Shown here: piece by piece, positions 1-41,474 of the stretch
Layout of the letters: the number at the start of each line of letters is the position of its first letter
Position numbering within the stretch: position 1 is the stretch's first letter
DNA from: a virus
Virus record (IMG/VR): IMGVR_UViG_3300033571_028522
Coordinates: 1 to 41,474 of that record
Direction: 5' to 3' (one strand)
DNA length: 41,474 nucleotides
Made by a program: the position numbers and the translations under genes
Notes under the pieces: model-generated
The model's database searches: none
Told to the model about the DNA's origin: nothing
What the model saw: only the letters and a program-made list of their open reading frames with translations

Positions 1-393
1 CAAGAACAAATTCAAGAACAAATTCAAGAAATCACAGAATACAATCCAAGTTTAGAAAATTTTTTAACTTGTTTTTCAAAAGAACCGCTTTCAAATATCT
101 TTCATGAATTATGTATTAAAAGTTATATTTGGTTTAATCGTGTTTTTTCAGAAAATTTTTATATTAAATGGAAAGAGAAAAAGATTTTAAAACAAGTATT
201 AAAACATAATGAAAAACAAAGAAAAAGAAAGATTATGTTGGCCGTTCATTCTTACAAAAATAATATGAATAACTTTAATTCAAAAAATACTTGTTTTGAA
301 AAAATATGGGATGATTCATGTAAGAAAGAAATTTATAAAAGAGAACATCACAAAACAATCAAAAACAGAAACGTAGAAAGACATTGGAAATAA
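1..393 (+). CDS. Hypothetical protein, C-terminal part
   Basis: Frame 1 is open from the first base to a TAA at 391-393, giving the last 130 residues of a protein whose start lies outside the window. It opens with a short Gln/Glu repeat (QEQIQEQIQEI), probably the end of a coiled coil, followed by a Lys/Arg-rich basic tail with several aromatic residues. I recognise no domain. The next gene begins one base after the stop, so the two are very likely co-transcribed. Confidence 0.6.
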   Translation, partial: QEQIQEQIQEITEYNPSLENFLTCFSKEPLSNIFHELCIKSYIWFNRVFSENFYIKWKEKKILKQVLKHNEKQRKRKIMLAVHSYKNNMNNFNSKNTCFEKIWDDSCKKEIYKREHHKTIKNRNVERHWK

Positions 394-394
394 T

Positions 395-1003
395 ATGAGT
401 TTTGAAATACATCAAGAACACAATAAAGTTTGTTCTGTTTATATTGCTGGTCCAATGAGTGGACTACCACAGCACAACTATCCAGCATTTCATGAGATGG
501 AAAGTATTTTAAGAAAAATGGGATACAGCAATATATTAAATCCTGCCAAAATTGCAAATGGAGATACAAGCAAACAATATTCTTATTACATTAGAGAGAG
601 TCTTAAACTTGTGTCACAAGCTGATTTTGTAGTGTTTTTGGATGGTTGGGAAAAAAGCAAGGGAGCAAACTTGGAAAAACACTGTGCTGATGCTATGGGC
701 ATTAATTGTTATTCCCAGAGTTTTGTGGATTTAAATAAAGCAGAAACAGTGTGTCAAGAAGCAGATCGTTTAGTTTCACATGATCGTCAAAAAACGTACG
801 GGCATCCAAAAAATAATTTTTCTGATATTGCAGATGGATGGAACGTCATTACAAAAGATGGCATCACACCAGAAAAAGTTGGTCTCATGATGATTTGGGT
901 TAAAATTTGTAGAGAATTACATCTTCATAAAAGAGATAATCTAACAGATATATGCGGTTTTGCAAAAACAGTTATGATGGTGTATGAAAACAATACAAAA
1001 TAA
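395..1003 (+). CDS. DUF4406 + DUF6378-like nucleotide-metabolism protein
   Basis: The 202-residue protein looks two-domain. The N-terminus has 'VYIAGPMSGLPQHNYPAF', the signature of DUF4406, a nucleoside 2-deoxyribosyltransferase-like fold often found in phages. The C-terminal half contains 'ADRLVSHDRQKTYGHPKNNF', the hallmark of the DUF6378 phage family. A role in nucleotide or modified-base metabolism is inferred from the first domain and from the dUTPase gene that follows 9 bases downstream; no activity can be proved here. The start follows the upstream stop by one base, and there is no clear Shine-Dalgarno sequence. Confidence 0.75.
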   Translation: MSFEIHQEHNKVCSVYIAGPMSGLPQHNYPAFHEMESILRKMGYSNILNPAKIANGDTSKQYSYYIRESLKLVSQADFVVFLDGWEKSKGANLEKHCADAMGINCYSQSFVDLNKAETVCQEADRLVSHDRQKTYGHPKNNFSDIADGWNVITKDGITPEKVGLMMIWVKICRELHLHKRDNLTDICGFAKTVMMVYENNTK

Positions 1004-1012
1004 AAAAAGATT

Positions 1013-1432
1013 ATGCAACTAAGAATAAAAAAACTAACAGAAACAGCAAAATTACCCACAAAAGCACATTCAACAGATTTAGGATATGACCTTTACTCTG
1101 ATGAAACTGTGAAATTTTGGCCCGGAGATACTGTAAAAATTAAAACCGGAATTTGTATGGGATTTCCACAAGGTTGGGGAGGATTTTTAAAAGATCGCAG
1201 CAGCATGGCTGCAAAAGGTTTCTCTGTAAGAGGAGGAGTTATTGATGAAGCATATATAGGAGAATTATCAGTAGTTTTATTTCATGCCAAAGGAGAAGTC
1301 TATATCAACAAAGGAGACAAGATTGCTCAACTAGTTCCTATTCAAACCACCAATTTTGAAATAAAGGAAGTTGACAGTCTAGAAAAAACTGATCGTGGAG
1401 AAAAAGGTTTTGGTAGTTCTGGCTCAAGATAA
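1013..1432 (+). CDS. dut: dUTP diphosphatase (dUTPase)
   Basis: A 139-residue trimeric-type dUTPase, the usual length. All five motifs are present: motif 1 'TDLGYDLYS', motif 2 'KDRSSMAAKG', motif 3 'GGVIDEAYIGELSV' with the catalytic Asp and the uracil-pocket region, motif 4 'KGDKIAQLV', and a glycine-rich motif 5 'RGEKGFGSSG' at the C-terminus. It hydrolyses dUTP to dUMP and PPi, keeping uracil out of phage DNA and feeding dTMP synthesis. It sits in a short + strand operon directly after the DUF4406/DUF6378 gene. Confidence 0.95.
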   Translation: MQLRIKKLTETAKLPTKAHSTDLGYDLYSDETVKFWPGDTVKIKTGICMGFPQGWGGFLKDRSSMAAKGFSVRGGVIDEAYIGELSVVLFHAKGEVYINKGDKIAQLVPIQTTNFEIKEVDSLEKTDRGEKGFGSSGSR

Positions 1433-1444
1433 TTGACGTTTTTT

Positions 1445-1452
1445 GATAAATA
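1445..1452 (+). promoter_or_regulatory. Late-type promoter motif GATAAATA before the subtilisin gene
   Basis: GATAAATA lies 5 nt ahead of the ATG at 1458. It resembles the T4 late-promoter -10 element TATAAATA, and the same spacing recurs at other genes here. A start about 6 nt downstream would give an mRNA beginning at the ATG. Confidence 0.5.
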
Positions 1453-1457
1453 TTTTC

Positions 1458-2444
1458 ATGTCTAATGAAAAGCTTTTACCAGATTACCAGATACATGATG
1501 TAGGAGACATTCAAACTCTCACACAGATATATCCGCAAAATGTCAGAGATTTAAACGTTCCTAAAATTTGGAGTAAAACAAAAGGTAAAGGAGTGTTGGT
1601 ATTAGTATTAGATACTGGCTGTCCTTATAATCATCCAGACTTAAACAAAAATGTAGATTTGAGCAAATGTAAATCATTCATTCCCGGAGAAGATATATTT
1701 GACCTTTATGTTGGACATGGTACTCATGTTAGCGGAACTATAGGAGCAACAGACAATGCAGAGGGTATTGTGGGTATAGCACCAGAAGTTACCATAGTTA
1801 CTGCAAAAGTTTTGGATAGGAATGGTAGATCAAACAATGACAGCATTTTAAAAGGACTTGAGTATGCATTACAATGTAATGCTGATGTGGTAAACATGAG
1901 TTTAGGCGGCACCAATCCAATGCCAGCAGTACATGAAGTGATCAAAAAATTAACATCTAGAAACATTCCTGTCATTTGTAGTGCTGGAAACAATGGACAA
2001 AATAATGTGTTGTATCCTGCACAATATGATGAGTGTATAGCTGTTGGAAGTTATAGTGACAGCATTCTAAAAGATAGATCAATTTTTTCTAGTTGGGGTG
2101 ATACTCTGGATATTATGGCTCCCGGAGAAAAAATATTAAGCACTTTTCTTAATGGCAGTTACAGCGTAATGAGCGGAACAAGCATGGCAGCACCAGTTGT
2201 TAGTGGTGTTGTAGCATTATTAATATCATTCTATAAAAAACAAAACAAAGTTTTAACAGTAGAAGAAATTAAAAAATTACTATATACTAATGCACTAGAT
2301 GTGGGAGAAAAAGGCAAAGATCAACAAAATGGTTGGGGTATATTAAATCCTGAATCTATATTTGGCACATCATCTCAATCTTTTAAAACAGTCAAATTTA
2401 TTCAAAAGGTAAAAAATTTCTTTGGAAAGCTTTTCAGACAGTAA
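1458..2444 (+). CDS. Subtilisin-family (S8) serine protease, intracellular-subtilisin type
   Basis: A 329-residue S8 peptidase with the complete catalytic set: Asp52 in 'LVLDTGCPYNHPD', His87 in 'GHGTHVSGT', oxyanion Asn178 in 'SAGNNG' and Ser242 in 'GTSMAAPVVSG'. There is no signal peptide. A short N-terminal pro-segment containing 'LLPDYQ' resembles the LIPY-type inhibitory propeptide of Bacillus intracellular subtilisin, and the body follows that family closely. It should act in the infected cell or in the virion, perhaps on host proteins or in prohead maturation; the target is unknown. I start at ATG 1458; a TTG at 1443 would overlap the promoter-like motif. Confidence 0.9.
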   Translation: MSNEKLLPDYQIHDVGDIQTLTQIYPQNVRDLNVPKIWSKTKGKGVLVLVLDTGCPYNHPDLNKNVDLSKCKSFIPGEDIFDLYVGHGTHVSGTIGATDNAEGIVGIAPEVTIVTAKVLDRNGRSNNDSILKGLEYALQCNADVVNMSLGGTNPMPAVHEVIKKLTSRNIPVICSAGNNGQNNVLYPAQYDECIAVGSYSDSILKDRSIFSSWGDTLDIMAPGEKILSTFLNGSYSVMSGTSMAAPVVSGVVALLISFYKKQNKVLTVEEIKKLLYTNALDVGEKGKDQQNGWGILNPESIFGTSSQSFKTVKFIQKVKNFFGKLFRQ

Positions 2445-2456
2445 TTAAGTAATGCT

Positions 2457-2780
2457 ATGAATTTAGCAGAACTTTTTCTTTTGTTGACAGCTTGTTGTGG
2501 CATCACTTTTACTGTGGTGCATGCAGAAATAATGAACATTTTGGGAATAAGACAATTTTTAAACAAATTTTCTTTTTTTGAAAAATTAATTAAATGTTCT
2601 CTTTGCACTGGCTTTTGGATTGGACTATTGGTTGGTCTGTGTTATACTCCTTTAGAGATGGTGTTGCCTTTCTGCTTTGCAAGTAGTGCATGCTGTTTTT
2701 TATATGATAGAACAACAATTTTTTTGGATGAAAAAATAATAAAATTAGAAAATGAATCAACTAGAAAACATAACCAGTAA
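2457..2780 (+). CDS. Small membrane protein with CxxC motif
   Basis: A 107-residue protein with a hydrophobic N-terminal segment (about residues 2-20), a central 'KCSLCTGFWIGLLVGL' that combines a CxxC pair with a second membrane segment, and a third hydrophobic stretch near residues 68-83. The 'C-x-x-C-x-G-F-W-x-G' pattern is reminiscent of DUF1360-type small membrane proteins known from phages and Gram-positive bacteria. Its function is not known. It lies 12 bases after the protease gene and its end overlaps the next ORF by 29 nt. Confidence 0.6.
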   Translation: MNLAELFLLLTACCGITFTVVHAEIMNILGIRQFLNKFSFFEKLIKCSLCTGFWIGLLVGLCYTPLEMVLPFCFASSACCFLYDRTTIFLDEKIIKLENESTRKHNQ

Positions 2781-2988
2781 TTGTGATGGATACACTCAAT
2801 TGAGTCCAGAAGATGTTGAAAACTACAAAAAAATTTATTTTTATAAAGAAAAAGAGGGAGAAATTTTGTTTCCTTTTATTTATAAAAAATTATTTGATGG
2901 CATTATGCCTCAATCTTGCATCATCATGATAAAGAAAGACCAAATTATAAAAGAAGAAAACGAAATTAAAACCGTTATTTCTTTTTAG
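2752..2988 (+). CDS. Hypothetical protein
   Basis: A 78-residue acidic and Lys-rich protein with no domain I recognise. It overlaps the end of the preceding membrane-protein gene by 29 nt and its last 14 bases overlap the convergent gene ending at 2975. Coupled translation with the upstream gene is likely. Coding status rests on position and an intact frame only. Confidence 0.5.
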   Translation: MNQLENITSNCDGYTQLSPEDVENYKKIYFYKEKEGEILFPFIYKKLFDGIMPQSCIIMIKKDQIIKEENEIKTVISF

Positions 2989-3220
2989 ATTTCCATGATA
3001 TTCTTTTGCTGCTCTTCTTTTTTCTAGAGGCAGATGTACACTGACTTAGTGTTGGACGACATGCTGGATAGCTTTTGCGTTTTTCTCCTTTTTGCCTGCC
3101 ACAAGGCTTTTTGGTTTTGCAGTCCACCCATCCGGGTTTTCCTCCGCTTTTATGGCTAAACCAATCATGAAGACTTTCTTCATTTAAAACAGCATTAACG
3201 AATGAGTCAAACTGATTCAT
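2975..3220 (-). CDS. Small conserved phage protein (GWVDCKTKKPCGR family)
   Basis: An 81-residue basic protein with 'GGKPGWVDCKTKKPCGRQ' followed by 'KSYPACRPTLSQC', a Cys-rich pattern I recognise from many marine phages and some giant viruses, often listed as DUF5872-like. The four spaced cysteines suggest metal binding or disulfides. The Lys/Arg/Ser-rich tail suggests nucleic-acid contact. Its ATG overlaps the stop of the intein-bearing gene by 4 nt, so it is translationally coupled as the last gene of the minus-strand operon that starts at 5177. Exact function is unknown. Confidence 0.65.
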   Translation of the reverse strand: MNQFDSFVNAVLNEESLHDWFSHKSGGKPGWVDCKTKKPCGRQKGEKRKSYPACRPTLSQCTSASRKKKSSKRISWKSKKK

Positions 3221-4185
3221 TTCTTTTTACCTTTTCCCCAATTACTAGCTCCTTTTTTTCTGCATTTTACCAAAGCCCCAGAATTTCCGGTAATAGTTAT
3301 TATGCCTCTTCCTTCTGTTTCTTGCATCATAACCCATGTTTCGTTTTCAGTTTCAGGACACCATACATCTGTTATATTTTCTTTAATAACTTTAAAATTA
3401 CTTAAATTCTTATATCTTTTATTACTAGTATAAAAACAACTGTAGATTTCTTTATTTTTGCATTTTTTCCAAGTAACTATACCGCCATTTAAATAAGCAG
3501 ATAATAAAAAAGCATCACGATGTATAATATCTTTTTGTTTGAATCCAAAACTTTGTTTATTATACGATGAAGTGTAAGACCAATCTAATTCGCTTATAGT
3601 ATCAGGTTTTTCTGTTAACCTTTCAATTTTTTGTTGATTGCCATCATAAACTAAAGCACTAAAAAGCCATGTTTGTCTTTGTTCAGAAGTAATATCTAAA
3701 ATATATTTAATCCAATTATCACCATACTTAAATATAATATCCTTTTTTAAAGGAGTGCCGCCATTATAAGAAGCAGAAACTACTAAATATTTATTATTTT
3801 TATTATTTAATAATTCTTCTGTTTCTATAAGTGCTATATCATTTTCTCTTTCGTATTTTAATTTCTTATCACTTTTTGTTTCTGGTAATTTTACAACCCA
3901 TTTATGATTAGCAGTACACTCAAATACAAAACCGTTATTGCCGCTTCTGACAACTTTTGTAGCTGCATCTTTATATCTATGAATATTTAATACTGGTTTA
4001 AACTCTAAGGTATCAGTACTTCTATTAAAAGTCATTATTTCTTCACCTTCTTCTAATTCATGTACTGTTTTCCATCCATCTTTAGTTAATGCTTTTGAAG
4101 TATTTTCTGGAACGCATGCATAAGCACTAGGCCATACTTTGTATCTTGCTTTCACTTTATGATAACATGCATCTTTTTTGGCCAT
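3217..4185 (-). CDS. Small conserved phage protein interrupted by an intein
   Basis: The 322-residue precursor has an N-extein of 23 residues ending 'KVWPSAYA', an intein from Cys24 to Asn301 (278 residues) and a C-extein of 21 residues beginning 'SGALVKCRKKG'. Joined, the exteins give a 44-residue protein whose 'KVWPSAYASGALVKCRKKG' junction matches a small protein widespread in marine phages. Intein marks: block A 'CVPENTSKALTKDGWKTV', block B with T91-A-N-H94, block F 'ETWVMMQETEGRGIITITGN' followed by Ser. The penultimate residue is Gly rather than the common His. The middle (about 130-235) has 'WLFSALVYDGN' and 'FLLSAYLNGG', possibly a decayed LAGLIDADG endonuclease. Confidence 0.85.
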   Translation of the reverse strand: MAKKDACYHKVKARYKVWPSAYACVPENTSKALTKDGWKTVHELEEGEEIMTFNRSTDTLEFKPVLNIHRYKDAATKVVRSGNNGFVFECTANHKWVVKLPETKSDKKLKYERENDIALIETEELLNNKNNKYLVVSASYNGGTPLKKDIIFKYGDNWIKYILDITSEQRQTWLFSALVYDGNQQKIERLTEKPDTISELDWSYTSSYNKQSFGFKQKDIIHRDAFLLSAYLNGGIVTWKKCKNKEIYSCFYTSNKRYKNLSNFKVIKENITDVWCPETENETWVMMQETEGRGIITITGNSGALVKCRKKGASNWGKGKKK

Positions 4186-4189
4186 AATA

Positions 4190-4483
4190 TTACTTATTAA
4201 TGTCGCTCCAATTTTTTATAGGAACTATTGCTGATAAAACAGCATTCATTGCTGTTGCAGCTTGAGGCACTTGTTGAACACACTCCCAAAAATTGTTTAT
4301 AAAAATATCTCCTTTTTTTTCTTTTAATATTTCTCCAGTGCTTGTATTGTATGGACAATATGTTATATGGGCAGTTCCAAAGGAACTATCACAATTTATC
4401 ATGAGGTTTGTAACAAACAGACCATCAAACACCTTTTCTTGTGTTGCTGGCACTACTACTGGTTGATTTAAAATTATGGGCAT
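4190..4483 (-). CDS. Hypothetical virion-type protein
   Basis: A 97-residue protein without recognised motifs. It has a mixed beta-like composition with four cysteines. It follows the gene ending at 4487 by 3 nt and precedes the intein-bearing gene by 4 nt in a tight minus-strand operon, so a structural or virion-assembly role is inferred from the company it keeps. Confidence 0.55.
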   Translation of the reverse strand: MPIILNQPVVVPATQEKVFDGLFVTNLMINCDSSFGTAHITYCPYNTSTGEILKEKKGDIFINNFWECVQQVPQAATAMNAVLSAIVPIKNWSDINK

Positions 4484-4486
4484 ATA

Positions 4487-4870
4487 TTAACTGCAACTTG
4501 AATTACAGAATTGATTTTGCGGATTAAACAGACTATATTGATATGCGATTCCTCTTCCACTTGCAAGAGTTATACTGGTTATAGGAGCAAACCAAGTGTC
4601 TCCGCTTGAAAATCCCACGTTGGTGTATGTTGAACCATTTATCTCGTAAATTTTAGTTGTTCCATCACTAGCAACAGTTCTGAATCCAGCATTACTAACC
4701 ACTGAATTTGTTAAAAACTGTATTTGATAAAATACAAAACTACTGTTGGTGGGAGTGAAAGTACCTGCTCCACTAAGATAAACTTGTCCATGACCTCCTG
4801 TTGCTAATTCTGCTGCAAAAAGGAGTCTTTTATCATTAAACTGAAAACTTGTGCTTGGTTGTAAAAACAT
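4487..4870 (-). CDS. Hypothetical virion-type beta-rich protein
   Basis: A 127-residue protein rich in Ser, Thr, Gly and aromatic residues with alternating hydrophobic stretches, the composition seen in tail-fibre, head-decoration or other beta-sandwich virion proteins. It ends 'NPQNQFCNSSCS', leaving a Cys pair at the terminus. It is the second gene in the operon driven from the late-type promoter at 5183-5190. I cannot name the family. Confidence 0.55.
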   Translation of the reverse strand: MFLQPSTSFQFNDKRLLFAAELATGGHGQVYLSGAGTFTPTNSSFVFYQIQFLTNSVVSNAGFRTVASDGTTKIYEINGSTYTNVGFSSGDTWFAPITSITLASGRGIAYQYSLFNPQNQFCNSSCS

Positions 4871-4874
4871 ACAA

Positions 4875-5177
4875 TTACTTATTTAAATTTCTTATTTCTT
4901 TGTCTGATACTCCCATATCTCTTAATTTTTTAATTAAATCCATTAAACGTTGTTTTTCAGTATTTTTTTGACGTTCCAGACTCATTTTTTTATTAAAATC
5001 TCTGGTTAATTGTATTTGTGAATCAAATGTTTTGATGTATTCTGCCATTTGAGATGCAGCTTTTTTATAGTCTTGTACAGAGTCTTTGGCAGCAAGTGGT
5101 GCAGCACCTAATGCTAGGGCTGCTCCAATGCCTCTCAACATGCTGTTTTCGTATATTGTTGCAAGAGGGTCGTTCAT
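4875..5177 (-). CDS. Hypothetical protein with helical coiled-coil region
   Basis: A 100-residue protein. The N-terminal third contains an Ala/Gly/Leu-rich segment ('GIGAALALGAAPLAA') that could insert in a membrane or pack as a helix. The rest is charged and heptad-like. The start at 5177 is chosen because GATAAATA (5183-5190) lies 5 nt upstream and because the longer frame would run through the divergent promoter. First gene of the minus-strand operon 5177-2975. Confidence 0.55.
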   Translation of the reverse strand: MNDPLATIYENSMLRGIGAALALGAAPLAAKDSVQDYKKAASQMAEYIKTFDSQIQLTRDFNKKMSLERQKNTEKQRLMDLIKKLRDMGVSDKEIRNLNK

Positions 5178-5182
5178 ATTTA

Positions 5183-5190
5183 TATTTATC
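5183..5190 (-). promoter_or_regulatory. Late-type promoter motif GATAAATA, leftward
   Basis: On the minus strand GATAAATA lies 5 nt before the ATG at 5177. It is paired back to back with TATAAATA at 5193-5200 on the other strand. Confidence 0.55.
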
Positions 5191-5192
5191 TT

Positions 5193-5200
5193 TATAAATA
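5193..5200 (+). promoter_or_regulatory. Late-type promoter motif TATAAATA, rightward
   Basis: A perfect match to the T4 late -10 element, 5 nt before ATG 5206. The two opposed motifs at 5183-5200 form a compact bidirectional late promoter, and each predicted transcript would start at or next to its start codon. Confidence 0.6.
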
Positions 5201-5205
5201 GATAT

Positions 5206-7191
5206 ATGAAATTTAATGATTTTATAACCACAATTTTACTTGAAAAAGACAACAGACAAAAAATAGTAAAGTTAGGAATACCACAAGAAGTAGCAGATTA
5301 TTTACATAATATGAGCAACAAGTATTCTTTGTGGTTTGCTGACAAAATTAATAAAATGCCAGCATATCAGGCATCAAAAGACAAATTAAGATTTGTAGCA
5401 ACCATTCAAACGGACATACAAAGAATAATAGATTGGATAAGAGGTGAACAAAATGTTTTATTAAATAATTATGACTGGCAAACTGCTGTTCAAAAATCAA
5501 TTGATTATCATGATAATTTAAAAATAACTAATAATGACAGAGAAACCAACACAATTTTAAAAGAATATCCAGATGGTTTTTATTGGGTTGATATAGAAAG
5601 CACTTCTGATTCTTGTGAGAGAGCATCCATGGGGCACTGCGCCAGCACAAGTAAAGGTGATACCCTGTATTCTTTAAGAAAATACAACAAAGCATCAGAC
5701 TCTATAGAATCGTTCATAACCATAGCAATTTCCCCTGATGAAGGAGTGTGGTATCAGTGCAAAGGAAGAAGAAATTCCAAACCAAAAGAGGAATATTTTC
5801 CTTATATAGTGGACATTTTAATCAGTAAAAATGTTTTTCAGTTTAAAACTGAATATGACTCTAGAAACGATTTTAAAGACAGTGATTTTAAAAGATATTT
5901 GGAAGAAAATCCAAATGCATACCCAAATACTGATGAAATCATAGAAAAAATCAACAGTTCTTCAATTTCTATAATAGATTTTGAAAAAATATTAGAACAA
6001 TATCAATCAGATTTTAAACATTATGATATTACAGTGAATGATTCTTATGATGATGAAAGTGATTCTGTTTATGCTAGTTATAGTTTTTATTTAAATATAG
6101 AATCCAAAGATACTGATCTTCCTGTAGATTGTTTGTCTTTTGAAAACAGACAAGCTAAAACATATTTTTCAAATTATGTAACTGATGTTTATGTCACGGA
6201 TATTAACGTGGATAATTACCAAGATGGGACAAGAATATATTGTAACTTTGAAGATTCTGATGACAATTTTTCTATGGATGAATATGGGTTAAAATCTTTT
6301 GAGAAACAATGTGAATACTACAAAGGTTTGAATGAAAAATTTGATTATGAAGAATTTTTAAAAAATCATTTAGAAAAAATTCTAATTTTGGATGATTGTT
6401 TAGAAACTGAACTAACATCTTTTACACAACAAGTCCAAGAAGATTTTGAAGATTTTTATAAAATAAAAACACAAGAAAAAACACTTGATGTTGAAATAAA
6501 ATTATCAGATAGTGAAGTTTTTGGAACAAATATAAATATAAATGATTTTTTAAACAATTCAGTTTTAAAAAGTGTATATACTGATGAATTTCTTATACAA
6601 AGTCCAGAAAAGTTTAAAAAGGATTTATTTTTTAAAGAAAAAAAACATGCTGATGCTTTATTGATGAGCATGTTTTGGAGTTTTATAAAAAATAATGTGC
6701 TTCAAGAATATTCCAGAAATATGAGAATTTATTATCAAACACGTTCAAAAACTTTTGATATAAAGTTTGAATATGATTTTGATGATGAACAAACAAACTA
6801 CACTCAAGAATTAAAATATTTAAAAATATTACAAAACAAACATAGTTCGATAAAAAAATCTCTAGATAAATTTATTAATGATGTATTTATTCCGGTAGTC
6901 CAAAACAAAATTCCTTTTGACATAAGTGACTTTGTGTTTAAAAAGTCTTATAGTGATATAATGTCCCAGATATATACAAACGATGATTCTTACATAGGAA
7001 CTTACAAAAAAGACCTAATAAATGACGAATTTTTAAAAAATCTAATAAAACAAGAAAATTTATCAAATGGATATAAAAATTTTGATGAGAGAAAAGTGTT
7101 TAATTGGTTGGACAATAATATAGAAAATAGTCAATTATTATTGCCAAAATTCAAGGACTTTTTCGAGAGTCGCATGTTAACAAGTAAATAA
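5206..7191 (+). CDS. Large hypothetical protein with capsid-targeting-like leader
   Basis: A 661-residue Asp/Glu/Lys/Tyr-rich protein starting 'MKFNDFITTILLEKD'. The leader resembles the T4 capsid-targeting sequence (MKTYQEFIAEA) and is shared with the genes at 7196, 7627, 8148 and 20933. 'LLE' at residues 11-13 fits the (L/I)-x-E rule of T4 prohead protease. I see no catalytic motif in the body; a Cys/His-bearing stretch near residues 137-150 (CERASMGHC) is notable. Long acidic segments follow. The start at 5206 is favoured over an in-frame upstream extension because it follows TATAAATA and gives the shared leader. An internal, possibly injected virion protein is the inferred role. Confidence 0.7.
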   Translation: MKFNDFITTILLEKDNRQKIVKLGIPQEVADYLHNMSNKYSLWFADKINKMPAYQASKDKLRFVATIQTDIQRIIDWIRGEQNVLLNNYDWQTAVQKSIDYHDNLKITNNDRETNTILKEYPDGFYWVDIESTSDSCERASMGHCASTSKGDTLYSLRKYNKASDSIESFITIAISPDEGVWYQCKGRRNSKPKEEYFPYIVDILISKNVFQFKTEYDSRNDFKDSDFKRYLEENPNAYPNTDEIIEKINSSSISIIDFEKILEQYQSDFKHYDITVNDSYDDESDSVYASYSFYLNIESKDTDLPVDCLSFENRQAKTYFSNYVTDVYVTDINVDNYQDGTRIYCNFEDSDDNFSMDEYGLKSFEKQCEYYKGLNEKFDYEEFLKNHLEKILILDDCLETELTSFTQQVQEDFEDFYKIKTQEKTLDVEIKLSDSEVFGTNININDFLNNSVLKSVYTDEFLIQSPEKFKKDLFFKEKKHADALLMSMFWSFIKNNVLQEYSRNMRIYYQTRSKTFDIKFEYDFDDEQTNYTQELKYLKILQNKHSSIKKSLDKFINDVFIPVVQNKIPFDISDFVFKKSYSDIMSQIYTNDDSYIGTYKKDLINDEFLKNLIKQENLSNGYKNFDERKVFNWLDNNIENSQLLLPKFKDFFESRMLTSK

Positions 7192-7195
7192 AAAT

Positions 7196-7603
7196 ATGAA
7201 ATTCAATGATTTTTATTCAAATTTTTCAAAAACCTATTCTAAAGAATTAGGTGAAAGTTTATTCTCTGAAAGCGAAAAAAAAGAAACACAAAAAGACGCA
7301 TTTCAAGAATTTGCAGAAAAACGCAATTCTGGTGCCAAAAAGATAGCTGATACGGCACATGAAAAAGGTGGTCCTGCCATGCTAACTTACCATCACTTCA
7401 AAGTAAAATTGCCTCACTATAAAAAAGCGGCAAATGGTAAATTTGATATAGACCAAGCAAAAAAGCAATTAAAACAACTTACTAAACAATTGAATGATGC
7501 TGTGGACGGCACCGTCAAAATGAAACAAACAGAATTTCAAAAAATTGTGGGTTTGATCGAAGTGTTGGGAGAATTAATTATTTTTTCTCAAACTCATGAA
7601 TAA
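7196..7603 (+). CDS. Hypothetical protein with capsid-targeting-like leader
   Basis: A 135-residue helical, Lys-rich protein starting 'MKFNDFYSNFSKTYSKELGE'. The first six residues are identical to those of the 661-residue neighbour, and 'LGE' at residues 18-20 would be a prohead-protease-type cut site. The C-terminal two thirds ('KKQLKQLTKQLNDAVDGTV') looks like a helical hairpin. It lies 4 nt after the upstream stop. No known family is recognised; a small internal head protein is the inference. Confidence 0.6.
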   Translation: MKFNDFYSNFSKTYSKELGESLFSESEKKETQKDAFQEFAEKRNSGAKKIADTAHEKGGPAMLTYHHFKVKLPHYKKAANGKFDIDQAKKQLKQLTKQLNDAVDGTVKMKQTEFQKIVGLIEVLGELIIFSQTHE

Positions 7604-7626
7604 AGATGTTGCAGCATAAAAAAATT

Positions 7627-8139
7627 ATGAATTTCAAAGAGTTTTATAAACTAATAAATGAGAACAATGCTGGTTCTACAAAAGTGTCTTTTTCTGAATT
7701 TCAAAATCAGTTAGAAAAACAAAATACTTTAAATTTAGAAGATGATCAAGTTGTTATTCCTCCTTTTGATAAAAACAGAGCACATTTCGTAGAAACTATT
7801 ATAGTTGGAGAGGCTCATTTGATGTTGAAAAACCGTGAAGAAATACAACCTTATGGTGCTCATGAATTTTTTATAGTTGATAATGATGATAATGTAATAG
7901 GATTTGTTAGATTGACCAAATCTCCCTCAGAAATATCAATTAATTTAATTTATATACAAGATGATTATCGTGGCAGAGGAATAGCAAAGGAGTTTTATAA
8001 ATTTTGGTTAGATAAAGGAATATCAGTAAAAAGCGATAAAGAAATCACTAGCGCAACACAGGCCGTTTACACATCATTGGTTCAGCAAGGATATGGTTTT
8101 GATATTAAAGATGATAGAGCTTTGCTCAAACCCATGTAA
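7627..8139 (+). CDS. GNAT-like acetyltransferase with capsid-targeting-like leader
   Basis: A 170-residue protein whose C-terminal part has the GNAT acetyl-CoA-binding signature 'IYIQDDYRGRGIAKEFYKFW' (motif A, R-x-x-G-x-G/A-like) preceded by the beta strand 'NVIGFVRLTKSPSEIS'. It would transfer an acetyl group from acetyl-CoA to an unknown amine. The leader 'MNFKEFYKLINENN' fits the shared tag, with 'INE' at residues 10-12 as a potential cleavage site. I choose ATG 7627 rather than 7606 because it puts this tag at the N-terminus. An injected host-modifying enzyme is possible. Confidence 0.65.
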   Translation: MNFKEFYKLINENNAGSTKVSFSEFQNQLEKQNTLNLEDDQVVIPPFDKNRAHFVETIIVGEAHLMLKNREEIQPYGAHEFFIVDNDDNVIGFVRLTKSPSEISINLIYIQDDYRGRGIAKEFYKFWLDKGISVKSDKEITSATQAVYTSLVQQGYGFDIKDDRALLKPM

Positions 8140-8147
8140 ATAATTAT

Positions 8148-8747
8148 ATGAAGTTTAAACAATTTTATTATGAGAGTATTTCGGACTCTTTCCAAGTATA
8201 TCATGGTGGTAAAAAATGGTATTATACACCAACTGATTTGATAGCATCAAAAAAGAACAGAAAAAATTACGGGACCGGAATTTACACAACAAACTTTTTA
8301 AACACTGCTAGATCATATGCCAAAGGAAGCAGAGTTGTCCATTTATTAGAAATAGACAAAAATTATAGGGACATCAGGCAAGTTAAGATAGATGTGAATG
8401 AAGCTGTTGATTTTATAAAAAATCTAAACGGATTAAGAAAAAAACAGCAATTGATTGATCAGTTACAACATTATTCCGAAAAAATCGGTAAACAAGAAAT
8501 AGGGCTTTCCATTTTAAATAACATAATAATCAATAATGATGCTGCTCCCGGAATTTTGGGCAAACAAGTGTCAAACTTCTTGGTTAGCAAAGGGGCTGAT
8601 GCAGAATTTATAAGTCAAAGCGGTAATGAATTTTGGCTTTTAATTTTTAATCCAAAAATAATAAAAGGGTTCGCTGTGGTTGATCCTAAAAAAGAAGGAA
8701 AAGAGTTTCCTTTTGAATTACCAGATATAAAAAACCCGGTCAATTGA
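8148..8747 (+). CDS. ADP-ribosyltransferase-like protein with capsid-targeting-like leader
   Basis: A 199-residue protein starting 'MKFKQFYYESISD'. It shows the H-Y-E layout of ADP-ribosyltransferase folds: His19 in 'VYHGGKK', Tyr46 in 'YGTGIYTTNFLNTARSYAKG', and a late 'NEFWLLIFNPKII' with Glu161 followed by the 'F/D-P-x-x-I' pattern typical of such domains. It would transfer ADP-ribose from NAD+ to a protein or nucleic acid. T4 Alt, also an ADP-ribosyltransferase, is packaged and injected, which fits the shared leader here. No (L/I)-x-E site is obvious near the N-terminus. The stop lies inside the terminator hairpin. Confidence 0.6.
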   Translation: MKFKQFYYESISDSFQVYHGGKKWYYTPTDLIASKKNRKNYGTGIYTTNFLNTARSYAKGSRVVHLLEIDKNYRDIRQVKIDVNEAVDFIKNLNGLRKKQQLIDQLQHYSEKIGKQEIGLSILNNIIINNDAAPGILGKQVSNFLVSKGADAEFISQSGNEFWLLIFNPKIIKGFAVVDPKKEGKEFPFELPDIKNPVN

Positions 8748-8756
8748 CCGGGTTTT
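8731..8756. terminator. Bidirectional terminator hairpin
   Basis: AAAACCCGGTCAA/TTGACCGGGTTTT is a perfect inverted repeat flanked by A and T runs on each side, lying between the convergent genes ending at 8747 (+) and 8762 (-). It should end transcription in both directions. Confidence 0.85.
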
Positions 8757-8761
8757 CTTTT

Positions 8762-10045
8762 TTATCCTATTAATTCTTTTATAGGCTCTGCTTTATTTCC
8801 TATAGTGAATGGTCTATTATTAGGACTCATCCAGACATCATCACTTTTTATTCCTAAGAAATGACCTATAGTAGCATTCAACTCTCCTATTTGAACAGGG
8901 CGATCCACTACTTTTTGTCCAAACTCATCAGTTTTTCCAATAACCTTGCCTCCAATATCAAGACCTCCGATCAAGCAACTAAATGCACTAGGATGGTGAT
9001 CACGCCCTTCATTCTTGTTTAAGCCTTTGTTGCCATTGCTGTCTCCACTGTCAATTGTTCTGCCAAACTCTGTAGCTACCACTATCAATGTTTCTTTTAG
9101 CAATCCACTCTCACTTAAATCAGAAAAAAGTGCGGCTAGTGCTTTATCATAATATTCTGCTTTTCTCTGCATGTTGGTTGATATGTCGTTGTGCATGTCC
9201 CAACCACCATCACCTATTTCCACATATCTTACACCTTTACTAATTAATCTTTTAGCAAGAAGACATCCTTGACCAAAATTAGAGCGTCCATAAAAATCTC
9301 TAGTTTCTGCTGTTTCTTTATTCAAATCAAACACATCTAAATCTTCGCTTTTTAACAATTTAAGAGTTTCATCATATAATGTGTTGTATGCTTTTACATC
9401 TTGCACTCCAAAATTCTGTCTGAAATTTCTATCCAAAGAATCCATGATGCTTAGACGATTGTTTAAACTTGATTGTGATATGCTTGTTTTACTAAATCTT
9501 AAACCTTCATTGGGATTAATGATTGGAAGTGGGGAGAATTTTTTATCCAAATATCCTTCTCTTGGATGATCATTATCTCCACTTATTAGAATATTATCAG
9601 GAATACTCTGGTGTTGTTTACCAAGCAAATAACTGCTTATTGCTCCCATTGCTGGATGAACTATAAGGCTGTTTTTAGGATAGCTGGTTCTCATAAGATA
9701 TTGACCTTGTGAGTGTGCTCCAGTTTTACTAGTCATGCTTCTTATCAAAGAGAATTTGTCGCCATGTTTGGCTAATTCCGTAAAATATTCGGATACATCA
9801 AAATCACCTTTGGTTCTCACACTTTTTGCTCCTCCCATCACTTTTTCTCCTTTTGGATCAAAAGAATCAAGATGACTCATACCACCATTATTATAAATGT
9901 ATATAACATGTTTGGCCTTTCCAATTTTGTTGTTGTCTGCAAAAACTGGAGTATGTAACACACTTACACCAAAAGTGGTGTATGCTAATTTTTCAATAAA
10001 TTCTCTTCTTGCAACAGAACATTTAAGGTTTAGATTTTTTTTCAT
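8762..10045 (-). CDS. DUF1501 family protein, exported
   Basis: A 427-residue DUF1501 protein, near the family's usual length. Landmarks: 'GGMSHLDSFDPKGE' near the N-terminus, 'GDGGWDMHND' in the middle, and 'ATEFGRTIDSG' with 'EGRDHHPSAFSCLIGG' towards the C-terminus. The fold is related to sulfatases and alkaline phosphatases, but the activity is not established. The N-terminus 'RREFIEKLAYTTFG' is Tat-like, as is usual in this family, so export across the host inner membrane is predicted. DUF1501 genes typically pair with DUF1549/DUF1553 genes in Planctomycetota and Verrucomicrobiota, and one lies just upstream here. The presence of this pair in a phage is unusual. Confidence 0.9.
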   Translation of the reverse strand: MKKNLNLKCSVARREFIEKLAYTTFGVSVLHTPVFADNNKIGKAKHVIYIYNNGGMSHLDSFDPKGEKVMGGAKSVRTKGDFDVSEYFTELAKHGDKFSLIRSMTSKTGAHSQGQYLMRTSYPKNSLIVHPAMGAISSYLLGKQHQSIPDNILISGDNDHPREGYLDKKFSPLPIINPNEGLRFSKTSISQSSLNNRLSIMDSLDRNFRQNFGVQDVKAYNTLYDETLKLLKSEDLDVFDLNKETAETRDFYGRSNFGQGCLLAKRLISKGVRYVEIGDGGWDMHNDISTNMQRKAEYYDKALAALFSDLSESGLLKETLIVVATEFGRTIDSGDSNGNKGLNKNEGRDHHPSAFSCLIGGLDIGGKVIGKTDEFGQKVVDRPVQIGELNATIGHFLGIKSDDVWMSPNNRPFTIGNKAEPIKELIG

Positions 10046-10163
10046 AATTTTTTTTATTTTTATCCAAAGAACATTGTATTATTTTTTTGGTTTCTATCAA
10101 ATGTTTAAAAACATTTAATTTTTTAGTTTCTTCTTCTATTTTAAGATATAGTAATTCCTCCAT
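10023..10163 (-). CDS. Small Lys/Glu-rich protein between DUF1549 and DUF1501 genes
   Basis: A 46-residue ORF starting one base after the DUF1549/DUF1553 stop and overlapping the DUF1501 start by 23 nt. It begins 'MEELLYLKIEEETKKLN' and is almost entirely charged and helical. The tight packing supports translational coupling through the operon. It may just be a coupling ORF with no separate function. Confidence 0.45.
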   Translation of the reverse strand: MEELLYLKIEEETKKLNVFKHLIETKKIIQCSLDKNKKNYEKKSKP

Positions 10164-10164
10164 A

Positions 10165-11880
10165 TTATTTTCTGAATATAAATTCTCTAGAATTTATCAA
10201 AGCCCACACAACATCATTTGTTTCTGCTTTTTGTAAAATTCCGTTTTCTTGTATGCTGGCAGGTCTTGATAATATGCTTAATATTATATTATCTTTGTTC
10301 TTGGATGCATCAACGAATATCTGACTTTTTTTATTTAATAGAATCTCCATTATGGGAGAATTCATGATGGTTAACACTTGTGTTATACTGCCTTTATCAT
10401 TACTAGAATCTATCAATATTCTGTCGCTGCTACCATATTCTTTTAAAAATTGACCAACAAAAGAGTTTTTATTCAACACAAAACTTGATCTGACTAAATC
10501 TATATTTTTATATTTTAAGAAATTTGAATTTAATGATCTATCATATTCTGTTATTTGTTTCATTCTGTCTAATAACATTTGCCCATTCACAACATTCCAA
10601 TCTATTTCTATCAAGTTGGAATATTCATCAAATGATAGTCTTGTATAATTTACATCTGGTATCACAAGTGTTAAAAGGCTGTCCCATATCTGGTAACTGC
10701 TCATTCTTTTTACCAACACAGACTGTTGTTCAAATTCTTCTACGTTTTTATTATATGCTTTTCTGCTGTAAAAATCGCTTGTTGTTATTAATCTTAATAC
10801 AGATTTTATGCTGTAATTATTTTTTACAAAATAGTCTCCTATAAATTGTAAAATTTTTCCTTTGTTATTTTCATCTATTGAAAAATTAGTTTCTGTTTGT
10901 ACAAGTCCTTTTCCAACAATATTCTGCCACAGTCTATTAGATATTGTATGAGAAAAATCAGAATGATTAACAATCCATTCTGATGCAGATATTCTTTTAT
11001 CTTGTTTTATGTTTTTTACATTGCCATCTAATGACACTGGTTCCACCACATCAAAGGGGTTTGAATCAGAATATTTATAGTCATGAGGTAATTTGAGTTG
11101 CTTGGAGTCATCATCTTTTAAATTAAAAAGATTAGAAGATAACAATTGTCTAACATTATTATCTATTCTATCTTTTTTTGTGATGTCTTTTATTTGCTCA
11201 TCTATTTTTTTTATAACATCTCCATAATCTTTTCTTCTCTCTCTATTATCCAAACCATTGAAAAAACTAGCCATTTGATAGAATTGTTTTTGAGTGTAGT
11301 CTTGGAATGGATCATCATGACACTGAGCACATGCTATGTCCTTACCTATAAATATCTGAAGACTTGTGGCAAGGTTATCAAGAGGCATACCATTATCTCT
11401 TAGCATATAACCTGTTGCTGCATTATCAGTGTATCTGCCTTTTGCTGTTAAAAGAGAAAACACAAAATCTTTGTAGCTTTGGTCTTGTCTGATGAATTTT
11501 TTGAGGTAACCCATGTATGGATAACTCTTTAACAGACCCACATCATCACTAAGTCTTTCTGGTCTTATTCTAAACAAATCTGCCCAAAAATTATAATAAT
11601 TATTAACGTAATCCTCTGATGATAGAATTTTATCAACTAATTTCTGTTTTTTATCAGAATTTTTATTTTTTAAAAAATCATCAATTTCTTGTATTTTTGG
11701 TATTCTGCCAGCCAAATCAATGTAAACTCTTCTAATCCAAGTATAATCATCAACTAAAGAAGAATCTCCTTTTACAGAATTTTTAGAATAGAATTCCTTT
11801 AACACAAGGTCCAATCCATTGCTTGCAAAAGATAGTGCTGGAAGAAAAAAGACTGTTAGTAGTATTAATATTTTTTTCAT
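10165..11880 (-). CDS. DUF1549/DUF1553 family protein, secreted
   Basis: A 571-residue protein with a clear Sec signal peptide ('MKKILILLTVFFLPALSFA'). The N-terminal DUF1549 domain has 'RRVYIDLAGRIPKIQEID' and a CxxCH motif 'CAQCHDDPF' at residues 184-188, a possible haem or metal site. The C-terminal DUF1553 domain covers roughly 300-560, including 'NRLWQNIVGKGLV' and 'SRPASIQENG'. These proteins are hallmark families of Planctomycetota and Verrucomicrobiota, usually next to DUF1501 genes, with a cell-surface or periplasmic role that is still unknown. It is shorter than many bacterial homologues, which carry added cytochrome or LamG domains. Confidence 0.9.
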   Translation of the reverse strand: MKKILILLTVFFLPALSFASNGLDLVLKEFYSKNSVKGDSSLVDDYTWIRRVYIDLAGRIPKIQEIDDFLKNKNSDKKQKLVDKILSSEDYVNNYYNFWADLFRIRPERLSDDVGLLKSYPYMGYLKKFIRQDQSYKDFVFSLLTAKGRYTDNAATGYMLRDNGMPLDNLATSLQIFIGKDIACAQCHDDPFQDYTQKQFYQMASFFNGLDNRERRKDYGDVIKKIDEQIKDITKKDRIDNNVRQLLSSNLFNLKDDDSKQLKLPHDYKYSDSNPFDVVEPVSLDGNVKNIKQDKRISASEWIVNHSDFSHTISNRLWQNIVGKGLVQTETNFSIDENNKGKILQFIGDYFVKNNYSIKSVLRLITTSDFYSRKAYNKNVEEFEQQSVLVKRMSSYQIWDSLLTLVIPDVNYTRLSFDEYSNLIEIDWNVVNGQMLLDRMKQITEYDRSLNSNFLKYKNIDLVRSSFVLNKNSFVGQFLKEYGSSDRILIDSSNDKGSITQVLTIMNSPIMEILLNKKSQIFVDASKNKDNIILSILSRPASIQENGILQKAETNDVVWALINSREFIFRK

Positions 11881-11918
11881 ACAGATTATATACTTACCAA
11901 AAATTTCAGCCTTTCGTT

Positions 11919-12866
11919 TTATTTAATTTTTTGTGACAAATTAAATAAAAGAGAGCAAAAATTGATTTCCGGGTCCAAAACAAAAGAATGTCTATACATA
12001 TATTCACTAATTAAAATGCTGCAAACCACCTCTTTGTCTCTGACGTATAGATGAAACATATCTTTCATAAGAGAATGAAAATCGTTGTTAAATTCTTGTG
12101 AAGAATCCACCACAACCTGTCTTATCTCAAATACATCCTGCTTTTGTTTGAGCATATTTTTGATTCTCTTGGCAAAAACGCCAGATTCAATTTTAGGTTT
12201 AACAAAAATTGCACCAGAACAACATCTTTGTAATTCGTTGATGGTTTTTCTAACATCTGGAAAATAATTTTTTACAATTGATTTAATATCTCCCAGATCT
12301 TCTTTTTGAACTGTTATTTGTTCATTTTTTAGAATATATACTATTCTTTGCAACACATGTTTTTCACTACAAGAGAGTGAAAACTCTTGGCATCTGCTTC
12401 TTAATGCTTCTATAAGTTTATTTTTATAATTTGCTGTAAGAATAAACTTAACATGGTCTAGATATTCTTCCATGATGCTGCGAAGAGCTTGTTGTGCTGC
12501 CATGCTCACTCCATCAGCCTCATCAAGAATAATGGTTTTTCCATTACCATCAAAAGAAGATACACTGATAAAATCATTTATGAGATTTCTAACAGTATCA
12601 ATGCTGCCTTGTTCACTTGCATTAATATACAAGTATGAATTAGGACTAAACTTTTTAGCTAAAATCTTTGCAAGAGTGCTTTTGCCAACTCCCGGATGAC
12701 CTATAAAAAGAAGGTTATTAGGAATATCGGTTAATCCTTCAAAGTATGTTTTCTCTTGATCATTCAAGAGTAAATCTGTTATATTTTGTGGTCTGTATTT
12801 TTCTGTCCAAACTTGGTTGATAGTCATATCGAAAGTTATACTAGTAAGAGGTTTTGTCAAGTTCAT
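11919..12866 (-). CDS. Sliding-clamp loader ATPase (T4 gp44 / RFC small-subunit type)
   Basis: A 315-residue AAA+ protein. 'EKYRPQNITDLLLND' near the N-terminus, Walker A 'GHPGVGKSTLAKIL', Walker B 'TIILDEADG', sensor 1 'FILTAN', and the Ser-Arg-Cys arginine-finger motif 'LRSRCQEFSL' are all present, as in T4 gp44 and RFC small subunits. It loads the sliding clamp on primer-template DNA for the phage polymerase. The start could be at 12866 or at an internal Met at 12827, immediately before 'TINQVWTEKYRP'; the second matches the family better. It is sandwiched between two DUF1501/1549-type genes on the same strand, showing that those genes are embedded in the phage core. Confidence 0.9.
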   Translation of the reverse strand: MNLTKPLTSITFDMTINQVWTEKYRPQNITDLLLNDQEKTYFEGLTDIPNNLLFIGHPGVGKSTLAKILAKKFSPNSYLYINASEQGSIDTVRNLINDFISVSSFDGNGKTIILDEADGVSMAAQQALRSIMEEYLDHVKFILTANYKNKLIEALRSRCQEFSLSCSEKHVLQRIVYILKNEQITVQKEDLGDIKSIVKNYFPDVRKTINELQRCCSGAIFVKPKIESGVFAKRIKNMLKQKQDVFEIRQVVVDSSQEFNNDFHSLMKDMFHLYVRDKEVVCSILISEYMYRHSFVLDPEINFCSLLFNLSQKIK

Positions 12867-12877
12867 ATAATAGATAT

Positions 12878-12934
12878 ATGAATTTTGAAGATTTTTATGA
12901 TTGGCCCTTCAACTGGAGAAATAATTATAACTGA
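12878..12934 (+). CDS. Orphan capsid-targeting-like leader peptide
   Basis: An 18-residue ORF (MNFEDFYDWPFNWRNNYN) on the + strand in the gap between two minus-strand genes. It is preceded by ATAATAGATAT, closely similar to the sequence before the 661-residue tagged gene (ATAAATAGATAT ATG). It looks like the promoter plus leader of a lost tagged gene, or a self-standing leader peptide. Confidence 0.35.
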   Translation: MNFEDFYDWPFNWRNNYN

Positions 12935-12943
12935 TAAAATCTC

Positions 12944-14200
12944 TTAAGCTATAATATCTTTTATAATACTGCCTTCTCTCACAATATCTATAGGTCTTAA
13001 ATCGCTGGTCATTAATCTTTTTTCAAAGTCTATACCCAATAAACTATAGATTGTTGCTGTTAAATCTTCTGGAGACACTGGATTGTTGTCAGGCTCACTT
13101 GCTAGTGCATCACTAGTGCCATAAGAGAAACCTTTTTTGATTCCTCCTCCTGCTAAAACTGTGCTAAAAACTCTGGGCCAATGATCTCTGCCGTTGGTGC
13201 CATTTATTTTTGGTGTTCTACCAAATTCACTAGTAACCACAACCAGAGTTGTTTGTAGTAATCCCCTTTGTTCCAAATCATTTATAAGACAAGAAAATGC
13301 TTTGTCAAAAAAAGGTGCTTGAGACATCATGGCATTTTTTAAATTGCTGTGATGATCCCAACCACCATAATTCACTGTTACCATTCTTACTCCCGCTTCC
13401 ACCAAACGACGAGCCATCAACAGTCTCATTCCAGCAGAATTTTTACCATACTTTTCTTTTGTTTCTTCCTTTTCTTTGCTCAAATCAAAAGCTTCCACAG
13501 CATTTTTATTGGACATAAGTTGATAAGCACTGTCATAAAAAGACTGCATTGCTTTTAAATGATCACTATTTTGTGAAGTGCTAAAATGATCATCAACTGT
13601 TTGAAGAATATTTTTTCTTCTATCAAATCTATTTGCATCTATATCCTTTGGACTCTGTAAATCTTTTACTTTAAAATCAGAGTCCTCTGGACTGCCACCC
13701 AAAGAGAAAGGGCCATATTTAGTTGATAAATAACCACTACCATTTTCTGGTGCAAATTGATTTGGCACTAATATATAAGAAGGAAGGTTGTTTCTGTCTC
13801 CTAATTCATGACTTACTATGCTGCCTATAGAGGGATATTTTATTGCTGGGCTTGGTCTGTAACCAGTAAGCATGTTGTGAACTCCTCTCTCATGTGCAGC
13901 TTCACCATGAGTCATGCTTCTAATAACTGTTAATTTATCACTAATCTGTGCTGTTTGGTTTAAAATTTCTCCAAAAAACACATCATCAATTTTTGTTTTT
14001 ATTCCAGAAAAAGGACCACGATATTCGCCACTGCCATTAATCTTATAATCCCAAGTATCTTGGTGGGCCACTCCTCCCGGTAAAAATATCTGAATAATAC
14101 TTGATGCTTTGGGTTGTTCCTTTTGTTGTATTTCAGATTTTGCTAGAATCGGAATACTTAAACCTGCAAAACTTTTTTTTATGATGTCTCTTCTGTTCAT
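12944..14200 (-). CDS. DUF1501 family protein, Tat-exported (second copy)
   Basis: A 418-residue DUF1501 protein, clearly homologous to the one at 8762 but well diverged. Landmarks: 'GWDHHSNLKNAM', 'TSEFGRTPKINGTNGRDHWP' and 'VLAGGGIKKGFSYGTSD'. The N-terminus 'MNRRDIIKKSFAGLSIP' is a plausible Tat signal. TATAAATA lies at 14211-14218, 10 nt before the ATG, suggesting late expression. Two different DUF1501 copies around one DUF1549/1553 gene suggest a small functional cassette acting outside the host inner membrane, perhaps at the cell surface or during release. Function is inferred only from family and export. Confidence 0.9.
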   Translation of the reverse strand: MNRRDIIKKSFAGLSIPILAKSEIQQKEQPKASSIIQIFLPGGVAHQDTWDYKINGSGEYRGPFSGIKTKIDDVFFGEILNQTAQISDKLTVIRSMTHGEAAHERGVHNMLTGYRPSPAIKYPSIGSIVSHELGDRNNLPSYILVPNQFAPENGSGYLSTKYGPFSLGGSPEDSDFKVKDLQSPKDIDANRFDRRKNILQTVDDHFSTSQNSDHLKAMQSFYDSAYQLMSNKNAVEAFDLSKEKEETKEKYGKNSAGMRLLMARRLVEAGVRMVTVNYGGWDHHSNLKNAMMSQAPFFDKAFSCLINDLEQRGLLQTTLVVVTSEFGRTPKINGTNGRDHWPRVFSTVLAGGGIKKGFSYGTSDALASEPDNNPVSPEDLTATIYSLLGIDFEKRLMTSDLRPIDIVREGSIIKDIIA

Positions 14201-14210
14201 AGACTAGTGA

Positions 14211-14218
14211 TATTTATA
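14211..14218 (-). promoter_or_regulatory. Late-type promoter motif TATAAATA before DUF1501
   Basis: Perfect TATAAATA on the minus strand, 10 nt before the ATG at 14200. Confidence 0.55.
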
Positions 14219-14237
14219 TAAATAAAAAATGTTTAAT

Positions 14238-14315
14238 TTAAAACTCATTATTTAATTTATTTTTTATACCCCATACAGTTGATAAAAATGATAGAAATAT
14301 TATAAAAAGAATCAT
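14238..14315 (-). CDS. Tiny hydrophobic peptide
   Basis: A 25-residue ORF beginning 'MILFIIFLSFLSTVWG', a single membrane helix, with a charged tail. Its ATG overlaps the stop of the upstream 59-residue ORF (TAATG). Small phage membrane peptides of this kind exist, but no family can be assigned. Confidence 0.35.
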   Translation of the reverse strand: MILFIIFLSFLSTVWGIKNKLNNEF

Positions 14316-14494
14316 TATCCATTTATTAGTGTTTTGCCTTTATATTCAATAAAAGGATTAGAATTATCAGAAACGTGAATGCTTTGTAAACTTTGTAATA
14401 AAGTAATAACTTGATTTAATTTATCTGCTGGAATGCTGAATACATGATTTGCTACTGTTACATTTACCCTGTTTGTTGATATTGTGTTTAACAT
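14315..14494 (-). CDS. Small hypothetical protein
   Basis: A 59-residue ORF on the minus strand, starting 8 nt after the end of tRNA-Cys. It begins 'MLNTISTNRVNVTVANHVF' and continues with a short amphipathic segment. The frame is intact and overlaps a second tiny ORF by one base, which supports real translation. No recognised family. Confidence 0.45.
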   Translation of the reverse strand: MLNTISTNRVNVTVANHVFSIPADKLNQVITLLQSLQSIHVSDNSNPFIEYKGKTLING

Positions 14495-14502
14495 ATTAAT
14501 TG

Positions 14503-14575
14503 AGCATGTATAGAAAATCGAATTCTACTACTTTGGTTTTGCAGACCAAGGGTTTCACCAGCCACCACTACATGC
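14503..14575 (-). tRNA. tRNA-Cys(GCA)
   Basis: Acceptor GCATGTA/TACATGC with U73, the Cys identity base. The anticodon arm is TTGGT/ACCAA with loop CTGCAAA (anticodon GCA). The T arm is TAGAA/TTCTA with loop TTCGATT. CCA is not encoded. It stands apart from the main array. Confidence 0.85.
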
Positions 14576-14628
14576 ATTAAGATTTATTTATTTATTGAAA
14601 GAATCAATACTATAGTATAAACTATTAT

Positions 14629-14904
14629 ATGCAAACGTCAAACAAAAAATCAATATGTGTGAAAAAATATGCATTTTATGCATATTTAAAAGGATTAGAA
14701 AAAGGTCTTGGTTTAATAATATTTGAAGAAAATGAACAAAAAGTGAATGGTGTTAAAATAGGAATAGGTAAAACAGAAAAATTTTCTTTTGATAGAAAAA
14801 CATTTGAAAGTTTACTAGCTTATGAATACATAGAGTATGTGGAGTCATTGCCAAAAAATGTGTGGAAAGAATTTAAGAAAATATATGATCAATATAAACA
14901 ATAA
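14629..14904 (+). CDS. Hypothetical protein
   Basis: A 91-residue protein rich in Lys, Glu and aromatic residues; no domain recognised. A TATAAACT-like element lies just upstream. Its last codons run into an AAT-rich repeat before the YczE-like gene, so it heads the + strand operon 14629-18765. Confidence 0.5.
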   Translation: MQTSNKKSICVKKYAFYAYLKGLEKGLGLIIFEENEQKVNGVKIGIGKTEKFSFDRKTFESLLAYEYIEYVESLPKNVWKEFKKIYDQYKQ

Positions 14905-14935
14905 CAATAATAACAATAATAATAATAATAATAAT
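14899..14935. repeat. AAT/AAC trinucleotide repeat
   Basis: A run of about a dozen AAT or AAC units fills the gap between the stop of the 91-residue ORF and the ATG at 14936. It may vary in length by slippage and so alter the spacing before the membrane-protein gene. Confidence 0.7.
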
Positions 14936-15520
14936 ATGATAAAATACTTTATAGGTTGTTTGTTGTTTTCCTTGGGAGCAACATCATTTATATTTTCCAA
15001 TCAGGGAACAGACCCTTTGGATGTTTTTTGTCTAGGAATACAAAATTATGCTGATTTAAAAATAGGAACAATCCAATCTCTTTTTGCAGCAGCTTGTTTG
15101 TTTTTTTATAGCATGATTAATAAATGGAAATTTCCTCCAATATCCACGTTTTTAACATTTTTCATATGTGGTTATGCTATAGATTTTTTTAGATATTATT
15201 TGAATGATTGCAAAGAAATTTTCAATTCTTATTTATTGTTATTTTCTGGAACCTTGTTGTGTGTAGAAGGTAGTGCTCTAATCATAATGAGTGGTTTTGG
15301 AATAAGAGCTATGGATTTGTTGTCTCTTAGCTTGCAAGAAAAAACAAACAAACCTTTTTGGTTGTTTAAAGGAATTTTTGAATTGATGTTGCTTGTGGCA
15401 GGATGGTGTCTAGGAGGTCCGGTGGGATTTGGCACTATAGTATTTTTGATGGTTGTTGGCTGGCTTATACAACCAGTTATAACTTTAAATAATATGATGT
15501 CTAACAAGTTGACAAACTAA
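14936..15520 (+). CDS. YczE/YitT-like integral membrane protein
   Basis: A 194-residue protein with about five hydrophobic helices. 'LGATSFIFSNQGTDPLDVFC' followed by 'KIGTIQSLFAAACLFF' and a late 'GGPVGFGTIVFLMVVGWLIQP' match the YczE family, in which 'G-x-x-P-x-D' and 'G-x-G-T-I' motifs recur. The transported substrate, if any, is unknown for this family, and a phage copy is uncommon. ATG 14936 is chosen; an in-frame upstream start would translate the AAT repeat as poly-Asn and is unlikely. The -35 element of the next promoter lies in its last codons. Confidence 0.7.
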   Translation: MIKYFIGCLLFSLGATSFIFSNQGTDPLDVFCLGIQNYADLKIGTIQSLFAAACLFFYSMINKWKFPPISTFLTFFICGYAIDFFRYYLNDCKEIFNSYLLLFSGTLLCVEGSALIIMSGFGIRAMDLLSLSLQEKTNKPFWLFKGIFELMLLVAGWCLGGPVGFGTIVFLMVVGWLIQPVITLNNMMSNKLTN

Positions 15521-15537
15521 CCATCAAAGATTAAGGT
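15509..15537 (+). promoter_or_regulatory. Sigma70-like promoter before the 5' nuclease gene
   Basis: TTGACA at 15509-15514, 17 nt spacer, TAAGGT at 15532-15537, then 5 nt to the ATG at 15543. The -10 is weak, but the layout equals that of 34268-34296, and transcription would start near the ATG. Confidence 0.45.
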
Positions 15538-15542
15538 TAATC

Positions 15543-16460
15543 ATGTCAAACACTTACGACAATATTATAATTGATGGCAACAACCTTCTTTACAGGGCTT
15601 TTTATGTAAAAAGACCCTGTAAATTCGTTAATAATATAAATGTTGCTCCAGTAGAGCAATTTTTATACATGATTAAATCTGTATGTATAAAATTCAAACC
15701 CAAAAATATTTTTCTAACTTGGGATAAAAAACTAAATCCAGAAAGAAAAAATTTCAGAAAAGACCTGCTGGCATACAAAGAACAAAGAGTAGAAAACGAA
15801 AAAACAGAAGAATTACTCAATAACATTCAACATATACAAAAATTTATTGATTGTTTGGGAATCAAAACAATTTATCCAAAAAATACAGAAGCTGATGATG
15901 TTATTCGTTATTTAAGCATCACTTACAACAATTCTTTGATAATTTCTAATGATAGAGATTTATTACAACTAATAAGACAATCTGTGGATGTATATCTACC
16001 AGACAAAGAAAGAATTGTTTGTAGTGATAATTTTCAAGAAATAAATGGAGTAGAGCAAAAACATTTCGTTTTATATAAAAGTATAAAAGGAGATGTTAGT
16101 GATAATATTGATGGATTGTATAAATTCGGACCTGTCAGAGCTAAAATTCTTGCTGAAAAAATACTTGTAGATTCTGCTGTGGATTTTTCTAAAGCAGAAT
16201 TATCAAAAGACCAAATTGAAATAATTGAAAGAAATCTAAAAGTAATAGACTTGTCTTATATAGAACAAGCAGAGCCTGATGAATATTCTAATTTCAAACA
16301 ACAAGATGAAAATTGTAATGTAAAATTTGATATTGAATGTCTAAAAAATCTATTCAAAGAATACCATTTTATTAAATTTTTAAATGGTTTTAGTGAATGG
16401 AGTATGATATTTAATACAAGTAAAGATGAAAAAGATTTACTTTCTTTTATATCTCTATAA
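15543..16460 (+). CDS. 5'-3' exonuclease / flap endonuclease (T4 RNase H type)
   Basis: A 305-residue FEN-family nuclease. 'IIIDGNNLLYRAFY' at the N-terminus, 'NTEADDVIRYLS' and 'IISNDRDLLQLI' supply the metal-binding acidic residues, and 'SIKGDVSDNIDGLYKFGPVRA' is the helix-hairpin-helix region that grips DNA behind the flap. The length matches T4 RNase H. It removes RNA primers and 5' flaps during lagging-strand synthesis, working with the clamp and loader encoded nearby. It has its own TTGACA-type promoter. Confidence 0.9.
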   Translation: MSNTYDNIIIDGNNLLYRAFYVKRPCKFVNNINVAPVEQFLYMIKSVCIKFKPKNIFLTWDKKLNPERKNFRKDLLAYKEQRVENEKTEELLNNIQHIQKFIDCLGIKTIYPKNTEADDVIRYLSITYNNSLIISNDRDLLQLIRQSVDVYLPDKERIVCSDNFQEINGVEQKHFVLYKSIKGDVSDNIDGLYKFGPVRAKILAEKILVDSAVDFSKAELSKDQIEIIERNLKVIDLSYIEQAEPDEYSNFKQQDENCNVKFDIECLKNLFKEYHFIKFLNGFSEWSMIFNTSKDEKDLLSFISL

Positions 16461-16471
16461 GTATATAAACT

Positions 16472-16663
16472 ATGAATTTATTACAAAATACACCTATATC
16501 ATGCAGAGTATGCAATGCTGTGTCATATGGCAGAGAATCTCCTATAAGACAAAATGATGGCTCTTTAGTCATGGAATGTCAATGGAGATGCAGCAGATGT
16601 GGAACATACTTAAAAAGAGGAATTACTAAAATAATAGAAAAACCTAAAAATGAAAACAAGTAA
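16472..16663 (+). CDS. Small zinc-ribbon-like protein
   Basis: A 63-residue protein with two CxxC pairs, 'SCRVCNAVSYG' and 'RCSRCGTYLKRG', the pattern of a single zinc ribbon. It could bind nucleic acid or act as an adaptor for RNA polymerase. It overlaps the next gene by 14 nt. Confidence 0.6.
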   Translation: MNLLQNTPISCRVCNAVSYGRESPIRQNDGSLVMECQWRCSRCGTYLKRGITKIIEKPKNENK

Positions 16664-17039
16664 AAAAATATTAATAATAACAGTCTCTCTGTTGATAACA
16701 ACATTTATAAGTGCTAGTATTGCTGGAGGTCTGTGTTTTTTGTGGAATTGGAGCTTTTGGCCAGTATTTTGGATGTTATCAGGAACACAGATACTAGGTT
16801 CTTTGTGGTATGATAAATATTATGAGTCTTCTAAATTACTCAAATCAGTAGAAGAATATACTAATAAACCTTATAAAAAATATATAGTCCCATTAAATTG
16901 TGCTCATTGTGGTAATGTAGTAGAAGTGGAAACAGATTTGAATTACACAGAATTTAAATGTGAGAATTGTAAAAAATATAATGGTTTGCATGTAAACTTT
17001 ATGGCTGCTGCAATAACAGAACCTATAAATCAAGCATAA
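16650..17039 (+). CDS. Membrane protein with C-terminal zinc ribbon
   Basis: A 129-residue protein with two hydrophobic segments (about residues 7-30 and 33-50) followed by a cytoplasmic zinc ribbon, 'NCAHCGNVVEV' and 'KCENCKKYNG'. Overlap with the upstream zinc-ribbon gene and a 2-nt gap to the next gene place it firmly in the operon. No specific function is known. Confidence 0.6.
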   Translation: MKTSKKILIITVSLLITTFISASIAGGLCFLWNWSFWPVFWMLSGTQILGSLWYDKYYESSKLLKSVEEYTNKPYKKYIVPLNCAHCGNVVEVETDLNYTEFKCENCKKYNGLHVNFMAAAITEPINQA

Positions 17040-17041
17040 TT

Positions 17042-17479
17042 ATGAGTTTTCTTAAACCTGATTTTGATTACAATCCTTTGAATGTTATGTATGAACCTCC
17101 TGATCAACAGGAGGTATCTCCTTCAAAAATATATGAAAGCAAATCCATCCTACAAAATGACATAAAACAGTTTTGTAAAGATATTACAGATTATGAGCTA
17201 TATAGATTTTATGGTAATTCTTCAATTTCATTTAGAACAAATACTAATGTTTTTGACAGTGTAGCTTTTTTAGAAAAATTCAATGATGCATTTATTTTTA
17301 GTTTAAAGAAAAATTTTCCAGAAATTTCACCTGAAAGCATACAAGAAATTCAAGAAAATGCTGAAAATTTTCAAAATTCTGTTGCAAAAACTCTAAAATA
17401 TAGTAATGTTGAAAACAAATATTTGTTAGCATTATCTCTAGGTATTATAGAGAGTATGTTAGAATATGAGAATTACTAA
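17042..17479 (+). CDS. Hypothetical protein
   Basis: A 145-residue, mostly helical acidic protein with no recognised motif. It contains the phrase 'YEPPDQQEVSPSKIYES' in its proline-rich N-terminal part. Flanked within 2 nt on both sides by genes of the same operon. Confidence 0.5.
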   Translation: MSFLKPDFDYNPLNVMYEPPDQQEVSPSKIYESKSILQNDIKQFCKDITDYELYRFYGNSSISFRTNTNVFDSVAFLEKFNDAFIFSLKKNFPEISPESIQEIQENAENFQNSVAKTLKYSNVENKYLLALSLGIIESMLEYENY

Positions 17480-17480
17480 A

Positions 17481-18020
17481 ATGGAAGACACCAACAACAT
17501 AAACTTGCCAGATTTACCAAAAAAATCTGACAAAAAAACAAAAACCAAAGATAAACCAATCGAAAACCAAATCTTGCCAAGAACCAACAGAGATTTAGTT
17601 TGTATTTACTGCGAAAATGAAAAAATTTTAAATCCTGATCAATATCAGGCTCTTTATGATTTACATGGTAGTGAAGAAAAAATAAAGGATGAGTTTTTTT
17701 GCAAACCATGTGAGATGCAAATGAAAAACAACCCATTCAAATTTTGGACAATCTATGGTAATCAATTTAAGACTTTATTAAAAAATCTCAAAACAACTTT
17801 TGAAATTTATAAAACAAGTAGTCATTCTTTAGAAGATGCAACAGCACTTCAAAATATGACATTATCTTTTTTAAAAGAGTGTAATATAAAAGAACCCAAC
17901 TTTGAGTTTATAATAGTGGATAAAAATCCAATAGGAATGACCATCAAAAGCGTGCCTTTTGTTGGAGATGTTGTATTAAATGTATATGAATCTAAAAATA
18001 ATAGAATCATCATTAGATAA
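17481..18020 (+). CDS. Hypothetical zinc-binding protein
   Basis: A 179-residue protein with a Lys/Asp-rich N-terminus and a zinc finger made from 'CIYCENEKIL' and 'FFCKPCEMQM'. The C-terminal half looks alpha/beta with 'FEFIIVDKNPIGM'. ATG 17481 starts one base after the upstream stop; an in-frame ATG at 17466 would overlap it by 14 nt. A nucleic-acid-binding role is only a guess from the zinc site. Confidence 0.55.
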   Translation: MEDTNNINLPDLPKKSDKKTKTKDKPIENQILPRTNRDLVCIYCENEKILNPDQYQALYDLHGSEEKIKDEFFCKPCEMQMKNNPFKFWTIYGNQFKTLLKNLKTTFEIYKTSSHSLEDATALQNMTLSFLKECNIKEPNFEFIIVDKNPIGMTIKSVPFVGDVVLNVYESKNNRIIIR

Positions 18021-18297
18021 ACCAAATTGCAAAAAAATGAATTTACAAACATTTTGTAATTGGTTTGCGTTGTGCAATGCATTGAAATTTATTAATAATG
18101 GTTGTGAATTATCTGGTAAATATGTGGATGAAAATGATTTAGACTACAGAGGAATCATAAATTATGTGAATAGTGTTGGAGGAGATATTATGACTTGTGT
18201 AAAACAAACAAAAGGAATACCATTCAAATATTCTCTAAACAATAAAACGGATGATTTTGAAATAGAAGATATTTCTTATGAATTTCTGAGTAAATAA
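17980..18297 (+). CDS. Hypothetical protein
   Basis: A 105-residue ORF overlapping the upstream gene by 41 nt. An in-frame Met at 18037 would give an 86-residue protein with no overlap, beginning 'MNLQTFCNWFALCNALKF'. I cannot decide between the two. No family recognised. Confidence 0.45.
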   Translation: MYMNLKIIESSLDKPNCKKMNLQTFCNWFALCNALKFINNGCELSGKYVDENDLDYRGIINYVNSVGGDIMTCVKQTKGIPFKYSLNNKTDDFEIEDISYEFLSK

Positions 18298-18308
18298 TAA
18301 AAGTTTTT

Positions 18309-18343
18309 AATATTTTAGAATGCTTTACTGGTTTTAAAATATT
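18309..18343 (+). promoter_or_regulatory. AU-rich hairpin ahead of hsp20
   Basis: AATATTTTA at 18309-18317 pairs with TAAAATATT at 18335-18343 around a 17-nt loop, 17 nt before the Hsp20 start. It is all A-T, so it would melt easily, and may be a thermosensor or just AT-rich sequence. Confidence 0.3.
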
Positions 18344-18360
18344 GATATAAAAAATAAAAT

Positions 18361-18765
18361 ATGAGCAATATACTAAATAATCGCTGGGGTTCTCTTTTTG
18401 ATGAACCGTTCTTTCAAGACATTTTTAATGTCTTTAACACAAAAACCACCTACCCTTATAACATAGATGCTTATGAAGATCGTGTTGTTATAGAAATTCC
18501 TCTTGCAGGGTATAAAAAAGATAACATCTCTTTGGAGGTAGAAGATAACATTCTTTCCTTAAAAGTCTCTAAAAAAGAGGAAAAAGACTCAACAGGAAAA
18601 TATATGCATAAAGGAATAAGCAATAGAGACTTGTTCTTTAAGTGGAATCTACATTCTAGTCTGGATTCTGATAGCATACAGTCCACTTTTGAGGATGGTA
18701 TGCTGGTGATAACCATCAAAGGCAAACACAAAGAAAAGAATAAAAAATTGATAGAAATTAAATAA
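18361..18765 (+). CDS. Hsp20 small heat-shock protein
   Basis: A 134-residue alpha-crystallin-domain protein. 'YNIDAYEDRVVIEIPLAGYKKDNISLEV' opens the domain, 'EDNILSLKVSKKEE' follows, and 'STFEDGMLVITIKGK' carries the conserved G-x-L motif. Small heat-shock proteins are common in T4-type cyanophages and other marine myoviruses, where they probably keep phage proteins soluble during assembly. It ends the + strand operon and is followed by a strong terminator. Confidence 0.9.
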   Translation: MSNILNNRWGSLFDEPFFQDIFNVFNTKTTYPYNIDAYEDRVVIEIPLAGYKKDNISLEVEDNILSLKVSKKEEKDSTGKYMHKGISNRDLFFKWNLHSSLDSDSIQSTFEDGMLVITIKGKHKEKNKKLIEIK

Positions 18766-18768
18766 AAT

Positions 18769-18798
18769 AAAAAAGAGAGGGAATCCCCTCTCTTTTTT
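18769..18798. terminator. Terminator after hsp20
   Basis: AAAAAGAGAGGG and CCCTCTCTTTTT flank a short AAT loop, followed by a T run. Typical intrinsic terminator, with A/T flanks that would also allow leftward termination. Confidence 0.85.
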
Positions 18799-18820
18799 TT
18801 ATAGAAAAAGTGCTTTACAT

Positions 18821-18828
18821 GATAAATA
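18821..18828 (+). promoter_or_regulatory. Late-type promoter motif before the tail tube gene
   Basis: GATAAATA lies 8 nt ahead of the tail tube ATG at 18837 and directly after the upstream terminator, as expected for a late structural gene. Confidence 0.6.
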
Positions 18829-18836
18829 TCTATTAT

Positions 18837-19508
18837 ATGGCACTAGGTAGTATTAAAAAAGCTTACGATACATTCAAACAACATGATTTCTCTCGTTCTT
18901 TTCAATTAAGAATATTAGGAATGAATAATGTTCCTGATTATGTACAGAGAGAATTAATAACACAAGAAGGAAGATTATATGCTACCAGTTATGTTGTTCC
19001 CGGCAGAAGCATTCAAAACATTGATGTGCCTTTCCAAGGGTTTCAATTCAAACTTCCCGGTCAAGTAGCATATGATAGCCCTAATCCTTGGCAAATCACC
19101 TTTAGAACAGCGGGAGACTATCTTGCAAGAAATGCCTTGGAAAGATGGAGCTTTGAGACTGCTAATGATGAAACTAGCTGTGGTCGCTTTAACTTGCCAT
19201 GTGATAATACAACAATTGATATTGCTGTATTATCTCCTAAATGTGAAATTATAAGAGTATATCGTTTACATGGTGTTTATATTCAAAACGTAAGTCAAAT
19301 AGACTATAACCAAGAAAATTCAGAAGGAACCACCTTTACAGCAGCTTTCCACTACCAATACTGGAGACCAGCAGGAGGTTACGATACTGGTCTTGTGGAC
19401 TCTACAAACGTTAACAACGGTATTGTGGATGGTGTGTTTGCCACTTACGAGAGTAAGATACAACAAAGCACTGGAGAATGTCCTCCCGTGAATATCCCAA
19501 GATTATAA
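18837..19508 (+). CDS. Tail tube protein (T4 gp19 type)
   Basis: A 223-residue protein matching T4-type tail tube subunits: an N-terminal 'ALGSIKKAYDTFKQHDF', then 'QVAYDSPNPWQITFRTAGDYLARNALERW', the family's signature region (shown here in parts: YDSPNPWQITFRT and ARNALERW). It polymerises into the inner tube of the contractile tail. Start ATG 18837 is favoured over a GTG at 18810 because the late promoter motif at 18821 lies between them. It is a single-gene unit with its own late promoter and terminator. Confidence 0.85.
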   Translation: MALGSIKKAYDTFKQHDFSRSFQLRILGMNNVPDYVQRELITQEGRLYATSYVVPGRSIQNIDVPFQGFQFKLPGQVAYDSPNPWQITFRTAGDYLARNALERWSFETANDETSCGRFNLPCDNTTIDIAVLSPKCEIIRVYRLHGVYIQNVSQIDYNQENSEGTTFTAAFHYQYWRPAGGYDTGLVDSTNVNNGIVDGVFATYESKIQQSTGECPPVNIPRL

Positions 19509-19512
19509 AAAG

Positions 19513-19539
19513 AAAAACCCGCTTTTTAAGCGGGTTTTT
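19513..19539. terminator. Bidirectional terminator between tail tube and tilS
   Basis: A 12-bp stem, AAAAACCCGCTT with AAGCGGGTTTTT and a 3-nt loop, with T runs on both strands, lies between convergent genes ending at 19508 and 19526. Confidence 0.9.
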
Positions 19540-20209
19540 TATTAATCTTTTCTTTGTATTTCTTGGATACAATTGTTTTTAGATTGTAATTTTGTTGTAC
19601 AAGAGGAACAACACTAAGTCTCAACCAATTTCTTCTGTATTTTTGATCACTGTTTGTCTGGTCTTGCTCTACAAACTGCATCAAGTTGTGTTTTTGTGCA
19701 TACTCCTGCAATTCATTTTTTTCATTCAAGATGAATGGTCTAATAACATTCAAACCAAAATCAATATATTCTGTCTCCAAAGGAATGGGCAAGTATTCTG
19801 ACACTCCATTAAAGCAATTAAATAAATAGTTTTCAACAGCATCATCCAAATGATGACATGTGATAACATTTCCCAAGCCGCTCATAGCTTTGTATCTGAT
19901 TGTTCTTAAACCATTCTCTGAAAAATCATTTTCGTGTTCTTGTCTATTTTTTACCAAAAAAGGCAAATTTAAATGTTTGCACAACTCTTGTGCTTTTTTC
20001 ATCATAACATCATTCTGTGGTCTTAGTTGGTGATTAAAATGAAAACATTTCAAAGAAATTTTGGGAAATTTAGTAGCCAAGAAATGCACACAAGAAACAC
20101 TATCAACACCTGATGAGAGTGCAACTGTTGCTCCTTGCTGTTTGATTTTATTTAATAGACTTGGAATGATGTTCATGTTTGAACATAACTCCTTGCTATG
20201 TTTAGTCAA
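19526..20209 (-). CDS. tilS: tRNA(Ile)-lysidine synthetase-like protein (short TilS)
   Basis: A 227-residue PP-loop ATPase. 'VALSSGVDSVSCVHFL' is the P-loop (SGGxDS variant), 'CHHLDDAVENYLFNCFNG' is the TilS catalytic motif, and 'DQTNSDQKYRRNWLR' matches the 'D-x-S/T-N-x-D-x-x-x-x-R-N' segment specific to TilS. It would use ATP and lysine to convert C34 of CAU-anticodon tRNA-Ile to lysidine, changing Met decoding to Ile (AUA). Only the N-terminal core is present; the C-terminal tRNA-binding domains of long TilS are missing. It overlaps the tagged metallopeptidase gene by 8 nt and lies downstream of the tRNA array that contains CAU tRNAs. Confidence 0.8.
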   Translation of the reverse strand: MTKHSKELCSNMNIIPSLLNKIKQQGATVALSSGVDSVSCVHFLATKFPKISLKCFHFNHQLRPQNDVMMKKAQELCKHLNLPFLVKNRQEHENDFSENGLRTIRYKAMSGLGNVITCHHLDDAVENYLFNCFNGVSEYLPIPLETEYIDFGLNVIRPFILNEKNELQEYAQKHNLMQFVEQDQTNSDQKYRRNWLRLSVVPLVQQNYNLKTIVSKKYKEKINKKPA

Positions 20210-20933
20210 TACCTTTTTCTGCTAACTCTGCTACTGTGGTATATATTATTTTAATAACACTGATTTTGTTTTCTCTTGTTAAATTTTTTATAAAAGGAGT
20301 ATCCTTGATAAAATTGAATATTTCTCTGCTAGCACTTTTTAGATTTTTCTGTTTTATATAAAATTTAAAAGCTTGTGAACTATCAGTGGTATCTTTTAAA
20401 ACATCATAAACATATCTGGTAATGTATGCATTCATCTCTTCATCAGCATTATAATATTGTTTCTTATCCTTGACATCATATTTTGGTTTGTATTTTAATA
20501 CATCTTTTACTATATCCTCGTATGCATGAGTTAATTCATGTGAAATAATATTTTTTATATATTTTGGAAGACTTTTATTAACAAAATCTTCAAATTTTCT
20601 TTCTTTGTAGTAATTATTTTCTTTTTTTGATGTATTGATATAAACCTCTATTCTTCCATTTTGGTCTTGTGTTTTATCAAAGTAAAGGGCGTTGAAATTT
20701 TTTTCCACACCATAATTTTTTATATACTCTAACGCTGGTTTACTATATCCTTTATAAAATTTTATATCCAAATCATAGTCATCCCCTAATTTTACAGTAT
20801 AGGTTTTTCCCGGTTTTACTGATCCTGTTTTTTCAATTTCATTTTTCAATTCTTGTAAAACAAGAGTTGTTAATTTAAATAAATTTGTAAAAAATGCTCT
20901 TTCTTTTATAAGATAAAATTGTTTGTAATTCAT
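20202..20933 (-). CDS. Zinc metallopeptidase-like protein with capsid-targeting-like leader
   Basis: A 243-residue protein with a zincin motif: 'IISHELTHAYEDI' (HExxH) and a likely third ligand Glu in 'YYNADEEMNAYITRY' 20-30 residues later, as in gluzincins. The leader 'MNYKQFYLIKERAFF' matches the MKF/MNF-x-x-FY tag of the genes at 5206-8747 although it is 12 kb away, and 'IKE' (9-11) would be a prohead-protease-type site. A protease packaged in the capsid and injected is an attractive inference. ATG 20933 follows GATAAATA by 5 nt. Confidence 0.65.
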   Translation of the reverse strand: MNYKQFYLIKERAFFTNLFKLTTLVLQELKNEIEKTGSVKPGKTYTVKLGDDYDLDIKFYKGYSKPALEYIKNYGVEKNFNALYFDKTQDQNGRIEVYINTSKKENNYYKERKFEDFVNKSLPKYIKNIISHELTHAYEDIVKDVLKYKPKYDVKDKKQYYNADEEMNAYITRYVYDVLKDTTDSSQAFKFYIKQKNLKSASREIFNFIKDTPFIKNLTRENKISVIKIIYTTVAELAEKGID

Positions 20934-20938
20934 AAAAA

Positions 20939-20946
20939 TATTTATC
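20939..20946 (-). promoter_or_regulatory. Late-type promoter motif before the metallopeptidase gene
   Basis: GATAAATA on the minus strand, 5 nt before ATG 20933; it overlaps the foot of the preceding terminator hairpin. Confidence 0.55.
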
Positions 20947-20977
20947 CCGTTTTGGACTTTTCTCCAAAACGGGATAA
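20942..20977 (-). terminator. Terminator upstream of the metallopeptidase gene
   Basis: A perfect 15-bp stem (20942-20956 with 20963-20977) and 6-nt loop, after the gene ending at 21005 on the minus strand. The stem contains CCCG/CGGG. Its distal foot merges with the GATAAATA promoter motif. Confidence 0.75.
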
Positions 20978-21004
20978 TTTTAATATTACTTTTACTAATT
21001 TAGT

Positions 21005-21337
21005 TTATAGATGTTTTTCTATATAAGAGGCAATCCATTTGAAACTCATGCCTCTATCATTAAAATCAATCAATTTTTCAACCAGATTAGTATCACTTGC
21101 AAGAATGGAAGGAACAAAACGATGTTGTTTTGTTGGAACTGCTTTATTAGCAATTTTTGTATTTTTCACTCCAACAATTCTGTGTGCTACACCAATAGGA
21201 TCATATGATTTTGATAAAGTATCATACATGGACCCATTACCTTGCTTGTATTTACCACTTCTCAAAGCCTTTACCCATTTTTGTTTAAAGCTTTCAGAGA
21301 TATTATTATTTTTTGTTTTTTGTATTACTTGTTCCAT
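21005..21337 (-). CDS. Conserved phage hypothetical protein
   Basis: A 110-residue protein. 'FKQKWVKALRSGKYKQGNG' is a phrase seen in many phage hypotheticals ('W-x-x-A-L-R-S-G-x-Y-x-Q-x-x-G'), followed by 'SYDPIGVAHRIVGV' in place of the usual 'CCLGV' segment. No function is known for this family. It precedes the terminator at 20942-20977. Confidence 0.6.
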   Translation of the reverse strand: MEQVIQKTKNNNISESFKQKWVKALRSGKYKQGNGSMYDTLSKSYDPIGVAHRIVGVKNTKIANKAVPTKQHRFVPSILASDTNLVEKLIDFNDRGMSFKWIASYIEKHL

Positions 21338-21374
21338 AAGACTTCTAATATAACACTTTTCCTGTATTGATCAA

Positions 21375-21590
21375 CTAAAATCTTTTTATTATTCTACCTT
21401 TTGATAAATCTGTTGGGGAAAATTCCACTAAAACAGCATCACCCACATCAGGTTTAATAAAATTTTTACTCATTTTTCCACTAACATAACAGATTGCTTC
21501 TTTATCAACATTATCTAGCTTAACGTTGTACATGGCATTACAAAAAAGTTTTGTTACTTTTCCTTTACATTCTATATTTTGTGTTTTCAT
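21375..21590 (-). CDS. infA: Translation initiation factor IF-1
   Basis: A 71-residue protein, the exact size of bacterial IF-1, and alignable from end to end without gaps: 'NIECKGKVTKLFCNAMYNV', 'YVSGKMSKNFIKPDVGD' and 'VEFSPTDLSKGRIIKR' correspond to the NIEMQGTV, HISGKMRKNYI and VELTPYDLSKGRI stretches of E. coli IF-1. This OB-fold protein occupies the ribosomal A site with IF-2 and IF-3 and controls start-codon choice. Its ATG lies 7 nt after the CCA of tRNA-Leu(CAA). A phage IF-1 next to an initiator-like tRNA and leaderless-looking genes suggests control of initiation. Confidence 0.9.
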   Translation of the reverse strand: MKTQNIECKGKVTKLFCNAMYNVKLDNVDKEAICYVSGKMSKNFIKPDVGDAVLVEFSPTDLSKGRIIKRF

Positions 21591-21597
21591 TAATTAT

Positions 21598-21673
21598 TGG
21601 TGCTCTTTGTGGGACTCGAACCCACACTATACAGATTTTGAGTCTGTCTCCTCTGCCATTGGGATAAAAGAGC
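21598..21673 (-). tRNA. tRNA-Leu(CAA), short variable arm
   Basis: Acceptor GCTCTTT/AAAGAGC, A73, CCA encoded. The anticodon arm is ACAGA/TCTGT with loop CTCAAAA (anticodon CAA). The variable loop is only 5 nt (ATAGT), whereas bacterial tRNA-Leu normally has a long variable arm. T loop TTCGAGT. The gene upstream (stop at 21627) runs 47 nt into it. Confidence 0.8.
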
Positions 21674-21881
21674 ATAAGATTTCCGCCATATCTTGATCGG
21701 TCATACCAGCTTTGTATAAACCGTGTGTATTTAGTAAATTTCTTATTTGTTTTTTCAAAAATGTTGCTTGTTTTATATAAGAGTTTAATACATTTCCTAT
21801 AAACTCTTCTTCATTTTCTATCACTCTATCATTAGGAAATGCTGGCAACAAATAAGAGAAACGATCTTTTAATGTTTTCAT
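21627..21881 (-). CDS. Hypothetical protein squeezed between two tRNAs
   Basis: An 84-residue protein beginning 'MKTLKDRFSYLLPAFPND', largely helical, with no known family. Its ATG directly follows the CCA of tRNA-Arg (CCA|ATG), and its last 47 nt lie inside tRNA-Leu(CAA). Cleavage at the tRNA-Arg 3' end would give a leaderless mRNA. Excising tRNA-Leu would remove the stop codon, so mRNA and tRNA from one transcript may exclude each other. Confidence 0.55.
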   Translation of the reverse strand: MKTLKDRFSYLLPAFPNDRVIENEEEFIGNVLNSYIKQATFLKKQIRNLLNTHGLYKAGMTDQDMAEILCSFIPMAEETDSKSV

Positions 21882-21957
21882 TGGCGTCTCTTGAAGGACT
21901 TGAACCCTCATCTTCACGTTCGTAATGTGAAATACTATCCAGTTATACTAAAGAGAC
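21882..21957 (-). tRNA. tRNA-Arg(ACG)
   Basis: Acceptor GTCTCTT/AAGAGAC, G73, CCA encoded. Anticodon loop TTACGAA (anticodon ACG) on a stem with one A-C mismatch at the loop. T arm GAGGG/CCTTC with TTCAAGT. To read CGC or CGA it would need A34-to-inosine editing. Confidence 0.75.
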
Positions 21958-21962
21958 AACTA

Positions 21963-21970
21963 TATTTATT
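21963..21970 (-). promoter_or_regulatory. Late-type motif AATAAATA before tRNA-Arg
   Basis: AATAAATA ends 5 nt before the tRNA-Arg 5' end, the same spacing as before protein start codons, so the transcript would begin at about the mature tRNA 5' end. It overlaps the end of the MazG-like gene. Confidence 0.45.
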
Positions 21971-22226
21971 CTGAAATATTTTTGATTCTAGTCCCATCAA
22001 CAAAAGCTCCTTTGGAGCTTTCTTTCATTTTCAAAAGATTTTTCAAGGAAATTTTGTGTTTTGTTTCTGAATATGCTTCTATTGCTCCTATCAAATCACA
22101 TAATTCACAAAGAATTAGCACTGGATTATCTTGTTCAACACCATCCATCAATTCTTCATATTCTTCGGTAATTTTAGAAATTTCCCCCCATTTACCTTTT
22201 TTTATTTTTCTTTTGTGAATACCCAT
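21966..22226 (-). CDS. MazG-like / nucleotide pyrophosphohydrolase-like small protein
   Basis: An 86-residue protein with 'EISKITEEYEELMDGVEQDN' and 'ELCDLIGAIEAYSE', the paired acidic helices (E-x-x-E-x-x-E...E-x-x-D) that bind Mg2+ in all-alpha NTP pyrophosphatases of the MazG type. It probably hydrolyses a nucleoside triphosphate to the monophosphate. Start ATG 22226 is chosen because upstream codons belong to tRNA-Ser. Confidence 0.65.
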   Translation of the reverse strand: MGIHKRKIKKGKWGEISKITEEYEELMDGVEQDNPVLILCELCDLIGAIEAYSETKHKISLKNLLKMKESSKGAFVDGTRIKNISE

Positions 22227-22257
22227 AAACAAATTATAATTTTGGTTTAATAAAATT

Positions 22258-22349
22258 TGGCAGAGAGTATTGGAATTGAACCAATGCAGCCTTTTTAGGG
22301 GCTGGCTTCCGCTTTCCAAGTGGACACATTACCTCTCTGTCAACTCTCT
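22258..22349 (-). tRNA. tRNA-Ser(GGA)
   Basis: Acceptor AGAGAGT/ACTCTCT, G73, CCA encoded. Anticodon loop TTGGAAA (GGA). Long variable arm CAGCC/GGCTG, identical to that of tRNA-Ser(GCT) at 23430, which points to a duplication. T loop TTCAATT. Confidence 0.85.
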
Positions 22350-22352
22350 GAA

Positions 22353-22423
22353 TGATTCTCCCTTGGCTCGAACAGGGAATCCACTGCAACATATACGCAA
22401 TTGTAATACCGTTATACTAGAAT
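22353..22423 (-). pseudogene. Degenerate tRNA
   Basis: Acceptor GATTCT/AGAATC and a T loop containing TTCGAGC remain, but the anticodon loop would need about 11 nt, the T loop is enlarged and no CCA is encoded. Probably a decayed tRNA gene; I cannot read an anticodon safely. Confidence 0.45.
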
Positions 22424-22432
22424 CAAATAAAA

Positions 22433-22508
22433 TGGTGTTTCGTAAAGGATTTGAACCTTTCTATTATCACTTATGAGGTGATCGCTTAAGCCACTCAGCC
22501 AACGAAAC
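22433..22508 (-). tRNA. tRNA with CAT anticodon (Met or Ile2)
   Basis: Acceptor GTTTCGT/ACGAAAC, A73, CCA encoded. Anticodon arm ATCAC/GTGAT with CTCATAA (CAT). T arm AAAGG/CCTTT with TTCAAAT. It has a fully paired 1-72, so it is not an initiator. It is one of two elongator-type CAT tRNAs here; with TilS encoded nearby, one of them may be tRNA-Ile2. Confidence 0.85.
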
Positions 22509-22516
22509 ATGTTAAA

Positions 22517-22524
22517 TATTTATT
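22517..22524 (-). promoter_or_regulatory. Late-type motif AATAAATA before tRNA(CAT)
   Basis: AATAAATA ends 8 nt before the 5' end of the CAT tRNA; it overlaps the stop codon of the endonuclease gene. Confidence 0.4.
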
Positions 22525-23092
22525 CCACACAATAACCGGAAGCACTTATTAAATTCATATCTTTTAATATGTTTTTATCCCATATTTCTATATTGATATA
22601 AGGATATTCCTTAACAAACATATTAAATTTTATTTTATTATTCTGTCTAAAATAACCCTTAACTTCTATAAATTTTTTAATAGTATTATTTTCTATTATA
22701 CAAAAATCAGGAGTATATGTTCTACCATCGGATAATTTGAATTGTTGTTTTCCATATTCCCATACTATATTATTCTTATCTAACCATTTTGCTACTGCTA
22801 CTTCCCAAGAAGAATCAAATCTTACGTCTTTATAAAAAGATTGTCTATCTACTCTATGGTTTGCATTTTTATTACCCATCATGGAAAGAGATATTTTTTT
22901 CTTTGTCTCTTCTGTGTGTTTTATTTCAGGATATACTAATGATCCGTTTCTATATTTTTCTTTTAATAATTTGCCTTGGCAAGCATGTGAACAAAGACCT
23001 CTGCTATTAGCGTTTTTATTAGCCGTATATATTTTATTACATACTTGGCATGTTTTTAATATTTTTTTCTTTACACGTTTTTTATTACTCAT
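22520..23092 (-). CDS. Free-standing homing endonuclease, NUMOD3 + PD-(D/E)XK type
   Basis: A 190-residue protein: an N-terminal zinc finger ('CQVCNKIYTANKNANSRGLC'), a NUMOD3-type DNA-binding segment ('HTEETKKKISLSMMGNKNAN') and a PD-(D/E)XK nuclease core ('TYTPDFCIIEN' and 'KFIEVKGYF', with D, E and K in place). It lies between tRNA-Tyr and a CAT tRNA, a typical landing spot for homing endonucleases. An alternative ATG at 23149, one nt after the CCA of tRNA-Tyr and in frame, would add 19 residues. Confidence 0.75.
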   Translation of the reverse strand: MSNKKRVKKKILKTCQVCNKIYTANKNANSRGLCSHACQGKLLKEKYRNGSLVYPEIKHTEETKKKISLSMMGNKNANHRVDRQSFYKDVRFDSSWEVAVAKWLDKNNIVWEYGKQQFKLSDGRTYTPDFCIIENNTIKKFIEVKGYFRQNNKIKFNMFVKEYPYINIEIWDKNILKDMNLISASGYCVE

Positions 23093-23150
23093 AATAATAC
23101 TTATCAAGTAACTGAATTTTTTACTAAAACAGTTCTTCGATAAGAACATC

Positions 23151-23243
23151 TGGTGAGTGAAGTAGGAATTGAACCTACAATGTTTACCCAGAGGGACTTG
23201 GTTTACAGCCAAGCACTACACCACCAATCGTAGCCGTTCACCC
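23151..23243 (-). tRNA. tRNA-Tyr(GTA)
   Basis: Acceptor GGGTGAA/TTCACTC (one G-U), A73, CCA encoded. Anticodon arm CTTGG/CCAAG, loop CTGTAAA (GTA). Long variable arm with CCC/GGG, as expected for bacterial Tyr. T loop TTCAATT. Confidence 0.85.
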
Positions 23244-23254
23244 ATATTTATATG

Positions 23255-23325
23255 TGCTTTTGTCTGGAATCGAACCAGATTTTAAGACTTATCAGGTCTT
23301 TGTTCTGCCATTGAACTACAAAAGC
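23255..23325 (-). tRNA. tRNA-Ile(GAT)
   Basis: Acceptor GCTTTTG/CAAAAGC, A73. Anticodon arm AAGAC/GTCTT, loop CTGATAA (GAT). T arm TCTGG/CCAGA with TTCGATT. CCA is not encoded, unlike most neighbours. Confidence 0.85.
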
Positions 23326-23334
23326 TTTTAATGT

Positions 23335-23342
23335 TATTTATA
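23335..23342 (-). promoter_or_regulatory. Late-type motif TATAAATA before tRNA-Ile
   Basis: Perfect TATAAATA ending 9 nt before the tRNA-Ile 5' end, on the same strand. Confidence 0.45.
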
Positions 23343-23350
23343 CCAGCACC

Positions 23351-23378
23351 AGTATATCTGCTTTTTACAAGATGTCAA
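23351..23378 (-). promoter_or_regulatory. Sigma70-like promoter before tRNA-Ile(GAT)
   Basis: TTGACA, 16-nt spacer, TATACT on the minus strand. One of the best sigma70 matches in the window, pointing to early transcription of this part of the array by host polymerase. Confidence 0.6.
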
Positions 23379-23429
23379 TCTCTTGCTACTGTTATTGTTA
23401 CTTTATTTAAAAATTTTTTCATATTTTTA

Positions 23430-23523
23430 TGGCGGAGGTTATAGGATTTGAACCTATGCAGCCTTTTTAGGGGCTGGCTTCTGTTTAGCAAACAGACACA
23501 TTACCAAGCTCTGTCAAACCTCC
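23430..23523 (-). tRNA. tRNA-Ser(GCT)
   Basis: Acceptor GGAGGTT/AACCTCC, G73, CCA encoded. Anticodon arm TCTGT/ACAGA with TTGCTAA (GCT). Long variable arm CAGCC/GGCTG. T arm ATAGG/CCTAT with TTCAAAT. Confidence 0.9.
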
Positions 23524-23565
23524 ATATTCTTTTCAATTGTTTTTTACTATGTAATTAAGCCTTCA

Positions 23566-23593
23566 ACTTTTTACTTTTTACTTTTTACTTTTT
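23566..23593. repeat. 7-bp tandem repeat ACTTTTT x4
   Basis: Four perfect copies of ACTTTTT in the 188-nt gap between tRNA-Ser(GCT) and the 23712 gene. The rest of this gap shows no ORF or tRNA that I can support. Confidence 0.8.
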
Positions 23594-23711
23594 AAGATTT
23601 AAGATGCAAAGATTTAAATTTTTCAATCCAAGATCAATAACCATAAAATGTGTCCGCGATATGATCGCATAATGGCTTTTCCGTTTCAAAAACAAAAGAA
23701 AAGAAAATCTT

Positions 23712-24179
23712 TTAGATTTTAAAATCTATCTTTGTAATTGCATTATACTCATCAATCTCATCTTGAAGAAGATCAATGGTATCCTGAAATCCTCTAATAA
23801 GCTCTGCTTTACTTGCTGCTGAAATGTAACTTTCCCATTTAACAGTTTTAACAGATGAGTTTGCTCCATAACCTGTTACAAAATCTTCACTACCCTCTTT
23901 GACTGGTAGGCTATTTAAAAATACAATTTCCGCCTTTAATTCTGCCATTTTTACTAACTTGGGAGAGATGTCAGAGCTAGAAACTGCTATTTTTCCTTTG
24001 AGGTCTATAAGAGTTGCTCTGGTAAGAGCCATTTCAGACCACACGTTTTCTAAAACAACGGTTTTACCTTCTTTTTGATCTTCTCTGGTAGAATTGTTCT
24101 GTTGTGCAACTATTTGCAGTTTAGCTAATTCTCCTGCTAGACGATTTTTTATTTTTAGTGCTTTGTTTAAACTAATCAT
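23712..24179 (-). CDS. Helical protein, possibly DIP1984/septicolysin-like
   Basis: A 155-residue, mostly helical protein beginning 'MISLNKALKIKNRLAGELAKLQ', with Glu/Lys heptads before and after a central 'IAVSSSDISPKLVKMAELKAE'. The layout is reminiscent of DIP1984-family (septicolysin-like) proteins, but I hold this loosely. Start ATG 24179 lies 5 nt after a sigma70-like promoter, and a structured stretch (24219-24312) lies further upstream. Confidence 0.55.
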   Translation of the reverse strand: MISLNKALKIKNRLAGELAKLQIVAQQNNSTREDQKEGKTVVLENVWSEMALTRATLIDLKGKIAVSSSDISPKLVKMAELKAEIVFLNSLPVKEGSEDFVTGYGANSSVKTVKWESYISAASKAELIRGFQDTIDLLQDEIDEYNAITKIDFKI

Positions 24180-24184
24180 GGTGT

Positions 24185-24212
24185 ATGATACTCTATTTTT
24201 AAGGTTTGTCAA
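24185..24212 (-). promoter_or_regulatory. Sigma70-like promoter before the 24179 gene
   Basis: TTGACA, 16-nt spacer, TATCAT, then 5 nt to ATG 24179; the predicted start point falls at the ATG, so the mRNA would be leaderless. Confidence 0.55.
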
Positions 24213-24218
24213 GGGTTA

Positions 24219-24312
24219 TATTTTGAAGAGAGGGAACTTCTTTTCCCAAACAGAAGTTCCAATTTTTGGGCAAATCAACATGGTTATTCCAATGTTCCCT
24301 CCCCTCAAAATA
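24219..24312 (-). ncRNA. Structured RNA element with long imperfect inverted repeat
   Basis: Arms 24219-24237 and 24294-24312 pair at 17 of 19 positions. Inside, GGAACTTC can pair with GAAGTTCC, or CCCAAA with TTTGGG, as alternative inner hairpins. On the minus strand it lies directly after an AATAAATA motif (24311-24318) and ahead of the 24179 gene. It may be a regulatory leader or a small RNA. Confidence 0.5.
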
Positions 24313-24313
24313 T

Positions 24314-24463
24314 TTATTTTTTAAATACTAAAGTCTCACAATCTTTTAATCCCCATACTTTTAAAACTCTATCACTTATACAAGACAAGTTTCTTGCATC
24401 ATAATAGAAAGTTTTTGGATTTGTTGATTGTGGGATTTTTGTTATTTTTGATTTATCGCTCAT
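24314..24463 (-). CDS. Small hypothetical protein fused to the tRNA-Ser(TGA) 3' end
   Basis: A 49-residue ORF beginning 'MSDKSKITKIPQSTNPKTF'. Its ATG shares the last A of the encoded CCA of tRNA-Ser(TGA) (CCATG). Family unknown; the short basic N-terminus and two cysteines are the only features. tRNA maturation would necessarily affect its start codon. Confidence 0.5.
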   Translation of the reverse strand: MSDKSKITKIPQSTNPKTFYYDARNLSCISDRVLKVWGLKDCETLVFKK

Positions 24464-24557
24464 GGCGGGTGCCGTAGGACTCGCACCTACAAGACTCCGA
24501 GTTTACGCAGTCCTACTAGTTTTCAAGACTAGCTCCTCATCTGGCCGGATGACACCC
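24463..24557 (-). tRNA. tRNA-Ser(TGA)
   Basis: Acceptor GGGTGTC/GGCACCC, G73, CCA encoded. Anticodon arm CTAGT/ACTAG with CTTGAAA (TGA). Long variable arm (GGACT.../...AGTCT). T loop TGCGAGT, a slight variant of TTCGAGT. Confidence 0.85.
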
Positions 24558-24626
24558 TTTTTATTATTTTTGATATGTTGTAACTTGAGCAATTATTTCT
24601 GGACTATCACTCTCATACAAACAAAA

Positions 24627-24700
24627 GGTGGGCTAGGTCGGTAACGCTCCGACGTTCTTTGGTTCACAACCAAGGGTTCTACTTTTGAACTACTAGCCCC
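24627..24700 (-). tRNA. tRNA-His(GTG), altered D and T loops
   Basis: Acceptor GGGCTAG/CTAGCCC with an extra 5' G (G-1, the His mark). Anticodon loop TTGTGAA (GTG). The D loop is AAAAGTA, without GG, and the T loop is AGCGTTA instead of TTCRANN, so the usual D/T-loop contact cannot form. CC follows A73, but the final A is replaced by T. The only His tRNA here. Confidence 0.75.
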
Positions 24701-24720
24701 GTCTATATTAAATTTTAAAT

Positions 24721-24796
24721 TGGTAGCCTCTGTTGGAATCGAACCAGACCCTTTTTGTTTCAAAGACAAAAGTGCAGACCACTACACCAAGAGGCT
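24721..24796 (-). tRNA. tRNA-Gln(TTG)
   Basis: Acceptor AGCCTCT/AGAGGCT, A73, CCA encoded. Anticodon loop CTTTGAA (TTG). T loop TTCGATT. Canonical copy; a divergent Gln(TTG) lies at 29098. Confidence 0.85.
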
Positions 24797-24823
24797 ATTG
24801 TTAGCTTAATCATACATTTTATA

Positions 24824-25672
24824 TTACTGATAAATTTTTTGAAAATTGTTATAAAATATAGAGAAAGACCCTTGTTGAACAAATGTTGATTGTAGAAATA
24901 ATTTATGTTTGGTAGCCATATTTACAGTATCATTAACAGATGGACACTTTATAATCTGTCCATAATGATTACTTAAACCGTTACCACTAGATACTCCACT
25001 ACATAAAAAATATCCTGTATGTTTTAACATTTTTGATATTTGTTCAAAATATTTTTCAATGGCTTTTATGCTTATATGTTGAAAAACATTACAACTATAA
25101 AAAATATCAAAACAATTTAAATTTTGTTCAACATATTCTTCTGAAAAATACCCATCCTCTAATTCTACACAATTCTCTACTCTTGATACCACATCAAAAC
25201 CTAAATAGTCAACTTTAGGATAAAATTTTTCTACATATTTTTTAAAACATCCCAATCCTGTTCCTATTTCTCCTACTCTACATCTATCATTACCTTTATA
25301 TACACAAATGTTTTCATAATCTAAATCGAACAAACCAAGCATACCACTCTGTTTTGCTATTTTTAGATTGGTATTATTAGCAAAATCAACATCATTCTGA
25401 ATATTTTCTATCTGTATATTTTTGGTGGTGGCAGATATTTGTGTTATATTACAGATAGGATCAATACTAAAAACTTCATCACATGCAAGCCAAAATTGTT
25501 TTGGATTTATTTTATCATAATCTAATTTTTCTGCTAAATTATGAACAATATCCACATATTCCAGATGCTGTGCATGTTCTTTGTCACGAATTATACTAAG
25601 AAATTTTCTATATTTCTGAATAGAATCAATATCAAATTTTTTCCATAAATCTATAATATCTTGCTTTTTCAT
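24824..25672 (-). CDS. Class I SAM-dependent methyltransferase
   Basis: A 282-residue protein with the Rossmann-type motif 'RVGEIGTGLGCFKKYV' (motif I, G-x-G-x-G), 'VDYLGFDVV' (motif II, acidic end of beta 2), and 'FDIFYSCNVFQHIS' (motif IV region). The N-terminal 140 residues are helical and specific to this protein. It would methylate a small molecule, tRNA, DNA or glycan; the tRNA context makes RNA an option, but the fold alone does not decide. ATG 25672 is 15 nt after tRNA-Thr. Confidence 0.7.
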   Translation of the reverse strand: MKKQDIIDLWKKFDIDSIQKYRKFLSIIRDKEHAQHLEYVDIVHNLAEKLDYDKINPKQFWLACDEVFSIDPICNITQISATTKNIQIENIQNDVDFANNTNLKIAKQSGMLGLFDLDYENICVYKGNDRCRVGEIGTGLGCFKKYVEKFYPKVDYLGFDVVSRVENCVELEDGYFSEEYVEQNLNCFDIFYSCNVFQHISIKAIEKYFEQISKMLKHTGYFLCSGVSSGNGLSNHYGQIIKCPSVNDTVNMATKHKLFLQSTFVQQGSFSIFYNNFQKIYQ

Positions 25673-25687
25673 TTTTGAATTTAAAAT

Positions 25688-25763
25688 TGGAGCAGGCAGA
25701 GGGAATCGAACCCACATAGTCCTCTTTACAAGAGAGGTGCATAAACCATTCTGCCATGCCTGC
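25688..25763 (-). tRNA. tRNA-Thr(TGT)
   Basis: Acceptor GCAGGCA/TGCCTGC, U73, CCA encoded. Anticodon arm CCTCT/AGAGG with CTTGTAA (TGT). T loop TTCGATT. Confidence 0.85.
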
Positions 25764-25768
25764 TTATA

Positions 25769-25799
25769 TCAGTGCCTTAAACCACTCAGCCATTCCAAC
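25769..25799 (-). pseudogene. 5'-half tRNA relic (D arm)
   Basis: The minus strand carries GGCTGAGTGGTTTAAGGC, a canonical class-II-type D arm, with an acceptor-like 5' part but no anticodon, T arm or 3' acceptor. It sits 4 nt beyond the stop of the gene at 25804. Confidence 0.5.
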
Positions 25800-25803
25800 A
25801 TGT

Positions 25804-26034
25804 TTAATTAACTTTTACTATAGTACCATCAGTTATTGCTTTTCTAATATATCTCATCATAAAAACACTTTTTTCTTTACTATGTATGGTGGCTTCTGCT
25901 AAATCTTCTACAGGAACTGGAAAAGAGTATATCTTAGCATCCGTTTTATTAGCCACAATATAGTACAAATATCCTTGTCTGTAATGAGAGAAATCACATA
26001 TATTATCTGATGTTACAAAATCTGTTATTTTCAT
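25804..26034 (-). CDS. Small phage hypothetical protein
   Basis: A 76-residue protein beginning 'MKITDFVTSDNICDFSHYRQG', with alternating beta-like segments and 'FPVPVEDLAEATIHSKEKS'. No function is known to me. It begins 17 nt after tRNA-Gly(GCC). Confidence 0.55.
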   Translation of the reverse strand: MKITDFVTSDNICDFSHYRQGYLYYIVANKTDAKIYSFPVPVEDLAEATIHSKEKSVFMMRYIRKAITDGTIVKVN

Positions 26035-26051
26035 AATTATATTTTATTTTT

Positions 26052-26125
26052 TGGTGCGGAATGAGGTAATCGAAACCTCGCTCTGACATAGGCAATGTCG
26101 AATTCTACCACTAAACTAATTCCGC
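26052..26125 (-). tRNA. tRNA-Gly(GCC)
   Basis: Acceptor GCGGAAT/ATTCCGC, A73, CCA encoded. Anticodon loop TTGCCTA (GCC) on an imperfect stem. T arm GAGGT/ACCTC with TTCGATT. A 5' fragment of a second copy lies at 28894-28907. Confidence 0.8.
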
Positions 26126-26128
26126 ATT

Positions 26129-26198
26129 AAAAGCAACAGAAAGATTTGATTTCTTTCAACTCCATTTCTGGCATGTACTATAACACTTTGTTGCTTTT
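26129..26198. other. Stem-loop region between HNH gene and tRNA-Gly
   Basis: AAAAGCAACA at 26129-26138 pairs perfectly with TGTTGCTTTT at 26189-26198, enclosing an inner GAAAGA/TTCTTTC hairpin. It may be a terminator or processing signal after the HNH gene. Confidence 0.45.
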
Positions 26199-26213
26199 CT
26201 TATTTTACACTCT

Positions 26214-26816
26214 TTATTGTTCATTGTCAATGAACATTTTCCATTCATCTCTCATGAAAGAAAACACCATACCATTTTTTGGTTGAGATGGTTTGTTTAG
26301 TAATTTCAAACCACATTCTTTTGGAGTGCGATCTCCTTTCCAAACATTTAAATCTTTATCACAAGTAACAAGATTTGTCCAAGAGTTTTCTCCTCCTCTG
26401 CTTTTAGGAAGAATGTGATCCACTGTAACATTTTCTCTGGTTAATTTTTTTCCAGAATATTGACAAATGTAATTATCACGCTGCCAAATATTGCTTTTTG
26501 TAGGAAACAACACTTTCTTAAAAATTATTTTGTTAAAAGTGCTGCAAACAACAATGTTTGGTAAACGATAAACAGTATTTGGTGTGCTCACATATTCATC
26601 ATAGTCTCTGATGGGCATTTTTTTCCACTCATCAAAACTTCTGATCACATTAAGCCATTCAATTTTATTTTTATCAACTTTTCCATCACTTCCAACTTCA
26701 TAGCTTACATCAACCGGAAAAGCAGCACCGCTAATGATGTCCACCATTGCGCTTTTCCAATTGCTAACTCCTATTGGAAAGTAGCTTGCATTTAATTTTA
26801 ATACTTCTTGTTTCAT
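26214..26816 (-). CDS. HNH endonuclease
   Basis: A 200-residue HNH nuclease: 'RDNYICQYSGKKLTRENVTV' then 'DHILPKSRGGENSWTNLV' gives the D-H...N layout of the beta-beta-alpha-metal fold, ending 'CDKDLNVWKGDRTPKE'. The N-terminal 100 residues ('LNASYFPIGVSNWKSAMVDI') are typical of bacterial and phage stand-alone HNH proteins. It may be a homing nuclease or a packaging or defence nuclease. A clear AAGGA ribosome-binding site precedes the ATG, unusual in this window, so it may have arrived by transfer. Confidence 0.85.
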   Translation of the reverse strand: MKQEVLKLNASYFPIGVSNWKSAMVDIISGAAFPVDVSYEVGSDGKVDKNKIEWLNVIRSFDEWKKMPIRDYDEYVSTPNTVYRLPNIVVCSTFNKIIFKKVLFPTKSNIWQRDNYICQYSGKKLTRENVTVDHILPKSRGGENSWTNLVTCDKDLNVWKGDRTPKECGLKLLNKPSQPKNGMVFSFMRDEWKMFIDNEQ

Positions 26817-26846
26817 CTTTGTTCCTTTCTTTTACCATTTATTGTT

Positions 26847-26923
26847 TGGTACTGCTTGAGGGATTCGAACCCTCACTCTACAGATTTTAAGTCTGTTGCC
26901 TCTACCGATTGGGCTAAAGCAGC
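26847..26923 (-). tRNA. tRNA-Leu(TAA), short variable arm
   Basis: Acceptor GCTGCTT/AAGCAGT (one G-U), A73, CCA encoded. Anticodon arm ACAGA/TCTGT with CTTAAAA (TAA). The variable loop is 5 nt (AGAGT), as in the phage Leu(CAA) tRNAs and unlike normal bacterial Leu. T loop TTCGAAT. Confidence 0.8.
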
Positions 26924-26931
26924 ATTTGATG

Positions 26932-27002
26932 TGGGAAATGAAGGAATCGAACCCTCTTCTCAGGTGTGTAAAACCAGCATTCTACCGTTAAACTAATCTC
27001 CC
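26932..27002 (-). tRNA. tRNA-Val(TAC)
   Basis: Acceptor GGGAGAT/ATTTCCC, A73, no encoded CCA. Anticodon loop TTTACAC (TAC) on a stem with one mismatch. T loop TTCGATT. Confidence 0.75.
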
Positions 27003-27007
27003 TTTTA

Positions 27008-27033
27008 TGGTACCTCTGGTGGGATTCGAACCC
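27008..27033 (-). pseudogene. 3' part of a split tRNA
   Basis: Minus strand GGGTTCGAATCCCAC, then CAGAGGT, A73 and CCA. This 3' acceptor pairs with GCCTTTG at 27865-27871 on the far side of the HNH gene. The T-stem 5' half is cut off at about position 51. Confidence 0.6.
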
Positions 27034-27102
27034 TAATTTACTATATTTTTTTATGTTGTCAATATCGAACTTTACTTTTCTTACTACTAAGTAAGTATAA
27101 CC

Positions 27103-27843
27103 ATGATGAACAAAATTGATAAAGTCCCACTAAATGTATTTGTAGAAATAATTACAAATAGTAGAAGTATCTCAGAAGTTTTAAGAAAATTAAAAACAAA
27201 TCATGCTAGATATTTTGCTTACTTTAAGAAAAGAGTTCAAACAGAAAATATAGACATCTCTCATTTTGATGGAAATAGCACCGACGTTATCAAAAGAAAA
27301 TTCACTGATGATGACATTTTCGTACAAGGTAAAAAACATAATAATTCTATTATAAAATCTAGGTTCTTGACTAAAGTAAAAGAATACAAATGCTCTATCT
27401 GTGGTATATCAGAATGGAACAATGCTAAAATAGTTTTACATTTAGACCATATTGATGGTGATAATACCAACAACCTAATACATAATTTAAGATTATTATG
27501 TCCTAACTGTCATTCTCAAACAGAGACTTACTGTAGAAAAACTGATAGTAGAAAAATATATTATGATAACGTCATCAAAAATAACAACAATATAAAAAAT
27601 AACAGCAAACCGAAAACACAATATAAATGTTCATGCGGAAACATCAAATATTCTAAAAATCCTAATAGTAGTTGCAAAGAATGTGATAATAAGAAAAGAA
27701 TAAGAAAAACCAAAATAAATTGGCCAGATAAAGAGACATTAGAAAGTCTAATATATCAATTTTCTCTTCTTGCATTAGGCAAAAGGTTAGGAGTTTCTGA
27801 TAACGCTGTGAGAAAAAGATGTAAAAAATACGGATTATTATAA
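27103..27843 (+). CDS. HNH homing endonuclease inserted in a tRNA
   Basis: A 246-residue protein opposite in strand to the tRNA array. HNH core: 'CSICGISEWNNAKIVLHLDH', 'DGDNTNNLIHNLRLLCPNCH' with two CxxC pairs for structural zinc. A second zinc ribbon ('CSCGNIKYSKNPNSSCKEC') and a C-terminal helix-turn-helix ('LGKRLGVSDNAVRKRCKKYG') should bind the target. The two halves of a tRNA flank it, at 27008-27033 and 27830-27871, so it seems to have invaded that gene. ATG at 27103 or 27106. Confidence 0.85.
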   Translation: MMNKIDKVPLNVFVEIITNSRSISEVLRKLKTNHARYFAYFKKRVQTENIDISHFDGNSTDVIKRKFTDDDIFVQGKKHNNSIIKSRFLTKVKEYKCSICGISEWNNAKIVLHLDHIDGDNTNNLIHNLRLLCPNCHSQTETYCRKTDSRKIYYDNVIKNNNNIKNNSKPKTQYKCSCGNIKYSKNPNSSCKECDNKKRIRKTKINWPDKETLESLIYQFSLLALGKRLGVSDNAVRKRCKKYGLL

Positions 27844-27871
27844 TCCGATTTACCAGTTACGCCACAAAGGC
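27830..27871 (-). pseudogene. 5' part of a split tRNA
   Basis: Minus strand: acceptor GCCTTTG, D arm GGCGTAACTGGTAAATC, and an anticodon-like hairpin (CGGAT/ATCCG) that overlaps the end of the HNH ORF. The 3' half is 800 nt away. Confidence 0.5.
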
Positions 27872-27873
27872 TT

Positions 27874-28152
27874 TTAAATTATTTCTATTGTTTTTGTAAG
27901 AGATGCATCCGTTTCAGTTTCTATATTTTTCAATATTGAAAAATCAATCTCGTTTTGTATTTGTTGACTTAAATTTTGTATTAAAAGTTGTCTTGTTGTT
28001 AATAAGGGTATGTAAGGAGCATATATAATAGGTTCTATTCCTTTATAACGTAAATAAGATAAATTAGTTGCAGGAATTTTTACCTCTTCTGCGACTTTTG
28101 GAGCAACAATTAAACCTAATAAGTTTTTAAAAAAATTTCTTCTATTTTTCAT
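27874..28152 (-). CDS. Hypothetical protein with Tat-like N-terminus
   Basis: A 92-residue protein beginning 'MKNRRNFFKNLLGLIVAPKV', with a twin-Arg, Phe and hydrophobic stretch resembling a Tat signal, as in the two DUF1501 proteins. The mature part is small and helical with no family match. Its ATG shares the final A of the CCA of the preceding tRNA (ACCATG), so the mRNA 5' end after tRNA release would be at the start codon. Confidence 0.55.
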   Translation of the reverse strand: MKNRRNFFKNLLGLIVAPKVAEEVKIPATNLSYLRYKGIEPIIYAPYIPLLTTRQLLIQNLSQQIQNEIDFSILKNIETETDASLTKTIEII

Positions 28153-28228
28153 GGTACATGCTGTGGGACTCGAACCCACACTGTTCAGATTTTGAGGCTG
28201 CTGTCTCCTGCCATTGGACTAAGCATGC
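28152..28228 (-). tRNA. tRNA-Leu(CAA)-like, divergent copy
   Basis: Acceptor GCATGCT/AGCATGT, A73, CCA encoded. Anticodon loop CTCAAAA (CAA), but the stem has only three good pairs and the region before it is longer than in the copy at 21598. T arm GTGGG/CCCAC identical to that copy. Function doubtful. Confidence 0.6.
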
Positions 28229-28232
28229 ATTT

Positions 28233-28310
28233 TGGTGCGGTATGTCGGATTTGAACCGACTAATCTTTCGCATTGGAAGTGCGACGTGCAACCAATTACA
28301 CCTATACCGC
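28233..28310 (-). tRNA. tRNA-Gly(TCC)
   Basis: Acceptor GCGGTAT/ATACCGC, A73, CCA encoded. Anticodon arm TCGCA/TGCGA with CTTCCAA (TCC). T arm GTCGG/CCGAC with TTCAAAT. The endonuclease gene upstream ends 9 nt inside it. Confidence 0.9.
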
Positions 28311-28847
28311 ATTATGTTTTGCTATTGCTTGAATCATCTGCATAAAATATTTATGAGAATAATTCATTTTCATCACGTTAATATCTTTGTGAACCCATTG
28401 AATATTATCTATAATATAACCTTTTGTCGAATCTATTCTATCAAGTGATGCGGTTTTTTCTAGTTTCTTTGAACTAGGTAACAATAAATCCCATCCACTA
28501 TAAATGCATTTTTTATTTTGTTTTAAAAATAAATTCCACATATCTTCTATTGTAATAGAAAATTCTAGATTTCTACGAATAGCACCGTTTTTAATACTAT
28601 TAAAAAAACATGATGATAATTCTTTGTAACCTTTATATGATCTATTATTAGAACCTATTTGTTTATTTATACAACCACAGCTTTTTGTTGTTAATTTCTG
28701 CAAACAATCGTTTCTTACTATTTTTTGATTACCACATTCACATTTACATAACCATCGAGTTTTATTACCTTTTGAATATCCTCCAAAATCAATTACTTTT
28801 AATTTTCCGAATTTTTTTCCTATTAAACGTTTTTTATAATCTATCAT
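28302..28847 (-). CDS. Zinc-ribbon + HNH-like homing endonuclease
   Basis: A 181-residue protein: an N-terminal domain 'LIGKKFGKLKVIDFGGYSKG' with 'WLCKCECGNQKIV' and 'KSCGC', typical of DNA-binding domains found on phage HNH homing enzymes, and a nuclease core 'ASLDRIDSTKGYIIDNIQWV' matching the H-N-H variant with Asp in the first position. ATG 28847 lies 8 nt after GATAAATA at 28856-28863. A fragment of tRNA-Gly(GCC) just upstream suggests insertion in a second Gly tRNA. Confidence 0.75.
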   Translation of the reverse strand: MIDYKKRLIGKKFGKLKVIDFGGYSKGNKTRWLCKCECGNQKIVRNDCLQKLTTKSCGCINKQIGSNNRSYKGYKELSSCFFNSIKNGAIRRNLEFSITIEDMWNLFLKQNKKCIYSGWDLLLPSSKKLEKTASLDRIDSTKGYIIDNIQWVHKDINVMKMNYSHKYFMQMIQAIAKHNAV

Positions 28848-28855
28848 TCCAATCT

Positions 28856-28863
28856 TATTTATC
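28856..28863 (-). promoter_or_regulatory. Late-type promoter motif before endonuclease 28847
   Basis: GATAAATA, 8 nt before the ATG. Confidence 0.45.
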
Positions 28864-28893
28864 TTAAGAAAGATCATATTTGGAATCTTCTAT

Positions 28894-28907
28894 TAAACTA
28901 ATTCCGC
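28894..28907 (-). pseudogene. 5' fragment of tRNA-Gly(GCC)
   Basis: GCGGAATTAGTTTA is identical to the first 14 nt of tRNA-Gly(GCC) at 26125. The rest is lost; it lies directly upstream of the endonuclease gene. Confidence 0.6.
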
Positions 28908-28914
28908 AATTAAT

Positions 28915-29082
28915 TCATTTTTCTAACATTTTAACCAAAAGTTTTTCTTTATCAAGTTTTTTCTTTGTTTTTTCTATATCTTCTATTAAAGAATTATTTT
29001 TATAATTCTGACTATTTAAACGTTTCTCCAAGAATATTATATATTCTTTTCTTTGTTTTAAAGTTGGAGTTTTATTTTTCAT
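28915..29082 (-). CDS. Small coiled-coil protein
   Basis: A 55-residue, highly charged helical protein ('KKLDKEKLLVKMLEK' at the end), starting 15 nt after tRNA-Gln 2. No family known. Confidence 0.45.
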   Translation of the reverse strand: MKNKTPTLKQRKEYIIFLEKRLNSQNYKNNSLIEDIEKTKKKLDKEKLLVKMLEK

Positions 29083-29097
29083 AATCAGTATTATATT

Positions 29098-29172
29098 TGG
29101 AAGCCTCTGATGGTACCGCCCCATCTTTTCTAGTTTCAAAGACTAGTACATTTACTTCTATGTTAAAAGGCT
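29098..29172 (-). tRNA. tRNA-Gln(TTG), altered D and T loops
   Basis: Acceptor AGCCTTT/AGAGGCT, U73, CCA encoded. Anticodon arm CTAGT/ACTAG with CTTTGAA (TTG). D loop AGAAGTAA without GG, T loop GGCGGTA in place of TTCRANN, yet both stems are perfect (ACAT/ATGT, GATGG/CCATC). Confidence 0.8.
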
Positions 29173-29177
29173 GTTTA

Positions 29178-29253
29178 TGGCAGGGATTACGGGTGCCGCC
29201 CCCGCTATCTGTATCTTGACAGGATACCGACTCTGCTGTTTGTCCTAATCCCT
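29178..29253 (-). tRNA. tRNA-Asp(GTC), altered D and T loops
   Basis: Acceptor AGGGATT/AATCCCT, G73, CCA encoded. Anticodon arm GTATC/GATAC with CTGTCAA (GTC). D loop AAACAGCAGA without GG; T loop GGCGGCA on GCGGG/CCCGT. A normal Asp copy is at 30455. Confidence 0.8.
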
Positions 29254-29255
29254 GT

Positions 29256-29459
29256 TTAAATTTCATAATCTATTCTCTCTTTGAAATATCTACAACCACA
29301 ATATTTACACCCTATATTACGCATAAAATCATATGAATCAAAATGTCTGTAATAATAATGTCCGCATTGACATATCCTCATATCACCATAAAGAGGATTA
29401 TATTCTAATTCTATTATAAATTTTTCTAAATATGGCTTTTGATTTTTATCTTCTTGCAT
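29256..29459 (-). CDS. Small zinc-ribbon protein
   Basis: A 67-residue protein with 'ICQCGHYYYRHFDSYDF' and 'CKYCGCRYF', two Cys clusters for one zinc. Starts 14 nt after tRNA-Asn 1 and ends 3 nt before tRNA-Asp. Function unknown. Confidence 0.55.
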   Translation of the reverse strand: MQEDKNQKPYLEKFIIELEYNPLYGDMRICQCGHYYYRHFDSYDFMRNIGCKYCGCRYFKERIDYEI

Positions 29460-29472
29460 TTATTTTTAAAAA

Positions 29473-29547
29473 TGGCACTCACGCTTGGGATCGAACCAAG
29501 TTCAATAGGTTAACAGCCTACCCGCTCAACCGTGTGCGTTCATGAGT
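29473..29547 (-). tRNA. tRNA-Asn(GTT) copy 1
   Basis: Acceptor ACTCATG/CGTGAGT (one G-U), G73, CCA encoded. Anticodon arm GTAGG/CCTAT with CTGTTAA (GTT). T arm CTTGG/CCAAG with TTCGATC. Confidence 0.85.
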
Positions 29548-29662
29548 ATTTAAACATTTGTATTGTCAGGATTTTAACCTGAATTAAATGGACTTATTCT
29601 GCGCCATTTAATTTCAGAACATCATATTGTACTTCTGTGATATATCATTTCGTTCTAATACA

Positions 29663-29739
29663 TGGTTGCTGCGCTCTGGAATTGCACCAGATTCAGACAG
29701 CTTATGAGACTGCCCAAGATAACTTACCTCCCGCCAGCT
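29663..29739 (-). tRNA. Initiator-like tRNA(CAT), divergent
   Basis: Anticodon arm GCAGT/GCTGT with CTCATAA (CAT). It ends GCAACCA, as initiator tRNAs do (A72, A73, CCA), and position 1 is A, giving an unpaired 1-72. The acceptor has a bulged G and the D arm is very small (AAG/CTT). T loop TGCAATT matches the better initiator at 33895. It may be a weak second initiator or a decaying copy. Confidence 0.5.
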
Positions 29740-29746
29740 ATTTAAT

Positions 29747-29774
29747 AGCTTAACACTTTTCTGCTTTTTGTCAA
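29747..29774 (-). promoter_or_regulatory. Sigma70-like promoter upstream of tRNA 29663-29739
   Basis: TTGACA, 16-nt spacer ending GTGT, TAAGCT. Nearly the same as the promoter at 31979-32006 (GTGT then TAAGAT). Confidence 0.5.
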
Positions 29775-29783
29775 GACTATTTT

Positions 29784-29858
29784 TGGCTCCCCTTGTACGG
29801 ATCGAACGTACGACTTAGTGGTTAACAGCCACTCGCTCTACCTCTGAGCTAAAGGGGA
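29784..29858 (-). tRNA. tRNA-Asn(GTT) copy 2
   Basis: Acceptor TCCCCTT/AAGGGGA, G73, CCA encoded. Anticodon loop CTGTTAA (GTT). D arm AGCTCAGAGGTAGAGC and T loop TTCGATC are fully canonical. Confidence 0.9.
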
Positions 29859-29996
29859 TTTTTGTTTATTTTTTATATATTTGATGTTTGGATGAAACCA
29901 AGTACAGGCATTCACCATGCACTGACCTTCACCATTATGGTGTTGTTTTTTTGTTGCTCCACAATCACATTTAACATTATCTGGAATTTTTTTCAT
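29838..29996 (-). CDS. Small zinc-binding protein overlapping tRNA-Asn 2
   Basis: A 52-residue ORF starting 9 nt after tRNA-Asn 3, beginning 'MKKIPDNVKCDCGATKKQHH' and continuing with 'GEGQCMVNAC', so four cysteines for one zinc. Its last 21 nt, including the stop, lie in tRNA-Asn 2. It has been kept between tRNA genes like its neighbours, which supports a real gene. Confidence 0.5.
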   Translation of the reverse strand: MKKIPDNVKCDCGATKKQHHNGEGQCMVNACTWFHPNIKYIKNKQKSPLAQR

Positions 29997-30005
29997 ATAT
30001 CAATC

Positions 30006-30098
30006 TGGCACCGCCAGTAGGCTTCGAACCTACATACCCCTCCGGGGGGATTACACAACATTAACAGTGTTGCCTCTTACCAATTAGAGTACAGCGGT
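30006..30098 (-). tRNA. tRNA-Asn(GTT) copy 3 with long variable arm
   Basis: Acceptor ACCGCTG/TGGCGGT, G73, CCA encoded. Anticodon arm CAACA/TGTTG with CTGTTAA (GTT). The variable region is 22 nt with a CCCC/GGGG stem, the class II layout normally limited to Leu, Ser and Tyr. T arm GTAGG/CCTAC with TTCGAAG. The charged amino acid cannot be read with certainty. Confidence 0.75.
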
Positions 30099-30224
30099 AT
30101 TTTCTATTCTATAGGATACACTACTGAAATTGTATCGTCAACCATAAAAACATCTCTATGACTCATATGTTCAGTTTGGCATCACATAGCTTTTAATGAA
30201 TAAAATGGTTGTCTTTTGGACATT

Positions 30225-30258
30225 TGGCACTGCTTACTGAATTGAACAGAGATCAAAC
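30225..30258 (-). pseudogene. 3' tRNA remnant in a gene-poor stretch
   Basis: Minus strand has CTGTTCAATTCAG, then AAGCAGT, G73 and CCA, i.e. a T arm and 3' acceptor without a matching 5' half. The rest of 30099-30454 holds no ORF or RNA that I can support. Confidence 0.4.
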
Positions 30259-30454
30259 AAAGGAGACCACTCCAATAACATTCTAGTGTAACTTTACTGA
30301 TTGTAAGACTCTTTCATCTCCATTCTAGAATATATCAGTTTTTTCTAAAACTTCATGGGGTGGCCAATTTTTCTTTTCTGTTGCAATCAGATTCCCAAAG
30401 AAAAGGGGGCAGTCTTCCTACTTTTTTCAAATATTTATTTTTGATCTTGCAGTA

Positions 30455-30529
30455 TGGCAGAGCATACGGGAATTGAACCCGTGTTTCCGGCGTGACAGAC
30501 CAGTGTAATGACCACTATACCAATGCTCT
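30455..30529 (-). tRNA. tRNA-Asp(GTC) canonical copy
   Basis: Acceptor AGAGCAT/ATGCTCT, G73, CCA encoded. Anticodon loop CTGTCAC (GTC). D loop with GG, T arm ACGGG/CCCGT with TTCAATT. Confidence 0.85.
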
Positions 30530-30537
30530 ATTTAAAA

Positions 30538-30611
30538 TGGCAGGGAGTAAAGGAATCGAACCCTTGTAAGAAGTTTTGGAGGCTTCCGTTCTACCATTGA
30601 ACTAACTCCCT
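30538..30611 (-). tRNA. tRNA-Trp(CCA)
   Basis: Acceptor AGGGAGT/ACTCCCT, G73, CCA encoded. Anticodon loop CTCCAAA (CCA); one C-A pair closes the stem. T loop TTCGATT. Confidence 0.85.
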
Positions 30612-30614
30612 ATT

Positions 30615-30690
30615 TGGTAACGCCGACGGGACTTGAACCCGCATGATCCATCTTGAAAGGATGGTGTTCTACCAATTAAACTACAGCGTC
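30615..30690 (-). tRNA. tRNA-Glu(TTC)
   Basis: Acceptor GACGCTG/CGGCGTT, A73, CCA encoded. Anticodon arm CCATC/GATGG with CTTTCAA (TTC). T loop TTCAAGT. Confidence 0.85.
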
Positions 30691-30694
30691 ATTT

Positions 30695-30895
30695 TTATAT
30701 TAAAACTCTAAAAAAATTATTCATCATTGGAACATAATTAAACAGTAATTGTTCCCCATGTTCATTTTCTACTACTACAACTTGTAAGCCTTTTACTTTT
30801 AAAGCTTTAAAAATTACTCCTATAGAGTAGTCTTTTAAACTTTCTCCATTTTTGTATTTTTCAAAAATTTCATCATAAAGTTTATGTTGTATCAT
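30695..30895 (-). CDS. Small hypothetical protein
   Basis: A 66-residue protein, 'MIQHKLYDEIFEKYKNGESL' onwards, alpha then beta. ATG only 4 nt after the CCA of tRNA-Lys 1, and its stop 4 nt before tRNA-Glu. No family recognised. Confidence 0.55.
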   Translation of the reverse strand: MIQHKLYDEIFEKYKNGESLKDYSIGVIFKALKVKGLQVVVVENEHGEQLLFNYVPMMNNFFRVLI

Positions 30896-30899
30896 AAAT

Positions 30900-30973
30900 T
30901 GGTAGGTCTGGAGGGTAATGCTCCCTCTTATACGGTTTAAAAGACCGTTACATCACTTTAATGTTTCAAACCC
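30900..30973 (-). tRNA. tRNA-Lys(TTT), altered D and T loops
   Basis: Acceptor GGGTTTG/CAGACCT, A73, CCA encoded. Anticodon arm ACGGT/ACCGT with CTTTTAA (TTT). D arm ACAT/ATGT with loop TAAAGTG (no GG); T arm GAGGG/CCCTC with loop AGCATTA. Confidence 0.8.
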
Positions 30974-30983
30974 ATTTTAACGT

Positions 30984-31067
30984 TAGCGTAGATGGGATTC
31001 GAACCCACATAGAGATTTCTTTCACAGATTAAAAGTCTGTTGGTCTGCCAATTGGCCCACACCCGCT
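30984..31067 (-). tRNA. tRNA-Lys(TTT) copy 2, long variable region
   Basis: Anticodon arm ACAGA/TCTGT with CTTTTAA (TTT). T arm GTGGG/CCCAT with TTCGAAT. The acceptor pairs imperfectly beyond AGCG/CGCT, no CCA is encoded, and the variable region is about 15 nt. Possibly decaying. Confidence 0.6.
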
Positions 31068-31082
31068 TTTTAATGATGTGCT

Positions 31083-31110
31083 ATCATAACACATCTTCAT
31101 ATTTTGTAAA
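31083..31110 (-). promoter_or_regulatory. Sigma70-like promoter before tRNA-Lys 2
   Basis: TTTACA, 16-nt spacer ending GTGT, TATGAT, on the minus strand 16 nt upstream of the tRNA. Confidence 0.45.
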
Positions 31111-31184
31111 GAAGAAAAACAACAAAAGTAATCTCAATTCTTCTACTTCTCTGTTATTTTTTAATTGAAAAAAAATATTGATGT

Positions 31185-31203
31185 CGGGAGTGCCAGAATC
31201 GAA
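31185..31203 (-). repeat. Copy of tRNA-Pro 3' half flanking an endonuclease gene
   Basis: CGGGAGTGCCAGAATCGAA (+ strand) matches 31889-31907 inside tRNA-Pro with one mismatch. The two copies flank the endonuclease ORF as a direct repeat. Confidence 0.7.
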
Positions 31204-31217
31204 GAATAAGTATCTAC

Positions 31218-31877
31218 ATGCGACAACGACCAACTATAGACTTGAATTGTGTTCATTGCAACAAAATTTTTGAAAAAACAGAACATCATTACAGAAGTGA
31301 AATTCGTAAAAATCCGAATAGATTATATTTTTGTTCTTCGACTTGCAAATCACTTAATGAAGGAAAATTAAAAATTGTCAATTGTCGCAACTGCGGCAAA
31401 AAATTTTGTCGAATTATTTCGGAACTAAAGAAAAGTCAAAATCATTTTTGTTCCAGTAATTGCTCTGCTTCATTTAATAATCAAAATAAAACCTTTGGAA
31501 CTAGGAGGTCCAAGCTAGAAATTTTCTTAGAAAACGAACTTACTATGATATTTCCTACTCTTGATATACGCTATAATAGAAAAGACGCAATAAATTCTGA
31601 ACTAGATATTTACATTCCTAATCTTCAACTTGCATTTGAATTAAATGGTATTTTTCATTATGAACCTATATACGGTAAAGACAAACTTCAACAAATAAAA
31701 AATAATGATGATAGAAAATTTCAAGCTTGTTTAGAGCGAGGAATTGAACTATGTATAATAGATTCTTCTTTATTAAAGAAATTCTCTACTAAGAGTGCGA
31801 CAAAATTTCTTAATATCATTACAGATTTAGTCAACAATAAATTGTTGTCCATCCCTAACTACGAGGAAGTACTGTAA
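31218..31877 (+). CDS. Zinc-finger + Vsr/PD-(D/E)XK-like homing endonuclease
   Basis: A 219-residue protein opposite in strand to the tRNAs. Two zinc fingers ('CVHCNKIFEKTEHHYRS' with 'FCSSTCKSL', and 'CRNCGKKFCRIISE' with 'FCSSNCSASF') are followed by a nuclease domain 'SELDIYIPNLQLAFELNGIF' and 'QQIKNNDDRKFQACLERGIE', the pattern of phage very-short-patch-repair-like homing enzymes, with E/D/E residues for metal. It interrupts a tRNA-Pro region. Confidence 0.75.
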   Translation: MRQRPTIDLNCVHCNKIFEKTEHHYRSEIRKNPNRLYFCSSTCKSLNEGKLKIVNCRNCGKKFCRIISELKKSQNHFCSSNCSASFNNQNKTFGTRRSKLEIFLENELTMIFPTLDIRYNRKDAINSELDIYIPNLQLAFELNGIFHYEPIYGKDKLQQIKNNDDRKFQACLERGIELCIIDSSLLKKFSTKSATKFLNIITDLVNNKLLSIPNYEEVL

Positions 31878-31888
31878 CACTAGGGACT

Positions 31889-31957
31889 CGGAAGTGCCAG
31901 AATCGAACTGTTCCGCGAGTATCCAAAACTCTCATGCAACCATCACACCCCACTTCC
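31889..31957 (-). tRNA. tRNA-Pro(TGG)
   Basis: Acceptor GGAAGTG/CACTTCC, G73, no encoded CCA. Anticodon loop TTTGGAT (TGG) on GAGT/ACTC. T loop TTCGATT on a weak stem (CAG/CTG). Confidence 0.75.
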
Positions 31958-31978
31958 GTTATTTTCTTTAACACCACC

Positions 31979-32006
31979 ATCTTAACACTTTTTCTTTTTT
32001 TGTCAA
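31979..32006 (-). promoter_or_regulatory. Sigma70-like promoter before tRNA-Pro
   Basis: TTGACA, 16-nt spacer ending GTGT, TAAGAT on the minus strand. Confidence 0.55.
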
Positions 32007-32030
32007 ACAGTTTGTTGTTTTGTTTATTTG

Positions 32031-32102
32031 TCGCTAGAATTAGAATCGAACTAATCTATTCAGATTTTCAATCTGCTGCACAACCACCTATGCCATCTAG
32101 CG
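32031..32102 (-). tRNA. tRNA-Phe(GAA)
   Basis: Acceptor CGCTAGA/TCTAGCG, A73, no encoded CCA. Anticodon loop TTGAAAA (GAA). T arm ATTAG/CTAAT with TTCGATT. The upstream endonuclease gene ends 35 nt inside it. Confidence 0.8.
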
Positions 32103-32691
32103 TTGTATAATGTTCCTGTGAATGACAGTTAGGACAAATATATTCTAAATTTTCTATAATGTTATTTGTTTTGTTATGATCTCTATGATGTATATGTAAC
32201 AATAATTGTTTACCATTCCATTTGTTAATGGAACAAACATTGCATTTATATTCAACAGAATTAAGTTCTAACAACTTTTTAAGAACATGTCTAGGCTTTC
32301 TCTCTTTTTTTAAAAGACTAGTATTGTTTTTTAATTTCGCAGTTGTTTTACCACCGCGTTTTTTACCATCCAAAGAATTTTTAACAGGTTCTATACCTAT
32401 AGTTTTGAGTCTTTTTCTATAATGATACCATGATCCTCCTGTCGAATTTAATCCTAATTTCTTTAGGAAACTATTAATAGAATCACTCTGAAACCACATA
32501 TTTCTCAATTCTTCATCTGTTATTTTTATTCTATTTTCTAGATAAGTTAATGGATTTGTTTTCAACCCAAATTTTTTCAACCAATATCTAGTATTTGAGT
32601 GACTCATTTGATAAATTTTTGATATATCTGTTATAGACTTGCCTTCTTTTACCAAAGACTCAAATAATTCTTTTGTTTTATTATTTTTCAT
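32068..32691 (-). CDS. HNH homing endonuclease with N-terminal helix-turn-helix
   Basis: A 207-residue protein. N-terminal HTH ('GKSITDISKIYQMSHSNTRY'), a basic linker and an HNH core: 'CNVCSINKWNGKQLLLHIHH', 'RDHNKTNNIIENLEYICPNC'. The CxxC pairs and H-x-H/N pattern match the + strand enzyme at 27103, to which it is clearly related. Start ATG 32691. Its 3' end overlaps tRNA-Phe, a likely target site. Confidence 0.8.
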   Translation of the reverse strand: MKNNKTKELFESLVKEGKSITDISKIYQMSHSNTRYWLKKFGLKTNPLTYLENRIKITDEELRNMWFQSDSINSFLKKLGLNSTGGSWYHYRKRLKTIGIEPVKNSLDGKKRGGKTTAKLKNNTSLLKKERKPRHVLKKLLELNSVEYKCNVCSINKWNGKQLLLHIHHRDHNKTNNIIENLEYICPNCHSQEHYTTLDGIGGCAAD

Positions 32692-32822
32692 AAATTTTTG
32701 CACCGCTGAAAGATTGAGTTTTGCACTCTCCGTATCTGGTCATCTTTCACTATAGTCCTCTCCCATGCAATGATGCAAGGATCGTGGAGAATGAGACTGT
32801 CTCTGACTGTGAGACGGTGCTT

Positions 32823-32898
32823 TGGTGGAGCCAAGGGGATTCGAACCCCTCGCCTACTGAATGCAAATCAGTCGCTCTACCAAATGAGCTATGGCCCC
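32823..32898 (-). tRNA. tRNA-Ala(TGC)
   Basis: Acceptor GGGGCCA/TGGCTCC, A73, CCA encoded. Anticodon arm ACTGA/TCAGT with TTTGCAT (TGC). D arm AGCTC...GAGC and T loop TTCGAAT, fully canonical. The HNH gene upstream ends 3 nt before it. Confidence 0.9.
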
Positions 32899-32900
32899 TT

Positions 32901-33497
32901 TTATTTTTGTTTTCCATTAAAAGAGTATTTTCTCTTTTTAAAAATAGTTTTCTTTTTAACATCTAATTTTTCTTTTCTTCTATAAATTCCCATCTGTATT
33001 ATTTTTCTTATTTGTAATATTTGTTTTCCAGTGAATTTCATATGGTCTAATTTATCATACCATACATTTTTTCTAACTAATGCTGAAATTTTCTGTATTA
33101 TAAAACCTTGTAATTCTTTTATAGAATCTTTCTCTTCTTGAGAGAGATTATGTCTATCTTTCATCCATTTTCTATGTTGATTATAAGATTCATCAAAATT
33201 TATCTGTAAAGTTTTTCTCTTTATTTCTTCTAAATCTTTAGGATTTTGTGAAATCCAATCATAATTTATAGCTTCATGTATATTTTCGTGACAACTTCTA
33301 CAAACTGGTAAAAGGTCTGACACTTTTATGTCAACTAAATTTCTATAAACCATGTGATGAACATCTGATGCAGATTTACCACAACACTGACATTCTGGAC
33401 AAGAATCAAGAATAGTGTTTCTTAATTTTTTCCATTCTTCGGAATTAAGATATTCTTCTCTATATTCTTTTCTGGTATATTTTACTTTATATTTCAT
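32901..33497 (-). CDS. HNH endonuclease
   Basis: A 198-residue protein with an HNH core 'CQCCGKSASDVHHMVYRNLV' and 'LLPVCRSCHENIHEAINYDW', i.e. two CxxC zinc pairs and the H-H...H triad. Lys/Arg-rich ends. It may be another homing enzyme, set immediately before tRNA-Ala. Little else can be said about its target. Confidence 0.8.
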   Translation of the reverse strand: MKYKVKYTRKEYREEYLNSEEWKKLRNTILDSCPECQCCGKSASDVHHMVYRNLVDIKVSDLLPVCRSCHENIHEAINYDWISQNPKDLEEIKRKTLQINFDESYNQHRKWMKDRHNLSQEEKDSIKELQGFIIQKISALVRKNVWYDKLDHMKFTGKQILQIRKIIQMGIYRRKEKLDVKKKTIFKKRKYSFNGKQK

Positions 33498-33607
33498 ATG
33501 TTTGTTACGGGCATTTAATCCCCTGTTTCACAGTTTCAACAATTTTAGCTTGTTTCTCGCTTTTTCCGCCAATTCACTATTTTGATAGGCTACTATTTTA
33601 ATAAAAA

Positions 33608-33632
33608 AACCCACTTTTGGTAAAAGTGGGTT
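33608..33632 (-). terminator. Terminator after the 32-residue ORF
   Basis: AACCCACTTTT/AAAAGTGGGTT with a 3-nt loop; on the minus strand it is followed by a run of seven T. Confidence 0.85.
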
Positions 33633-33659
33633 GCAAAATTCGAAAATATTATTCCACTT

Positions 33660-33758
33660 TTAGGTTAAAAATCCATCATCACTCTCTTTTGAGGCATAAA
33701 AGGATTGTCCGAGATTACTCGGTGCCCAATTACGTTGATTTAAATGAATTTGTTTCAT
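33660..33758 (-). CDS. 32-residue small protein or dual-function RNA
   Basis: An ORF beginning 'MKQIHLNQRNWAPSNLGQSF' between a sigma70-like promoter (33782-33809) and a strong terminator (33608-33632). The whole unit is about 170 nt. It could encode a small early protein that acts on the host, or be a small RNA. The rest of the 33498-33816 gap holds no other supported feature. Confidence 0.45.
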   Translation of the reverse strand: MKQIHLNQRNWAPSNLGQSFYASKESDDGFLT

Positions 33759-33781
33759 ATGTTTGTTAGTTACTTATCTTT

Positions 33782-33809
33782 AATTTACTCTTTTTCAAGA
33801 GTTTGTCAA
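33782..33809 (-). promoter_or_regulatory. Sigma70-like promoter of the small unit
   Basis: TTGACA, 16-nt spacer, TAAATT on the minus strand, just after the CAT tRNA at 33819. Confidence 0.5.
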
Positions 33810-33818
33810 AGTTTTTTG

Positions 33819-33890
33819 TGCCCATAGTTGGAATCGAACCAACCGCTTTTTCCTTATGAGAGAAAATTTCTACCAATGAATTATATGGGC
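33819..33890 (-). tRNA. tRNA with CAT anticodon (Met or Ile2)
   Basis: Acceptor GCCCATA/TATGGGC with paired 1-72, A73, no encoded CCA. Anticodon arm TTTCT/GGAAA with CTCATAA (CAT). T arm GTTGG/CCAAC with TTCGATT. Elongator type; either Met or the TilS substrate Ile2. Confidence 0.85.
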
Positions 33891-33894
33891 TTTC

Positions 33895-33968
33895 TGGTTG
33901 CAGATGGGGATTTGCACCACCCTCTTGAGCTTATGAGACTCATGTTGTCACTAGACCACTTATCCGCG
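33895..33968 (-). tRNA. Initiator-type tRNA-fMet(CAT)
   Basis: C1 faces A72 (unpaired), followed by GCGGAT/ATCTGC, A73 and encoded CCA; the unpaired C1-A72 is the hallmark by which bacterial formyltransferase and IF-2 recognise initiator tRNA. Anticodon loop CTCATAA (CAT) on TGAGT/GCTCA. It lacks the three G-C pairs of classical initiator anticodon stems. T loop TGCAAAT. First tRNA of the array. Confidence 0.75.
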
Positions 33969-33980
33969 ATTTATTAGATT

Positions 33981-34008
33981 AATATAACATATACTTATAA
34001 TATGTCAA
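33981..34008 (-). promoter_or_regulatory. Sigma70-like promoter at the head of the tRNA array
   Basis: TTGACA, 16-nt spacer, TATATT on the minus strand, 12 nt upstream of the initiator-type tRNA. Confidence 0.6.
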
Positions 34009-34262
34009 TGATTTCTTTTAAAAAAATCTGCAATTGTTAACAAAATTCCTATAATTATTACAAAAGTTGTGACTAAACCACAAACAATACTAACAAAAAA
34101 CATCTTTACCACACTGTTGTTAAAAGGCGTTATTTTATTAACTAAACATTGTCTAACATATGTTCTCATAAAAAAATAACCGCCCATAGATAAAATTATA
34201 TAAAATCCAAACAAATATTTCCAATTATTTTGTAAAAAATTTAAAGTTTCTTGCCAAATCAT
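34005..34262 (-). CDS. Small membrane protein, two TM helices
   Basis: An 85-residue protein with hydrophobic segments at about residues 15-32 and 52-75 and a basic tail ('ADFFKRNH'). No family recognised. A TTGACA-type promoter (34268-34296) ends 5 nt before its ATG, so it may be an early gene. Confidence 0.6.
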   Translation of the reverse strand: MIWQETLNFLQNNWKYLFGFYIILSMGGYFFMRTYVRQCLVNKITPFNNSVVKMFFVSIVCGLVTTFVIIIGILLTIADFFKRNH

Positions 34263-34267
34263 GATGT

Positions 34268-34296
34268 ATGCTACAGCATCCTGAGTGTTCTGTCAA
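34268..34296 (-). promoter_or_regulatory. Sigma70-like promoter before the 34262 gene
   Basis: TTGACA, 17-nt spacer, TAGCAT, 5 nt to the ATG. Its -35 overlaps the opposed late-type motif at 34295-34302. Confidence 0.5.
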
Positions 34297-34302
34297 TAAA
34301 TA
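34295..34302 (+). promoter_or_regulatory. Late-type promoter motif before the 1755-residue gene
   Basis: AATAAATA, 6 nt before ATG 34309. Confidence 0.5.
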
Positions 34303-34308
34303 TTTTAA

Positions 34309-37300
34309 ATGTTATTCCAATCTTTAAGCACAATTTCTAGTTATCCCAACGAAAGACTACTAATATCTTATAATTCTGTTAATCCTCCTCTTTTTAATTC
34401 TAGAATAGGCATAAGATTCAGATATTTTTATTATGGAGATGATGAAAAATTAAATCTTACAAATTCAGAATATCCAACAGCATCAGCATTCATACCACTG
34501 AATGCACAATCTAGAAATTATGTTTTAAGTAGTTACACTGTTGCTGGAGTTTTATTAAGTGCCAAAACACCAACAGAATTTTTAACAGTCAACGATTTTA
34601 CTCCTTTTAGATGGACAGTTAATAACAGAAACGAATTCTTGCAATACACAGTAAGAGGAGGACTATCTTCCTTAACAATATTCCCTTCACATCCTTTTCC
34701 AATAATAACAAAAATATCAAATAATGTGATAAATGTGTCTTGTGGTGTGGTGGCAGCTAGCGGATTTAATGGTAATGTTAGCAGCTATCAGTTTAAAAAC
34801 TATGTGAAAAATAACAATTTTAGATCACTTTCAAGTTATCCTGTGCTTAGTCCAACAGCAAATTCTCATAGGATAAAAACATCAAACAGCATAAAAAATA
34901 ATGTTGTGGGAAACAACATAAACGATTTAACATATTTTTATATTCCTTATTTGGCATCAAACATATACGATAATAGCTTTAGAATAGATGTTCCTGTTGT
35001 AACATCCACAAAACCAAGTGATCCAGTATATTATCTATCATTTGTTAGCAGCGATTTTTCCAACAAAAACAATGATGTTGTTACAAATGGATATTTAACA
35101 CTCTCATGTTTGAGATCAGAAGCTCTTGAGAATGCTGGAATACAATTTCCTTATACTTACGATTTTCCTTATAATGGTTTTCATCCAGTTTTAGGAGTAG
35201 TTTTTGTTTATTTTAGACAATTATTAGTTAAAAAAGGTCAAAATATAACTGCTACTTTTAAAACTAGTGCATCTTTTGTGAGTCCTAGCGTTGTCTCATG
35301 CTCCAGTTTGGCAACAAACTATGTTCAAATTTCTTGCAACGAAAATAGTTCTTCTATATTCATGCAAGACTACACATTGTATGGTGCTGATGCAAAGGAT
35401 GCATTAACCATATCTTTTGAGCCTTCTTCCAGAATGGTTCAATTAGCAAGCAGCGCATTCAGAGTTGATACTGTTATGACTGACAACTACTATCAAAACA
35501 CATATCAAGCTGATAACAACACAACATTGTTAAAAAGATTTGTAGAAACTGTGGGAGATGGTGGTTTATTATCAAAAGATGATAACAACTTGTGGAGAAC
35601 AAGCAATCAATGGATGCCTTTCTCTTCAACCATGATCATGTTTAATGCTAACAACAAGGCCAACAAATATCAATTCAGAATAGAAGTAGGAAATGATAAC
35701 AAGATATTAAGAAACGACATTTTAAACTCTTTTGAACTTTTATTAAATAAAGAAAAAGCAGTATTAAGCACCATTTTAACAGAATCTGGTTCCAACAGTG
35801 CAACAGTATATGTTGTATCTCTACCATATTCAACAAACACATTTCCTTCTAAATGGGATATTTATCCTCCAGAAAATGTTATTATAACAACTCTTAATGA
35901 TGCTGTTGTTAGTGCTAATGAATTTTACCCTGATTTATTCAATGTAAAACTTTATAATCTTGGTGTGGATAAAACAAAAATAACATTCTATTCATCAGAA
36001 TTCGAAACATCAGCATCAACATACTGGTTTCCTCCTTCTAGTGTTTCTCAAGAATGCACTCTAGAATTAAAAGGAGATGTGTATGATAACAATGAACAAG
36101 GCAGCATAACTTTGTCAGCTTTGTGGAATAGAAATGGTCTGTCATACAGAGTGCCTTATGATGCTAATGTGATATGGAGTGAAACTGTTAATGACCCAAG
36201 AGGTCAATTAACTCTAAAAACATCATCCAATCCTTCAATAACATTGTTGGAAAATTCTGTTTATGCTGGTAATTATGATTATAGTATATTAAACTGCTCT
36301 GTATCAACACAAAAAGTTAATACAAATCCTAGAAATATTGTTTTTGATGTAAATTGTAATGTATTCAATTCAAATTATAATTTTGAAACAAACAACACAT
36401 TCTTGTACAGACAATATCCATCAACAGACTTTTTGAGTATTTTAGCAGCAACAGCGGTTAATACAAAACCTTTTGACAGCAATCAAACAACTCATGTGGT
36501 TTTAAAAAACACAGCAACTATTAATCTGTCTGCTAATGTGCCCTATCTAATAGTTGAAAATAGTAATATTTTTTGGAAAATAACCAAGAGTGATGGTTCT
36601 CCTGCTTTAAATTATTCTGGAGCCACAGCTTCATTCTCTTTTGATTCTCTTTCTGCTAGAATAGATATAACAGCATTGAGTGCAAAGCCTTTCTCTGGTG
36701 GTTTTGGTTATTATACTTTCACCGATTATATGGTGTTTTTTAATCTATCAAGCATTAATGCTTTAGATTATGTGGCTTTTCCAGAAAATAAATATAATCC
36801 TACTGTTAAAATTGCTGATGCTGTTCAGAATTATGGAGTGTGTGGAAAAGATTGGAATAACATAGCATTCAATCAATATACTCAATCTGATGGCATGTCT
36901 AGTTACAAACCATGCCATACAGAAGTATTTTATTTTTCTGCCAATAATGGATTTGATAAATATGTCTGGAAAATAGGTGATAAATTAGTACAAACAAATA
37001 ATAACAAAACTACCATACCATTAAGTTATTCTGATGTGAGTGCTAATAACACAGTGTATCTTTCAGCATATAATAGTGTTTTCTTGGAAGATGATCCCAT
37101 CACCATTTACAACAGCGCCTCTTCCAACAATTCTTCTATATACAGACAAAATGTAAATTTCTATGATTATCCAAATGCATCAGCAACTATATTTTTAGAT
37201 AACAATGTGTGTAATAGTTCAAAATATGGGGAATTACCAACAGTTACATGTGAATTAAATACACAAAAAATAAATTTAGCTGGTTATACATTTGATGTTA

Positions 37301-39576
37301 TATTAAGCTCTAGCGATTTTATCCAAAAAACACAATATTCTGGTCAAGAAAAAACATTTTCAAAAATATTAAAGATAGGATTGGTTGATACAGATTATAT
37401 CATAAGTAAAAACTCTTTTAACAACACAAAGGTGTATCTGTCTGGCAATGTTTCTGTTGTAATTGATGGTTTTGATTTTTGTCCAGAAATGCAAGAAGTT
37501 ATCACTAACACTGTTGATTTATCAGTGTATAATGGTCCTAATTTAGAGTTGTACACTGAAACAAATTATGCTAGCACTGGTCAAGCAATAACATTCATTA
37601 ATAGTAGTAATAAAAACTTTTTCACAAACCCAGAAATAAAATATACTCGATTTATATTTGATGATGGTGATGGAAACATAACAACCACAACATCCAGCAG
37701 TATTTCTGCAAAGTACATTACTCAAGGTGCTAAATCTCCTTCTCTCACAGGAATCCTTAGCAACAGTGCTGTGAATATAGAACAGTGGCAAAATTTTGTA
37801 TTTATAAAAAATGATAAAGAAGTATATGATCAGACTATAACTAGAGATTTTGATGAAGTTGTTTCTTTACCTTATTCATTACAAGAATGTAAAATAAAAG
37901 CCAACGACTGGCAATTTTCTTCGAACATAAATTCTTGTTTTGAAAAAATAAAAACAAATTTAGATTTTCTAAGTTCTTGCTGTTATATAAATAATTTAAA
38001 TTTTCCTAAAGTTTTTGCAGGATTTTTAGGTACAAAATATGGAAATTTTAAATGGCACACAAATGAAGAAGAAAAATACATACAAGATGATGTGTTTTAT
38101 AATCTTAAATGTGGTCAAATAGTAGATGATAAATTATTAGTAATAAATGATAGAAATATAGAATTATATAATATATCTCAAAATCCTATCAGATTGTATT
38201 CCATAAACAGAATAGGAGATGGCGAAATATTAGAAAATCCTGTAAAATGCCGTTATGTTAATAACAGATTATACATTTTAGATGCTGACAAAAAATTGAT
38301 GTTGATTTGTTCTTTTGATATAAATGACTCTTCTAGTATAAAACTCACCCATTATTGGGGAGGAGTAGGAGCAAGAGAAGATAAAACAAAACTCAATCTT
38401 CCAGTAGATTTTTGTTTAGATTCTCAAAATAATCTTTTTATACTTGATAAAGATTCTTACATAATCAAAGTTTATAATAATAATTTAAATTGGATAAGAA
38501 ATATACAATTATCTAATTTCTCAGAAAATAATAAACCAGTCAACATAGACTGTGATGGTGAAAATATATCTGTATTAACAGAGGATGGTGAATATTCTAT
38601 AATGGACTCTTTTGGAAAAGTGACCAATTCTTTATTATTAAAAAACTGCACAAAAGCATTTTTGAATCATAATAATTATGGTATAATTTACTCATGTGTT
38701 GATAATGTGATAAAAAAATTAACATTAAACACAACTTTTGTAAATGATCAAGAATTCTCTAATACAATAAGAGATGTTTTTTATGATGAAAATAATTCTT
38801 ATGTGTTGATGCAAAATCACATTTATAGACTGGTAGATTTTATAGAAATAGATTCTATTTTATTAGAAAATGAGAGCTTGAGCGGATTTTCTTGGGATAG
38901 CATTTATATTCATGAAAACGAATTTGTAACAGACTACATTTATAATGATTCTTTTAAAAAGATGAGAGATAATATAAATTTATTAAATAAAAGAATTAAT
39001 AAAAAATTAATAATAGAATATAATGATGGGAAAACGGTTTCAAACCAATATACATCATCTTACACACCTTCTGCCATATCTTTAAAAAATATAAGTATAG
39101 GAACTAATGAACCTGTTCTTTATGATACAATCAACAGAAGCATAGAATCTTTATATGATAATTTATTAGAATTAAAGGGAAATATTTCTGTTGGTCTAGA
39201 TTATCCAAATATAAATAATAATATAAAATGGATATGGAAGTACCATTATATAGATGTATTACAAAAACCGTCTGTATTTAAAAATGCTATAACATGGTCC
39301 GAAATGAATAGTCAGCAAATCAGCTACAACACCATGTTGAGCAGTGCATCTTCTTGGTGTTCTGTAAGATACAATTTAGGAAATAACAATCATTCTGATG
39401 TTTGTTTCAATTTCTCTCAAACAAGAAAAGGAAGTTATATTCCTTTCACATGGTCTGATATGGAATCTTCTGCAATGAAATGTAACTTTATTGCACCATA
39501 TACTTGGAGAGATTTTGAATCAAACTGCTGTATAAAACCTGATTTTGTTTTTGAAGATTGTAAAATCATATGCTAA
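34309..39576 (+). CDS. Giant virion protein with beta-sandwich and beta-propeller regions
   Basis: A 1755-residue protein, rich in Asn, Ser, Thr and Tyr, without signal peptide. The first ~1080 residues are a chain of beta-sandwich-like repeats. About residues 1085-1165 look PKD/Ig-like ('IFDDGDGNITTTTSSSISAK'). About residues 1240-1520 form NHL/WD-type propeller repeats ('LDSQNNLFILDKDSYIIKVY', 'NRLYILDADKKLMLICSFD'). Together with the two tail-like genes downstream, a baseplate, tail-fibre or whisker protein for host attachment is inferred. It is driven by a late-type motif and is the largest gene in the window. Confidence 0.65.
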   Translation: MLFQSLSTISSYPNERLLISYNSVNPPLFNSRIGIRFRYFYYGDDEKLNLTNSEYPTASAFIPLNAQSRNYVLSSYTVAGVLLSAKTPTEFLTVNDFTPFRWTVNNRNEFLQYTVRGGLSSLTIFPSHPFPIITKISNNVINVSCGVVAASGFNGNVSSYQFKNYVKNNNFRSLSSYPVLSPTANSHRIKTSNSIKNNVVGNNINDLTYFYIPYLASNIYDNSFRIDVPVVTSTKPSDPVYYLSFVSSDFSNKNNDVVTNGYLTLSCLRSEALENAGIQFPYTYDFPYNGFHPVLGVVFVYFRQLLVKKGQNITATFKTSASFVSPSVVSCSSLATNYVQISCNENSSSIFMQDYTLYGADAKDALTISFEPSSRMVQLASSAFRVDTVMTDNYYQNTYQADNNTTLLKRFVETVGDGGLLSKDDNNLWRTSNQWMPFSSTMIMFNANNKANKYQFRIEVGNDNKILRNDILNSFELLLNKEKAVLSTILTESGSNSATVYVVSLPYSTNTFPSKWDIYPPENVIITTLNDAVVSANEFYPDLFNVKLYNLGVDKTKITFYSSEFETSASTYWFPPSSVSQECTLELKGDVYDNNEQGSITLSALWNRNGLSYRVPYDANVIWSETVNDPRGQLTLKTSSNPSITLLENSVYAGNYDYSILNCSVSTQKVNTNPRNIVFDVNCNVFNSNYNFETNNTFLYRQYPSTDFLSILAATAVNTKPFDSNQTTHVVLKNTATINLSANVPYLIVENSNIFWKITKSDGSPALNYSGATASFSFDSLSARIDITALSAKPFSGGFGYYTFTDYMVFFNLSSINALDYVAFPENKYNPTVKIADAVQNYGVCGKDWNNIAFNQYTQSDGMSSYKPCHTEVFYFSANNGFDKYVWKIGDKLVQTNNNKTTIPLSYSDVSANNTVYLSAYNSVFLEDDPITIYNSASSNNSSIYRQNVNFYDYPNASATIFLDNNVCNSSKYGELPTVTCELNTQKINLAGYTFDVILSSSDFIQKTQYSGQEKTFSKILKIGLVDTDYIISKNSFNNTKVYLSGNVSVVIDGFDFCPEMQEVITNTVDLSVYNGPNLELYTETNYASTGQAITFINSSNKNFFTNPEIKYTRFIFDDGDGNITTTTSSSISAKYITQGAKSPSLTGILSNSAVNIEQWQNFVFIKNDKEVYDQTITRDFDEVVSLPYSLQECKIKANDWQFSSNINSCFEKIKTNLDFLSSCCYINNLNFPKVFAGFLGTKYGNFKWHTNEEEKYIQDDVFYNLKCGQIVDDKLLVINDRNIELYNISQNPIRLYSINRIGDGEILENPVKCRYVNNRLYILDADKKLMLICSFDINDSSSIKLTHYWGGVGAREDKTKLNLPVDFCLDSQNNLFILDKDSYIIKVYNNNLNWIRNIQLSNFSENNKPVNIDCDGENISVLTEDGEYSIMDSFGKVTNSLLLKNCTKAFLNHNNYGIIYSCVDNVIKKLTLNTTFVNDQEFSNTIRDVFYDENNSYVLMQNHIYRLVDFIEIDSILLENESLSGFSWDSIYIHENEFVTDYIYNDSFKKMRDNINLLNKRINKKLIIEYNDGKTVSNQYTSSYTPSAISLKNISIGTNEPVLYDTINRSIESLYDNLLELKGNISVGLDYPNINNNIKWIWKYHYIDVLQKPSVFKNAITWSEMNSQQISYNTMLSSASSWCSVRYNLGNNNHSDVCFNFSQTRKGSYIPFTWSDMESSAMKCNFIAPYTWRDFESNCCIKPDFVFEDCKIIC

Positions 39577-39585
39577 ATAACATTA

Positions 39586-40287
39586 ATGCAATACAATAAA
39601 GAAATATGCAAAGTAACCGATAATCAGTTGGTGTATCCAATCAAAGATTATGAAAATATAGGAGACAGTCTTTCTTCTATAAATTATAACTTTAGAGTCT
39701 TGGATATATACACTTGTAATTTTGAATTTAGTGCTGCTAATGTATGGAACGATATATACACTATATTTCAAAATAACAGCAGTAATTGGGTTAACATAAC
39801 TAATGTTGTAAAAAATAACAGTGGATGTTGGACCAACACTTATAACACCGTGAAATCTCTTAGTTCTGTTTGGTTAAAACCAATTTCTCTGATATACCCC
39901 TTTCCGTTTGATATAACAGGAGATGAATCTTCTATTATTAATGATGTATCAGAATGGATTAATGATACTCTTCCTGTTTATACTGGAAATTGTTATAATT
40001 TTGTTGAAGGACAGGAGTTGTATCTTTTTACTCCAATGTATTCTGAAATAAATAAAGTTTATTCAGAAATTCAGTCTGTGGGACAGAGAACTGTGGGAAT
40101 AAATTACTATTGCGCTTGTATTGGAAGTGGTGCCTACATAGGAACCAATTATGGCACAGTGGATTGTGGTAATGCAAGATTTGATGTTTCTATACCAGAC
40201 AAAGTAATAAAAGAGTTTAGCGGAATGAAATTTGTTGTTGATTCAACAATTTCTAGATGGGTTTACGAGAGTAGTTTATATAATTAA
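39586..40287 (+). CDS. Tail or baseplate-type protein, paralogue A
   Basis: A 233-residue protein with 'YENIGDSLSSINYNFRVLDI' near the N-terminus, repeated Trp-centred segments and 'YLFTPMYSEINKVYSEIQ' in the middle, ending 'STISRWVYESSLYN'. The same order of landmarks occurs in the next gene, so the two are tandem paralogues. Shared position with the 1755-residue gene points to a tail-fibre or adaptor role. Confidence 0.55.
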   Translation: MQYNKEICKVTDNQLVYPIKDYENIGDSLSSINYNFRVLDIYTCNFEFSAANVWNDIYTIFQNNSSNWVNITNVVKNNSGCWTNTYNTVKSLSSVWLKPISLIYPFPFDITGDESSIINDVSEWINDTLPVYTGNCYNFVEGQELYLFTPMYSEINKVYSEIQSVGQRTVGINYYCACIGSGAYIGTNYGTVDCGNARFDVSIPDKVIKEFSGMKFVVDSTISRWVYESSLYN

Positions 40288-40288
40288 A

Positions 40289-41314
40289 ATGATAGAAACT
40301 ATAAATGAGTATGATTATCTTGGAAATGGATTGGAAAAAATCAATTCAAATTGGAAAGAATTGAATATAAGATTAGACAATTTATATTCCTCTACACCAA
40401 AATGGAATAGTTTTGCCACAACTTTTAGAAATTTATCAGCCAATCTACAATCTGTTCAAACATTAGTGCAAACAGCTTCCTCTGATTGGAGAAGAGCTAG
40501 TAGTCTTGTTTTTAATGTTAAAAACTTTTGGCAAGAACCAGTATTGATATGTTATAAAAAAACTTTCAACTGTATATCTAATTGGTTGGAAATACAAACT
40601 TGGCTTAACAGTAATTTTCCAGCAAGTAATTTTGTAGAAGAACAAAATATAATATGTGAATATCTATGCACTAATTATGCAATAGAATCTATAGAAGGAA
40701 CATTCACACCACAATATAATGAAAAATTATTAAATTCTCTGGCACTCAACTATTCTACAACTGCTAAAAACGTATTTCTGTTCTTGGGATTTGAAAATCA
40801 AATGAATGCTCTTGTAAAATCTTTTAACCTTTTATTACACAAATACAATAAAACAGACTTATTAATAGAGAATTATTCTGATATTGCCACCTTTAATATA
40901 ACAGGACTTGTTTATTTTGATATAAACTCTAATAGTTTTGTGAGCGAGGAATTGTCCAATTTCAATCAGACTGATCTTATTTTCTTTCATTCATATTGTA
41001 AACAATACGAAATAATATATAAGAATTATTCAACCTATGCAAAAGGCATAGAAGGAATAATACCAAGAAATATATTAAATCAATTTGTTCCTTTAAATTT
41101 GAATATAAATAATGCAGGACAGTTTATATTCAAGAATGTAAATGGTCAGTGGACTTACAGAGAATACACAGGATTAAATTTCTGTGCATTGGATGTGTGT
41201 AGTGACTGTTATGATTACATAGACCCTAATAGTCTTTACAAAGATAAAGACTGTTTTAGATACAAATACATTCTCACAGAATGTGAATATTATGATCCAG
41301 AACTTGACCTTTAA
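40289..41314 (+). CDS. Tail or baseplate-type protein, paralogue B
   Basis: A 341-residue protein matching paralogue A in layout: 'YDYLGNGLEKINSNWKELNI', Trp-spaced segments leading to 'VKNFWQEPVLICYKKTF', 'TFTPQYNEKLLNSLALNYS', and 'NVNGQWTYREYTG' near the end. It carries an extra ~100-residue insertion and a Cys-rich tail. ATG 40289 begins one nt after the upstream stop. Virion role inferred. Confidence 0.55.
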   Translation: MIETINEYDYLGNGLEKINSNWKELNIRLDNLYSSTPKWNSFATTFRNLSANLQSVQTLVQTASSDWRRASSLVFNVKNFWQEPVLICYKKTFNCISNWLEIQTWLNSNFPASNFVEEQNIICEYLCTNYAIESIEGTFTPQYNEKLLNSLALNYSTTAKNVFLFLGFENQMNALVKSFNLLLHKYNKTDLLIENYSDIATFNITGLVYFDINSNSFVSEELSNFNQTDLIFFHSYCKQYEIIYKNYSTYAKGIEGIIPRNILNQFVPLNLNINNAGQFIFKNVNGQWTYREYTGLNFCALDVCSDCYDYIDPNSLYKDKDCFRYKYILTECEYYDPELDL

Positions 41315-41319
41315 ACAAA

Positions 41320-41474
41320 ATGATAAACAAAATTTCAAATGATGATGTATTCAAAAATTATGTAGGAAAATACATAAAATTGACTGAAAATAATGTTACA
41401 AAAAAATACCTTGTGGGAGAAATAGATAAAAACTCTTTATTAAGAGATGTTAGTATTCAACAAGGTGTTAGTGG
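41320..41474 (+). CDS. Hypothetical protein, N-terminal part
   Basis: ATG at 41320, 5 nt after the preceding stop, open to the end of the window (51 residues seen). Begins 'MINKISNDDVFKNYVGKYIK'. Part of the same late + strand operon; no family can be named from this fragment. Confidence 0.55.
   Translation, partial: MINKISNDDVFKNYVGKYIKLTENNVTKKYLVGEIDKNSLLRDVSIQQGVS

What the first reader, a model, noticed from the sequence alone, without database searches (positions are those of the whole stretch)
5206..20933. Shared N-terminal tag suggests a set of packaged, injected effectors
Five proteins start MKFNDFI, MKFNDFY, MNFKEFY, MKFKQFY and MNYKQFY (5206, 7196, 7627, 8148 and, 12 kb away, 20933). 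Four have (L/I)-x-E within 20 residues: LLE, LGE, INE, IKE. T4 capsid-targeting sequence (MKTYQEFIAE) has the same charge/aromatic pattern and an I-x-E cut by the prohead protease. The bodies differ: unknown, helical, GNAT, ADP-ribosyltransferase, zinc protease. This is what a cargo-tag system would look like.
Basis: partly seen in the sequence, partly recalled or inferred. Interest (0 to 1): 0.86.

Follow-up and report, generated by a model that had tools for sequence, protein, structure and literature searches.

The report
Phage cargo tag for injected proteins
A group of uncultured T4-like bacterial viruses puts the same short leader on many unrelated enzymes, almost certainly to load them into the virus head and deliver them into the host cell with the viral DNA, and the enzymes behind the leader are swapped between relatives like cassettes.

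Summary
All five leaders are at the stated coordinates, and a sixth starts at 3220(-). The exact tag (M[KN][FY][NK][DEQ]F[IY]) occurs five times in the window and eight times in two close relatives fetched later. It occurs at none of 16,738 Met positions in other phages.

The window comes from a T4-like virus. Thirteen related records carry tags of the same form on at least 20 unrelated protein families. Selecting tags by their aromatic residues alone, an (L/I/V/M/F)-x-E peak appears 9-10 residues after the first aromatic, with a minor one at 16-17. Tagged genes have more late-promoter-like sites than other genes. A gp21-type prohead protease lies beside gp22/gp23 in two tag-bearing relatives. 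At the window's locus, relatives keep the flanking genes but carry different tagged cassettes. Cargo includes ADP-ribosyltransferases, a GNAT, a zincin-like protease, 2H phosphoesterases and kinase-like proteins.

This works like the T4 capsid-targeting sequence and is probably its homologue, about one helical turn longer and with a larger, modular cargo set. Virion packaging, cleavage and injection are untested. The window fragment itself lacks head genes.

The parts
5206..7191 (+). Tagged protein, 661 aa; tag MKFNDFITTILLE (5206-5244), predicted cut after E13
   Evidence: no family found
5194..5200 (+). ATAAATA late-promoter-like element, 5 nt before the ATG at 5206
7196..7603 (+). Tagged basic helical protein, 135 aa; tag MKFNDFYSNFSKTYSKELGE (7196-7255), long class, predicted cut after E20; 90% identical orthologues in L152-L155 keep the tag
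7184..7190 (+). GTAAATA late-promoter-like element, 5 nt before the ATG at 7196
7627..8139 (+). Tagged GNAT acetyltransferase, 170 aa; tag MNFKEFYKLINE (7627-7662); no late-promoter-like element found
   Evidence: Pfam E 6.6e-8
8148..8747 (+). Tagged ADP-ribosyltransferase-like protein, 199 aa (H..YGTGIY..NEFW); tag MKFKQFYYESISD with Asp where the orthologue has Glu (MKFKEFYNLLNE)
   Evidence: DUF3990 E 8.8e-5; orthologue 69% identical
8136..8142 (+). GTAAATA late-promoter-like element, 5 nt before the ATG at 8148
20202..20933 (-). Tagged zincin-like protease (HELTH), 243 aa; tag MNYKQFYLIKE (20901-20933); 40% identical orthologue in L156 keeps the tag as MNFTEHFLLHE
   Evidence: Peptidase_M91 E 0.0022
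20939..20945 (-). ATAAATA late-promoter-like element, 5 nt before the ATG at 20933
2975..3220 (-). Sixth tagged protein, 81 aa, pI 10.2; tag MNQFDSFVNAVLNE (3179-3220); relatives have MNQFDSFVNSILGE
5206..8747 (+). Cassette island: tandem tagged genes. In G028 and G025 the same flanks (3220 gene, 4487 and 4878 genes on one side; DUF1501, DUF1549, clamp loader on the other) enclose different sets of tagged genes

Best explanation
The shared leader is a capsid-targeting sequence of the T4 kind. The tagged genes are expressed late (inferred from promoter-like sites). The leader, probably an amphipathic helix with two aromatics one turn apart, docks the protein onto the prohead core. The S77 prohead protease then cuts after (L/I/V)-x-E and frees the mature protein inside the head. 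At the next infection the packaged proteins enter the cell with the DNA and act before any phage gene is expressed, on host proteins (ADP-ribosyltransferases, GNATs, protease, kinase-like proteins) and on nucleotide signals (2H phosphoesterases). Bodies are exchanged behind the leader in a cassette island. Shown here: the motif, its positioned L/I-x-E, its reuse on unrelated bodies, cassette swapping, promoter association, and protease plus head genes in tag-bearing relatives. Inferred: packaging, cleavage, injection, targets.
For: (1) Tag pattern at gene starts: 63 of 1,218 genes against 15 of 3,084 internal Met in the clade; per start candidate, distant members have 32 of 1,282 against 9 of 2,258 internal, p 4.6e-8, and phiKZ and T7 have none. 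(2) Non-circular cut-site test: among 102 matches chosen by aromatics only, 64 have (L/I/V/M/F)-x-E with E at offset 6-12, against 4 to 18 in equal windows downstream; 49 hits have E at exactly offset 9 or 10. (3) Late-promoter-like element before 38 of 90 tagged genes against 151 of 1,112 untagged, p 2.7e-10, spacing mostly 5 nt. (4) S77 protease in G013 and G023, next to gp22-like and gp23 genes; gp23 and gp21 match T4 (E 4.7e-36 and 1.4e-11), and gp23 carries candidate sites LVQE/T and LLQE/A near the T4 position. (5) Cassette swapping at the same locus with conserved flanks; no body-to-body similarity between the window's tagged proteins; one pair of unrelated bodies shares its first 24 nt exactly. 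(6) Same enzyme with and without tag: 2H phosphoesterases. (7) Tags kept in diverged orthologues: GNAT-like family at 22-30% identity, protease at 40%. (8) T4 precedent for leader, residues and cargo (PMC9026906, PMC12373910).
Against: No proteomics, no N-termini, no virions: packaging and cleavage are unshown. The window record and its closest relatives (G003-G007, G025-G028) hold no S77 match; they are fragments, so this is inconclusive. 8148 lacks a proper (L/I)-x-E. With a looser tag pattern, the window and the close relatives G025/G028 on their own are not significant against internal Met, and a still looser pattern gave little signal over shuffles. More than half of tagged genes have no promoter-like site. 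Promoter and tag counts include related genomes and are not independent events.
Confidence: 0.84

Rival explanations
1. The leader is not a packaging signal but a translation or transcription feature: an AT-rich, unstructured 5' end suited to near-leaderless late mRNAs, which happens to encode M-K/N-F.
For: Promoter-like elements lie 5-6 nt before the ATG in tagged and untagged genes alike, Shine-Dalgarno-like sites are rare, and the leaders are AT-rich.
Against: 151 untagged genes have the same promoter spacing without the tag. The constraint reaches residues 10-20 as a positioned (L/I/V)-x-E. Codons vary while amino acids stay.
Confidence: 0.06
2. The leader docks proteins to another virion part (tail, baseplate) or to a phage compartment in the infected cell, not into the head.
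For: Some tagged families conserved across the clade look structural (for example MNYKQFFNKLLQE, MTQFDSYVKKIMEE), and one tagged protein is lysozyme-like.
Against: The positioned protease-type cut site and the match to T4 CTS residues point to the head core; gp21 itself carries LIIE/LIVE at residue 10.
Confidence: 0.06
3. The tagged genes share a 5' end by recent duplication or recombination, with no common function for the leader.
For: One pair shares its first 24 nt exactly.
Against: Bodies are unrelated, codons differ in most leaders, and leaders are retained in orthologues at 22-40% identity.
Confidence: 0.04

Closest known systems
T4 capsid-targeting sequence and internal proteins IPI, IPII, IPIII and Alt (PMC9026906, PMC12373910)
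   Same: Short N-terminal leader with aromatics at i and i+3 and (L/I)-x-E; unrelated bodies; an ADP-ribosyltransferase among the cargo; S77 protease in tag-bearing relatives; variable accessory loci
   Different: Leader about one helical turn longer, with the cut site at offset 9-10 or 16-17 from the first aromatic rather than 6; leaders diverse in sequence; many more enzyme families as cargo; uncultured T4-like clade far from Tequatrovirus
Phage P1 Dar system, DarB N-terminal packaging signal (PMC9024508)
   Same: N-terminal signal of 9-30 residues sufficient to send a reporter to the capsid; anti-restriction cargo
   Different: Unrelated phage and protease; one very large protein
Polyvalent proteins of phages and conjugative elements (PMC5512222)
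   Same: Same enzyme repertoire: ART, GNAT, zincin peptidase, kinase, 2H phosphoesterase; predicted delivery with DNA; one tagged ART scores over the Pfam ART-PolyVal cut-off
   Different: There many domains in one polypeptide; here mostly single domains, each with its own leader
Giant phage ejection proteins (SPN3US, PMC5694885)
   Same: Head cargo with N-terminal propeptides cut after Glu
   Different: Mostly propeptides over 100 residues, A-x-E sites, much diverged protease

Membership tests
T4-type capsid-targeting sequence | Short leader at the very N-terminus of otherwise unrelated proteins | tested here: met
T4-type capsid-targeting sequence | Aromatics at i and i+3 (T4 residues 4 and 7) | tested here: met
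   All five window tags have F/Y3 and F6, the sixth F4 and F7; T4 residues from PMC9026906
T4-type capsid-targeting sequence | (L/I)-x-E cleavage site at a set distance | tested here: met
   Sharp peak at offset 9-10; L/I-x-E present in 5 of the 6 window tags, 8148 has I-S-D
T4-type capsid-targeting sequence | gp21-type (S77) prohead protease in the same phage | tested here: inconclusive
   Present in G013 and G023; not in the window record, which lacks head genes
T4-type capsid-targeting sequence | Late expression with head genes | tested here: inconclusive
   Late-promoter-like sites enriched; no expression data
T4-type capsid-targeting sequence | Protein in the virion, leader removed, protein injected | not testable with these tools
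   Needs virion proteomics
T4-type capsid-targeting sequence | Leader sufficient to package a foreign protein | not testable with these tools
   Needs a fusion experiment
Acb1 anti-CBASS protein (relative's 2H cargo) | Score over the family's curated cut-off | tested here: not met
   Acb1 21.4 bits against 27; 2'-5' RNA ligase superfamily met, 33.3 against 27; two HxT motifs invariant
Polyvalent proteins | Two or more effector domains in one polypeptide | tested here: not met
   Only single domains were recognised in the window cargo

The most novel reading that the evidence does not exclude
A T4-like virus clade has turned the capsid-targeting sequence into an open, modular delivery platform: an island of interchangeable tagged cassettes loads several enzymes per head, in some members including a pre-packaged nucleotide-signal phosphoesterase that could disarm cyclic-nucleotide defences on entry. 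The leader alone would then predict unknown injected anti-defence proteins across environmental T4-like phages, and perhaps in 600-kb phages whose 2H homologues also carry Y-x-x-F-(I/M)-x-E leaders.
Probability: 0.5. Interest if true: 0.8.

Novelty: new variant of a known kind. Interest (0 to 1): 0.66.

Why it matters
Proteins injected with phage DNA are hard to find because they share no body homology. Here one leader marks them in sequence data, giving a list of candidate early effectors (ADP-ribosyltransferases, GNATs, proteases, 2H phosphoesterases, kinase-like proteins, large unknown proteins) for testing against bacterial defences. It also suggests that the T4 packaging code reaches far beyond the enterobacterial phages and evolves by cassette exchange, and it offers new leaders for loading proteins into heads.

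Tried and rejected
- A very loose tag pattern over all open frames gave little signal over shuffles (z from -0.9 to 3.6 across genomes). Replaced by tighter patterns, internal-Met controls and a held-out exact pattern.
- AlphaFold model of the 8148 protein from five aligned sequences: mean pLDDT 49, not used; no fold search run.
- Search for relatives of the 8148 protein in viral contigs and phages found none; an orthologue appeared only through the neighbouring gene.
- The 661-aa protein at 5206 matches no family and none of the other large tagged proteins.
- The 7196 homologue in the cultured Flavobacterium phage immuto starts MRLLELLREA and lacks this tag, although the phage has an S77 protease; so the tag is not universal among T4-like phages.
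- Calling the 2H cargo Acb1 was rejected: below that family's cut-off.
Full report
What was checked. A sixth, MNQFDSFVNAVLNEE, starts at 3220 on the minus strand. The bodies are a GNAT at 7627 (over the Pfam cut-off), an ART-like protein at 8148 (below cut-off), a zincin-like protein with HELTH at 20933 (below cut-off), and two of unknown family at 5206 and 7196.

What virus this is. The window is a 41,474-base virus record. Its tail tube and clamp loader are T4-like. The tail tube led to records G001-G006 at 81% identity, and a polymerase from that group led to a wider clade, most of it at 46-60% identity. A later search with the 7196 protein gave the closest relatives at the tag locus, G025-G028.

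Is the tag more than chance? The exact pattern of the five, M[KN][FY][NK][DEQ]F[IY], is found 5 times in the window and 8 times in G028 plus G025. It is found at none of 16,738 Met positions of open frames in the other clade members, in T4, P-SSM4, Mel-JY01, HTVC008M, V45v66 and immuto, or in phiKZ (200 kb of it) and T7. They include three body families (four genes) not in the window. In the wider clade the tag takes a broader form (MTENFDNFFDNLLE, MNYKSLFNKILLE, MLFDDFINSILE and others). Matches sit at gene starts ten times more often than at internal Met (63 of 1,218 genes against 15 of 3,084, with up to four start candidates per gene). Counted per start candidate, the distant members give p 4.6e-8, while the window and its close relatives alone are not significant with that broader pattern.

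The cut site. Matches were then chosen by the aromatic pattern only, with no demand for Glu. Among 102 non-redundant proteins, (L/I/V/M/F)-x-E has its Glu at offset 9 or 10 from the first aromatic in 49 cases, against about 2 per position downstream. A smaller peak lies at 16-17, seven residues further, which fits two helical turns. In T4, targeting rests on residues 4 and 7 and processing on residues 8 and 10 of the leader, and Asp at position 10 blocks processing but not targeting (PMC9026906); T4 internal proteins with MKTYQEFIAE were recovered here. The 8148 protein has I-S-D at the expected place, while its orthologue in L152/G025 has L-N-E. It may therefore be packaged uncut.

The protease. 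The S77 family was found in G013 and G023, next to gp22-like and gp23 genes. gp23 and gp21 match their T4 counterparts, and candidate cut sites LVQE/T and LLQE/A lie near the known T4 gp23 position. The search recovers T4 and four other T4-like phages and is silent in phiKZ and T7. It is silent in the window and its nearest relatives too, but these fragments hold no recognised head block.

Late expression. An (A/G)TAA(A/G)TA element 3-8 nt before the ATG is found for 38 of 90 tagged and 151 of 1,112 untagged genes (p 2.7e-10), most often 5 nt away in tagged genes. Four of the six window tags have it. The genes come from related genomes, so the p-value overstates independence. If transcription starts where it does from T4 late promoters (own knowledge), it would start at about the ATG; near-leaderless late mRNA is a guess.

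Cassette exchange. The window's island (5206-8747) lies between the 3220/4487/4878 genes and the DUF1501/DUF1549/clamp-loader genes. G028 and G025 keep these flanks but carry other tagged genes between them: an ART-PolyVal protein, a 145-aa and a 263-aa unknown, a ParB-like protein (by motif), an 841-aa unknown, a 163-aa unknown, and in G025 the orthologue of 8148. Single tagged cassettes that look kinase-like by motif (no Pfam hit) sit beside the clamp loader in both, where the window has none. The unrelated 7627 and G025 263-aa proteins share their first 24 nt.

Cargo in the clade. ARTs of several types, including one over the ART-PolyVal cut-off and an Arr-like one below cut-off; a GNAT-like family whose tag persists at 22-30% identity; a 2H phosphoesterase with two HxT motifs; a cyclic-phosphate receiver domain; a lysozyme-like protein; and large unknown proteins. 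The 2H family is a useful case. In a sample of viral contigs it occurs with such a leader, without one, and as a domain of long multi-domain proteins. The repertoire is that of the polyvalent proteins, where delivery with DNA and 2H action against nucleotide signalling were predicted (PMC5512222).

Conclusion. The leader works like the T4 capsid-targeting sequence and is most likely its homologue. T4 Ip1-3, which share only their leader and block different GmrSD enzymes (PMC12373910), are the model for what these proteins do. Novelty lies in the clade, the longer leader with two cut distances, the size and kind of cargo, and the cassette island. Searches of the held literature found no description of such leaders in this clade, but subscription papers and preprints are not held. 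Packaging, cleavage and injection remain to be shown.

Noticed in passing
window 3217-4185 (-): An intein sits inside a 44-aa basic protein (MAKKDACYHKVKARYKVWPSAYA / SGALVKCRKKGASNWGKGKKK). G028 and G025 have the same protein without it; Hint and intein models match weakly.
   Followed up: yes
window 8762-14200 (-): Two DUF1501-like and one DUF1549/DUF1553-like secreted proteins (recognised by eye, not scanned against families), kinds common in planctomycete-type bacteria, flank a clamp loader; conserved in G025 and G028.
   Followed up: partly
window 21598-33890 (-): 24 tRNA genes interspersed with what look like homing-endonuclease genes (HNH-like motifs, not scanned).
   Followed up: no
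G003 22105-37190 (L008): An array of about 20 small paralogous leucine-rich-repeat-like genes (NKLTSLKGSPKIV...).
   Followed up: no
L165 301-843, L168 289-840 (635- and 642-kb phage records): 2H phosphoesterases with T4-like leaders MKLKKYKQFIKES and MIKKYLEFMKES.
   Followed up: partly
T4 18966-19130 (-), gp61.1 (L151): Uncharacterised T4 protein starts MKTFKEFIKED, close to the known CTS MKTYQEFIAE.
   Followed up: no
clade-wide, e.g. window 5194-5205: Late-promoter-like elements most often end 5 or 6 nt before the ATG in tagged and untagged genes, suggesting near-leaderless late mRNAs; Shine-Dalgarno-like sites are rare.
   Followed up: partly
G005 74438-75628, G006 4028-4810, G013 72349-73134, G018 30744-30914: A basic C-terminal module (VLGNDGPYDTSDxRxP...RRxKxKKRK) occurs behind tagged ARTs and, in similar form, alone behind a tag.
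   Followed up: partly
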